Assembly (NCBI GenBank): GCA_029265715.1
Contig: JAJUGZ010000027.1
Span: 1 to 43,617, forward strand
Direction: 5' to 3'
Source: Bacteroidota bacterium
GTDB taxonomy: Bacteria > Bacteroidota > Bacteroidia > Bacteroidales > Prolixibacteraceae
DNA length: 43,617 bases
Part shown: piece by piece, positions 1 through 43,617 of the stretch
Layout: each line of letters starts with the position of its first letter
Numbering within the stretch: position 1 is the stretch's first letter
The notes under the pieces: generated by a model
Told to the model about the DNA's origin: nothing
The model's database searches: none
What the model saw: only the letters and a program-made list of their open reading frames with translations
Position numbers and translations under genes: made by a program

Positions 1-172
1 AAATAGGCCTAGCATATTGATATTCTTCATTGTTGCTCTTTTTTGTACTGTAAAATAGGCAATCTAACCATATATCCCATGCTTAAAATATTAACAATTA
101 AACAAATATATTAACATTGGGTTTTTAGAGATGCCCAAAAACAATATTCTTTCTAATTTTACCTTGAATTCT
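1..172. other. AT-rich intergenic stretch at window edge
   Basis: No gene is visible here. The stretch is strongly AT-rich and lies downstream of the NikR-like gene, which reads leftwards. A weak inverted repeat (TTGGG at 117-121, CCCAA at 134-138) could be part of a terminator for that gene, but the stem is only five pairs, so this is uncertain. Confidence 0.4.
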
Positions 173-574
173 CTAATCAGTTCGGCTCATAATAATTTTC
201 CCATGGAGAATTCCTTTAATCCCGATTAGTTTGTCGGATAATTCAGTCAGCCGGCTCGATGTTCCTTTTACTGCAATGATTTCGAGTGTGTTTTGTTCAT
301 TCAGGATAAAATGCTGGCTGTTTAGCACGGCGTCGCGGTATTCCATCTGAATTTCGGACGAACGCACCCGGATCTCGTGCCGGGCATTTCCGTAAAGCAA
401 GGCGATGGCCCCCGCTACCACGTTGCCGCAGCGCCATTTCTTTTCGACCAGGTTCTTCTCGACCAAGAACCGGATGGCCTGGGAACGGTTGGCAAAATTG
501 TTTTCACGGACGTATTCGTCGAGTGCAACAAGCAGGTCTTCATCGATTGAAACACCGAAACGGGTTACCGGCAT
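173..574 (-). CDS. NikR-like ribbon-helix-helix regulator lacking most nickel ligands
   Basis: This is a DNA-binding regulator of the NikR family, 133 residues from the chosen ATG, the usual family length. Residues 1-45 form the ribbon-helix-helix domain (MPVTRFGVSIDEDLL followed by the NRSQAIR helix), and residues 50-133 form the ACT-like domain. The frame stays open to a TTG at 640, but that TTG is the -33 element of a good promoter, so the ATG at 574 (or 598) is preferred. A gap-free alignment to E. coli NikR, recalled from memory, puts Met, His, Ile and Thr at the four high-affinity nickel positions (His76, His87, His89, Cys95), so only His87 is kept. It is therefore NikR by fold but may not sense nickel in the classic way. 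It is transcribed divergently from the riboflavin synthase gene. Confidence 0.85.
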   Translation of the reverse strand: MPVTRFGVSIDEDLLVALDEYVRENNFANRSQAIRFLVEKNLVEKKWRCGNVVAGAIALLYGNARHEIRVRSSEIQMEYRDAVLNSQHFILNEQNTLEIIAVKGTSSRLTELSDKLIGIKGILHGKIIMSRTD

Positions 575-610
575 GGCGCTGTTGTTTTTATAAGACATGT
601 CATACATTGG

Positions 611-641
611 CAAAAATAGGTTTTGTCCGGTTAAAAACAAG
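611..641 (-). promoter_or_regulatory. Bacteroidota-type promoter of the NikR-like gene
   Basis: Read on the minus strand, CTTG (641-638), a 19-base spacer and TATTTTTG (618-611) match the phylum consensus TTTG-N19-TAnnTTTG. It places the transcript start near 605, just upstream of the ATG codons at 598 and 574, and so argues against a translation start at 640. Confidence 0.6.
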
Positions 642-707
642 GACCGTGAGAATTAAACAGCGTGTGAAATTCAGCCGGATGAGTATACCGTAGGCAGAAA
701 TATCTGT

Positions 708-738
708 TTTGTTCCTGAGCCCGAAACTTGTAACTTCG
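708..738 (+). promoter_or_regulatory. Bacteroidota-type promoter of riboflavin synthase gene
   Basis: TTTG at 708-711, a 19-base spacer, then TAACTTCG at 731-738, one mismatch from TAnnTTTG. The predicted transcript would start near 744, about 20 bases before the ATG at 764, which leaves no room for an FMN riboswitch. Confidence 0.6.
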
Positions 739-763
739 TAGCCAAAATTAAAACAGCACGATC

Positions 764-1375
764 ATGTTTTCAGGAATTGTGGAAGAATTTGGCGTAGTGA
801 AAGCCATTGAAAAAGACCAGGAAAATGTGCATTTAACACTGACCTGTTCGTTTGTCGACCAGTTGAAAGTTGACCAGAGTTTGTCGCACAACGGGGTGTG
901 CCTGACGGTTGTAAAGGTTGATCCGGTGGCAAAAACCTACACGGTGACGGCCATAAAAGAAACTTTGCTGAAATCGAACCTTGGTTTGTTGGAAATTGGC
1001 AGCAAGGTGAACCTGGAGCGCAGCATGATGATGAACGGACGGTTGGACGGGCATATTGTTCAGGGACACGTCGACCAGACTGCCACTTGTACCAACGTGG
1101 AAGAAGCCGAGGGAAGCTGGTACTTCACCTTCGAATATGATTTTGATCCGGAGAAAGCCAGACAAGGTTATATGACTGTCGAAAAAGGCTCGGTGACCGT
1201 AAACGGCGTTTCGCTGACGGTGGTCAACTCGAAAAACAACTCGTTTCAGGTTGCCATTATTCCATACACGTACAATGCAACCAATTTCCATACCTTCAAA
1301 CCCGGGTCGGTCGTGAACCTCGAGTTCGATATCATTGGGAAATACCTGAGCAAGTTGATGACTTTTAATCAATAG
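764..1375 (+). CDS. ribE: Riboflavin synthase alpha subunit
   Basis: Riboflavin synthase dismutates two molecules of 6,7-dimethyl-8-ribityllumazine into riboflavin and a pyrimidine product in the cytoplasm. The protein has 203 residues, close to the family norm. It begins with the hallmark MFSGIVEEFG and has the two internally similar lumazine-binding barrels, residues about 1-95 (with SHNGVCLTV) and 96-200 (with GHIVQGHVD and VTVNGVSLTVV). It stands alone here with its own promoter and is not next to other rib genes. A bidirectional hairpin follows the stop codon. Assignment is near certain. Confidence 0.96.
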   Translation: MFSGIVEEFGVVKAIEKDQENVHLTLTCSFVDQLKVDQSLSHNGVCLTVVKVDPVAKTYTVTAIKETLLKSNLGLLEIGSKVNLERSMMMNGRLDGHIVQGHVDQTATCTNVEEAEGSWYFTFEYDFDPEKARQGYMTVEKGSVTVNGVSLTVVNSKNNSFQVAIIPYTYNATNFHTFKPGSVVNLEFDIIGKYLSKLMTFNQ

Positions 1376-1378
1376 CAG

Positions 1379-1411
1379 AGCAAGGCTGTCCGGGATTCGG
1401 GCAGCCTTGCT
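1379..1411. terminator. Bidirectional hairpin between ribE and a convergent gene
   Basis: Perfect 10-base arms AGCAAGGCTG (1379-1388) and CAGCCTTGCT (1402-1411) enclose a 13-base loop. It lies right after ribE, and its right arm touches the stop codon of the convergent gene, so it probably ends both transcripts. A long T-tract is missing. Confidence 0.6.
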
Positions 1412-1959
1412 TACACAAAGAACGTTTCTAAGCATTTCAAGATTCCTTTCCCGTATTCCAGCTTCTTGACGGGCGACAATCCGATTTGTGCCCGAATCTG
1501 GTTCATCTGTTCCAACGATGGGGTTTCGCACTCCTTGTTTTTGTAAAACCGCAGCAGGAAGACGGTTTTCAGGGTAGAGCCTTTGAAACGGATCGTGAAT
1601 GCGCCGGTTCGGGCCGGATGGACGTGGATGTAATAACCGGGTTCGTCTCCTTTCCGGACAACCCATTCCGAATGGTCGTCCAACTTCACAATCTGATATC
1701 CCGCTTTGGGGTCGATCCACCTCAAAAAATTATCCGGGTCAAAGATATTTCCGGCTTTCAGAAATTGAGTAATGGCGTTGACAATCTCCTCCGGCGACAG
1801 TTGACCGGTGTAAATGTCGATGTAGTTGTTGCACAAGGGTTCCAACAGTTCAATAATCCGCTCGGGGCCGCTGCTTTCAAGTATTTTTAGCATGAATTCC
1901 CGATGATGCTTGGTCGGATTAAACCGGACTGGTGCCGAAAAGTTAGCTCCTGTTGTCAT
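1411..1959 (-). CDS. Hypothetical protein, 182 aa
   Basis: I do not recognise this protein. There is no signal peptide and no membrane segment. Residues 1-70 look helical. Residues 80-145 look like a run of beta strands (GYQIVKL, EWVVRK, GYYIHVHPA, AFTIRFKG, TVFLLRFYK), and the C-terminus is again helical. The IHVHPARTG stretch is the most distinctive part, but I cannot tie it to a catalytic motif. The gene converges on ribE and shares its terminator hairpin. The ATG at 1959 is chosen because GGGAAAA precedes it. It is probably a soluble cytoplasmic protein of a lineage-restricted family. Confidence 0.7.
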   Translation of the reverse strand: MTTGANFSAPVRFNPTKHHREFMLKILESSGPERIIELLEPLCNNYIDIYTGQLSPEEIVNAITQFLKAGNIFDPDNFLRWIDPKAGYQIVKLDDHSEWVVRKGDEPGYYIHVHPARTGAFTIRFKGSTLKTVFLLRFYKNKECETPSLEQMNQIRAQIGLSPVKKLEYGKGILKCLETFFV

Positions 1960-2052
1960 ACTGATTTTCCCTTTGCCGATTGCTAGTTAAAGATACGGCG
2001 GGTTAAATTGATTTCTTTAAGCTGGGCATTTAACTAAGATGTAGAATTTTAT

Positions 2053-2169
2053 AAACCCGGAGGGTTTGTATGTTTATAGGAAATATTCAGAAGGGAAACA
2101 TTCGACCCCAGTGGGGGCGAACCCATGGTTGTAGCTTTTTCCTAATAAACATTCGATGCCCCCGACATC
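2053..2169. repeat. REP-like palindrome cluster upstream of sigma factor gene
   Basis: Three short hairpins occur in about 120 bases: AAACCC/GGGTTT around 2053-2067, TTCGACCCC/GGGGGCGAA at 2101-2121 and GATGCC/GACATC around 2155-2169. The same motif types recur at 3004-3123 on the other side of the sigma gene. They resemble the extragenic palindromes often mobilised by RAYT transposases, one of which lies at 41141 in this window. The rest of 1960-2349 holds nothing else recognisable apart from a promoter element. Confidence 0.6.
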
Positions 2170-2322
2170 AGGAGATTTTGTCTTTGTGAATCTTTGAATC
2201 CGGACGCCTTTGTGGTAGGAAAAATAGCCACCAGGTATCCAAAGCACTAAGAAACACTAAGAAATACGAGGGTAAAAAAGATAATAATTCAACCTGAACA
2301 GGAATCTCTCCGGGTAGATTTT

Positions 2323-2330
2323 TATATTTG
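2323..2330 (+). promoter_or_regulatory. -7 element upstream of the ECF sigma gene
   Basis: TATATTTG is an exact match to TAnnTTTG, 19 bases before the TTG start at 2350. No convincing -33 element is seen at the right distance, so expression may be weak, as is usual for ECF sigma genes. Confidence 0.45.
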
Positions 2331-2349
2331 CTTCAAGGTAAGTATTCGA

Positions 2350-2973
2350 TTGAACACATTCCAGATAAATAAAGACCAGGATTTGCTGCTACGGATCCGC
2401 CAGGGCGACGAGGTAGCATTTGAACTTATTTTTTTCAGGTACAAGGGGAAGTTGTATGATTTTATTAAACGGAGCCTGCCATTTGAAGAAGATGCTGAAA
2501 GCATAGTTCAGGAGATATTTACGAAACTTTGGGTGAACCGTCTGGAGCTTGATCCTTCCAAATCGCTGAGCGCATTCTTGTTTACGATTGCGAAGAATGA
2601 AGTTTTTGGTCATTTGCGCAAGCTGTTGGTCCGGAGGAAGTACCTGGAAGAACTGAAGTTTTCGGTTGAAGAATCATCCGGAGGGACAGAGTTGCAGGTT
2701 GAATATGAAGAGTTGAAAAAGACGGTTGCCGGGTTGATTAGTTCGATGCCCGAAAAACGGCGCCGGATTTTTGAACTGAGCCGCGAGGAAGGGTTGACCT
2801 ACAAAGAAATTGCCCGGCAACTGGGCATCAGCGAAAATACGGTTGATACCCAAATCCGGAAAGCTTTGTCGTTCCTGAAAGAGAACTTGCGGAGCCGGAT
2901 GTCGTTAATCCTGTTCTTTCTGATACGCAGACGGCACAAAATAGCGCCGTTAGACACCAACCCTAATTCCTGA
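2350..2973 (+). CDS. ECF-family RNA polymerase sigma factor (FecI-like)
   Basis: An extracytoplasmic-function sigma factor of 207 residues. Region 2 spans about residues 13-77 (LLLRIRQGDEVAFELIFFRY onward to FTKLWVNR). Region 4 spans about 133-182, with the helix-turn-helix LTYKEIARQLGISENTVDTQ. The C-terminal 20 residues are basic and hydrophobic (LILFFLIRRRHK), which is common in Bacteroidota ECF factors. The start is a TTG, chosen because it lies just behind a TAnnTTTG element. A FecR-type anti-sigma and a SusC with an STN domain follow, so the three should form a trans-envelope switch that turns on the fructan locus when SusC binds its glycan. REP-like palindromes bracket the gene. Confidence 0.92.
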   Translation: MNTFQINKDQDLLLRIRQGDEVAFELIFFRYKGKLYDFIKRSLPFEEDAESIVQEIFTKLWVNRLELDPSKSLSAFLFTIAKNEVFGHLRKLLVRRKYLEELKFSVEESSGGTELQVEYEELKKTVAGLISSMPEKRRRIFELSREEGLTYKEIARQLGISENTVDTQIRKALSFLKENLRSRMSLILFFLIRRRHKIAPLDTNPNS

Positions 2974-3003
2974 TTTGAACCAGATATTTAATGAATACTG
3001 CAG

Positions 3004-3123
3004 GATGCCGGAGGCATCGAATGTTTGTAGAATATGAGATATGTGTAAAAGATCCGACCCCGGCCGGGGTCGCACAGCATGTTTTATCGAACTTTTCTAC
3101 AAGCATCCAAACCCGCTGGGTTT
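3004..3123. repeat. REP-like palindrome cluster between sigma and anti-sigma genes
   Basis: GATGCC/GGCATC at 3004-3018, an 18-base perfect palindrome at 3055-3072 (arms CGACCCCGG and CCGGGGTCG) and AAACCC/GGGTTT at 3109-3123. The motifs mirror those at 2053-2169. They lengthen the sigma to anti-sigma gap to about 300 bases, which is wide for such a pair. Confidence 0.65.
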
Positions 3124-3164
3124 ATTAAAAGGGTGTTCGTTTTTACTAAACGACTAATTCAAAT

Positions 3165-3176
3165 CCTGATATCAGG
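3165..3176. promoter_or_regulatory. 12-base perfect palindrome upstream of anti-sigma gene
   Basis: CCTGATATCAGG is a perfect palindrome about 100 bases before the anti-sigma start. A second ATCAGG at about 3190 could pair alternatively with its left half. It could be an operator or part of a leader hairpin; the sequence alone does not decide. Confidence 0.35.
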
Positions 3177-3276
3177 CCGATTAAGATATCATCAGGAGAA
3201 AAAATCAAAAAAAAATCAGTTTCGGATCACGGAACGATGACGCTTGCGCATATTAGTCAGTGTAAGAAAACTTCTC

Positions 3277-4269
3277 ATGGACACCGCAAAACACATAAAC
3301 GAAAAAATAACCCGCTTGTACAGCAACCAGTTTTTGGGGAGCCAGGAAATCGTTGAACTGGAGAAATGGTTGGCACAGGCTCAATCCGACCCGGATGTGG
3401 AACGGTGGCTGGCTGCTCATTGGGACAATGCAGAGAATGCAGAGGCCGAAATTTCACTGGAAGGGATCCGTATCCGGATCAACCAAAGCAAGCAGAAAAT
3501 CAAGGCGCAGCAAATGAGGCGCTTGATGGTCAACTTGCAGAAAATTGCAGCCGTATTGGTTGTGCCGTTGATCGTTTTAAGCGTTTGGCTGATGACCCGG
3601 CAGCCGGCCGGTGAAAAAATGGTTCTGATGACCGCCAAAGGAGAACACTCCCACGTAGTATTGCCCGACGGCTCGGAAGTTTGGTTGAATGTGGATACCA
3701 AACTTGAATATGCAACCGATTTTAACCAGAACAACCGGTTGCTGAATTTAACCGGCGAAGCTCTGTTTAAAGTGGCCAAAGGGAAACGGCATCCTTTTGT
3801 TGTCGAGGCATCCGATTTTAAAGTAACGGCGATCGGTACCGAATTCAATATCTCGGCTTATGACGGCGAGCCTGTTGCATCAACTTATTTGAAAGAGGGG
3901 GTTGTAAAATTTGATTACACTCCGGGCAAGGGCGACAAACGGTCGTTGATCATGAACCCCGGAGAGCAGGCTACTGTTGCCCATGCTGACGGGTCGCTCC
4001 ATGTCCGAACGGTTCCGGGCAACAATTCAGATTCCTGGGTCCGGGGAGAACTGGTTTTCAACAACGAACCGATTGACCGGGTATTCCGGAAAGTGGAGCG
4101 CTGGTATAACGTGAAGATCAGTTATTCGTTTGATGACTTTGCCAACGAGACACTTACGGTAAACCTGAAAAACGGTGAATCGTTGGCCCGTTTGCTGGAA
4201 ATTATAGACCAGGCAATCGGAATACAGGTTAAACAAAATAACAATGAGTATGTAATTACAAGGAAATAA
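3277..4269 (+). CDS. FecR-family anti-sigma factor
   Basis: An inner-membrane anti-sigma factor of 330 residues that would hold the neighbouring ECF sigma until SusC signals. Residues 1-86 are the cytoplasmic sigma-binding part, 88-107 are one membrane helix (LQKIAAVLVVPLIVLSVWL), about 115-215 are the periplasmic FecR domain (HVVLPDGSEVWLNVDTKL, GEALFKVAKGKRHPFVVEA), and about 255-328 are the C-terminal DUF4974-type domain that meets the STN domain of SusC. The frame extends upstream to a TTG at 3244, but the ATG at 3277 gives the usual MDTAKHINEKITRL start. SusC follows after 92 bases. Confidence 0.93.
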   Translation: MDTAKHINEKITRLYSNQFLGSQEIVELEKWLAQAQSDPDVERWLAAHWDNAENAEAEISLEGIRIRINQSKQKIKAQQMRRLMVNLQKIAAVLVVPLIVLSVWLMTRQPAGEKMVLMTAKGEHSHVVLPDGSEVWLNVDTKLEYATDFNQNNRLLNLTGEALFKVAKGKRHPFVVEASDFKVTAIGTEFNISAYDGEPVASTYLKEGVVKFDYTPGKGDKRSLIMNPGEQATVAHADGSLHVRTVPGNNSDSWVRGELVFNNEPIDRVFRKVERWYNVKISYSFDDFANETLTVNLKNGESLARLLEIIDQAIGIQVKQNNNEYVITRK

Positions 4270-4285
4270 GCTAAAAAGAAGAAAA

Positions 4286-4320
4286 GGTAAGCAGTAATTG
4301 TTGGCACGATCATGCTTACC
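4286..4320. promoter_or_regulatory. Inverted repeat in the susC leader
   Basis: GGTAAGCA (4286-4293) and TGCTTACC (4313-4320) form eight perfect pairs around a 19-base loop, between the anti-sigma stop and the SusC start. It could be an operator, a partial terminator or an mRNA processing structure that sets SusC levels apart from the regulator. Confidence 0.4.
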
Positions 4321-4361
4321 CCTTCAGATAGTGATTTTTAACATTAAAATCGTTCGAATTT

Positions 4362-7300
4362 ATGAAAAAAATGTTTCAAAAACGAACCAGGGGAAGGTAC
4401 GCCTGGTTACGAAAGCTATTAATTGTTATGAAACTAACTATTGTACTAATCCTGATCTCAGCGATGCTTGTTTCTGCGGAAAGTTATTCGCAGTCAACCC
4501 GGTTAAGCTTAGGCTACAAAGAGATTTCAATTGGTCAGCTTTTGCAGATTATTGAGAAGCAAACCGATTTCCGGTTTGCCTATTCCAAATCGCGCCTTGA
4601 TCCGGACCAAACGGTTTCGATTGATGTAAAAAACGAGAACCTGGAAACAATCCTGAAGACCATTTTGGATAAAAACAACTTGACTTACAGTATCATCGAC
4701 CGGTATGTGGTTATATCCGACAAGAACGCTCCGGAATCAATCAATTCGCAGCAAGCACAGAAAAAAGTTGCCGGTAAAGTGACCGACTCTTCCGGACAAC
4801 CCTTACCTGGCGTTACTGTCATGGTAAAAGGCACGACCAACGGAACAATAACTGATGCCGATGGAACCTATTCGCTTTCGGATGTTCCGGCTGACGGTGT
4901 TCTGGTATTCTCATTTGTGGGGATGAAAAGCCAGGAAGTTAAAGTGGCCGGGAAAACAAGCGTTAATGCCACGCTTGCTGAAGAAACCATCGGGTTGGAG
5001 GAAGTTGTTGCAGTTGGTTACGGCACGCAGAAAAAAGCAAATCTGACCGGCGCCGTTTCTGTGGTGAAAATGGATGATATCGTTAGTGTTCCTACCGGTA
5101 ATATCATGTCGAACCTTCAGGGGCGTTTACCTGGCGTGAGTATTATCACCGATGGTACGCCGGGAGGAGTGAATACATCGACAGCCATCAGGGGGATTAC
5201 TACCATTAATAACAGTACTCCATTGTATGTAATTGATGGTGTTCAAACCCGTTCAAACATTGCTACTCTACTAAATCCCAATGACGTGGAGTCGATACAG
5301 GTTTTGAAAGATGCAGCCTCAGCTTCTATATATGGGGTACAGGCCGCTAATGGAGTTATTATCATTACCACGAAAAGGGCAGACAAAAACAAAATTAAAG
5401 TAGATTTTGATACTCAACTTACCGCCCAGTTTTTTCACACTGGTATTGATATGCTAGATGCCCAGCAGTGGGGCGAGATTTATTGGAAAGCTTATAAAAA
5501 CGACGGTGTAAAACCGGCTCATGATCAGTACGGAAGCGGCGATACCCCAGTTATTCCAGAATTCATTGATTCTAAAAAATTAATCCCTGCAGGAAATACA
5601 AATTGGGCGGATGAAGTATATGAAACAGCCTTACTTCAAAATTATAATGTTACTGTAGCTCGGGGGACTGAAACGGGATCCACTACTTTTTCGCTTAATT
5701 ATTTCGACCAAGATGGATTGATTAAATACACCAATTTTAACCGTTTTAATGTTCGCTTGAATTCAGATTACAATTTTCTGGACAATCGGTTGAGAATAGG
5801 TGAAAATATCAATGTTAGCAAATGGGACGAGGTACTGAAACCCGATGGTATTGAAGAGTTGACCATTGCCCAGCATCCTCTGATCCCGGTTTACGACATC
5901 AATGGTGGATATGCCGGTCCAACTCAGGGGCTTGGTGATAAGCCCAACCCAGTCCGTTTACTGAATCAACAGAAAGAAAACCGCCTTTCGCAATGGCGTA
6001 TTTTCGGGAATATGTTTGCCGAGATTGAACCGTTAAAAGACCTTGTTTATCGCTCAAACTTTGGAGTGAACTATCGGAATGGTTTCCAATCCAATTTTGA
6101 ACCTCGCTGGGCAGAAGGCGACCGAACTGTGGACAAAAACCAATTAACCGTGGAGTCTAATTACGATCTGGAGTGGATTTGGTCTAATACTTTAACGTAT
6201 GCGCTGAATGTGTCCGATCATACGCTTAATTTTCTTGCCGGTTTGGAAGCCAAGGAATCTACAAATGAATGGCTTTCAGGGCGTAGAGAAGATTTTTTAA
6301 TCCAAGCATTGGATTACCGATACCTGAGTGCTGGTAGTGGGACCCAAACTAATGGGAATTTGGCTTCGCGAACAGCCATGAATTCTTACTTCGGTAAGTT
6401 GAACTATTCTTATAAAGGCCGCTATTTATTGTCCGGTATCATCCGACGGGATGCTTCTTCGCGGTTTGGGAAAAATAACAACTCAGCTGTTTTTCCTTCG
6501 GTATCTGCAGGATGGCGTATCAGCCAAGAAAACTTCATGAAACGTGTAACGTCGATTTCTGATCTGAAGTTACGTGCCAGCTGGGGACAAAATGGGAATG
6601 ACCTGATGGATAATGAAGCAACCTATACGAAATACGTTATCAACCTGAATCGGGCCGGATACGACATCAGCGGATTAAATCAAGGAGTTATTCCAACAGG
6701 TGTAATTAAAGATCGATCCGGAAATTCAGATATTAAGTGGGAAATTACTACCCAAACGAACTTTGGGATTGATTTAAGCATGTTCGATAACCGTTTGAAT
6801 GTAACCTTGGATTATTACCTGAAAAAAACTGATGATATGCTGATTGACCGACCCTATATTGCCGTAATTGGCGAAGGAGGTTATATGGCTTACAATGGTG
6901 CTTCTATGAAAAATAACGGGTTCGAAGGAATTGTCAACTGGAGGAGCAGGGTTGGAAAAGACTTTACCTGCGATGTGACTCTGACCGCTTCGGCTTATAA
7001 AAATGAAATTACATCGTTGCCGGATGATATTTATTATACATGGGGTGGTGGTAATGGAATCGACAAAAGTATTGTCGGACAACCTTATGGTTCGTGGATG
7101 GGGTATAAGACCAATGGACTGTATCGTACGGAAGCTGATCTGAATGATGGCATTAACCAACCCGGAGAAGGGCTCGGACGCATTCGCTATGTGGACATGA
7201 ATGATGACAAGGTTATTGATAATAAAGACCGCACTTGGTTGGGATCTGATCAACCCAAACTTACGGGGGGGGTAAATGTTGCTATGAACTATAAATCGTT

Positions 7301-7721
7301 CGATTTTTCCTTTTTTTTTACCGGAATGGTTCGCAATGTTTGGAATAACTCTCGGTTCTATACCGATTTTTTTCAGTTGTGGACAGGCAACCATAGTACC
7401 CGACTGTTGAAAGCTTGGGATAATGATAAGAATTTTAATTCTGATATTCCAGCACTTACGGCAGTAAATCTGAACGATGAAGGTCGTGGATCGGAATATT
7501 TTATTGAAAATGGGTCTTATTTAAAGTTGAAAAATTTTGTATTAGGGTATACTTTGCCTGGACAACTTTCCAATAAGTTGAAAATGAAAAACATTAGAAT
7601 ATACATGCAAGCGCAGGATTTATTTACCCTAACAAAATACACTGGAGCCGATCCTGAAGGACCGGGATACGTTTATCCGCTTCCCCGTACTGTTACTTTG
7701 GGAATGAACATCGGTTTTTAA
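4362..7721 (+). CDS. SusC/RagA TonB-linked outer-membrane transporter with STN domain
   Basis: A 1119-residue outer-membrane channel that imports glycan fragments with energy from TonB. In order: signal peptide about 1-44, STN signalling domain about 48-120 (GQLLQIIEKQTDFRFAY), carboxypeptidase-regulatory-like domain about 135-207 (KVAGKVTDSSGQPLPGVTV), TonB-box-like EEVVAVGYGTQKK at 214-225, plug domain to about 335 with VLKDAASASIYG, then the barrel ending in LGMNIGF. The STN domain marks it as a sensor for the FecR/ECF pair just upstream. Neighbouring GH32 and GH91 enzymes suggest fructan oligosaccharides as cargo, but that is inference. SusD follows 30 bases later. Confidence 0.97.
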   Translation: MKKMFQKRTRGRYAWLRKLLIVMKLTIVLILISAMLVSAESYSQSTRLSLGYKEISIGQLLQIIEKQTDFRFAYSKSRLDPDQTVSIDVKNENLETILKTILDKNNLTYSIIDRYVVISDKNAPESINSQQAQKKVAGKVTDSSGQPLPGVTVMVKGTTNGTITDADGTYSLSDVPADGVLVFSFVGMKSQEVKVAGKTSVNATLAEETIGLEEVVAVGYGTQKKANLTGAVSVVKMDDIVSVPTGNIMSNLQGRLPGVSIITDGTPGGVNTSTAIRGITTINNSTPLYVIDGVQTRSNIATLLNPNDVESIQVLKDAASASIYGVQAANGVIIITTKRADKNKIKVDFDTQLTAQFFHTGIDMLDAQQWGEIYWKAYKNDGVKPAHDQYGSGDTPVIPEFIDSKKLIPAGNTNWADEVYETALLQNYNVTVARGTETGSTTFSLNYFDQDGLIKYTNFNRFNVRLNSDYNFLDNRLRIGENINVSKWDEVLKPDGIEELTIAQHPLIPVYDINGGYAGPTQGLGDKPNPVRLLNQQKENRLSQWRIFGNMFAEIEPLKDLVYRSNFGVNYRNGFQSNFEPRWAEGDRTVDKNQLTVESNYDLEWIWSNTLTYALNVSDHTLNFLAGLEAKESTNEWLSGRREDFLIQALDYRYLSAGSGTQTNGNLASRTAMNSYFGKLNYSYKGRYLLSGIIRRDASSRFGKNNNSAVFPSVSAGWRISQENFMKRVTSISDLKLRASWGQNGNDLMDNEATYTKYVINLNRAGYDISGLNQGVIPTGVIKDRSGNSDIKWEITTQTNFGIDLSMFDNRLNVTLDYYLKKTDDMLIDRPYIAVIGEGGYMAYNGASMKNNGFEGIVNWRSRVGKDFTCDVTLTASAYKNEITSLPDDIYYTWGGGNGIDKSIVGQPYGSWMGYKTNGLYRTEADLNDGINQPGEGLGRIRYVDMNDDKVIDNKDRTWLGSDQPKLTGGVNVAMNYKSFDFSFFFTGMVRNVWNNSRFYTDFFQLWTGNHSTRLLKAWDNDKNFNSDIPALTAVNLNDEGRGSEYFIENGSYLKLKNFVLGYTLPGQLSNKLKMKNIRIYMQAQDLFTLTKYTGADPEGPGYVYPLPRTVTLGMNIGF

Positions 7722-7751
7722 AGGATATGTCAAACAATAAAAAACACAACT

Positions 7752-9494
7752 ATGAAATATAATTATTTGCTTATAGTATTTCTGATTCTGCTTTCGGCTT
7801 GTCAGGAAGATTTTTTGGATAGCAAACCTAAAGGAAAACTAAGTGATGAGCTATTGGATTCTCCTGATGGGATTGAAGCTCTTTGCACGGCTGCCTATTC
7901 AGCTCTGGCAGGGCCAGAGGGGAGTGATTTGGCTTTTCTTTCGCCCACTACAAATTGGATTTACGGTGAAGTTCGTTCCGAGAATGCGTATAAAGGCGGA
8001 GGAGGAATTGGAGACATCTGGGAGTACAATGCTTTTGAAACCTTTACAGGTGTTTTTCCCACCAATGGATTGTTAGATCGGAAATGGTATCACATGTATA
8101 TCAGTGTTCAACGGGCAAACAGTGCCATTCGACGGCTGAACGCAGTTTCCGAAGAAGACGTACCTCTGAAGAATGTTCGCTTGGGCGAAATGCGGTTTCT
8201 TCGTGCTCATTTTTATTTCGAACTGAGCCGCTTGTTTAACCACATCCCTTATTTCGATGAGAACGTAAAAATTACCGACTATGTCAATATTTCGAATGTT
8301 GAATTTACCCGCGATCAAATCCTAGAAAAAATTGCCGCCGAATTTGCTGCAGCAGCTGACTTGTTACCTGCAACCCAACCCGAAGAAGGAAGGGCAACCA
8401 AATATGCTGCGAAGGCTTATCAGGCAAAAGTTACGTTGTACAGGGCATATAAACAGAATGATAATAATACGATAGCAAGCATCGACCGGAGTTTGTTAAA
8501 CCAAGTAGTGAGCTTGTGTGATGAGATTGAAACCAACGGTGGATACGGACTACTTTCTGATTTTCAATTTTTGTCCGAAGTCGAACACGAAAATAGCCAA
8601 GAATCGGTTTTTGCCGTTCAATATTCCATCAATGACGGAACCACTAATGGGCGCATAAATTGGAGCAACTTGCTTAATGCTCCAAAAGGGCCGGCATACA
8701 GCGGCGACGGATTCTTTCAGCCTAGCCAGAATCTGGTTAATTCATATAAAACCGACGCAAATGGCCTTCCGGCGATGGATACATATAACAACAGTAACCT
8801 AATGACGATCCAAGATGGATTTGATAACTCAGTTGACCCGCGCTTAGATTTTACCGTTGGTCGGATTGGTATTCGTTGGAAAAATTACGCCGGGTCTCCT
8901 TATTCAGAAAATTGGGCTCGAGAACCGGCTACTTACGGATATTACCACACCAAAAAATTTCTGGTTTCACCTGAGTCTCCTTATATGGTAAAAGGTTGGC
9001 CTTGGGGCGGTTCGGCTCTGAATTTTGATATCATCCGGTATGCTGATGTCCTTTTGTGGAAAGCCGAAGCATTAATTGAGTTAGGAAGACAGAATGAGGC
9101 TGTCGGTTTGATTAATCGTGTTCGTGAGCGGGCCAAAAACAGCAAATATGTGCTGGCTTGGAACAATACCAGTAATACCGATTATGCTGCCAATTATAAA
9201 ATAGAACTCTATAAACCTGGAGTAAATTGTAATTGGACCCAGGATTTTGCCCGAAAAGCCCTGCGTTTTGAGCGTAAACTTGAATTGGCAATGGAGGGTG
9301 AACGTTTTTTTGACTTGGTACGCTGGGGAGTAGCTGCAGATGTTCTGAACAATGAGTATTTTCCGAAAGAAAAATTATTGAGAACCTATCTGCAAAACTC
9401 AACTTTTGTGGCAGGTCGGGACGAATACTTTCCGATTCCGGAAAACCAGATTAACTTTTCAGGCGGACTTTATAAACAAAATCCTGGCTATTAG
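7752..9494 (+). CDS. SusD/RagB glycan-binding lipoprotein
   Basis: The surface lipoprotein lid of the SusC channel, 580 residues. The signal peptide ends in the lipobox LLSAC with Cys17. The N-terminal part carries SusD tetratricopeptide-like helices (LGEMRFLRAHFYFELSRLF is the typical motif), and the C-terminal RagB/SusD region has NFDIIRYADVLLWKAEALIE, INRVRERA and FERKLELAMEGERFFDLVRW. Its start lies 30 bases after SusC, so the two are surely co-transcribed. The gap to the next gene (682 bases) is filled by repeat units rather than by a third surface-binding protein, as is often found here in other loci. Confidence 0.97.
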   Translation: MKYNYLLIVFLILLSACQEDFLDSKPKGKLSDELLDSPDGIEALCTAAYSALAGPEGSDLAFLSPTTNWIYGEVRSENAYKGGGGIGDIWEYNAFETFTGVFPTNGLLDRKWYHMYISVQRANSAIRRLNAVSEEDVPLKNVRLGEMRFLRAHFYFELSRLFNHIPYFDENVKITDYVNISNVEFTRDQILEKIAAEFAAAADLLPATQPEEGRATKYAAKAYQAKVTLYRAYKQNDNNTIASIDRSLLNQVVSLCDEIETNGGYGLLSDFQFLSEVEHENSQESVFAVQYSINDGTTNGRINWSNLLNAPKGPAYSGDGFFQPSQNLVNSYKTDANGLPAMDTYNNSNLMTIQDGFDNSVDPRLDFTVGRIGIRWKNYAGSPYSENWAREPATYGYYHTKKFLVSPESPYMVKGWPWGGSALNFDIIRYADVLLWKAEALIELGRQNEAVGLINRVRERAKNSKYVLAWNNTSNTDYAANYKIELYKPGVNCNWTQDFARKALRFERKLELAMEGERFFDLVRWGVAADVLNNEYFPKEKLLRTYLQNSTFVAGRDEYFPIPENQINFSGGLYKQNPGY

Positions 9495-9516
9495 AAAACG
9501 AAAAATGAAGAAAAAG

Positions 9517-9627
9517 AACAGGGCTTCTCAACAAGTCAGATAACAGATAACGGTTCCTCTTATCAGTAAAGATTTTTATGGAAGAGGATCACAATGGTTG
9601 GATTGACTTTTTGGGCTAGTCCCTGTT
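9517..9627. other. Nested inverted repeats downstream of susD
   Basis: AACAGGG (9517-9523) and CCCTGTT (9621-9627) enclose an inner repeat in which CCTCTT is answered by AAGAGG. It may fold into a branched RNA that attenuates the transcript after susD. No T-tract follows, so a plain terminator is not supported. Confidence 0.35.
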
Positions 9628-9663
9628 TTGCCTATTCTGATTTGGCCATCAAATTAATTATCC

Positions 9664-9754
9664 ATGAAACGAGCCAGAAGAGATAGTCTTACAAACAGGG
9701 GCATGGTTACAATGGCGAGTTCCATCTGGCAATTAAAAATCAAACTATAAACAG
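9664..9754 (+). repeat. ATGAAA-bounded unit A1 (type U, 91 bp)
   Basis: Starts with ATGAAACGAGCC and ends just before the next ATGAAA at 9755. It shares GGGGCATG, TGGCGAGTTCCATCTGGCAA and the tail TATAAACAG with the unit at 26401. The left arm ATGAAAC partly pairs with GTTCCAT downstream. Confidence 0.75.
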
Positions 9755-9842
9755 ATGAAATGAGCATGATTCGCAGGAACATCAATAAGAATGATTATTC
9801 TTCTATCATGCGACAAATTAAAAACTGATAAAAAATAAACGC
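9755..9842 (+). repeat. ATGAAA-bounded unit A2 (type V, 88 bp)
   Basis: Starts ATGAAATGAGCATGATTCGC, ends before ATGAGA at 9843. It has a stem GCATGAT/ATCATGC with an inner hairpin AAGAAT/ATTCTT. It is homologous to unit B2 at 24894 but lacks about 12 bases after the right arm. Confidence 0.7.
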
Positions 9843-10033
9843 ATGAGATAGCCATGTGCGCTAAAGTTCACACCAACCGAAAATGTACAACTGGCTATTC
9901 GCTTCGCGGATTTCACTGCGTGGATCTTTGCTGCGCTCCGATTCGCAAGCTCAATTCCATGTCGGTGCGAATTTTATTGAAAAGCAAAAGCTGTTACGAA
10001 AATTGTACGAACCAACATTGAAAATTTATACGA
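9843..10033 (+). repeat. ATGAAA-bounded unit A3 (type S with 57-bp insert, 191 bp)
   Basis: A 134-bp type S unit with a 57-bp insert after GGCTATTC. It starts with the variant ATGAGATAGCCAT. The 3' module GTTACGAAAATTGTACGAAC to TTTATACG is shared with the units at 15466, 24702, 36217, 36351 and 41571. Confidence 0.8.
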
Positions 10034-10176
10034 ATGAAACGAACATGCCACGGTAACAAAATTTATGGTGGTGGCACCAAAGGCCATGTAAAAATTAGTA
10101 GAGAAGCTAATTTTCATGGCATGGAGTTCCATAAGTACACACCTAAATTTCAATGTTCTAACAACAATATTTACTT
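10034..10176 (+). repeat. ATGAAA-bounded unit A4 (type T, 143 bp) abutting a start codon
   Basis: Starts ATGAAACGAACATGCCACGG and ends TTTACTT immediately before the ATGAAA start codon at 10177. ACATGCCA pairs with TGGCATG in the middle. An open frame of 48 codons runs through it and stops at 10178-10180, overlapping the next ATG as ATGA. Copies are at 26619 and 36077. Confidence 0.8.
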
Positions 10177-11388
10177 ATGAAACTTAGTGTGCAAATATTA
10201 TTGGTTGTTGCTTTAGGAATCTCTTTATTGCAGGTTGGATGTAAAAAAATAACAGAGGAATACATTACGATTGAGGAACCAATGGTCGAAATGGACGGAT
10301 TCGTGATAACGAAATTTGGGGCCGTTGGTGACGGGAAGACGGATTGTTCCGGAATTATTAATGATCTGATCAATAAACTACCAGCTTCGGGAGGAACAAT
10401 AATTATTCCTGAAGGGGATTTCCTTTTAAACAACCCAATTGTTATCAAACGGAATTTTGTCACGATCAAAGGCCTTAATCCCGGATTAAGGAGCAATGTG
10501 GACATAGCATTGGTTTCGCTGCAGAATCCGGGCGGAGGCAGCAAACTGCTTTTGGGAAATGCAGCTGTGGCTATTGAGGTTCCTGTATTACCCGATGTTA
10601 ACGGGATGAAAAACAGAATTTCAGGAGTAGTAATTCGCGACTTATTAATTGCGGGTAAGAACTCAAATATCGGAACAGGAATCAGTATTTTGCAGGACAA
10701 CGATGGGATACGGATTGACAATGTTATAGGGATTAATCTGTATACCGGGATCGTTGCAAATGCCGCTGATGCCATGATTATTAACTCGTGCTGGATTTCT
10801 GAAGTGAGAAATAGTATTTGGATGACCCATGGCATTCAAAATATGATCAGCAATTGTCAGTTAGGTGCCCAACCGGGAGGCATAACCGTTAATCTGACAA
10901 ACCAGGAAAATATGTTGATTATCGGAAACCATATTTACCCTGATGGCGATGTCAACCTGCAACTGAATAATTGTAGTTACACTAATGTATCATCCAATAA
11001 CTTCCAAAGCTACTATGTTGGTATGATTGAATTGAATGGTGGATATCTCAATTTGTTGAGTAGCAATGTAATATGGATGCGCCAACCACATGATGTTAGC
11101 CGACAATTGCGTGGAAAGACCAATGATTACGGTGTAATTCGGGTTGAGGGGGATGGTCATTTTATTACCAATAACCTGGTTAATTGCGACTGGGTCGTTG
11201 CTACAGGAAACCCGGTCTGTATTCGTTCTGTCAGCGGGGTAGGCAATAGTTTTCACAACATTAAATTTATCAATATGGACAGCAATCGTTTGTTCCTGGT
11301 GAATGAAACTACTGAGATTATTCATTCTGCGCCACCTGAAAAAGTGGCGGTTGAGGGGGATGCTAATAAAGTGACGATTATCTATTGA
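10177..11388 (+). CDS. GH91 inulin fructotransferase-like lipoprotein
   Basis: A 403-residue lipoprotein (lipobox LLQVGC, Cys22) with a right-handed beta-helix. Residues 42-100 match the pectate-lyase-3 type start (FGAVGDGKTDCSGIINDLI, GGTIIIPEGDF). The middle resembles GH91 inulin fructotransferase, which cuts inulin to difructose dianhydride, or the related DFA III hydrolase: ADAMIINSCWISE, GNHIYPDGDVNLQL, NNFQSYYVGMIELNGG, DYGVIRVEGDGHFITNNL. Asp198 and Glu209 keep the 11-residue spacing recalled for the catalytic pair Asp233/Glu244 of the Bacillus snu-7 enzyme. Its place between SusD and two GH32 genes fits a fructan substrate. Synthase or hydrolase activity cannot be told from sequence. 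The start codon directly follows a four-unit repeat array. Confidence 0.78.
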   Translation: MKLSVQILLVVALGISLLQVGCKKITEEYITIEEPMVEMDGFVITKFGAVGDGKTDCSGIINDLINKLPASGGTIIIPEGDFLLNNPIVIKRNFVTIKGLNPGLRSNVDIALVSLQNPGGGSKLLLGNAAVAIEVPVLPDVNGMKNRISGVVIRDLLIAGKNSNIGTGISILQDNDGIRIDNVIGINLYTGIVANAADAMIINSCWISEVRNSIWMTHGIQNMISNCQLGAQPGGITVNLTNQENMLIIGNHIYPDGDVNLQLNNCSYTNVSSNNFQSYYVGMIELNGGYLNLLSSNVIWMRQPHDVSRQLRGKTNDYGVIRVEGDGHFITNNLVNCDWVVATGNPVCIRSVSGVGNSFHNIKFINMDSNRLFLVNETTEIIHSAPPEKVAVEGDANKVTIIY

Positions 11389-11426
11389 ATTACAAACTTT
11401 ACCGAAAAATCCAAAAATCGATTTTT

Positions 11427-13592
11427 ATGAAATACGATACCGCATCGTTTCTTCGATTTTCAACTAGTGTACTATTCCTTATTTGTTTTACAACTAGCTT
11501 AAAAGCTCAGTTTATTTGGAATTTTGATGAGGCGGAACCTCTGAAAACCATCTCCGGCGAGGGTGAATTGTCTTTACACAGCATCAAAAACACAACCGAA
11601 CTTACCTCGGGAATCATTGGGAAAGGGTTTCGCACCGCCGGTTATACCGGCTGGTTGACTGCGGAAATTGAACCGGTAAGGACCCCTTACTCCATTTCAG
11701 GCTGGTTTGCCCTGGAGTCGTTCCCAACTGATACCGCTGCTTTCTTGGGAGTACGTGATACAGTCACACAACAATCGCTAGCTGTTGTTGTTGATCGCTT
11801 TGGCGATATCCTGATTAGTGTAGGAAGACAGGACACATACAAGTACCGGCCAACGAGTTGGGCAGTCGAACGGTTTAAATGGATATCGGTTGCCCTGTCA
11901 GTAGGGAAAGAACAGGCAGATATTTTTATCGATGGGGTCCGGATCCCGAATGTTTTGCCTGCAGAAGAAATTCCGGCACGAATTCACGAATTGATCGTGG
12001 CGAAAGACTTCAGGGATAAACAACTGGGAGGGCAACATCTAACCATCATCAATGGCATTGTGGACGAACTGAGGTTCAGCGATTCGGTTGTCGATACTGA
12101 AAAGCTAACGAACGAAGTAGTGCATTTGTCGAATAATGTGCCCGTGTTGGCAATTCCGAAAAGCCGGTTTCAGGATGATTTCAGCCGGCCGAAATATCAC
12201 TTGTTGCCAGCTGGCAACTGGACCAACGAAACACATGGTCTGATTTATTACAAAGGCAAGTATCATATTTTCAATCAGAAAAATGCATCTAATCTGCACC
12301 TGCTTCAGATAAACTGGGGACATTTCAGCAGTCCCGACCTGATTAACTGGATCGAACATAAACCGGTTCTTACCCCCGAAAAAGGCTATGATCAGAACGG
12401 AATCTGGTCGGGTCATGTGGTGATCAATGATGAAGGCGTTCCCGTTATCTTTTACACCTCGGGAGGGAAGCACATGGGGGTTGGAATGGCATTTCCCAAA
12501 GATTCAGACCTGATAGAATGGGTAAAATACGAAGGGAACCCGATCATCTTGGGGCAACCCGAAGGGTATTCCCGATCTGATTTAAGGGATCCGTATGTTT
12601 GGAGAGAAGGAGATATTTGGTACATGATTATTGGTTTTGGCATCGAGGATGAAAGGGGTCAGCGAGGTGCGGTACTTCTCTATTCTTCCATCGACTTGAA
12701 AAACTGGAACTTTTTGCACCCGCTTTTTGAGGGTAACCCGGAAGTGGATAATACCGGAATATTTTGGGAAATGCCTGTATTTAAAAAAGTGGACGGCAAA
12801 TATGTTTTGCTGATTAATAAGGTGCCGCACAATGGTGTTCCGGCAAGGTCTATGTACTGGATTGGTGATTTTAAACATGAAAAATTCATCCCTGACAATC
12901 CTTTGCCTCAAAATCTCGAAGTTATCAACCGCTTGCTTTCACCTTCTGTTGCCTATGACAAAGACAGCCTGATAACAGCCATTGCCATCATTCCCGATGA
13001 AATTGGGGGCGAGGCAGCAAGGCAACATGGATGGACACATTTGTATAGCATTCCGAGAGTTTGGGAGCTAAAAGAAAGCAAGTTAATCCAAAAACCACAT
13101 CCGGTACTTAAAAATCTTCGTGATAAGAGCAATAGAAGCGTCAAAACAGTGGTGCAAAACGGGGAACCCCTGCAGTTAGTTTCTGGGCATCAGTATGAGG
13201 TGCAAGCTACCTTTTCCCCGAATCAAGCCAAGAAATTTGGGTTCATCTTGTACAAGAATCCGGACAATTCGGAGTTTACGAAAATCTACTATGATGTAGT
13301 GGCACAAGAGATTATTGTTGATCAAAGCCACTCAAGTCTAAGAAAAGACATTCCGCTTCTGCTGAAAAAGGAGCCGTATCCTCTGGATGTCTCAGCTCCC
13401 GTTGATTTCCATATTTATGTGGATGGATCTGTTGTTGAAATATTTATCAATGAGCAGGATGCCTTTACTTCTCGAATCTTTCCATTGAAAGAAAGTAGTA
13501 AGGATTTTTGTGTTTTTTCGGAAGGAGGAAACATTGAAATCAGTGCTAACATATGGCCGCTAAAACCGGCACAAATGGATACTGATTTTTAA
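11427..13592 (+). CDS. LamG-GH32 protein with altered nucleophile motif
   Basis: A secreted 721-residue protein: signal peptide about 1-28 (ends SLKAQ), LamG/concanavalin-like domain about 29-225 (SGWFALESF, IFIDGVRIP, GIVDELRFSD), GH32 five-bladed propeller about 255-560, and a beta-sandwich to the end. The transition-state Asp (LRDPYVW, Asp388) and acid/base Glu (WEMPVF, Glu448) are present. The nucleophile motif, normally WMNDPNG, reads WTNETHG, with Glu268 in place of the Asp. Activity may be changed or lost. A TTG at 11385 would extend the frame and overlap the previous stop, but the ATG at 11427 gives a proper signal peptide. The context suggests a fructan or fructan-derived substrate. 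Confidence 0.85.
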   Translation: MKYDTASFLRFSTSVLFLICFTTSLKAQFIWNFDEAEPLKTISGEGELSLHSIKNTTELTSGIIGKGFRTAGYTGWLTAEIEPVRTPYSISGWFALESFPTDTAAFLGVRDTVTQQSLAVVVDRFGDILISVGRQDTYKYRPTSWAVERFKWISVALSVGKEQADIFIDGVRIPNVLPAEEIPARIHELIVAKDFRDKQLGGQHLTIINGIVDELRFSDSVVDTEKLTNEVVHLSNNVPVLAIPKSRFQDDFSRPKYHLLPAGNWTNETHGLIYYKGKYHIFNQKNASNLHLLQINWGHFSSPDLINWIEHKPVLTPEKGYDQNGIWSGHVVINDEGVPVIFYTSGGKHMGVGMAFPKDSDLIEWVKYEGNPIILGQPEGYSRSDLRDPYVWREGDIWYMIIGFGIEDERGQRGAVLLYSSIDLKNWNFLHPLFEGNPEVDNTGIFWEMPVFKKVDGKYVLLINKVPHNGVPARSMYWIGDFKHEKFIPDNPLPQNLEVINRLLSPSVAYDKDSLITAIAIIPDEIGGEAARQHGWTHLYSIPRVWELKESKLIQKPHPVLKNLRDKSNRSVKTVVQNGEPLQLVSGHQYEVQATFSPNQAKKFGFILYKNPDNSEFTKIYYDVVAQEIIVDQSHSSLRKDIPLLLKKEPYPLDVSAPVDFHIYVDGSVVEIFINEQDAFTSRIFPLKESSKDFCVFSEGGNIEISANIWPLKPAQMDTDF

Positions 13593-13609
13593 CTGTAAAT
13601 AAAATTCTT

Positions 13610-15469
13610 ATGAGATTTGAAAACCTAAATAAAATGAAGGGCAGAGCAATGATGTTTTTAACATTGACAATGATACTTGCTTGTGTTAACCAAAAATCCA
13701 TGAAAAAACCAAAAAGCGAAAAGACAACCATGACAGTTGGGTTTAAAGTAACAAATCGCGGCTTGTTGCTCTCAAGGGAAGATCGCGGGGACGAAAAAAC
13801 AATGAGTTTGCTAAGCGATGGAACATACAGAAATACCTTTGTCGTTTACCCAGTTAAAAACCAGATTGATAGCTGGGAGCCAATCGAGCAGAAAGCTTTG
13901 GGGCAACAGCCAGATGAAATTACTTTCTTCGATTTTGAAGGTTTTGATTTGTTCTTAGATTCGTTAAAACTGTTGGATGTGTTTAATCCTTACAATGAGA
14001 AATATCGTCCTTTTTTTCATTTTACCCCGACTTCCGGCTGGATGAACGACCCGAACGGCCTGGTTTATTACGATGGTGGATACCACCTGTTCTATCAATA
14101 TTATCCCGACAGCACAGTATGGGGACCGATGCATTGGGGACATGCTATTAGTACCGATTTGGTTCATTGGGAACAGATGCCTGTTTCCTTGTATCCTGAC
14201 TCGCTGGGCTGGATTTTCTCGGGCAGTGCAGTTGTCGATATCAACAATACCTCGGGGCTGGGAACTATTGAAAACCCGCCGATGGTTGCCCTTTATACTT
14301 ACCACAATCGGCCCTTGGAGGATACAGGATGCGATACTTTTCAGTATCAAGGACTGGCTTATAGTATTGATAAAGGACGCACTTGGATGAAATACGAACA
14401 TAATCCGGTTTTGAGAAATCCTAGAATCCGCGACTTTCGCGATCCCAAAATTATCTGGTATGAAGAATTGAAGCGTTGGATAATGATCCTCGCTGTTCAG
14501 GATCATATCAGTATTTATTCTTCGTCAAACCTTATGAACTGGACTTTCGAGAGCAATTTCGGTGAAGGTACGGGTGCGCACGGTGGAGTTTGGGAATGCC
14601 CGGATCTTTTCCCGATGCAGGCCGGCGACACCACCAAATGGGTCATGCTGGTCAGTATTAATCCCGGAGGACCTAACGGGGGCTCGGCTACCCAGTATTT
14701 TGTCGGCGATTTCGACGGGCATACTTTTACCCGGGAAGGAACCAAAACAAAATGGGTCGATTACGGCAAAGACAATTACGCCGGGGTCACCTGGTCGAAT
14801 GTGCCGAAAGGAGACGGACGCCGCCTCGCTATCGGGTGGATGAACAACTGGCAGTATGCCGACAAGATACCGACCGGAAAATGGCGGGGAGCGATGACTG
14901 TTGCACGCGAGTTGGAACTGGTTGAGATTTATAATGACTATTTGCTGGTTTCCAGGCCTGTTGTTGAACTTCAAACATTGCGCGGCAAGGAAGAACTGTT
15001 GAAGCCAGGGATCGTTTCGGGTGAAATGGAAATAAAAAAAGTATTCACTCTCCCCCTCGAAATAAATCTTCATTTCGACACCAAAAATTCTTCGGCAATG
15101 ACTTTTGCTGAGCGTTTCGGTATCATACTGTCCAACGAAAACAACGAAAAACTACAGATTGGCTACGATAACCTCAACAAGCTGTTTTTTATCGACCGCA
15201 CCGGAGCAGGCTGGGACAGTCCGGCCAAAGATTTTGCAGGAATTCATTATGCACCGTACATCAATAATGAGCCGGTACTGGACATGCACCTGCTTATTGA
15301 CCGGGCATCCGTTGAACTGTTTGCCAAGGGGGGGCTGGTGGTTATGACCGAACAGTTTTTCCCAACGAAACCATTCACCTCAATCAGCCTTTTCTCTGAG
15401 CGCGGCGAGGTCTCGTTAACTGAAGGCGTAATATGGCCAATGGAAAGCATTTGGAATGATATTAAATGA
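13610..15469 (+). CDS. GH32 exo-fructanase (levanase/inulinase type) lipoprotein
   Basis: Hydrolyses beta-fructans, probably releasing fructose from chain ends. 619 residues with lipobox MILAC (Cys25; a start at 13634 is also possible). An N-terminal extension of about 110 residues of the type seen before Bacteroidota GH32 domains (possibly DUF4980) precedes a canonical propeller: WMNDPNG at 144-150 with nucleophile Asp147, FRDP with Asp278, WECP with acid/base Glu329. A GH32 C-terminal sandwich ends the protein (LLIDRASVELFA). The stop codon TGA at 15467 lies inside an ATGAAA hexamer, which suggests that it once overlapped the next gene's start by four bases. Confidence 0.95.
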   Translation: MRFENLNKMKGRAMMFLTLTMILACVNQKSMKKPKSEKTTMTVGFKVTNRGLLLSREDRGDEKTMSLLSDGTYRNTFVVYPVKNQIDSWEPIEQKALGQQPDEITFFDFEGFDLFLDSLKLLDVFNPYNEKYRPFFHFTPTSGWMNDPNGLVYYDGGYHLFYQYYPDSTVWGPMHWGHAISTDLVHWEQMPVSLYPDSLGWIFSGSAVVDINNTSGLGTIENPPMVALYTYHNRPLEDTGCDTFQYQGLAYSIDKGRTWMKYEHNPVLRNPRIRDFRDPKIIWYEELKRWIMILAVQDHISIYSSSNLMNWTFESNFGEGTGAHGGVWECPDLFPMQAGDTTKWVMLVSINPGGPNGGSATQYFVGDFDGHTFTREGTKTKWVDYGKDNYAGVTWSNVPKGDGRRLAIGWMNNWQYADKIPTGKWRGAMTVARELELVEIYNDYLLVSRPVVELQTLRGKEELLKPGIVSGEMEIKKVFTLPLEINLHFDTKNSSAMTFAERFGIILSNENNEKLQIGYDNLNKLFFIDRTGAGWDSPAKDFAGIHYAPYINNEPVLDMHLLIDRASVELFAKGGLVVMTEQFFPTKPFTSISLFSERGEVSLTEGVIWPMESIWNDIK

Positions 15470-15520
15470 AAATAAAGCAGTTACGAAAATTATACAAACC
15501 TATTTTGAAAATCTATACGA
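15466..15520 (+). repeat. Short ATGAAA-bounded remnant F (3' module only, 55 bp)
   Basis: Lies between ATGAAA at 15466 (overlapping the GH32 stop) and the ATGAAA start codon at 15521. It contains only the type S 3' module in a diverged form (GCAGTTACGAAAATTATAC, then TGAAAATCTATACGA). Confidence 0.75.
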
Positions 15521-16879
15521 ATGAAAAACAAAAATCAAGTAAGCAACAGTTACCTGTATTGGATAACCTTTGTAGCCATTAACGGCGGACTGCTGTTTGG
15601 TTTGAATATGGCCGGAATTTCCGGTGCAGTGGATATGTTGAAAGATGAATTTACACTGACTGATTCCGGCTTGGGGACAGTGGCTGCGTTACTCACCATT
15701 GGCTGCCTTATCGGCGCCCTGTTTACTGGCAACTTTACCGAAAAATATGGACGTAAGAAGGTGATGCTGGCAACTGCCGTTTTATATATTATCTCAGCTT
15801 TGGGATGTGCTTTTGCCGAGTCGGCGGTGGTGCTCATCATTTTTCGGATTCTTTCGGGGCTTGCTGTTGGTGCAACCTCGGTTGTCGGGCCTATGTACAT
15901 TTCCGAAATTTCGCCGGCTCACAGCCGTGGGCGCTTGGTGTCTATGAACCAGTTTGCCATTACCATTGGTATTGTGCTGGCTTATATTTTCGATTATTTG
16001 CTTATTGGCCTGGGCGATAATAGCTGGCGTTATATGCTGGCTGTACCTGCTTTGTTTAGTACGTTTTACTTGATGCTTATCTTGCTGTCTTTTCCCGAAA
16101 GTCCGCGCTGGCTGGTATCCAAAAACCGGCAGGGGGAAGCAGAGTCAGTGATGATGAAAATTGGTGGACCAGCTTTGGTAAAAAGCGAATTGCCGCAAAT
16201 GGAACGAGTGATTTCAGAAGAAAAGGGAAAAGAAAAATTGAGCCTGTCGGAACTGTTTCAAGGGAAAACCGGCAAAATTGTGCTCATAGGGACCCTGATT
16301 GCCGCCTTACAGCAAATTACCGGTATTAATGCCGTTATCATGTTTTCGCCAGAAATGTTCCAGGCAGCGGGTTCCGCCAAAGGAGACTCCATCATGCAAG
16401 CAATGATAGTTGGGATGGTCAATTTCCTGATGACCATTGTTGCTCTTAAGTTGGTCGACAAAAAGGGACGTAAAACCTTGTTGCTTTGGGGGGCTGTTGG
16501 AATGATTGTTTCGCTGGCTTATCTCACTTTCGAATTTGCCAAGCCCAGCCAATTTGGTATCGGTGTGTTGGTAGCGCTGCTTGTTTACATCTCATTTTTT
16601 GCAGCCTCATTTGCTCCGGTTATGTGGGTCATTATTTCCGAAATTTATCCCAATCGGATAAAAGGTGTGGCAATGTCGTTCTCAACGGCTGTGAGCTGGT
16701 TGTGTACGTTCCTCACGGTTTATTTTGCCCCGGTTATCCAAGGAACTCTGGGGCTGAGTTACCTGTTTGGTATTTTTAGCGTGTTTGCCATTATCGCCTT
16801 TGTATTTGTAAAAATCTGGATACCGGAAACAAAAGGCAAGTCGTTGGAACAGATTGAAAAAGAATTAGGATTAATATAA
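15521..16879 (+). CDS. Sugar-porter family MFS transporter (probably fructose)
   Basis: An inner-membrane major facilitator of the sugar porter family, 452 residues with about 12 hydrophobic segments. Signature motifs are present: YGRKK after helix 2, PMYISEISPAHSRGRL, PESPRWL before the central loop, QQITGINAV in helix 7, and PETKGKSLEQIEKEL at the C-terminus. Sitting between a GH32 exo-fructanase and a fructokinase, it most likely brings fructose from the periplasm to the cytoplasm. Its start codon ATGAAA is the right boundary of repeat remnant F. Confidence 0.94.
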   Translation: MKNKNQVSNSYLYWITFVAINGGLLFGLNMAGISGAVDMLKDEFTLTDSGLGTVAALLTIGCLIGALFTGNFTEKYGRKKVMLATAVLYIISALGCAFAESAVVLIIFRILSGLAVGATSVVGPMYISEISPAHSRGRLVSMNQFAITIGIVLAYIFDYLLIGLGDNSWRYMLAVPALFSTFYLMLILLSFPESPRWLVSKNRQGEAESVMMKIGGPALVKSELPQMERVISEEKGKEKLSLSELFQGKTGKIVLIGTLIAALQQITGINAVIMFSPEMFQAAGSAKGDSIMQAMIVGMVNFLMTIVALKLVDKKGRKTLLLWGAVGMIVSLAYLTFEFAKPSQFGIGVLVALLVYISFFAASFAPVMWVIISEIYPNRIKGVAMSFSTAVSWLCTFLTVYFAPVIQGTLGLSYLFGIFSVFAIIAFVFVKIWIPETKGKSLEQIEKELGLI

Positions 16880-16894
16880 TATCGTTAATTGAAA

Positions 16895-17776
16895 ATGAAT
16901 CAGAAATCATTGGTCGTCGGAATTGGCGAGTTGCTGTGGGATGTTTTTCCTGATCACAAACAAATGGGCGGGGCGCCCTGTAATTTTGCCTACCATGTTT
17001 CTCGTTTGGGAATTGAAAGCTTGGCTATTAGCGCAATTGGACATGATGAGCTAGGCGAAGAAATTATTCGAAAACTCGATGCTGTTGGATTGCATTACGA
17101 CATTCAGAAAGTTGACCACATTACCGGAATTGTACAGGTTACACTTAATTGTGATGGAGTTCCGCAATATGAAATCTGCCAGCCTGTAGCTTGGGATTTT
17201 ATCGGGATGAAGCCGGAATATGCCGGAGTGGCAAAAGCAGCAAAAGCAGTTTGTTTTGGTTCGTTGGCCCAACGCAGCGAGGTTTCTCGGGCTACCATTT
17301 GCAAATTTGTGGCGCAGGTTCCCGACACAGCACTGAAAATATTTGATATCAACCTGCGGCAGCAGTTCTACTCCAAATCATTAATTGAGGAATCTCTTAG
17401 CCTGTGTAATATTTTGAAGATAAACGATGATGAAATAAAGATCGTAGCTGATATGTTTGGCTTGCACGGGAGTGACGAGCAGAATTGCATGGCACTGCTT
17501 CAGGAGTTTAAACTGAAACTGGTAGCGCTTACCTGCGGGATCAATGGCAGTTACTTGGTTACCAAAGAGGAAACTAGTTTCATGGAAACTCCGAAGGTAG
17601 TGGTCGCCGACACGGTTGGTGCAGGCGATTCGTTTACGGCAGCCATGGTGGTAGGGTTGCTAAGCGGCAAACCATTGAAAGAAATCCATCAGATGGCAGT
17701 CGACCTTTCAGCTTATGTTTGCACCCAACATGGGGCGATGCCGAAATATAAAAAGAAAAGTTGGGGCTTCGATTGA
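16895..17776 (+). CDS. PfkB-family fructokinase
   Basis: Phosphorylates fructose with ATP, the cytoplasmic end step of this locus. 293 residues from the ATG at 16895; an in-frame TTG at 16889 is less likely. It has the N-terminal PfkB signature region (GIGELLWDVFPDHKQMGGAPCNFA) and the C-terminal DTVGAGDSFTAA motif with catalytic base Asp245. LTCGINGSYLV is the ATP-binding strand region. The gene follows the MFS transporter by 15 bases, so the two are co-transcribed. Context with GH32 enzymes makes fructose the best substrate guess. Confidence 0.92.
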   Translation: MNQKSLVVGIGELLWDVFPDHKQMGGAPCNFAYHVSRLGIESLAISAIGHDELGEEIIRKLDAVGLHYDIQKVDHITGIVQVTLNCDGVPQYEICQPVAWDFIGMKPEYAGVAKAAKAVCFGSLAQRSEVSRATICKFVAQVPDTALKIFDINLRQQFYSKSLIEESLSLCNILKINDDEIKIVADMFGLHGSDEQNCMALLQEFKLKLVALTCGINGSYLVTKEETSFMETPKVVVADTVGAGDSFTAAMVVGLLSGKPLKEIHQMAVDLSAYVCTQHGAMPKYKKKSWGFD

Positions 17777-18090
17777 TATAAAATCGCATCAATCAGAAAG
17801 AATAGTGATAACAAGTGAAAAGGACAACAACCCATTGCCTTCAAAGATCTCCGTGCGGTTTTCGGCCAATTGGTTGACGCCTGCTGAAATAAGAACCTAA
17901 GTCAGATAATTTGGTTGATTGAAGAGTCTTAAGCAATCAACAAGAATAAAATTGCACCGTTCGTTTATCAGGAATAGGGCCAAACGGGCTTTTACTTGTC
18001 GTTATTAAATAAGTGTAAAAAAGACATTAAAAGTTTATAGATTTGTTTGCATAACCTCTAAACTCACTTCAACTAAAACACAGATCATTC
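17777..18090 (+). promoter_or_regulatory. Intergenic region with candidate promoter for the arabinosidase genes
   Basis: No gene is seen in these 314 bases. TAGATTTG at 18038-18045 matches TAnnTTTG, 45 bases before the GH51 start, but no clear -33 element is present. The region separates the fructan genes from the arabinose enzymes, which suggests separate control. Confidence 0.45.
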
Positions 18091-20700
18091 ATGAGAAAAT
18101 TTGTTTATTATTTTTTCCTGACGGTGGGAATCCTGCAAACAGCTTTGGAAACAACGACTGTAATGGCCAACGAGCCGGATTCGGCTTATGTTTTCTCTTA
18201 TGCCACGGTGAAAGACCAGGGTCATAACGGGTTGCATTACGCATGGAGCATCGACCGAAAAAACTGGAAGGCAATTGGCCCGGAATTCCGCTTTTTGTTT
18301 TGCGATTTCGGGACCTGGGGCTCGCAGAAGCGCATGCTGACTCCGTTTTTGTTTCAGGATAAAGCCGGCAGCTGGCATGCTGTCTGGAGTCTGAACGAAG
18401 AGGTCGGACAGTTTGCCCATGCGCAAACCAACGATCTGGTTAACTGGGATCCGCAGTCGTACCCCCAAGTCATGACTGCCGGAAATGTGCAGCTGCCCGA
18501 AGTTTCGTTTCAACCCGAAACCAACAGCTATAAAATTACCTGGCTGAGCGGCGACAATCAGAAAGTTTACAGAACCACCACAACCGACTTTAAAAGCTAC
18601 GCGCCAACCGTTGAGGGCAGTCATGCTGATCGCTTGAACAGGCGCGAAGAAGTTTGGATTGACGGCCAGAAGCAGCTGGGTGTGGTGAATAAAGTGCCGT
18701 GGAAGTTGCTTGACGGCGCCATCAGGTTCTACGAACTGAGCCAGTACAAGGCGAAGTTGAATGAGGAAACGTTGCGCGACGACGCTACTCGTTTTGCAGG
18801 CCTGAAACCGTTGGGCGCCACCATTACGGCTCAGCCAAATAACACCAAAGCCATCAGCAATATGCTGATTGGCGTGTTCTTCGAGGATATCAACTACGCG
18901 GCCGATGGTGGTTTGTATGCCGAATTGGTTCAAAATCGGGGATTCGAATATACCCCTGCCGACACCAAAGGCCGCGATACAAGTTGGAACAGCAAAAAGG
19001 CGTGGACTTTCAGTGGAGCCGAGGATGGCTTTGTCATTGATTCGCTTGCTCCGATCCATCCAAATCAAAAACATTATGCGTTGCTCACGATTTCGAAAAT
19101 AGGGGAGGCCTTGGAAAACCAAGGTTTCGACGGGATCGCATTGAAAGCCGGCGACCAATATAATTTTTCGGTATTTGCCCGCTGTATTGGCGGTACCAAG
19201 GGCAGACTGCTGGTTCGTTTGGTAGACGAAACCGGAAACGTTGTCGCCGAAACAAGTTCCAAAGTTATTTCGGGCGACTGGAAAAAGCAGGAACTGGAGC
19301 TGACATCGGCCGCTACGGTTGCCAATGCCAAACTGCAGCTCGTTCCTCAATTTACAGGTAAAGTGGCGCTGGATATGGTCTCGCTGTTTCCGCAAAAAAC
19401 GTTTAAAAACCGCAAAAACGGGTTGCGTGCCGATCTGGCCCAGACCATTGCCGACCTGCACCCGCGCTTTGTTCGTTTCCCCGGAGGCTGTGTGTCGCAT
19501 GGCGACGGCCTCGACAATATTTACCGATGGAAAAATACCATCGGTCCCCTGGAAGCCCGCAAAGGAGACCGTAATATTTGGAATTACCACCAGTCGATGG
19601 GGTTGGGCTATTTTGAGTACTTTCAGTTTTGCGAAGACATTGGCGCCGAGCCATTACCGGTTATTGCTGCCGGGGTGCCTTGCCAGAACTCGTCAACCGG
19701 AGGGCATGGGCAACAGGGCGGCATACCGCTATGCGACATGGGACAGTATGTGCAGGACATTCTCGATCTGATTGAATGGGCCAATGGCGATAAGAACAGC
19801 GCCTGGGGCAGACTGCGTGCGCAGGCCGGTCATCCGGAACCTTTCAAACTGAAATACATTGGCATTGGCAACGAGGATCTGATTACCGATATTTTCAAAG
19901 AACGGTTCAGCCTGATTTACAACGCGATTAAAGAAAAACATCCTGAAATTACCGTGATTGGTACTGTCGGACCTTTTTTCGAAGGAACGGATTACCGCGT
20001 GGGCTGGGATTTTGCCACCGGATTGGGCGTGCCGATGGTGGACGAACATTATTACAATCCGCCAGGGTGGTACCTTAACTACCAGGATTTTTACGATCGC
20101 TACGACCGTTCGAAACCGAAAGTGTATTTGGGTGAGTACGCCACCCATATTCCGGGCCGCAAGCTGACCATAGAAACGGCACTTTGCGATGCCCTGCACC
20201 TGATTAATGTGGAGCGCAATGCCGACGTGGTGCACATGACCTCGTACGCGCCATTGCTGGCTAAATACGGGCACACCCAATGGGACCCCGATTTGATTTA
20301 TTTCAACAATACCGGGGTGTTCCCGACAGTCGATTATTACGTGCAAAAGCTGTTCGGACAGAACACGGGCGACGAGTATGTGGCTTCGCTGGTGCAGTTG
20401 TCGGAGCCGAGACCCGATGTGCGCAAGCGCATTGGCTCTTCGCTGGTGCGCGACAGCAAAAGCGGCGATTATATCCTGAAGCTGGCCAACCTGTTGCCCG
20501 TTTCTGTTTCGGCCAAAATGATTTTGAAGGATTTACCGGTTGTCGCGGGCGAAGCAAGCATAACGGTGCTGCAGGGCGACGTAACCGATGGCAACGCGAA
20601 ACCGGAAAGCAGCAACATTCAGGTTGGCCCCGACTTCAATTACACGCTTCCGGCCTACTCGTTTACGGTTATCCGGATGAAAGGGAAAGTGACAAAATAG
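18091..20700 (+). CDS. GH51 alpha-L-arabinofuranosidase with N-terminal propeller-like extension
   Basis: Releases arabinofuranose from arabinan or arabinoxylan. 869 residues, much longer than the usual 500-660. A signal peptide about 1-28 is followed by about 200 residues that look like part of a GH43/32-type propeller (GLHYAWSIDRKNWKA, LTPFLFQDKAGSWHAVWSL, THAQTNDLVNWD-like blade). The GH51 part begins near residue 255 (GVFFEDINYAADGGLYAELV) with a carbohydrate-binding insert, then FVRFPGGCVSHG, the acid/base Glu595 in GIGNEDL and the nucleophile Glu682 in YLGEYA. The C-terminal beta domain follows. It pairs with the tandem GH43 downstream. GC content looks higher than in the SusC/SusD genes. 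Confidence 0.93.
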   Translation: MRKFVYYFFLTVGILQTALETTTVMANEPDSAYVFSYATVKDQGHNGLHYAWSIDRKNWKAIGPEFRFLFCDFGTWGSQKRMLTPFLFQDKAGSWHAVWSLNEEVGQFAHAQTNDLVNWDPQSYPQVMTAGNVQLPEVSFQPETNSYKITWLSGDNQKVYRTTTTDFKSYAPTVEGSHADRLNRREEVWIDGQKQLGVVNKVPWKLLDGAIRFYELSQYKAKLNEETLRDDATRFAGLKPLGATITAQPNNTKAISNMLIGVFFEDINYAADGGLYAELVQNRGFEYTPADTKGRDTSWNSKKAWTFSGAEDGFVIDSLAPIHPNQKHYALLTISKIGEALENQGFDGIALKAGDQYNFSVFARCIGGTKGRLLVRLVDETGNVVAETSSKVISGDWKKQELELTSAATVANAKLQLVPQFTGKVALDMVSLFPQKTFKNRKNGLRADLAQTIADLHPRFVRFPGGCVSHGDGLDNIYRWKNTIGPLEARKGDRNIWNYHQSMGLGYFEYFQFCEDIGAEPLPVIAAGVPCQNSSTGGHGQQGGIPLCDMGQYVQDILDLIEWANGDKNSAWGRLRAQAGHPEPFKLKYIGIGNEDLITDIFKERFSLIYNAIKEKHPEITVIGTVGPFFEGTDYRVGWDFATGLGVPMVDEHYYNPPGWYLNYQDFYDRYDRSKPKVYLGEYATHIPGRKLTIETALCDALHLINVERNADVVHMTSYAPLLAKYGHTQWDPDLIYFNNTGVFPTVDYYVQKLFGQNTGDEYVASLVQLSEPRPDVRKRIGSSLVRDSKSGDYILKLANLLPVSVSAKMILKDLPVVAGEASITVLQGDVTDGNAKPESSNIQVGPDFNYTLPAYSFTVIRMKGKVTK

Positions 20701-20709
20701 ACATTGCTT

Positions 20710-20751
20710 AACTCACCCCCAAAGCCTGATTTATCGGCCGAGGGGTGAGTT
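20710..20751. terminator. Hairpin between GH51 and GH43 genes
   Basis: Perfect 10-base arms AACTCACCCC (20710-20719) and GGGGTGAGTT (20742-20751) around a 22-base loop. No T-tract follows, so it may be a weak terminator or an mRNA-stabilising structure rather than a full stop. Confidence 0.45.
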
Positions 20752-20817
20752 GTAATGCCCAATAGGGTCGTATGCAACCCGGTTAACAACATTGTTCTAA
20801 AAACAAAAACGATTGAT

Positions 20818-22998
20818 ATGAATCTTAAAAAGCAGACTTTCTTATCCTTTGCGGTGGCGCTGTTACTTCCGCTGATGACCATTTTTTTGAACTCGTGCAG
20901 TAAGCCGCTCGACGAACAACTCGAGGGTTACCTGTTTGTGTACTTTACCGGTAACGGCCCGGGCGAAGAAGCCATCCGTTATGCCGTGAGTACCGATGGG
21001 TATAACTTCCGCGCGCTGAACGGCAATCAGCCTGTGCTCGACAGCAAAAAAATCAGCACATCGGGCGGCGTGCGCGACCCGCACATTTTACGCGGCGCCG
21101 ACGGCAAAACGTTTTACATGGTAGCTACCGACCTGTATGTGCCCGAACAAGGCTGGAACAATTTTGCGATGATCTTGATGAAATCGTCCGACCTGGTTCA
21201 CTGGAAAACGTCGGTGGTGAACATCCCCGAAACCTATCCTGCTGAATTTGGCGCCGTCGATCGCGTTTGGGCGCCGCAAACCATTTACGACGAGGCTGCC
21301 GGCAAATATATGATCTACTTTTCGATGCGTAGCGGCGACGGCACACCCGACATCATCTACTACGCTTACGCAAACAACGATTTTACCGGTCTGGAAGAAG
21401 CTCCGAAACAATTGTACTTTCCTCCTGCCGACAGCAATACCAAGGCTTGCATCGATGGCGATATCATTCCGTTCAATGGAAAGTTCTATTTATTTCACAA
21501 GGCCGAAGACGGAGATCCCGGCATCAAACTGGCTATTTCCGACAAGCTGACCGAAGGCTATCAATTGGTGAGCGATAAACGAGTGGATTGCGAGAAAGAC
21601 CGTGTTGAAGGAAGCGGCATCTTTAAGCTGAACCATTCGAACGACTATATTCTGATGTACGATGTATACACGGCCGGCCGTTACCAGTTTACCAAAAGCT
21701 CCGACCTGGAGCACTTCGAAGTGATCGACCATGAGGTATCTATGAACTTCCACCCGCGCCACGGAACGGTGATGCCGGTTACCGGCGACGAACTGAAACG
21801 CCTGATGGAAACGTACGGCAGCCTCGACGATTTGATGGTGGAAGCTACTTCGCCCCAACTGAAAAAGTTGAACGTGGTGATTGATGGTGCCGCCAAAACC
21901 ATTCACCTGCCGGTGAAGCGCGGGACCGATTTAACCGCGCTCGACCCGCAGTTTAGCTGTTTCAAGTATTTTGCGGTAAGCCCGGTTGGGCCGCAGGATT
22001 TTAGCAAAGGCCCGGTTGGTTATACCTTTTCGCTCGAAGGCAAAGGCGAAGCGGTTTACCAGGTAAGCGCTTCGGAAGATCACAACCCGGTGTTGGAAGG
22101 CTACTACGCCGATCCGGAAATTTTGTATTCGGAAAAAACGGGCAAGTACTACATTTACCCAACCAGCGACGGGTTCTGGAACTGGTCGGGTACATCATTT
22201 AAGGCATTCTCGTCGGACAATTTGGTCGACTGGACCGATGAGGGCGTCATCCTGGATTTGAAAAAGGACGTGAGCTGGGCCGACCGCAATGCCTGGGCGC
22301 CGTGTATTGTGGAGAAGAAAATTGACGGCGGGTACAAATATTTTTACTACTTCTGCGCGGCACAAAAAATTGGCGTGGCTGTGGCCGATAACCCCACCGG
22401 GCCCTTTACCGACAGCGGCAAACCCTTGGTTGATTTTAAAACGCTGGGCGTAACCCGCGGGCAGGAAATTGACCCCGATGTGTTTACTGATCCGGTTTCA
22501 GGAAAAACCTACCTGTACTGGGGCAACGGCTACATGGCCGGCGCCGAACTGAACCCGGATATGACCTCGCTGAACATGAAAACCCTGAAACAATTCAACA
22601 TTGACGACACGTTTCGCGAAGGCACCTATGTGATTTTCCGTAACGGAACCTACTACTTTATGTGGTCGGAAGACGACACCCGCAGTCCCAATTACAGAGT
22701 GCGCTATGCCACAGCCGATTCGCCCATGGGAAAACTGACTATTCCTGATGAGAACATCGTGATTCAGCGCGACTCGGTGGCCAGCATTTTTGCAACCGGG
22801 CACAACTCGGTCATCCAGGTTCCGGGTAAAGACGAATGGTATCTGGTCTATCACCGTTTTACCCGCCCAAAAGGAATTGAGATGGGGCGTGCCGGCGGTT
22901 TTCACCGCGAAGTATGTATCGACAAACTAAACTTCGGTGCCGATGGAAAAATCATTGAAGTAAAGCCGACTTTGAAAGGAATTGAGCCGATAAAATAA
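20818..22998 (+). CDS. Tandem GH43 lipoprotein (arabinan-active type)
   Basis: A 726-residue lipoprotein (lipobox FLNSC, Cys27) with two five-bladed GH43 propellers. Domain 1, about 35-350, has GGVRDPHILRG, DRVWAPQ and VEGSGIFK. Domain 2, about 425-720, has GYYADPEILY, RNAWAPC and REGTYVIFRN. Each therefore keeps candidates for the base Asp, the pKa-tuning Asp and the acid Glu. An 80-residue beta linker joins them. The frame extends upstream to 20755, but the ATG at 20818 gives the correct signal peptide. Together with the GH51 gene it suggests removal of arabinose from plant polymers, but GH43 substrates vary widely. A strong terminator follows. Confidence 0.9.
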   Translation: MNLKKQTFLSFAVALLLPLMTIFLNSCSKPLDEQLEGYLFVYFTGNGPGEEAIRYAVSTDGYNFRALNGNQPVLDSKKISTSGGVRDPHILRGADGKTFYMVATDLYVPEQGWNNFAMILMKSSDLVHWKTSVVNIPETYPAEFGAVDRVWAPQTIYDEAAGKYMIYFSMRSGDGTPDIIYYAYANNDFTGLEEAPKQLYFPPADSNTKACIDGDIIPFNGKFYLFHKAEDGDPGIKLAISDKLTEGYQLVSDKRVDCEKDRVEGSGIFKLNHSNDYILMYDVYTAGRYQFTKSSDLEHFEVIDHEVSMNFHPRHGTVMPVTGDELKRLMETYGSLDDLMVEATSPQLKKLNVVIDGAAKTIHLPVKRGTDLTALDPQFSCFKYFAVSPVGPQDFSKGPVGYTFSLEGKGEAVYQVSASEDHNPVLEGYYADPEILYSEKTGKYYIYPTSDGFWNWSGTSFKAFSSDNLVDWTDEGVILDLKKDVSWADRNAWAPCIVEKKIDGGYKYFYYFCAAQKIGVAVADNPTGPFTDSGKPLVDFKTLGVTRGQEIDPDVFTDPVSGKTYLYWGNGYMAGAELNPDMTSLNMKTLKQFNIDDTFREGTYVIFRNGTYYFMWSEDDTRSPNYRVRYATADSPMGKLTIPDENIVIQRDSVASIFATGHNSVIQVPGKDEWYLVYHRFTRPKGIEMGRAGGFHREVCIDKLNFGADGKIIEVKPTLKGIEPIK

Positions 22999-23019
22999 GC
23001 AGATATTCGCTGCCTTGTC

Positions 23020-23062
23020 AAAGAACCTGGCCGGACATTTGAGAATCCGGTCAGGTTCTTTT
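23020..23062. terminator. Terminator after the GH43 gene
   Basis: AAAGAACCTG at 23020-23029 pairs with CAGGTTCTTT at 23052-23061, and inner CCGGA pairs with TCCGG. The stem has about 15 pairs and ends in TTTTG. It separates the glycosidase genes from the pterin cluster. Confidence 0.75.
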
Positions 23063-23161
23063 GTCTAAGTTCGGGTGGGTTGGTGCCTTCATCCTGTTTT
23101 TTTTGTAGGAATACTCGCCGTTCCGAACAATCTGTGTATTTTTATGTTTTCGTCAGTAACT

Positions 23162-23887
23162 ATGGAACAAACAGCATTAATTACGGGTGCGGCCAAACGC
23201 ATCGGGAAGGCGGTGGCGCTTTATTTGGCCGAGCAGGGCTGGAACCTGGCAATTCATTACCACAGCTCCGGAAGGGCGGCAAATGCGCTTCAGGAAGAGT
23301 TGGAAAAAACCTACCCCAACCAGAAATTTGTTTTGTTTAAGTCGAACCTGCAAAACCCGTTTGCCGTGGAGGCCTTGATCCCGGAGGTACTGAAAGAGTT
23401 TGGCGACCTGAACCTGCTGGTTAACAATGCATCGGTATTCGAAGGCTCGTCCATTCAGGAAACAACGTTTGATCTGCTCGACCGTCAGATGATGATCAAC
23501 TACCGGGCTCCGTTTTTGCTGATGCGCGACTTTGCGCGCTTAGTCGATCGCGGGATCATCATCAATTTTGTGGATACCCGGATTACCACCAGTAATTCCG
23601 ATCATGCGGCCTACAGTTTATCGAAAAAGGCGCTCTGGGAACTGACCAAGATGGCAGCCGTTGAGTTTGCCCCCAATTTCAGGGTAAACGCCATTGCTCC
23701 CGGTGTTACATTGCCCCCGGAAGATAAAGATGAATCGTTCCTGTGGAAACTTGCAGCTAAAATTCCGATGAAGCGCCCGGGTGGTGCCGAGCCAATCCTG
23801 AAAAGCCTGGAATACATTCTGAACAACGATTACCTGACCGGGCAACTGTTGTTCTGCGACGGCGGCGAAAACCTGGCAGTCAGGTAA
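23162..23887 (+). CDS. SDR reductase, FolM/pteridine reductase-like
   Basis: A short-chain dehydrogenase of 241 residues from the ATG at 23162; upstream in-frame codons back to 23075 run through the leader and are not credible. The nucleotide site is ITGAAKRIGKAVA (TGxxxRIG at 8-15, the form typical of pteridine reductase and FolM), followed by LVNNAS and the catalytic pair Tyr151/Lys155 in YSLSK. FolM-like enzymes reduce dihydromonapterin or dihydrofolate with NADPH. The next two genes, FolB and FolK types, support a pterin role. Other SDR activities cannot be excluded. Confidence 0.82.
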   Translation: MEQTALITGAAKRIGKAVALYLAEQGWNLAIHYHSSGRAANALQEELEKTYPNQKFVLFKSNLQNPFAVEALIPEVLKEFGDLNLLVNNASVFEGSSIQETTFDLLDRQMMINYRAPFLLMRDFARLVDRGIIINFVDTRITTSNSDHAAYSLSKKALWELTKMAAVEFAPNFRVNAIAPGVTLPPEDKDESFLWKLAAKIPMKRPGGAEPILKSLEYILNNDYLTGQLLFCDGGENLAVR

Positions 23888-23938
23888 CACAGGATGAATC
23901 GAATCTGTCAACAAGCAATTATAAACCATCAATTACGT

Positions 23939-24292
23939 ATGGCTATTATTCGGGTAAAGAATTTACTTATACGGACCTACATTGGGTTTAATCCGGACGA
24001 GCTGGTCAACAAGCAGGATGTATTGATCAATCTGGCGATCGATGCCGATATCCCGGAAGGCGCGTTACAGGCTGATGAACCTGACGGGATTTACGATTAC
24101 AAGGTAATTACCAAGCAAATTATCGCTTATGTACAGGATGGTCGCTTCAAGTTGTTGGAAGTGCTGACCCGGAATTTGCTCGATATGATCATGGCCGACA
24201 CCCGTGTTCGCTGGGCCCGTGTCGAAGTAGACAAGCCGCATGCCCTTCGGTTTGCCGAATCGGTTTCGTTCGAGATGGAGGCCTCGCGATGA
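23939..24292 (+). CDS. folB: Dihydroneopterin aldolase (FolB family)
   Basis: Cleaves dihydroneopterin to hydroxymethyl-dihydropterin and glycolaldehyde, or epimerises related pterins. 117 residues, the family length. Typical parts are IRVKNLLIRTYIGFNPDELVNKQDVLINL at the N-terminus, DYKVITKQIIAYVQDGRFKLLEVL in the centre (Glu of LLE is the substrate-binding region) and VEVDKPHALRFAESVSFE at the C-terminus. The ATG at 23939 is chosen; in-frame codons before it lie in the spacer. Its stop overlaps the next ATG by four bases (ATGA), a sign of translational coupling. FolX-type epimerase activity is an alternative. Confidence 0.88.
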   Translation: MAIIRVKNLLIRTYIGFNPDELVNKQDVLINLAIDADIPEGALQADEPDGIYDYKVITKQIIAYVQDGRFKLLEVLTRNLLDMIMADTRVRWARVEVDKPHALRFAESVSFEMEASR

Positions 24293-24666
24293 ACCGTTGC
24301 ATTATTGGCATTGGGTCCAACATCAATCCGGATGAAAATATACAGAAAATGCTCGGTTTGCTGGCTGCCGATGTTCGGATTATAAAGGTTTCGGTCATGG
24401 TAAAAACCAAACCGATTGGGATAACCGATCAGCCGGATTTCACCAATGGCGCCGTTTTGATTGAAACCGACATGGATGTCAATGAGCTGAAGAACTATCT
24501 GAAAAATATAGAGGACCGGATGGGACGCGATCGGGCTCAACGAAAATTCGGCCCCCGAAATATCGATCTGGATATAATGATCTGGAACGGTCAGGTGGTA
24601 GACCCGGATTATTACACCCGCGATTTTCTCCGGAATTCGGCAGCTGAGCTTGGCTTTCCGGAGTGA
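24289..24666 (+). CDS. Short FolK-type pterin pyrophosphokinase
   Basis: A 125-residue member of the hydroxymethyl-dihydropterin pyrophosphokinase family. It has the N-terminal GIGSNINPDENI (GSN motif) and the signature RKFGPRNIDLDIM that binds ATP and magnesium. It is shorter than the usual 155-165 residues and ends soon after that motif, so the C-terminal strands and the HPR loop are missing. A full-length FolK is encoded at 33712, so this copy may serve a different pterin, in line with the FolM-like neighbour. It overlaps folB by four bases. A 324-base gap with repeat units B1 and B2 follows. Confidence 0.8.
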   Translation: MNRCIIGIGSNINPDENIQKMLGLLAADVRIIKVSVMVKTKPIGITDQPDFTNGAVLIETDMDVNELKNYLKNIEDRMGRDRAQRKFGPRNIDLDIMIWNGQVVDPDYYTRDFLRNSAAELGFPE

Positions 24667-24701
24667 GTAATAACACACGATTGATTTAAAATAAATTAAA
24701 G

Positions 24702-24893
24702 ATGAAATAGCCATAAAAGCTGAAGCTTATACCAACCGGGAATGTATAAATGGCTATTCGCTTCGCGGATTTCACTGCGTGGATCTTTGCTGCGCTCCGA
24801 TTCGCAAGCTCAATTCCATCTCGTTGAAAAACTAGTTTGAAAAACAGAAATAGATACGAAAATTGCAAGAAACAACTTTGAAAATTTATACAG
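24702..24893 (+). repeat. ATGAAA-bounded unit B1 (type S with insert, 192 bp)
   Basis: Starts GATGAAATAGCCAT and carries the 57-bp insert (GCTTCGCGG to CTCAATTC). The 3' module is diverged (GATACGAAAATTGCAAG) but ends TTTATACAG before ATGAAA at 24894. The preceding text AAAATAAATTAAAG is typical of a Bacteroidota leader just before an ATG. Confidence 0.78.
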
Positions 24894-24990
24894 ATGAAAT
24901 AGCCATGATTCGCAAACACCAACCGATAATGAAAATAATAACCGGATCATGGCTATTCCATCTGACAACTTAAAAACAAATTATTTACAG
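24894..24990 (+). repeat. ATGAAA-bounded unit B2 (type V, 97 bp) abutting a start codon
   Basis: ATGAAATAGCCATGAT at the left pairs through 12 perfect bases (AATAGCCATGAT with ATCATGGCTATT). The tail ends TTATTTACAG right before the ATGAAA start codon at 24991. It is homologous to unit A2. Confidence 0.78.
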
Positions 24991-26226
24991 ATGAAACCCC
25001 GCAATTGTATCCTCATTTTGTTTGTAAGCCTGATATCGCCAGTCATATTTTTTTCTTGTTCAAAAAATGATGATGCAGATTCTAATCCGGACTACAAGTA
25101 TTATGTGAAATCTTTGCCGGTCGGCGAGTATAACAAGAATACCATTCAAACATTTATGCTTTTTCTTGATTTGGTATATCCGGGCGCCGAAGATTTGGCA
25201 ACCGATGTGACGGCCGGGGTGAAAATCCGGAAACTGTCATATAAAACGAAACTGGGGAACAAAGAGATCCAGGCTTCCGGGTTGGTCTGCCTGCCAACAA
25301 CAGCTGGTAGTTTTCCGGTGCTTTGTTTTCAGAACGGAACCAACACTTTACATGCCAATGCGCCAAGCCGGAATCCTGACAGCGATGTTTATCGTGTGCT
25401 CGAATGCATGGCCTCGCTGGGATATATTGTGGTAATTCCCGATTACATCGGGTTTGGCGATTCGGAAAGTTCGTTCCATCCCTATCTGCATGCCGAATCG
25501 ACAGTTACAAGCATCCTGGATATGCTGCGGGCTGTGAAAGAATACAGCGAAGCCGAAAATACACAGGCAGTTCCGGGCAGCGACTTGTATATCTTTGGTT
25601 ATTCGCAGGGAGGATGGGCTACCTTGCAGTTGGAAAAGACGATCGAACAAAGTTATGCGTCCGAATTTCATCTGGCTGCCAGTTCGTGTGGTGGCGGACC
25701 GTATAAACAGGGCATATTGAGCGAGTCGCTTATTCAGTCAGATACCTATCCGATGCCTTATTTTCTGGCGTATATCATTCAGGCTTATCGCTCGCTGGGA
25801 TTGTTTTCCAATCCGTTATCCGACATTTTTAACCAGCCTTACGCCGGGAAAATTCCCGGTTTGTTTGATGGCAGTCGTTCCGGAGATGGCATCAATGCTG
25901 AACTGACGACCAGTATTTCAGCTTTATTTACCGATTCGTACCGGGCTGGCTATGCAACCGATCCGAAGTTCAGTTCCCTTCGTGCCGCGCTGACGGCTAA
26001 CAGTGTGCAGGCCTGGAAATTAACAACGCCAACGCGCTTGTACCATGCCGGAGACGATACGTTTGTTTCAGTAAATATGAGCAATTACATGTATCAGGAG
26101 TTGAAAGCTGCTGGTGTTTCCGAAGCCAATCTTCAGTTGATCATTCTTCCGGGCCTGGATCATTCCGAAGGGGTAATTCCGTTTGGGATTAGTACCATGC
26201 TTTGGTTTCAGGAGTTGAGAAAGTAG
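24991..26226 (+). CDS. Alpha/beta hydrolase lipoprotein
   Basis: A 411-residue lipoprotein (lipobox IFFSC, Cys23) of the alpha/beta hydrolase fold, probably an esterase or secretory-lipase-like enzyme. The nucleophile is Ser205 in GYSQGG, with candidate acid Asp355 or Asp356 in AGDDTF and His391 in GLDHSEG. The oxyanion region has CFQNGTNTLHA and VVIPDYIGFGDS. A longer frame begins at 24949, but those 14 codons lie in repeat B2, and the ATG at 24991 yields the signal peptide. Substrate is unknown. There is no operon partner, and the native 5' leader is now separated from the start by B1 and B2. Confidence 0.88.
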   Translation: MKPRNCILILFVSLISPVIFFSCSKNDDADSNPDYKYYVKSLPVGEYNKNTIQTFMLFLDLVYPGAEDLATDVTAGVKIRKLSYKTKLGNKEIQASGLVCLPTTAGSFPVLCFQNGTNTLHANAPSRNPDSDVYRVLECMASLGYIVVIPDYIGFGDSESSFHPYLHAESTVTSILDMLRAVKEYSEAENTQAVPGSDLYIFGYSQGGWATLQLEKTIEQSYASEFHLAASSCGGGPYKQGILSESLIQSDTYPMPYFLAYIIQAYRSLGLFSNPLSDIFNQPYAGKIPGLFDGSRSGDGINAELTTSISALFTDSYRAGYATDPKFSSLRAALTANSVQAWKLTTPTRLYHAGDDTFVSVNMSNYMYQELKAAGVSEANLQLIILPGLDHSEGVIPFGISTMLWFQELRK

Positions 26227-26400
26227 CCGTTACGTGCTTCTGGGCAATCCCAGATAGCCGGATAATTATGTCCCGGCAACCCGTAATCCGAAAAACGCGA
26301 CCCGTGACGGTTTTCTTTTTGTCTCGCCTGAAAATATTGACAAATAACATGGAATTGACTTTCGACTGACATTAATTTTGGAAGGCAAAGCATTGATGTC
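26227..26400. other. Intergenic stretch before repeat array C
   Basis: No gene and no clear terminator are visible. GGGCAATCCCAGATAGCC and nearby short pairings are weak. The right edge at 26401 is the ATGAAA that starts unit C1. Confidence 0.4.
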
Positions 26401-26490
26401 ATGAAACGAGCATGGGAGATGGTCTCACACACAGGGGCATGATTATAATGGCGAGTTCCATCTGGCAACTTAAAAACAAATTATAAACAG
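26401..26490 (+). repeat. Unit C1 (type U, 90 bp)
   Basis: Starts ATGAAACGAGCATGG and is closely related to A1 (GGGGCATG, GGCGAGTTCCATCTGGCAA, tail TATAAACAG). The right boundary reads ATCACA instead of ATGAAA, so this junction has decayed. Confidence 0.7.
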
Positions 26491-26618
26491 ATCACATATA
26501 AACCGAAAAGTGAATTGACCAAAGGGAAATCTGCGAAGCGAATAAATGGCTATTCCATCTCGTTGAAAAACAGGGATAGATACGAAAATTGCAAAACCAA
26601 CTTTGAAAATTTATACGA
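26491..26618 (+). repeat. Unit C2 (degraded type S, 128 bp)
   Basis: Keeps AAATGGCTATTCCATC and the 3' module GATACGAAAATTGCAAAACC to TTTATACGA, but the left stem and ATGAAA start are lost. The S-to-T junction TATACGA then ATGAAACGAACATG is identical to that between A3 and A4. Confidence 0.65.
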
Positions 26619-26761
26619 ATGAAACGAACATGCCACGGTAACAAAATTTATGGTGGTGGCACCAAAGGCCATGTAAATATTAGTAGAGAAGCTAATTTTC
26701 ATGGCATGGGGTTCCATAAGTACATACCTAAATTTCAATATTTTAACAACAATATTTACTT
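26619..26761 (+). repeat. Unit C3 (type T, 143 bp)
   Basis: Near-identical to A4 and of the same length. Its right border is GTGAAC rather than ATGAAA and no gene starts there. The 48-codon frame seen in A4 is also open here (stop at 26763-26765), but five of the six codon differences change the residue. Confidence 0.75.
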
Positions 26762-26899
26762 GTGAACTTATTTGTTTTTTCATATTCCCATTCGTCCCGG
26801 ATATTCAGGAACATCAAAAACCGTGATTCATTTGGGTTCTGATCGTTTTTCCACCCGTTTCTGTTTTTCCTCATGTCTAATTTTTTAAAACGATCGGAA

Positions 26900-28282
26900 A
26901 TGGAACTTCCTTTTGCTGAAAATTATAAAATCAAGATGATCGAACCAATCTGGCGATCGACCCGTGAACAGAGAGAAACCTGGATTCAGGAAGCAAAATA
27001 TAATCTATTTCGACTGAAAAGCGAGCAGGTGTATATTGATTTGCTGACCGACAGCGGGACTGGCGCCATGAGCGACCGGCAGTGGGCTGCCCTGATGACC
27101 GGCGATGAGAGTTATGCCGGCTCATCGTCGTTTATCCGCCTCAAGGAGACGGTGCAGTCAATCTTTGGGTTCGAATATTTTTTGCCGACACACCAGGGAC
27201 GGGCTGCCGAAAATGTGTTGTTTTCGGTGTTGATCAAGAGCGGGGATACAGTTCCCGGCAATTCTCATTTCGACACGACCAAAGGACATATCGAGTTTCG
27301 GAAAGCCAAAGCAGTTGACTGCACTATCGACGAAGCGTTTGATCCGGATAACTTACACCCGTTTAAAGGGAATGTTGACCTAAACAAGTTGGAGCAGGTT
27401 TTGGCAACAACCCCCGGCGATCAAGTTCCGGCGATTATCATGACCCTGACCTGTAACACGGCCGGAGGGCAGCCGGTATCGATGCAAAACCTGCGTGAGG
27501 TCCGGGCATTGGCCGACCGGTTTGGCGTGCCGGTGATTTTCGATTCGGCCCGGTTTGCTGAGAATGCATGGTTCATCAGGCAGCGCGAGCCCGGTTATCA
27601 GGGAAAAACCATTCGGGAAATAGTTGCCGAAATGTATTCGCTGGCCGATGGAATGACCATGAGCAGCAAGAAGGATGGGTTGGTCAACATCGGCGGTTTT
27701 CTGGCTATGCGCCACAAGGACTGGTACGATCGGGCATCAATTTTCAACATCATGTACGAAGGGTTTCTGACGTATGGTGGCATGGCCGGACGGGATATGA
27801 ATGCATTGGCTGTTGGCCTCGAAGAGGTTGTTGAGGAAGAATATCTCCGGGCGCGGATCAGTCAGGTTGGCTATTGGGGAAACAAGCTGATTGCAGCTGG
27901 TATTCCGGTTCAGAAACCAATTGGGGGGCATGCGGTTTTTGTCGATGCCAAACGATTCTTGCCGCTGGTCCCGAAAGAAGAATTTGTGGCGCAGGCGTTG
28001 GCCGTCGAGCTTTACCTGGAAGCGGGGGTCCGTGGCGTTGAGGTGGGAACCTTGCTGGCCGACCGTGACCCGGAAACACGACAGAACCGGTTCCCGAAAC
28101 TGGAGTTTCTGCGACTGGCCATCCCGCGCCGTTGTTATACCAACAACCACCTGGATGTGGTTGCCGCAGCCTTGCAAAATGTGTACGAACGCCGGATGCA
28201 CATCCGGAAAGGTTTTCGGATTCTGAACGAAGCCCCGGTAATGCGTCATTTTACAATCGAACTGGAAAAGGTGGAATTGTAA
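26900..28282 (+). CDS. tnaA: Tryptophanase
   Basis: A PLP enzyme that splits tryptophan to indole, pyruvate and ammonia. 460 residues from the ATG at 26900 (MELPFAENYKIK is the usual start; an upstream ATG at 26873 is possible). Typical family blocks are YIDLLTDSGTGAMSDRQWA, PTHQGRAAEN, CNTAGGQPVSM and MSSKKDGLVNIGG with the PLP lysine near 258. The close relative tyrosine phenol-lyase has Met-Glu-Arg where this protein has VEVG (GVRGVEVG), and it has DATR where this one has DSARFAENA, so tryptophanase is preferred. It lies downstream of repeat array C with about 110 bases of unique leader. No tnaC-like leader peptide or permease is seen. Confidence 0.88.
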   Translation: MELPFAENYKIKMIEPIWRSTREQRETWIQEAKYNLFRLKSEQVYIDLLTDSGTGAMSDRQWAALMTGDESYAGSSSFIRLKETVQSIFGFEYFLPTHQGRAAENVLFSVLIKSGDTVPGNSHFDTTKGHIEFRKAKAVDCTIDEAFDPDNLHPFKGNVDLNKLEQVLATTPGDQVPAIIMTLTCNTAGGQPVSMQNLREVRALADRFGVPVIFDSARFAENAWFIRQREPGYQGKTIREIVAEMYSLADGMTMSSKKDGLVNIGGFLAMRHKDWYDRASIFNIMYEGFLTYGGMAGRDMNALAVGLEEVVEEEYLRARISQVGYWGNKLIAAGIPVQKPIGGHAVFVDAKRFLPLVPKEEFVAQALAVELYLEAGVRGVEVGTLLADRDPETRQNRFPKLEFLRLAIPRRCYTNNHLDVVAAALQNVYERRMHIRKGFRILNEAPVMRHFTIELEKVEL

Positions 28283-28510
28283 TTTCTGTAAAAACAATCG
28301 TGATTCACTGGCATAGATGAAAGCAAATAAATTAAACACATGTTGGGTTACTTGACTTTTGTAGAAGGAGTGGCCTGTTTTTATCAAAACCGGAATCAAA
28401 CTGAAAGCTTAGTGGAAAATGGGAAGTTCCGACGTGAGGAGAAAATCACCCGTTGAACTTAGCTTTTAGGAAGATGAAGGTTGCCGATAAAAATTAGCCT
28501 TGAATTTTTG

Positions 28511-28540
28511 TTTACTTTTTGCTTCAAGACAAAAAGTAAA
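28511..28540. terminator. Symmetric A/T-flanked hairpin
   Basis: Eleven perfect pairs with an 8-base loop; the symmetric T-rich and A-rich arms would let it work in both directions. Confidence 0.55.
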
Positions 28541-28626
28541 ATCCATCTGATAAGACAAGAGACGATGGTGAAATATCGAATTTAAAGGAAGTAAAATATA
28601 AATGGCGATGCTTTCATAAAAAAAGG

Positions 28627-28648
28627 AAAGGTTGCCGGGGCAACCTTT
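28627..28648 (+). terminator. GC-rich hairpin after tnaA
   Basis: Nine perfect pairs (AAAGGTTGC and GCAACCTTT) with a tight loop, then TTAAGGACTTTTTG. Confidence 0.5.
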
Positions 28649-28871
28649 TAAGGACTTTTTGTTATAGGGAAAAAGGAACGGGAAGATATTTTGGTGTTTT
28701 GGTTTTATCGAAAATGCGTAACTTATTCTGACGATTAAATTTACGGCGATACAACCGAATAAAGCAATAGCCATTGGGTGGTTGAATCTTATCTAATGGT
28801 TAAATATCGGGGCTCTATGTAAATTTAATGTAATCAAACAGTTGCAATTTTATTGCACAAATGGAGTAATT

Positions 28872-29561
28872 ATGCTTGGAAATTCGCTGAAATATTTACT
28901 ACAACTGCTTTATCCCGACCTTTGCTTAGTCTGTGGGGGCAGGCTGATTGAACAGGAGAAACTGATTTGCCTGCACTGTCTGCATCATATTCCACGTACT
29001 AATTTTCATCTGGAACCGGATAACCCGGTTGCCCGGCTTTTTTATGGTCGCGCTCAGGTGGAACAGGCTGCCTCGTTTTTCTACTTCACCAAGGGCAGCG
29101 ATTACCAAAAACTGATTCACTACCTGAAATACAAAGGTGTTAAAGAAGCAGGCCTGGTTATGGGGCAACATTTTGGCCGCGATTTGCTGAAGTCGGATCA
29201 TTTTGCTTCGGTCGATCTTGTTTGCCCGGTTCCATTGCACCCGGCTAAAGAAAAGAAGCGCGGCTACAACCAGAGTTGGTGGATTGCCCGCGGCATGGCC
29301 GATGCGCTGAATAAACCGTTGGAGGCCGATAACCTGGTACGCGAGGTGTTTACCAACACGCAAACCCGCAAAGGCCGTTTCGACCGGTGGAAAAATGTCG
29401 ATGGAATTTTTAACCTGAAGACCCCGGAGCTTTTTGCCGGAAAACATATCCTGCTGGTCGACGATGTGGTTACCACCGGCTCGACACTGGATGCCTGTGC
29501 CACGGCGATCCTCTCGAAAACCAATGCCAGGGTGAGCGTGGCAACGCTGGCCACGGCGTGA
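28872..29561 (+). CDS. ComF-family phosphoribosyltransferase-like protein
   Basis: A 229-residue ComF/GntX-type protein, linked in other bacteria to DNA uptake, exact reaction unknown. Four cysteines (18, 21, 33, 36) form an N-terminal zinc finger (CLVCGGRL, CLHC). The C-terminal PRTase fold has the PRPP-binding motif LLVDDVVTTGSTL near residues 196-208 and the upstream CPVPLHPAKEKKRGYNQS block. The ATG at 28872 is preferred to the in-frame start at 28842. It stands alone between an intergenic region and a convergent membrane-protein gene. Confidence 0.92.
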   Translation: MLGNSLKYLLQLLYPDLCLVCGGRLIEQEKLICLHCLHHIPRTNFHLEPDNPVARLFYGRAQVEQAASFFYFTKGSDYQKLIHYLKYKGVKEAGLVMGQHFGRDLLKSDHFASVDLVCPVPLHPAKEKKRGYNQSWWIARGMADALNKPLEADNLVREVFTNTQTRKGRFDRWKNVDGIFNLKTPELFAGKHILLVDDVVTTGSTLDACATAILSKTNARVSVATLATA

Positions 29562-29609
29562 TTTAATTTGGCAACTAAGAGGGCAGGTTTGTCTGGCTTG
29601 ATCCAAATC

Positions 29610-30221
29610 CTAAAAATCTAACCGGTAAAACAGGCTGGTTGAAAGCACATTGTTGAACTGGCTGTCGAGCCAGTACCACAGCACTTCGCCGGGGTTGTCG
29701 CGGATGGGTACCACCGAGTAGGCGCCCCGGATGTCAAGGCTCAAACGGCTGGTAAATTTAACGCGGATGCCGGCCAGCGCCTGCACATCGAAATCGTTAA
29801 ACGGGCGGCGGTCTTCTTTGGGGAACAACCCGTAGTTGTTGTACTCGTTGCCGCTGATCAGGTATCCGGCCGACAGTCCGCCAAATACCGAAATTCGGTC
29901 GTTTGAACGATATCCAGCATAAACCGGAATGTCGATATAATTCAGCCGCATGATGTATTTATATTGGTCGCCGGTTTTGGCATCGGGGTTTTTGCGGCTG
30001 CCTTTTTGTGAAAACCGCAGTTCCATGCCCCAGAATGTTTTTTCAGACCAGTTGTAATTCACGTAGGCTCCCGCATTGATTCCCGGCTTTTGGTAGCCGC
30101 TGGTAAAGTCGCCCCGCACTTGCGAACCGTTAACACCGCCCAGCACGCCTCCTTCAAACTTTTGTGCCCGGCTGGCCAAAGTGGGTATCAGGAAAACGAT
30201 CAGGAGCAGCAGGTACTTCAT
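29610..30221 (-). CDS. Outer-membrane beta-barrel protein (OMP_b-brl type)
   Basis: A 203-residue protein with a signal peptide (cleavage after ASRAQ, about residue 20) and alternating hydrophobic strands ending in aromatic FYRLDF, the usual last strand of a small barrel. GGVNGSQVRGD and GLSAGYLISGNEY are typical of the PorT-like outer-membrane family of Bacteroidota. Function is unknown. Its ATG overlaps the stop of the Sir2 gene upstream on the same strand by four bases, so the two are translationally coupled, although no functional link is obvious. Confidence 0.85.
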   Translation of the reverse strand: MKYLLLLIVFLIPTLASRAQKFEGGVLGGVNGSQVRGDFTSGYQKPGINAGAYVNYNWSEKTFWGMELRFSQKGSRKNPDAKTGDQYKYIMRLNYIDIPVYAGYRSNDRISVFGGLSAGYLISGNEYNNYGLFPKEDRRPFNDFDVQALAGIRVKFTSRLSLDIRGAYSVVPIRDNPGEVLWYWLDSQFNNVLSTSLFYRLDF

Positions 30222-30910
30222 TTGGTCAAGAGTTGGGGTAGTTTTTCTTTCAGGATTTCGACCCCGCGGCTGGCTTTTTCTTCAATGTAGGTGACATTGC
30301 GAATGTACATATCTGGGCGGTGGGGATCGATGACCACAATGGGAGTTCCTTTTCGTACATAATGAACCAGTCCGGCAGCCGGGTACACATTGAGCGAGGT
30401 GCCAATGACAACCAATAGATCGGCACTTTCGACCAACGGGATAGCATCTGCAATGGCCGGCACAGCTTCGCCAAACCAGACAATATGTGGGCGCAGCTGG
30501 CTTCCTTTTTCGCATTTGTCGCCTAATTTAAGTTCCCATCCGGGGATGTCGTAAACCCGAGTTTCATCAACCGTGCTGCGAGCCTTTTTCAGTTCGCCGT
30601 GCAGGTGCAACACATGGGTGCTGCCGGCACGTTCGTGCAGGTCGTCTATGTTTTGTGTAATAATCCGGACCTCGTATTCTTTTTCGAGTTCGGCCAATCC
30701 GAGGTGACCGCCATTGGGCTCGCACTCATACAATTGTTTGCGCCGTTCGTTATAAAAATCGTTTACTAACTGGGGGTTCCGTTCCCAAGCTTCGGGCGTG
30801 GCAACTTCGGTGATGTCGTATTCTTCCCAGAGGCCGCCCATGTCGCGGAATGTGCGTATTCCGCTTTCCTGGCTCATGCCGGCCCCCGATAAAACAACAA
30901 TTCGTTTCAT
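30218..30910 (-). CDS. Sir2-family NAD-dependent deacylase without a full zinc module
   Basis: A 230-residue sirtuin that removes acyl groups from lysine with NAD. It has GAGMSQESGIRTFRD (8-22), QNIDDLHERAG (87-96), the catalytic His104 in LHLHGE, and PHIVWFGE (141-148). Tyr53 and Arg56 in FYNERR match the pair that recognises succinyl-lysine in SIRT5 and CobB. Between residues 105 and 140 only one cysteine (133) remains of the four that bind zinc in most sirtuins. This form is, to my knowledge, common in Bacteroidota. It overlaps the downstream barrel gene by four bases. Confidence 0.92.
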   Translation of the reverse strand: MKRIVVLSGAGMSQESGIRTFRDMGGLWEEYDITEVATPEAWERNPQLVNDFYNERRKQLYECEPNGGHLGLAELEKEYEVRIITQNIDDLHERAGSTHVLHLHGELKKARSTVDETRVYDIPGWELKLGDKCEKGSQLRPHIVWFGEAVPAIADAIPLVESADLLVVIGTSLNVYPAAGLVHYVRKGTPIVVIDPHRPDMYIRNVTYIEEKASRGVEILKEKLPQLLTK

Positions 30911-31059
30911 TTCTGATCGGTTATGACAAACCCAAAATTATATAATCGCGAAACAAAAGCCTAATTCGTTATTCAATATTCAAAATTCCTTTCCAATCGT
31001 CCGGGTGTTTGTATATTTACCCCTGTCTCCTGATGTGAAATTTCAAAAAAGCAAAACTC

Positions 31060-31548
31060 ATGAATCCAGCTTCTTCCCAGGTTCAAACCCTTTCATTTGT
31101 GTTCGACAATGAAAACGACCAGCTTCTGATGGTGCAGTTATCTGCCGACGGCCCGCTCAAACGCAAGCATTCGGGCATAAAAGGACAAATTGAGATGGAT
31201 GAAGACACCAACGCCGCTGCAGTCAGGAGTTTGCAGGAATCAACCGGCCTGGAAATAGGCTCTGTGGTTTTACGGGGCGTCGTAAAAACGGTAAATATTG
31301 ACAATCAAGCGTCGGGAATATGGTTGGTTTACGAGACTTCGCGCTTCTCCGGAGAACTAAACGGAAATGTGCCCGGTCGCCTGAAATGGGTTGATATCCT
31401 GAATATTTTTAATTTGCAGATGGAGGGTTTTGTTCAGGAGCTGATGAGTTATCTGCTGGATGGCGAAAGCTTTTTTGAAGGCACAGTTCGTATTACGAAT
31501 AACGATGAAGTTGTTGAATCGGATATCCGGATTTGTAACACCATTTAG
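31060..31548 (+). CDS. Nudix-fold protein with degenerate Nudix box
   Basis: A 162-residue protein. Residues 42-64 align with the Nudix box GX5EX7REUXEEXGU: Gly42, Glu48, Arg56, Glu60 and Gly63 are kept, while the expected Glu57 and Glu61 are both serine. Because those glutamates bind the metal, hydrolysis may be lost or weak, and it may serve as a binding or regulatory protein. Strands before and after the box (LSFVFDNENDQLLMVQL, SGIWLVYETSRF) fit the fold. It lies between the divergent sir2 gene and dnaG, 81 bases before the primase start. No signal peptide is visible. Confidence 0.75.
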   Translation: MNPASSQVQTLSFVFDNENDQLLMVQLSADGPLKRKHSGIKGQIEMDEDTNAAAVRSLQESTGLEIGSVVLRGVVKTVNIDNQASGIWLVYETSRFSGELNGNVPGRLKWVDILNIFNLQMEGFVQELMSYLLDGESFFEGTVRITNNDEVVESDIRICNTI

Positions 31549-31616
31549 ACTCAATAATATAGGTTTTTCTTCTTTTCAGGGAGGGTGTTTTAAGGGGAAT
31601 CCCATCCGGATTTTCT

Positions 31617-31624
31617 TACTTTTG
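31617..31624 (+). promoter_or_regulatory. -7 element directly before dnaG
   Basis: TACTTTTG is an exact TAnnTTTG match and ends only five bases before the ATG at 31630. A transcript from it would begin at or next to the start codon, giving a nearly leaderless mRNA. The -33 element is weak (TTTTAAGG). Confidence 0.5.
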
Positions 31625-31629
31625 CAACA

Positions 31630-33576
31630 ATGATCGATCCGGCTACCATAGAACGCATTATTGAGGCGGCCAACATTGTAGATGTTGTCTCAGAGTTTGT
31701 TACGCTCAAACGGCGCGGGGTAAATCATTTGGGGCACTGCCCGTTCCATAACGAGAAAACGCCGTCGTTCACTGTTTCGCAGGCCAAAGGTATTTTTAAG
31801 TGTTTCGGCTGCGGAAAGGGCGGAAATGCCGTAAACTTCATCATGGAACTGGAGCAGCTCAGTTACCCCGACGCGCTGCGCTGGCTGGCCAAAAAGTACC
31901 ACATTGAAATTGCCGAAAAGGAGGAAAGTCCTGAGGAAAAATTGCTGAAAGACGAACGCGAAAGCATGATGATCGTTTCGTCGTTCGCCCAAAAGTATTT
32001 TTCGCGCCAGTTGCTCGAAGAAAACGAGGGCCGGACGGTGGGGCTCAGTTATCTGCGTGAGCGTGGTATCCGCGACGATATCATCCGGAAGTTCGAGCTG
32101 GGCTACTGTCCCGAAGGGAAAGACCATTTTACCCGCGAAGCCCAGAAGCAGGGTTACCGCATGGAATTTCTCGAAAAAACCGGGCTCACCATCAAACGCG
32201 ATGACTGGGTCCGCGACCGTTTTGCCGGGCGGGTCATGTTCCCGATCCACAATGTGGCCGGGCGGGTCATTGCTTTTGGCGGCCGCATCATGACCAACGA
32301 TAAAAACACGGCCAAGTACCTGAACTCGCCCGAGTCGGATATTTACCACAAAAGCAAGGTTTTATACGGCATCTTTCAGGCTAAGCGCGACATTGCCAAA
32401 TACGACAAATGCTACCTGGTCGAGGGCTATACCGATGTGTTGTCGTTCCACCAGTCGGGCATCGAAAACGTGGTGGCTTCGTCGGGAACATCGCTAACGG
32501 TCGAACAGATCCGGTTAATCCGTAGGTTTACGTCCAACATCACGATCGTGTACGACGGCGACGATGCCGGCATCAAAGCTTCTTTGCGCGGTATCGACAT
32601 GGTGCTCGAGGAAGGTATCAACGTGAAAGTGCTTCCGTTGCCGCGAGGTGAGGACCCTGATTCGTTTGCCCGTTCGATGAGCGCCTCGGAACTGGCAGCT
32701 TACATCAGGGGAAACGAAACCGACTTTATCAAGTTCAAAACCCAACTCTTGCTCGAAGGGATTGGTAACGACCCCGTGCTGAAAGCCAGGCTGATTAACG
32801 AGATTGTGCGTTCCATTTCAGTTATTCCGGATACCATCACCCGAACTGTTTATATCAAAGAATGCAGCCGGATACTGGATGTGGGCGAAGAAATTCTGTA
32901 TGCCGAGATTCGCCGGATCAAACAACGGACCTCGGAAGAGGACGTGAAACGCGAAATGCAGCAAGTGCGCCTTAAAACGCCAGCCACGGCAACATTGGGG
33001 AAGCCGGTTTCGTCCAACCCGTTTGAATTGGAAGAGCGTGAAATTCTCCGGATTTTACTGAAATACTTTCATGTGGTCATTTTTCAGGTTGAAGGCGATT
33101 TGCCCGGAGAACTTATTCCGGTTACGGTTGGGATGATGGTCCTTCAGGAGTTGGACGGCGACGGGCTTCGGTCATCAGATCCGCTGGTGAACCAGATGAT
33201 CGACATTTTTGAGGAAAACCTGGATGATCGCTCGTTCGATCCGGTCAAATATTTCATTAATCATACCGATCCGGCCATCAGCGCTTTTGCTACCGATCTG
33301 CTGGCCGAGAAATATGTCGAAAGCAAACGCTGGAGAAAGAGTGGCGCGTTCATTGAAGACGAAGGCGAGATTCTGGACACGCTGGTTCCACGCTTGATTC
33401 AGGAATATAAACTGAAAAACCTGAAAGCCATGCTGAAGGACCTGGAACAGAAAATCCATGAATTGACGCAGCGGAATGAGTTCGAGCCGATCTTCGATTT
33501 GCAGAACCAGTACATCAATCTGAAAAAAGTTGAGAAATTTCTTTCCGAGAAGCTGGGAAACCGGATCATTAATTAA
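31630..33576 (+). CDS. dnaG: DNA primase
   Basis: Makes RNA primers at the replication fork. 648 residues. The N-terminal zinc module uses Cys37, His40, Cys58 and Cys61 (GHCPFHNEKTPSF and FKCFGCGKGG). The catalytic core begins near residue 120, and the TOPRIM part carries LVEGYTDVLSFHQ, SSGTSLT and YDGDDAG (metal-binding acidic residues). The C-terminal helicase-binding part (about 450-648) is diverged, as in most Bacteroidota. It is a single-copy housekeeping gene, here not in the rpsU-dnaG-rpoD order. Confidence 0.98.
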   Translation: MIDPATIERIIEAANIVDVVSEFVTLKRRGVNHLGHCPFHNEKTPSFTVSQAKGIFKCFGCGKGGNAVNFIMELEQLSYPDALRWLAKKYHIEIAEKEESPEEKLLKDERESMMIVSSFAQKYFSRQLLEENEGRTVGLSYLRERGIRDDIIRKFELGYCPEGKDHFTREAQKQGYRMEFLEKTGLTIKRDDWVRDRFAGRVMFPIHNVAGRVIAFGGRIMTNDKNTAKYLNSPESDIYHKSKVLYGIFQAKRDIAKYDKCYLVEGYTDVLSFHQSGIENVVASSGTSLTVEQIRLIRRFTSNITIVYDGDDAGIKASLRGIDMVLEEGINVKVLPLPRGEDPDSFARSMSASELAAYIRGNETDFIKFKTQLLLEGIGNDPVLKARLINEIVRSISVIPDTITRTVYIKECSRILDVGEEILYAEIRRIKQRTSEEDVKREMQQVRLKTPATATLGKPVSSNPFELEEREILRILLKYFHVVIFQVEGDLPGELIPVTVGMMVLQELDGDGLRSSDPLVNQMIDIFEENLDDRSFDPVKYFINHTDPAISAFATDLLAEKYVESKRWRKSGAFIEDEGEILDTLVPRLIQEYKLKNLKAMLKDLEQKIHELTQRNEFEPIFDLQNQYINLKKVEKFLSEKLGNRIIN

Positions 33577-33711
33577 TTGCAAATGCTAAGTCGTTACGTA
33601 TCAATAGGCAGGAATTCGGTGGTTAACGGACAATTAACGACGGATGAATGTCAACAAATAACAATAACTGACTGAGAAAACACCGATCAGACAAAGGACC
33701 GGATGATCGGG

Positions 33712-34203
33712 TTAGTTTATATCCAGTTTCCTGACGTTCAGTTTGTCCGGGCATTCCCGATAAAGTTCGCCGATCGTTTTTTTCAGAATTGGATGGACCA
33801 ATCCGGGAGCAACTTCATTCAACGGGGCCAGCACAAAATTACGTTCCTGAATGCGTGGGTGTGGAACTGTCAGGTCGGGCTGGTCGATAATCTGGTCGTC
33901 GTAAAACAGGATATCAATGTCGATGCTGCGCGATTCGTAACCGCTCTGTTTTCGGATACGGCCCAACGCGCGTTCTGTTTTTTGAATGTGTTGTAAAATG
34001 TCCAGGGCTGGCAGCGAAGTTCTCAATACCAGGACCTGGTTCCAGAAAAAGTCGTCTGATTGAAATCCCCACGGCTCGGTTTCGTAAATCGACGATCGCA
34101 TAATGATCTGGCCAACAGCACTTTCAATGATGAATGCCGCTCTCCGGAACGTATCGTTTTTATTTCCAATATTTGCGCCTAACAATAAATAAACCTTCGA
34201 CAT
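33712..34203 (-). CDS. folK: Hydroxymethyl-dihydropterin pyrophosphokinase, full-length
   Basis: Transfers pyrophosphate from ATP to 6-hydroxymethyl-7,8-dihydropterin in folate synthesis. 163 residues, the normal length. It has LLLGANIGNK at the start, SSIYETEPWGF, NQVLVLRTSL, and the signature ESRSIDIDILFYDDQII, plus VPHPRIQERNFVLAPLNEV, the part that is missing from the short paralogue at 24289. It is transcribed divergently from sppA across a 91-base gap. Confidence 0.96.
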   Translation of the reverse strand: MSKVYLLLGANIGNKNDTFRRAAFIIESAVGQIIMRSSIYETEPWGFQSDDFFWNQVLVLRTSLPALDILQHIQKTERALGRIRKQSGYESRSIDIDILFYDDQIIDQPDLTVPHPRIQERNFVLAPLNEVAPGLVHPILKKTIGELYRECPDKLNVRKLDIN

Positions 34204-34243
34204 AACCGGGGAAAAAGTGTAACAAAATGACTATTTTCGTACA

Positions 34244-34265
34244 AATTTCGCGACGTGACGAAATT
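34244..34265. promoter_or_regulatory. Inverted repeat in the folK/sppA divergent region
   Basis: AATTTCG (34244-34250) and CGAAATT (34259-34265) flank an 8-base spacer in the middle of the shared promoter region. It may be an operator for one or both genes; no regulator is known. Confidence 0.35.
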
Positions 34266-34294
34266 CTAAAGACCGAACACAAAAGTATTAAAAT

Positions 34295-36067
34295 ATGAAG
34301 GATTTTCTGAAGTTTACCTTTGCCTCGATTTTGGGAGTACTGATTGCCGGGGTTTTGCTGGTCATCATTTTAATCGGGATTGTTTCTTCCATGTTGAGTG
34401 TTAGTGAACAACCCACGCAGATTGATAAAAACTCGGTGTTGATTATCCGGCTCGATCAGGAGATTGTTGAGCGAAGCAGCAATAACCCGTTTGAGGACAT
34501 AAATCTGCCGATGCTCGATGTGACCAAAAAGGTGGGTTTGAACGACATTCTGGCCTGTATCCGCAAGGCAAAAACAGATCCCAACATCCGCGGAATTTAC
34601 CTGAACCCTTCGGAAATAAATTCTGGCCTGGCCACGGTTGAAGAAATCCGGAACGCGCTGAAGGACTTCAAAACCTCAGGGAAATTTGTGTATGCCTATG
34701 GCGAGAATGTTTCGCAGAAAGCGTATTACCTGATGAGCGTAGCTGATACGGTTGTACTCAACCCGCAGGGAACGGTTGATTTCAGGGGACTGGGAGGAGA
34801 ACGGAATTTCTACAAAAAAGCGCTTGAAAAACTGGGGGTCGAGGTTCAGATTGTCCGGCACGGCAAATTTAAGGCCGCGGTCGAACCGTTCATGCTCGAT
34901 AAGATGAGCAACGAAAACCGCGAACAAACCGAAACATACCTGAAAAGCCTGTGGACCCAAATGCTGATGGATATCTCGGCCTCGCGCGAAATGGGACTTG
35001 ACGAGCTGAACGACATTGCCGATATGGTGGCGACTTTCCGGAAAGCCGATTTTGCCCTGCAAAAACATTTGGTCGACCGGCTGAAATACAAAGATCAGGT
35101 TATTGACGACCTGAAACAGTTGACCAGCACCCCTTCGGGCGAGGACATCAATGCCGTTGATATTGACATGTACGCAAAAGTTCCTGAGCCGCGCGTTCAT
35201 AAAGGCCTTGCAAAAAAGAAGATTGCCGTGATTTATGCCAGCGGTGAAATTGATTCTGATTTGTCGGGTGATGGAATAAAATCAGAAGAACTTTCGCGGA
35301 CAATCCGCGAAGCCCGCCGTGACTCGTCGGTTAAGGCAATCGTGTTGCGAATCAATTCACCGGGGGGGAGTGCATATGGGTCGGAAGTAATCTGGCGCGA
35401 AGTCAAACTGGCTGCGCAAACCAAACCGTTGGTGGCCTCGATGGGCGATGTAGCTGCTTCCGGGGGTTATTACATCGCTTGCGCTGCCGATTCAATTATG
35501 GCCGACCGCACAACCATTACCGGCTCAATCGGTATTTTCGGGATGATCCCGAATGTGAAGGAACTACTGAACAACAAGTTGGGGATCACCCAGGATGTTG
35601 TTACCACCAACGAACACTCGGATATGATCTCGCTAACCCGCCCCATGACCGAATTTGAACGCAACCTGATGCAGCAGATGATCGAAGATGGCTACAACAC
35701 CTTTATTTCGAGGGTCGCCGAAGGGCGTTCGATGGCCAAAGACAGCGTGGATGCGATTGGACAAGGGCGCGTATGGGCAGCCGAGAATGCCCGGCAAATC
35801 AAGTTGGTTGATGCGTACGGGGGCGTGACCGATGCGATTGAAATGGCCCGTAAAATGGCCGGATTGGATAGCGCTTACCGGGTTGTAAGTTTGCCAAAAC
35901 TGAAAGACCCATTCGAAGAGCTACTCAGAAAACTGCCCGGATCGGCCAAGTCGTTCTTTATGAAAGATGAGTTGAGCGAGACTTATAAATACTATGAGCA
36001 GCTTCGTAAAATTGCCGGACAGAAAGGGATTATCGCCCGGATGCCGTATGATATAACCGTCAATTAG
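34295..36067 (+). CDS. sppA: Signal peptide peptidase SppA, 67K type
   Basis: A membrane-anchored serine-lysine protease of 590 residues that degrades leftover signal peptides. One N-terminal membrane helix lies at about 6-33. Two peptidase S49 halves follow: the N-terminal half holds the general-base lysine region (NFYKKALEKLGV, Lys near 174) and the C-terminal half the nucleophile Ser389 in VAASGGYYIACAADSI. INSPGGSAYGSE is the conserved S49 loop. The stop is followed by nine bases and then ATGAAA, now the left border of a repeat array; before that insertion it probably ran directly into lpxK. Confidence 0.96.
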   Translation: MKDFLKFTFASILGVLIAGVLLVIILIGIVSSMLSVSEQPTQIDKNSVLIIRLDQEIVERSSNNPFEDINLPMLDVTKKVGLNDILACIRKAKTDPNIRGIYLNPSEINSGLATVEEIRNALKDFKTSGKFVYAYGENVSQKAYYLMSVADTVVLNPQGTVDFRGLGGERNFYKKALEKLGVEVQIVRHGKFKAAVEPFMLDKMSNENREQTETYLKSLWTQMLMDISASREMGLDELNDIADMVATFRKADFALQKHLVDRLKYKDQVIDDLKQLTSTPSGEDINAVDIDMYAKVPEPRVHKGLAKKKIAVIYASGEIDSDLSGDGIKSEELSRTIREARRDSSVKAIVLRINSPGGSAYGSEVIWREVKLAAQTKPLVASMGDVAASGGYYIACAADSIMADRTTITGSIGIFGMIPNVKELLNNKLGITQDVVTTNEHSDMISLTRPMTEFERNLMQQMIEDGYNTFISRVAEGRSMAKDSVDAIGQGRVWAAENARQIKLVDAYGGVTDAIEMARKMAGLDSAYRVVSLPKLKDPFEELLRKLPGSAKSFFMKDELSETYKYYEQLRKIAGQKGIIARMPYDITVN

Positions 36068-36076
36068 ATTAAATAA

Positions 36077-36216
36077 ATGAAACGAACATGCCACGGTAAC
36101 AAAATTTATGGTGGTGGCACCAAGGCCATGTAAATATTATTAGAGAAGCTAATTTTTATAGCATGGATTTCCAAGTACACACCTAAATTTCAATATTTTA
36201 ACAACAATATTTACTT
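36077..36216 (+). repeat. Unit D1 (type T, 140 bp)
   Basis: Starts ATGAAACGAACATGCCACGG nine bases after the sppA stop and ends TTTACTT before ATGAAATAG at 36217. One lost A (ACCAAGGCC) breaks the 48-codon frame found in A4 and C3. Confidence 0.78.
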
Positions 36217-36350
36217 ATGAAATAGCCATAAGAGCCATCGCTCATACAAACCGAAAATGTACAAATGGCTATTCCATACCGGTGCGAATTTTATTGAAAA
36301 GCAAAAGCTGTTACGAAAATTGTACGAACTAACATTGAAAATTTATACGG
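36217..36350 (+). repeat. Unit D2 (type S without insert, 134 bp)
   Basis: Same length as the unit inside the RAYT gene at 41571. AATAGCCAT pairs with ATGGCTATT. The 3' module GCTGTTACGAAAATTGTACG to TTTATACGG is intact and is followed by ATGAAA at 36351. Confidence 0.82.
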
Positions 36351-36538
36351 ATGAAATAGCCATGAGTGCCAAAGTTCACATTAAACGAGAATGTACAAGC
36401 TATTCGCTTCGCAGATTTCAATGCGTGGATCGTTGCTGCGCTCCGATTCGCAAGCTCAATTCCATGTCAGTGCTAATTTGATTGAAAAGCAAAAACTGTT
36501 ACGAAAATTTTATGAACCTGCTTTGAAAATTTGTACAC
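36351..36538 (+). repeat. Unit D3 (type S with insert, 188 bp) abutting the lpxK start
   Basis: A type S unit with the 57-bp insert and small deletions. Its 3' module is diverged (TTTTATGAACC, TTTGTACAC) and ends directly at ATGAAG, the start of lpxK at 36539. Confidence 0.8.
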
Positions 36539-37636
36539 ATGAAGAAAGCTTTTTTATATCCGCTTTCACTGATTTTCGGGTTGATTGTTTACCTGCGCAA
36601 CAAACTCTATGATTCAAAAATCTTTAAATCATACGAATTTGATGTGCCGGTTATTTCCATTGGAAATATCACGGTAGGAGGAACTGGTAAAACGCCGCAT
36701 ACCGAGTATTTGGTCGATTTGCTCCGGAAACAGTTTAATGTAGTGACCGTCAGTCGGGGTTACAAGCGCAAAACCAAGGGTTACAAGGAAGTTGAAGTGA
36801 CCAGTACCGCCCTCGAGGTAGGCGACGAGCCATTGCAGATAAAGAATAAGTTCAACGATATTCAGGTGGTTGTTGATGAAAAGCGTGTCCATGCAATCAA
36901 TAAACTTCTGAGTCAGGACCCGGTACCTGATGTGATTTTGCTTGACGACGCCTACCAGCACCGCAGTGTCATCCCGGGAATCAATATCTTGCTGATCGAT
37001 TACAATCGCCCCATCAGTACCGACTGGCTTTTGCCATATGGCCGTTTGCGCGAAGGGAAAATGCAGGAACGCCGGGCCAATATCATCATTTACACGAAAT
37101 GCCCCTCCGAAATCAAGCCGATAACCCGTCGGCTGACGATGAAAGAGGTTCATCTGAGGCCATATCAGTCGCTTTATTTTACGACCATGGTTTATGGCGA
37201 TCCGGTCCCGGTTTTCCCGGGCGAGGCCCCGGTCGTGCAGTCGTTGTTGGCTGGCAATCAAAGTATTTTGTTGATTGTGGGTATTGCCGGGCCAGAACAT
37301 ATCCAGAAATACCTGGAGTCGTTCACCAGCGATATAACTGTCCTGAAATTTCCGGACCACCACAACTATTCTGCTTCCGACCTGAATAAAATGGAACAGA
37401 AATTTTTTGAACTTTCTTCGGAGAAAAAACTTGTTATTACGACCGAGAAAGATTCAATGCGCCTGAAAGACCTGGATATTCCTCCGGTTATCAGGGAAAA
37501 CTTATATTACATTCCTTTGAAAATCAAATTCCTTGACAGCGAAGGGAAAAGCTTTGACGAAAAAATTGTAAACTATGTTAGAGAAAATAAAAGCAACCGC
37601 GAGCTTCATAAGCGAAAAGGTAAAAAGGCCAATTGA
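36539..37636 (+). CDS. lpxK: Tetraacyldisaccharide 4'-kinase
   Basis: Phosphorylates the 4' position of the lipid A precursor at the inner membrane face. 365 residues. An N-terminal membrane-associated helix (about 4-20) is followed by a P-loop, GNITVGGTGKTPHTEY with Lys51/Thr52, then VSRGYKRKTKG and DVILLDDAYQHR, which matches the family DDGFQHR motif with Ala-Tyr variation. The last 62 bases overlap the start of the purine nucleoside phosphorylase gene in another frame. The ATGAAG start directly follows repeat unit D3. Confidence 0.94.
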   Translation: MKKAFLYPLSLIFGLIVYLRNKLYDSKIFKSYEFDVPVISIGNITVGGTGKTPHTEYLVDLLRKQFNVVTVSRGYKRKTKGYKEVEVTSTALEVGDEPLQIKNKFNDIQVVVDEKRVHAINKLLSQDPVPDVILLDDAYQHRSVIPGINILLIDYNRPISTDWLLPYGRLREGKMQERRANIIIYTKCPSEIKPITRRLTMKEVHLRPYQSLYFTTMVYGDPVPVFPGEAPVVQSLLAGNQSILLIVGIAGPEHIQKYLESFTSDITVLKFPDHHNYSASDLNKMEQKFFELSSEKKLVITTEKDSMRLKDLDIPPVIRENLYYIPLKIKFLDSEGKSFDEKIVNYVRENKSNRELHKRKGKKAN

Positions 37637-38387
37637 TGCCGGAATTATTCTTGGTTCCGGATTGGGCGGGTTAGTCAATGAAATCGATATTGAACTGACC
37701 ATCGCCTATGCAGAAATTCCCAATTTCCCGGTTTCTACAGTCGATGGCCACAACGGGCACCTGATCGTCGGGACGCTGGGTGGAAAGACGGTGCTGGCTA
37801 TGCAGGGCCGTTTCCATTTTTACGAAGGTTATTCGATGAAGGAAGTAACCTTCCCGGTTCGGGTAATGAAACAAATCGGGATCAACAACCTGTTTGTGTC
37901 CAATGCTTCCGGAGGGTTAAACCCGGAGTATAATGTGGGCGATATCATTGTTATTTCCGACCATATTAACTTTTTTCCTGAACATCCGCTGCACGGTAAA
38001 AACATAGACGAACTGGGGCCGCGTTTTCCCGATATGAGCAAAACTTACGACATTCATCTTCGGAACAAAGCCAAACTGATTGCCATCAAAAACGGCATTA
38101 CCATTAAGGAAGGCGTGTATGTTGGCGTTCAGGGGCCAACCTTCGAAACCCCGTCCGAGTATAAAATGTTCCGCTTGCTGGGCGGTGACCTGGTCGGTAT
38201 GTCGACCGTCCCGGAAGTAATCGTGGCCCGTCACATGGGCATGACTGTTTTCGGCATTTCGATTGTGACCGACAGCGGCGTGCCCGGGCAGATTGTAGAG
38301 ATTTCGCACGAAGAAGTCCAGGAAGTGGCTATGAAAGCCGAACCCAAAATGACCTTGATCCTGAAAGAACTCATTGCCGGATTGTAG
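37575..38387 (+). CDS. punA: Purine nucleoside phosphorylase, class I
   Basis: Cleaves inosine and guanosine with phosphate in purine salvage. 270 residues, the family length. Typical motifs are GIILGSGLGGLV (phosphate site), PVSTVDGHNGHLIVG, MQGRFHFYEGY, VSNASGGLNPEYNVGDI, QGPTFETPSEYKMFRLLGGDLVGMSTVPEVIVA and TDSGVPG with the base-binding region. The ATG at 37575 lies 62 bases inside lpxK. The MLEKIKATASFISEKV N-terminus is a natural first helix, so the overlap is probably real. This gene pairing is common in Bacteroidota as far as I recall. Confidence 0.95.
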   Translation: MLEKIKATASFISEKVKRPIDAGIILGSGLGGLVNEIDIELTIAYAEIPNFPVSTVDGHNGHLIVGTLGGKTVLAMQGRFHFYEGYSMKEVTFPVRVMKQIGINNLFVSNASGGLNPEYNVGDIIVISDHINFFPEHPLHGKNIDELGPRFPDMSKTYDIHLRNKAKLIAIKNGITIKEGVYVGVQGPTFETPSEYKMFRLLGGDLVGMSTVPEVIVARHMGMTVFGISIVTDSGVPGQIVEISHEEVQEVAMKAEPKMTLILKELIAGL

Positions 38388-38431
38388 CCGGATACCTGTA
38401 TGAAGCCTGAATCCCGCGAAAACGATCTGGA

Positions 38432-39088
38432 ATGGACTTGCTGATTATTGCACTCGCCCCGGTTGCTGCTCTGTTGTTTTTTATCTACATCAGGGACAAG
38501 TACGAAAAAGAACCTCCGCAAATGTTGTTTCGCGCGTTGGGACTGGGGGCATTGGTTGTTTTCCCGGTTATGACAGTCGAGCGTACCCTGAGCGTGTACC
38601 TGGTTTTTTTCGATGGCTTGCTGAATACGTTCTGGCATGCTTTTGTGGTGGCGGCTTTTACCGAAGAATCGTTCAAACTGTTGGCCTTGTACCTGCTGGT
38701 TTGGCGCAGTGTCCATTTTAGCCAGAAGTTCGACGGAATTGTTTACGCCGTTTTTGTATCGATGGGTTTTGCTGCGATCGAAAACATCATGTATGTGTTC
38801 GATTATGGCTATCAAACCGGGTTGGTGCGTGCATTTACGGCTGTTCCGGGGCATTTCCTGTTTGCTATCCCGATGGGATTTTACTTCGGATTGGCCAAAT
38901 TTTATCCAGCCGACCGGCAACGACTGATGAAAGCAGCTCTGATTTACCCCATCTTGTTACATGGTGTTTACGATTTTATCCTGATGTCGCAGCATTTCCT
39001 GTATTTCCTGGTTTTTATTCCTTTCGTCGTTTTTATGTGGCGTTACGGCATGGATAAAATCCGAAAACTGGCAGAGGATAATCAATAA
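38432..39088 (+). CDS. PrsW-family intramembrane metalloprotease
   Basis: A membrane protein of 218 residues with seven or eight hydrophobic segments. The PrsW signature is present: FTEESFKLLAL (Glu-Glu pair), FDGIVYAVFVSMGFAAIENIMY, PGHFLFAIPMGFYFG and LLHGVYDF, whose Glu and His residues are the likely metal ligands. In Bacillus subtilis PrsW cuts the anti-sigma RsiW. Here no local target is evident, and the FecR anti-sigma at 3277 belongs to a different control scheme. It lies 44 bases after punA in a run of same-strand genes. Confidence 0.9.
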   Translation: MDLLIIALAPVAALLFFIYIRDKYEKEPPQMLFRALGLGALVVFPVMTVERTLSVYLVFFDGLLNTFWHAFVVAAFTEESFKLLALYLLVWRSVHFSQKFDGIVYAVFVSMGFAAIENIMYVFDYGYQTGLVRAFTAVPGHFLFAIPMGFYFGLAKFYPADRQRLMKAALIYPILLHGVYDFILMSQHFLYFLVFIPFVVFMWRYGMDKIRKLAEDNQ

Positions 39089-39094
39089 AAGAGG

Positions 39095-39619
39095 ATGATG
39101 GCTTTAATAAAATCCAGATATCAAAAAATACCGGTCAGGACCTGGTTCCTGACTTTCGCAGGGAAGATTTCTGAATGTTTGGCAGAAAGCACAGAGAGTG
39201 CCAGGCTCTGGAAAAACCCGCAGACCGACGAATATTTGAGAATATATTCCGAGGTTGGCCGGATTTGGGGCTGGACGGGGCGTTTGCTGAAGACGCGCGA
39301 AGAGTTGGCCGCCTTGTTGCAGTCTCCCGAAAACGAAGTCTGGCTGTTTTATTCAGGTAACGAACTGGCAGGCTTTTTTGAACTGGTGCGGGCCGGGGCG
39401 GAAACCGAAATCGTTTATCTCGGACTTTTGCCCGAATGGATTGGCAAAGGGCTGGGGCAGACGTTGATCCGAACAGCCGTTGCAATGGCCGGGAAAAATG
39501 GCGAAAAGGTGTGGCTGCATACCTGTGAACGCGACCACCCTTCGGCCCTCAAATCGTATCTAAAGTCGGGGTTTGTAGTTGAGAATGAACACACGTTAAT
39601 GGAATATTATCCGGAATAG
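39095..39619 (+). CDS. GNAT-family N-acetyltransferase
   Basis: A 174-residue protein with the acetyl-CoA fold. Strand 4 is TEIVYLGLLPEW, and the pyrophosphate-binding loop is IGKGLGQTLI, matching Q/RxxGxG/A with Gly at the usual places. The C-terminal HPSALKSYLKSGFVVENEHTL is the typical end. Substrate is unknown. It begins six bases after the prsW stop and ends two bases before the next start, so it is part of the same operon. The first 20 residues are basic and may be a helix outside the core. Confidence 0.88.
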   Translation: MMALIKSRYQKIPVRTWFLTFAGKISECLAESTESARLWKNPQTDEYLRIYSEVGRIWGWTGRLLKTREELAALLQSPENEVWLFYSGNELAGFFELVRAGAETEIVYLGLLPEWIGKGLGQTLIRTAVAMAGKNGEKVWLHTCERDHPSALKSYLKSGFVVENEHTLMEYYPE

Positions 39620-39621
39620 AA

Positions 39622-40569
39622 ATGAAAACCCCAACATTTAACGATATCGAAGCGGCTTACGAGCGGATCCGTCCGTTTGCCCACCGCACGCCGGTAATGA
39701 CTTGCCAGGCAATCAATAAAATGACCGGCGCCAACCTGTTTTTCAAGTGCGAAAACTTTCAGAAAGTGGGCGCTTTTAAGTTTCGGGGCGCCGCCAATGC
39801 CGTTTTTTCACTTTCTCCGGAAGAGGCTGCCAAAGGTGTTTGCACCCACTCGTCGGGAAACCACGCCGCGGCGTTGGCTTTGGCCGCCCGGATGCGGGGT
39901 ATTCCGGCCTATATCGTGATGCCTGCCAATGCCCCGGAAATCAAAAAGAAAGCGGTGGCAGGTTATGGTGCGGTTATCACGTTTTGTGAGCCAACGCTGG
40001 CCGCCCGCGAATCGACATTACAACGTGTGGCGGCCGAGACGGGCGCAACCGAAATTCATCCATACAACAATTTCAACGTGATTTGCGGACAGGGAACGGC
40101 CGCGAAAGAACTGATCGAAGATTCCGGGCCGTTCGATGTGGTGATGGCGCCGGTTGGCGGCGGAGGGTTGCTGAGCGGGACAGCCATTGCAACCAAAGCG
40201 CTTTTGCCCGAAGCCCGCGTGATTGCTGCCGAACCGGCCGGGGCCGACGATGCTTTCCGCTCGTTTTACAGCCAAACGCTGATGCCTTCTGTTAACCCCA
40301 AAACTATTGCTGACGGGTTGCTGACTTCGCTGGGGGCACTGAATTTTCAGATCATCCAAGAAAAAGTCGACGGGATTGTGACTGTTTCCGAAGAAAAAAT
40401 CGTGGAAGCCATGCGCCTGATATGGGAACGGATGAAAATCATTATTGAACCGTCGTCGGCAGTTCCGCTGGCGGCTTTGCTCAAAAGGAAAGTAGATGTG
40501 GATGGTAAACGGGTCGGCATTATTCTTTCCGGAGGAAACTTGGACCTGGGGAAATTGCCGTTTAAATAA
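39622..40569 (+). CDS. Threonine/serine dehydratase, PLP fold type II
   Basis: A PLP enzyme of 315 residues related to catabolic threonine deaminase and serine racemase. The PLP lysine is Lys53 in GAFKFRGA, the Asn-His strand is SSGNHAAALALAA, and the phosphate-binding loop is VGGGGLLSG. The C-terminal ILSGGNLDLGKL closes the fold. There is no ACT regulatory domain, so it is not a feedback-controlled IlvA. Threonine deamination to 2-oxobutyrate, serine deamination or serine racemisation are all possible. It sits two bases after the GNAT gene and seven before MazG. Confidence 0.92.
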   Translation: MKTPTFNDIEAAYERIRPFAHRTPVMTCQAINKMTGANLFFKCENFQKVGAFKFRGAANAVFSLSPEEAAKGVCTHSSGNHAAALALAARMRGIPAYIVMPANAPEIKKKAVAGYGAVITFCEPTLAARESTLQRVAAETGATEIHPYNNFNVICGQGTAAKELIEDSGPFDVVMAPVGGGGLLSGTAIATKALLPEARVIAAEPAGADDAFRSFYSQTLMPSVNPKTIADGLLTSLGALNFQIIQEKVDGIVTVSEEKIVEAMRLIWERMKIIIEPSSAVPLAALLKRKVDVDGKRVGIILSGGNLDLGKLPFK

Positions 40570-40576
40570 ATTGAAC

Positions 40577-40924
40577 ATGACAGCGACAAATCAGAATATT
40601 AGTCTGGCCGATGCCCAGCGCATGGTTGATGAATGGATTAAAACCATTGGGGTGCGCTATTTCAGCGAACTGACCAACCTGGCCATCCTGACCGAAGAAG
40701 TGGGCGAACTGGCCCGCATTATGGCACGAACTTACGGTGACCAATCGTTTAAAAAATCGGACGAGGGGAAAAACCTGGCCGACGAAATGGCCGACGTGCT
40801 TTGGGTGCTGATCTGCCTGGCTAATCAAACCGGTGTCGATCTGAACGGGGCTTTCCTGAAAAACATGGAGAAAAAAACTGCGCGCGACAAAGACCGGCAC
40901 CGCAATAACGAGAAACTGAAATAG
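40577..40924 (+). CDS. MazG-like nucleotide pyrophosphohydrolase
   Basis: A 115-residue single-domain MazG-type enzyme that hydrolyses nucleoside triphosphates to monophosphates. The metal site is EEVGELARIMAR followed by NLADEMADVLWVLICLAN, i.e. the ExxE...ExxD pattern. The C-terminus is basic (KKTARDKDRHRNNEK). The in-frame region before 40577 overlaps the dehydratase and is not counted; the ATG at 40577 gives the usual start. It is the last gene of the same-strand run that starts at lpxK. Confidence 0.92.
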   Translation: MTATNQNISLADAQRMVDEWIKTIGVRYFSELTNLAILTEEVGELARIMARTYGDQSFKKSDEGKNLADEMADVLWVLICLANQTGVDLNGAFLKNMEKKTARDKDRHRNNEKLK

Positions 40925-41061
40925 TCGCGAGTATGAGATATGAAAAGAGAAAATTAGGTCGACGGGAGATGATTTGAAGGAGGCGTGTTTTTGTCATAGA
41001 TGTATTTTTAGATAGATATCTGATAGAATGTTCTGCGTACCGAGGGGACAATTTAATTCAG

Positions 41062-41119
41062 CCCAAGGCGCTGCGCCTTGGGATAATTTAGCGATGATGA
41101 AAAAAGCACCCTGAAAGGG
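41062..41119. repeat. REP-like palindromes left of the RAYT gene
   Basis: CCCAAGGCGC (41062-41071) and GCGCCTTGGG (41073-41082) make ten perfect pairs, and CCCT/AGGG follow at 41109-41119. The same motifs, GCCCT/AGGGC and CCCAAGGCG, are found to the right of the gene. This is the usual setting of a RAYT gene between its own repeats. Confidence 0.75.
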
Positions 41120-41140
41120 CAATTCAAAAATCAAAAGAAT

Positions 41141-41647
41141 ATGTCGCAGTCATTGTCAAAGTTGTATTTGCACCTAATTTTTCATGTTAAAGATTTGTCG
41201 GTACAAATCAAAAATGAAGATAAAAATGAATTGTATGCCTATATTGGTTCAATCATTAAGAATAACGGTTCAATTCCAATCATCATAACCGGGACAAATG
41301 ATCACCTTCACATTCTTTGCGTGATGTCAAAAAATATTACTTTAGCGGCATTAACCGAAGAAATAAAGCGGCATAGCAGTCGGTGGATAAAGACAAAAGG
41401 ACTTTATTATTCCGGATTTGCGTGGCAAGGTGGGTATGCGGGTTTCTCTGTTAGTCAATCTTTACATGATAAAACGAAAAGTTATATTCAAAACCAGGAA
41501 CACCATCATAAAAGGATGACATTCAAGGAAGAGTTGATTGCATTTTTAACAGAATATGGAATTGAGTATGATGAAATAGCCATGTGCGCCAACGTTCACA
41601 CCAACCGAAAATGTATAAATGGCTATTCCATTCCGGAGCTAACTTGA
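41141..41647 (+). CDS. REP-associated tyrosine transposase (RAYT), C-terminus replaced by a repeat unit
   Basis: A single-domain IS200-like Y1 transposase of 168 residues. His55 and His57 in NDHLHIL form the HUH metal site, and the nucleophile is Tyr115 in KSYIQNQEHHHKR. The fold is complete through FLTEYGIEYDE (residue 145). After that the reading frame runs into a 134-bp ATGAAA-bounded unit and adds 23 foreign residues before the stop at 41645. Removing one repeat-to-repeat period joins GATGAA to GATGAAAAATATTTATGG and gives EYDEKYLWTD plus a stop at 41728, the kind of end expected for this family. The catalytic residues are untouched, so it may still be active. Flanking palindromes fit a RAYT/REP pair. 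Confidence 0.9.
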   Translation: MSQSLSKLYLHLIFHVKDLSVQIKNEDKNELYAYIGSIIKNNGSIPIIITGTNDHLHILCVMSKNITLAALTEEIKRHSSRWIKTKGLYYSGFAWQGGYAGFSVSQSLHDKTKSYIQNQEHHHKRMTFKEELIAFLTEYGIEYDEIAMCANVHTNRKCINGYSIPELT

Positions 41648-41704
41648 TCAAAAAGTAAAAGCTGTTACGAAAATTGTACGAACCAACATTGAAAATTTAT
41701 ACGG
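41571..41704 (+). repeat. Unit E (type S, 134 bp) inserted in the RAYT 3' end
   Basis: Lies between GATGAAA at 41570-41576 and GATGAAA at 41704-41710. AATAGCCAT pairs with ATGGCTATT. It shares the 3' module GCTGTTACGAAAATTGTACG to TTTATACGG with D2 and A3. It is the clearest case of an insertion into a known reading frame. Confidence 0.88.
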
Positions 41705-41733
41705 ATGAAAAATATTTATGGACAGATTAAACT

Positions 41734-41818
41734 GCCCTTTCAGGGCGAGTTAACTTTGAATAATTATCCACGACCCAAGGCGTTGCCGTTGGGCTGAAAT
41801 AAATTGGGCTTTCAGCCC
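41734..41818. repeat. REP-like palindromes right of the RAYT gene
   Basis: GCCCT/AGGGC at 41734-41746, CCCAAGGCG/CCGTTGGG at 41774-41793 and GGGCT/AGCCC at 41806-41818. They repeat the motifs on the left side of the transposase gene and fill most of the gap to deoC. Confidence 0.75.
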
Positions 41819-41865
41819 GAATAAAAATAGAGTTGGCATCTTGAAACTTTAAAACAAAACGATAT

Positions 41866-42720
41866 ATGATCATTGAACCCTGCCCGCTTTCCATCGGCGA
41901 TATTCGTGACGAACTGGAAGGCATTCGCGAACTGGCCGCGAAAAACCGCACGCCCGAAATGCTGAAACAGGCCTTTTCGTGCATCGACCTGACGACGTTG
42001 AACTCAACCGACACGGTTAGTCATGTAAAGACATTTACCGAAAAAGTAAACCGGTTCCCGGAGGTATTTCCGGAGATGAAAAACGTGGCGGCCATTTGTG
42101 TGTACCCGAATATGGCAGCGGCCGTAAAAAACGCGCTGACGGTTCCGGGAATAAACATTGCCGCGGTGGGCGCGGGGTTCCCCTCGTCGATGACATTCCC
42201 GGAGGTAAAGGCCGAAGAATGCCGGCTGGCCGTTGCTGCCGGGGCCAACGAAATCGACATTGTCATCCCGTTATGGGCTTTTCTGGAGGGGAACGATGAG
42301 GCTTGCTCACAGGAAATCTCGACCATCAAAAAAGCGATTGGCAATGCGCACCTGAAAGTAATTTTGGAGACGGGCGTACTTTCAACCGATCAGATCTGGC
42401 AGGCATCGTTGCTGGCAATGGAAGCCGGGGCCGATTTCATCAAAACCTCGACCGGCAAGCTACCGCAGGCTGCCACGCCCGAGGCTGCTTTTGTGATGTG
42501 CCTGGCCATTAAACAGCGCTATGAAGAAACCGGACAAAAGATTGGGTTTAAACCAGCCGGAGGCATTTTTACTCCCGACGAAGCGTTGGTGTATCTGACT
42601 ATCGTTCAGGAAATATTGGGCAGCGATTGGCTTACCCCGGAATTGTTCCGGATTGGGGCAAGCCGGTTGGCCAACAATGTATTGTCGGAAATTTTTCAGC
42701 GCGACATCAAACATTTTTAA
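41866..42720 (+). CDS. deoC: Deoxyribose-phosphate aldolase
   Basis: Splits 2-deoxyribose 5-phosphate into glyceraldehyde 3-phosphate and acetaldehyde in nucleoside breakdown. 284 residues, of the longer DeoC type. The Schiff-base lysine is Lys193 in DFIKTSTGK. Other marks are CIDLTTLNSTDT near the N-terminus, VAAICVYPNM, GANEIDIVIPLW, VILETG and the second lysine in GFKPAGGI. It begins with the ATG at 41866 after the REP-like region. It is not next to punA, although both are nucleoside salvage genes. Confidence 0.95.
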   Translation: MIIEPCPLSIGDIRDELEGIRELAAKNRTPEMLKQAFSCIDLTTLNSTDTVSHVKTFTEKVNRFPEVFPEMKNVAAICVYPNMAAAVKNALTVPGINIAAVGAGFPSSMTFPEVKAEECRLAVAAGANEIDIVIPLWAFLEGNDEACSQEISTIKKAIGNAHLKVILETGVLSTDQIWQASLLAMEAGADFIKTSTGKLPQAATPEAAFVMCLAIKQRYEETGQKIGFKPAGGIFTPDEALVYLTIVQEILGSDWLTPELFRIGASRLANNVLSEIFQRDIKHF

Positions 42721-42757
42721 CAGGGAGGTGTTTAGTTAAGCACAATTCAATGATCCA

Positions 42758-42771
42758 CCTTCGGTTGAAGG
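42758..42771. other. Small hairpin upstream of tpx
   Basis: CCTTC/GAAGG with a GGTT loop, 29 bases before the tpx start. It may be a leader structure or operator; evidence is only the pairing. Confidence 0.3.
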
Positions 42772-42799
42772 AACATTTAAAAACCAGTTAAAAAAGTTT

Positions 42800-43300
42800 A
42801 TGGCCACAATTACATTAAAAGGGAACACGATTCACACGGCAGGTGAATTACCAAAAGTAGGAACAAAAGCTCCTGATTTCGAATTGGTAAAAAACGATTT
42901 GTCGAAGGCAAGTCTGAAAGATTTTGCCGGATTGCGGTTGGTGCTGAACATTTTCCCCAGTTTGGACACCGGGACCTGCGCGGCTTCGGTCCGCCAGTTC
43001 AACAAATTGGCTGCCGGCCTCGAAAATACCAAAGTGCTATGCATTTCGCGCGACCTGCCGTTTGCACAAAGCCGTTTTTGCGGAACTGAAGGCATTGATA
43101 ACGCCATCACCTTATCGGACTTTGCAACCGGCAAGTTTGGAAAAGATTATCAACTTGAAATTGTCGATGGCCCGCTGGCAAATTTGCATTCACGGGCGGT
43201 AGTGGTGGTCGACGAGACCGGAACCGTGATTTACAACCAGCAGGTTCCTGAAATTGTTGATGAGCCCGATTACGAAGCTGCATTAAAAGCATTAAAATAA
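42800..43300 (+). CDS. tpx: Thiol peroxidase
   Basis: Reduces hydrogen peroxide and lipid peroxides with thioredoxin. 166 residues. The peroxidatic cysteine is Cys60 in FPSLDTGTCAASVRQFN and the resolving cysteine is Cys94 in SRFCGTEGI, the atypical 2-Cys arrangement of the Tpx family. TLKGNTIHTAGELPKVGTKAPDF is the standard N-terminus. It is a single gene with its own strong terminator. Assignment is firm. Confidence 0.97.
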   Translation: MATITLKGNTIHTAGELPKVGTKAPDFELVKNDLSKASLKDFAGLRLVLNIFPSLDTGTCAASVRQFNKLAAGLENTKVLCISRDLPFAQSRFCGTEGIDNAITLSDFATGKFGKDYQLEIVDGPLANLHSRAVVVVDETGTVIYNQQVPEIVDEPDYEAALKALK

Positions 43301-43335
43301 TTACCTGCAATTCAGGCTGGTTTTTCCGGCCGGTC

Positions 43336-43367
43336 AAAAGCTGTTTGCTCAGGCAAGCGGCTTTTTT
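43336..43367 (+). terminator. Intrinsic terminator of tpx
   Basis: AAAAGCTGTTTGC (43336-43348) pairs with GCAAGCGGCTTTT (43353-43365) through 13 pairs, two of them G-T, around a TCAG loop, with the T-tract running on to 43367. The best intrinsic terminator in the window. Confidence 0.85.
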
Positions 43368-43617
43368 AGTTTTCAGACGACAGAATTTCTACACCGAAAT
43401 TGTCGATAAATATTTCGTTTTTCTCATTACAACACTCCGTTAAGAGTTGTGTTAAATAATTGATAATCAATAAGATAACTTGATTTTTGTTTGGTAAAAC
43501 CCCTGAGAATCAGTATCTTAAGAGAATTTACCAGATTCATTTCAAGTATGACTCTCAAGGGCTATAATTTATATAAAAAGTTAATATATAGCGTATTAGG
43601 CAACAACAAGACTTTAA
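43368..43617. other. AT-rich 3' edge with imperfect inverted repeats
   Basis: No gene is seen. CGACAGAATTTC/GAAATTGTCG near 43378-43408 and CCCCTGAGAATC/GACTCTCAAGGGC near 43500-43562 are imperfect inverted repeats. They may belong to an element or gene leader beyond the window, but the window ends too soon to tell. Confidence 0.35.

Follow-up and report, generated by a model that had tools for sequence, protein, structure and literature searches.

Gene-free DNA units stacked at ATGAA, usually a gene start, in a Prolixibacteraceae genome, with a candidate guide for both unit ends

Six loci in a 43,617-nucleotide stretch of a Prolixibacteraceae genome (assembly GCA_029265715.1, contig JAJUGZ010000027.1, positions 1 to 43,617; hereafter the window) carry short units that follow one another head to tail and meet at ATGAAA-like borders. 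A preliminary description had taken them for a non-autonomous mobile element landing repeatedly on one short site. This raised the question of whether the units are insertions, how their target is recognized and which enzyme could move them. All six loci were recovered in the window with the unit types and the order that had been described, as were the unit lengths (88-97, 134, 188-192 and 140-143 bp), units of about 90 bp being the commonest among those collected. The loci and their parts are as follows.

9664..9754, + strand: U unit; guide TTCCAT-CTG, right end CAG-ATGAA
9755..9842, + strand: U' unit; second arm decayed, right border ATGAG
9843..10033, + strand: S unit with 57-bp insert; insert from 9901
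10034..10176, + strand: T unit; followed at 10177 by the ATGAAA that opens ORF 10177-11388
15466..15520, + strand: S right-end remnant; a sugar transporter gene starts with ATGAAA at 15521
24702..24893, + strand: S unit with 57-bp insert
24894..24990, + strand: V unit; stem TAGCCATGAT/ATCATGGCTA, guide TTCCAT-CTG, right end CAG
26401..26761, + strand: decayed array of U, an S fragment with a reversed piece of the insert, and T (26619-26761)
36077..36216, + strand: T unit
36217..36350, + strand: S unit
36351..36538, + strand: S unit with insert; the ATGAAG at 36539 is the start of lpxK (PF02606)
41141..41647, + strand: Y1-transposase gene (Y1_Tnp, PF01797) hit by an S insertion
41571..41704, + strand: S unit in the 3' end of the Y1-transposase gene, at GATGAA (codons D-E)

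The array at 26401..26761 ends at a right border GTGAA, and a gene start is absent there. The C-terminus of the Y1-transposase gene at 41141..41647 is read from S sequence, and this gene was the sole match of its family found in the genome. Rfam gave no match within the window at the gathering threshold. Behind the V unit, a hydrolase gene probably starts with the ATGAAA at 24991.

The repeats were then counted in a genome sample of 1,291,283 bases, i.e., 31% of 4,204,664. There, 139 BLAST pieces merged to 126 units, 13 S units having been split in two, and 93 of these units were near full length; thus, copies occur beyond chance. They form 75 arrays, 34 of which hold at least two units. Across the whole genome, 53 S matches were obtained among the best 40 of 204 candidates scored, and 36 T matches among the best 40 of 52. 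A scan for ATGAA followed by a stem and TTCCAT gave 43 hits in the genome sample and none in the reversed sequence. When the hexamer was left free in the stem scan, TTCCAT stood behind 11 of 25 stems, with 10 chance stems in the reversed control. One 91-base unit had no match among plasmid and phage records, and three exact patterns found 0, 0 and 1 stretch in viral contigs.

Units are stacked at successive ATGAA motifs, and this border is largely respected throughout the genome sample (left border in 85/99 units, right border in 98/114). The ATGAAA boundary proposed in the preliminary description was therefore upheld as a shared border but not as a hexamer: since the base after the right ATGAA varies (ATGAAT, ATGAAC and ATGAAG occur), the border is the pentamer, and the sixth base is part of what lies behind. 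Decay had been placed mainly at 26401, but the right ATGAA is missing in 13 of the 75 arrays of the sample. The common direction of the units holds relative to the strand of ATGAA, but not genome-wide, where 41 arrays lie on one strand and 34 on the other. A search by formula for targets other than ATGAA found none that was convincing (56 ATGAA, 15 ATGGA and 1 ATTTT, identical units being counted once, with the 15 ATGGA matches being arrays read in reverse).

Comparison with relatives revealed empty sites. The Y1 gene is uninterrupted in all nine relatives inspected (9 of 30 relative loci), seven of which carry ATGAA at the place of the S insertion. At a second locus, the unit is present in genome G011, while its sister genome G017 is empty there, with a single ATGAA at 96% identity. 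The repeats are thus insertions, with ATGAA on each side where the relative has one uninterrupted site. Insertion occurs at a short fixed target without duplication beyond ATGAA, and a longer target duplication is unsupported by the unit flanks. Upstream of lpxK, the unit is absent in 19 readable congeners; one locus was cut by a contig end, and two lacked the motif. The 19 begin with ATGTTC or ATGCTC, and lpxK was set aside as a perfect empty site. Together with the borders, the empty sites support the non-autonomous mobile element landing repeatedly on one site. The presence of ATGAA on both sides and the high copy number would also suit a conventional DDE-transposase MITE that prefers one target and duplicates 5 bp there. 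This reading is highly improbable, because it is contradicted by ends that are not inverted repeats (left ATAGCCAT, right TATACNN), and the target hardly varies.

In most cases, the targeted ATGAA holds a gene's start codon, a property that the preliminary description had missed, as it had the apparent pairing of a guide with both ends. In the genome sample, 61 arrays retain the right ATGAA and have sufficient sequence; of these, 34 lie at the first ATG of an open reading frame, 6 near a start, 16 in intergenic sequence and 5 in the interior of a frame, gene calls being greedy ORFs. For 60 arrays in relatives, the counts were 37 first ATGs, 4 near-starts, 19 intergenic and none within a frame. 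Against background ATGAA, the odds ratio of start to intergenic positions was 2.5 (P 0.003) in the genome sample and 4.1 (P 2e-6) in the relatives, or 2.1 (P 0.012) and 3.4 (P 2e-5) with near-starts included. ATGAA starts without a unit number 287 in the genome sample, against 34 first-ATG arrays, so roughly a tenth of such starts carry an array. Since the target is the start codon, the gene retains its ATG and its frame. The excess at start codons may reflect selection instead of targeting.

The right end of the units carries the A-rich context used by Bacteroidota for translation start. At positions -13, -12 and -11, A occurs in 87, 90 and 97% of unit tails, compared to 61, 71 and 65% of native starts and 33, 34 and 34% of intergenic ATGAA. 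For F. johnsoniae, A at -12, -13, -6 and -3 is described in PMC6847099 as promoting initiation. At -3, unit tails have C rather than A, which counts against the reading as a translation context.

How the target is addressed was approached through the left hairpin. The inverted repeat including the hexamer noted in the preliminary description stands as a hairpin, but its second arm reads TTCCAT rather than the perfect complement TTTCAT, and this arm appears to belong to a guide for which the right end is a second pairing partner. Within the covarying hairpin, the left ATGAA is paired to this internal guide (TTCCAT-NN-G). The outer stem is paired in 98.6% of cells in relatives, both partners have changed in 4 of its 12 pairs, and the guide is mismatched opposite A4, the fourth target base, in 180 of 188 cases. 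The relatives' stretches, at least 64, were chosen by an exact arm pattern including TTCCAT, so the conservation of TTCCAT in them and in model R1 is partly imposed. A cultured strain, Gaoshiqia sediminis A06, is among the carriers, with one unit. Of 58 sequences, 54 were used, the other four being a chance hit, a hit on the wrong strand and two divergent copies. Searches with model R1 scored 13-150 candidates per genome, and genomes G126 and G147 contributed 20 regions each out of 79 and 88 listed matches.

In the main count of guide against right end, the hexamer or its third base was left free and identical units were counted once. For 126 short-tail units, the guide dinucleotide was complementary to the dinucleotide before the right ATGAA in 102 and 103 cases at the two bases, with 36.2 and 57.7 expected from shuffling and 0 of 2000 shuffles as high. 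The control with the host's left flank stayed at the shuffled level (23 and 23 of 92 against 22.6 and 26.5), and pairing of the guide with that flank was rejected. The third guide base adds little (114/126 vs 110.7 shuffled; 35/2000 shuffles as high). In long-tail (S-type) units, the first base was complementary in 41 of 62 cases against 17.4 shuffled, and the second in 24 against 27.8. Complementarity fails at both bases in the short-tail S variant GAG...CGA (10/126). The window genome alone gave a weak signal, with 17 of 37 units complementary at both bases vs 12.6 shuffled (maximum 18). In relatives, compensatory change in the left stem, a nearly constant mismatch at A4 and the complementarity of guide and right-end dinucleotides are established at the level of sequence comparison. 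Covariation of the palindrome can also be produced by template-switch copying.

Folding of the units as DNA was better than that of shuffled sequences for V (z -4.5) and T (z -2.7), weakly better for U, L106, L338 and L333 (z -0.4 to -1.6) and no better for S (z 0.03). One stable stem was found, at the left; in most units, the right end is 28-30 bases long and unstructured, with the guide as its sole pairing partner. An immobile 5'-leader regulatory RNA sequestering the start codon, kept before many genes, might be considered: most units precede start codons, and the CAU of the guide in RNA is able to pair with either AUG. This is the least probable of the readings, as it is contradicted by the empty sites, by the unit inside a transposase gene and by the stacks. 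Moreover, both guide bases are complementary not only before genes (55/75) and in stacks (9/10) but also elsewhere, with no gene behind (31/40).

Each element combines a hairpin on its left with a guide and a right end rich in A/T, and no enzyme gene of their own was found in the elements. They are probably non-autonomous, guide-addressed elements processed as folded single strands, akin to IS200/IS605 or REP elements. In such a mechanism, the guide 5'-TTCCATNNG-3' would hold both ends in one three-way pairing, within which its CAT would let go of the left ATG and pair with the right one. This change would leave a repaired ATGAA in the host and a predicted circle, the junction of which (CNNATGAAATAGCCAT) would form one continuous hairpin with the guide arm. 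Insertion would be the reverse reaction at an accessible ATGAA, and its repetition would build the stacks. Cutting would be performed by an enzyme acting on folded single-stranded DNA and supplied in trans. By supplying the translation-start context, the right end could let copies at start codons persist; the old start would lie shut within the hairpin, and in S and V a stop comes after it (ATGAAATAG).

IS200/IS605 elements (IS608, ISDra2) share with the units a short fixed left target and a fixed orientation. Their cut sites are set by pairing with an internal guide (PMC6006769, PMC5934647), as those of the units may be, in which guide and right end covary and the complement of the target is kept. 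Unlike them, the units have no transposase gene, a guide 3' of the hairpin that serves both ends, one hairpin rather than one at each end, a right end without its own hairpin and the identical five bases ATGAA on both sides. PATEs of Haloquadratum, according to PMC3119063, are likewise transposase-free, lack terminal inverted repeats, have a near-terminal palindrome and cause no duplication beyond the target. The units differ from them in their start-codon target, head-to-tail stacks on one site and covarying dinucleotides, and no parent transposon was found for them. Hairpins near both ends, by which IS200/IS605 elements and PATEs are recognized, are thus absent from the units, and the second mark of these groups, mobilization by or derivation from a Y1 transposase, was not found for the units in searches of Y1 loci. 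REP sequences with TnpA-REP (RAYT) also comprise many short hairpins with a conserved foot and, according to PMC6006769, are moved in trans by a chromosomal gene. Their foot is of the GTAG type, whereas that of the units is ATGAAA/TTCCAT; the units also differ in that their right end is defined and their insertion site is restored as a start codon.

These likenesses make it possible, though doubtful, that the units derive, in the manner of PATEs or REPs, from an IS200/IS605-type or RAYT element and that a Y1 HUH transposase, present or recently lost, moves them. In its favor are the PATE-like lack of terminal inverted repeats, near-terminal palindrome, short left target and lack of other duplication (PMC3119063), the choice of cut sites by guide pairing in IS200 TnpA (PMC6006769) and the single Y1 gene of the genome. 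The position and number of the guide and hairpin speak against it, the guide lying 3' rather than 5' of a hairpin that is single rather than double, as do the searches. At 59 Y1 loci besides the window's own, some of them below the curated cut-off, flanks of up to 1.5 kb held no unit ends, and no TnpA-REP gene flanked by unit hairpins was found at the Y1 loci. The unit model matches genomes G023, G038, G055 and G057, in none of which a Y1 gene was matched at E 0.01; two of these, G023 and G057, hold units and are 99% and 98% complete. The Y1 gene of the window was rejected as the parent of S, because S interrupts it and its palindromes differ. A lost or distant Y1 enzyme may be compatible with this negative association.

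In integrons, the folded attC hairpin carries the exchange site, acting as a single-strand site for a tyrosine recombinase, and cassettes form head-to-tail arrays. The units share the folded hairpin with an exchange site and the arrays, but they are dispersed over the genome, lack cassette genes, have another target and are tied to no integrase. An integron- or Xer-like process, in which a tyrosine recombinase joins the folded hairpin junction of the circle to a chromosomal ATGAA, would accord with the attC precedent and with joined ends forming one long hairpin that has the ATGAA exchange site in its stem and a kept mismatch. Such a process is unlikely given a target of at most five bases without flanking arms, the absence of a recombinase tied to the units and more than 100 copies, which require a copying step. 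For the preferred folded single-strand mechanism, a Y1 HUH enzyme is a serious candidate, though short of an even chance; an enzyme of some other kind is nearly as likely, and a tyrosine recombinase on a folded site less so.

More tentatively, the units may represent a separate class of gene-free mobile elements directed to translation start codons, in which a 9-base guide would read both ends, each with its ATGAA core and a covarying dinucleotide, by a strand-swapping three-way junction, the enzyme would be one not yet linked to mobile DNA, and the right end would act as a portable start that makes insertion harmless. Papers with an open licence in PMC yielded no description of an element of this kind. 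If true, this would be a mobile element that spares its host, because it lands on ATGAA, with which genes here often begin, and returns the start codon in a functional translation context. Many gene leaders of these bacteria would then be insertions, which matters for the annotation of leaders and promoters. With a covarying guide, the mechanism can be tested by point mutations in an element of 90 bases, and the guide may lead to an unknown single-strand recombinase.

The preliminary description had also suggested looking for a full-length element with the same ends beside a transposase gene. Such an element was sought through orphan arms in 2,346,383 bases, partial S/T matches and 60 Y1 loci, and no autonomous element was found. 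The partial S/T matches C142, C112 and C75 proved to be V-left/S-right and V-left/T-right chimeras. Thus, the left part and the right end of different unit types are found in combination.

The six window loci were confirmed to contain the units given in the preliminary description. The window belongs to a draft genome (G000; 4,204,664 bases, 200 contigs), in the whole of which S had 53 matches (best 40 of 204 candidates scored) and T had 36 (best 40 of 52). In a sample of G000 (80 stretches and the window; 1,291,283 bases), 139 BLAST pieces merged into 126 units (70 S, 22 T, 22 V and 12 U), 93 of them near full length. These units formed 75 arrays in 23 different orders, single-unit arrays counted, and 34 arrays held at least two units. 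Contigs C26, C66, C90 and C170 start or stop within a T unit; since near-identical T copies break the assembly, the true numbers are probably higher. The borders were largely respected in the sample, ATGAA being present at 85 of 99 extrapolated left borders and at 98 of 114 right ones. The short fixed target proposed earlier was retained, though not as the hexamer ATGAAA. At the right border the sixth base is supplied by whatever follows the unit (A in 75% of 60 units from relatives, T, C or G in the rest), which makes ATGAA, a pentamer, the target.

Empty sites, which mobility predicts, were found at two loci. First, S unit 41571-41704 sits inside a Y1_Tnp gene (PF01797, E 1.7e-17), which contains exactly one S unit with ATGAA on both sides. 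In relatives, the C-terminus of this gene was uninterrupted in 9 of 9 inspected of 30 loci (e.g., ...YDERYLWTD with GATGAACGATATTTGTGG), and 7 of these 9 carried ATGAA at the corresponding position. Second, a gene whose product begins MKKLLLILVV is preceded by a unit in genome G011 and by none in genome G017 (flanks 96% matching); their alignment blocks share a 7-base overlap over one single ATGAAA. G017 also has about 680 bases (C36:50775-51450) directly upstream of its empty site that G011 lacks. At lpxK, units were missing in 19 readable congeners; since the start context of these differs, this locus supports unit gain in this lineage only. Chimeric units, in which a V left part is joined to an S or a T right end, show that the left part and the right end are exchangeable between unit types.

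The left part carries a covarying hairpin. Among 54 left parts, whose TTCCAT conservation was partly imposed by the search pattern, the outer stem was 98.6% paired, with both sides changed in 4 of 12 pairs, and the inner helix 57%. The whole structure was 88.5% paired, compared with 34.3 or 23.9% when partners were shifted by one column and 26.6-42.4% when shifted by two or three. Distant versions retained ATGAAA and TTCCAT and exchanged the stem (CACCCATG/CATGGGTG, TTTCCATG/CATGGAAA, CCTCCCTGATTT/AAATCAGGGAGG, CGAGCATG/CATGCGAG with tandem G-A, and CATCCAT/ATGGATG). Of 188 units, 171 had C as the guide base facing A4 of the target, 5 had G, 4 had A and 8 had T; several of the 8 T units had no unit-like tail. 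Since nearly all guides are non-T here, a mismatch opposite A4 has been retained. When seven units were folded as free DNA strands, V (z -4.5) and T (z -2.7) alone did clearly better than shuffled sequences; among five folded as RNA, this was so for V (-6.0) and T (-3.2).

The guide covaried with the right end. In 126 short-tail units, the two bases after CAT could pair with the dinucleotide preceding the right ATGAA in 102 and 103 cases (shuffled expectation 36.2 and 57.7; not reached in any of 2000 shuffles). The third pair was an almost invariant G-C (114 versus 110.7), and the fourth guide position gave no signal (25 versus 25.8), nor did the guide against the host's left flank (23 and 23 of 92 versus 22.6 and 26.5). 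Pairs included CTG/CAG, GTG/CAC, TTG/CAA, GCG/CGC, ACG/CGT, CAG/CTG and AAG/CTT. Five of these occurred in genome G126, where 19 of 21 fetched units were complementary; in G147, from another family of the same order, 21 of 32 were. Complementarity was seen before genes (55/75), in stacks (9/10) and elsewhere (31/40). Since the signal was the same with or without a gene behind, the covariation belongs to the element itself. Long-tail units showed it at the first base only (41/62 versus 17.4; second base 24 versus 27.8), ten short-tail GAG...CGA units were non-complementary, and within G000 alone the signal was not clear (17/37 versus 12.6, shuffle maximum 18). In our reading, the pairing holds in the window for the V and U units, with CTG/CAG, for the T unit, with AAG/CTT, and for S only with a shift. 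The same architecture sought with any target gave 56 ATGAA, 15 ATGGA and 1 ATTTT; the 15 ATGGA cases were reverse readings of arrays.

If joined, the ends would read CNNATGAAATAGCCAT, complementary to the internal ATGGCTATTCCATNNG save for the A4 mismatch. Insertion at ATGAA would split the joined-end hairpin, leaving the stem on the left and CNN on the right; in excision, the guide could hold both ends while ATG switches partner. The proposed mechanism resembles the guide/cleavage-site pairing of IS200/IS605, as set out in PMC6006769, and recombination at a folded site in integrons.

Insertion sites were compared with G000 gene calls (greedy ORFs; a start is the initial ATG in an ORF of 80 or more codons). 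The 61 arrays with a right ATGAA and enough sequence comprised 34 starts, 6 near-starts, 16 intergenic and 5 ORF-interior cases (background ATGAA: 287, 110, 336 and 3325); 13 further arrays had no right ATGAA and 1 lay at a contig end. Three of the five interior arrays seem, in our reading, to resemble signal-peptide starts. For 60 units of relatives the counts were 37, 4, 19 and 0 (background 123, 43, 262 and 1389). The odds ratio of starts to intergenic sites, units against background, was 2.5 (P 0.003) in G000 and 4.1 (P 2e-6) in relatives, or 2.1 (P 0.012) and 3.4 (P 2e-5) counting near-starts. Selection would give the scarcity in ORF interiors; the excess at starts may reflect selection or targeting.

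Positions -13, -12 and -11 were A in 87, 90 and 97% of unit tails (n = 63; 81% at -6), in 62, 68 and 67% of host flanks left of units (n = 63), in 61, 71 and 65% of native starts (n = 119) and in 33, 34 and 34% of intergenic sites (n = 246). In A content, host left flanks were like native starts, unlike intergenic sites. For F. johnsoniae, PMC6847099 reports initiation raised by A at -12, -13, -6 and -3; position -3 of unit tails was C in 90%. Since host left flanks are start-like and unit tails A-rich, the left ATGAA appears to be the original start and the unit's right end to supply a new one.

Among the matches listed, the same hairpin occurred at loci from Prolixibacteraceae, Mariniphaga, Gaoshiqia, Bacteroidales, Bacteroidia and Bacteroidetes. 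The unit sequence model R1 matched in at least 74 of 149 genomes and, in a draw of 395 across the phylum, in at least 6, with G000 among the matches both times; these are lower bounds, since scoring covered just the 13-150 best candidates of each genome. Most of 9 distant hits inspected precede ORFs reading like genes. In G147, at least 88 matches were listed, with a tandem G-A stem and some stacks three deep (L435 and others).

The full-length parent element envisaged earlier was sought among Y1 transposases. None was found, since unit ends occurred at 0 of 59 other loci from Y1 searches and the unit-holding genomes G023 and G057 had no Y1 match at E 0.01. The one Y1 match of G000 has the Tyr motif YIQNQEHHH, which agrees with the Y---Q--HH signature that defines subclass 1.2; PMC6006769 describes this subclass as low in copy number, found in Bacteroidetes and Cyanobacteria, and as a rule lacking IS-like ends. 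Within window 41020-41830, the gene is ringed by palindromes, e.g., GCCCTGAAAGGGC and CCCAAGGC...GCCTTGGG, and similar ones surround its relatives. The literature searched, mostly without subscription papers, described no such element. The units lack two tested membership features of IS200/IS605 and PATE, yet would work like both; they are classed here as a variant among mobile elements that bear a hairpin and no transposase gene. Should their enzyme turn out to be new, they would be a separate kind of element.

An IMG/VR contig (L457, 4574 bases) carries a U-type unit at 515-582, just before a start codon, and encodes a Mu-type DNA transposition protein (phrog_296, E 1.3e-44), with a weak GemA match (E 0.00027). 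Since both lie on one contig, units may travel on Mu-like phages.

The 57-bp insert (window 9901-9957 and other S copies) had 9 matches in the G000 sample; by a simple test, 7 lie in the S arm with TATTC on one side and CAT on the other, and the remaining two resemble diverged S arms. The insert may mark an S subtype, or be an element that targets the guide. T reads open for 48 aa (MKRTCHGNKIYGGG...), beginning at the unit's ATG and closing with a TGA that overlaps the next ATG, which may be a peptide or a coincidence; the frame is intact at window 10034-10181 and 26619-26766 and has an internal stop in the 36077 copy.
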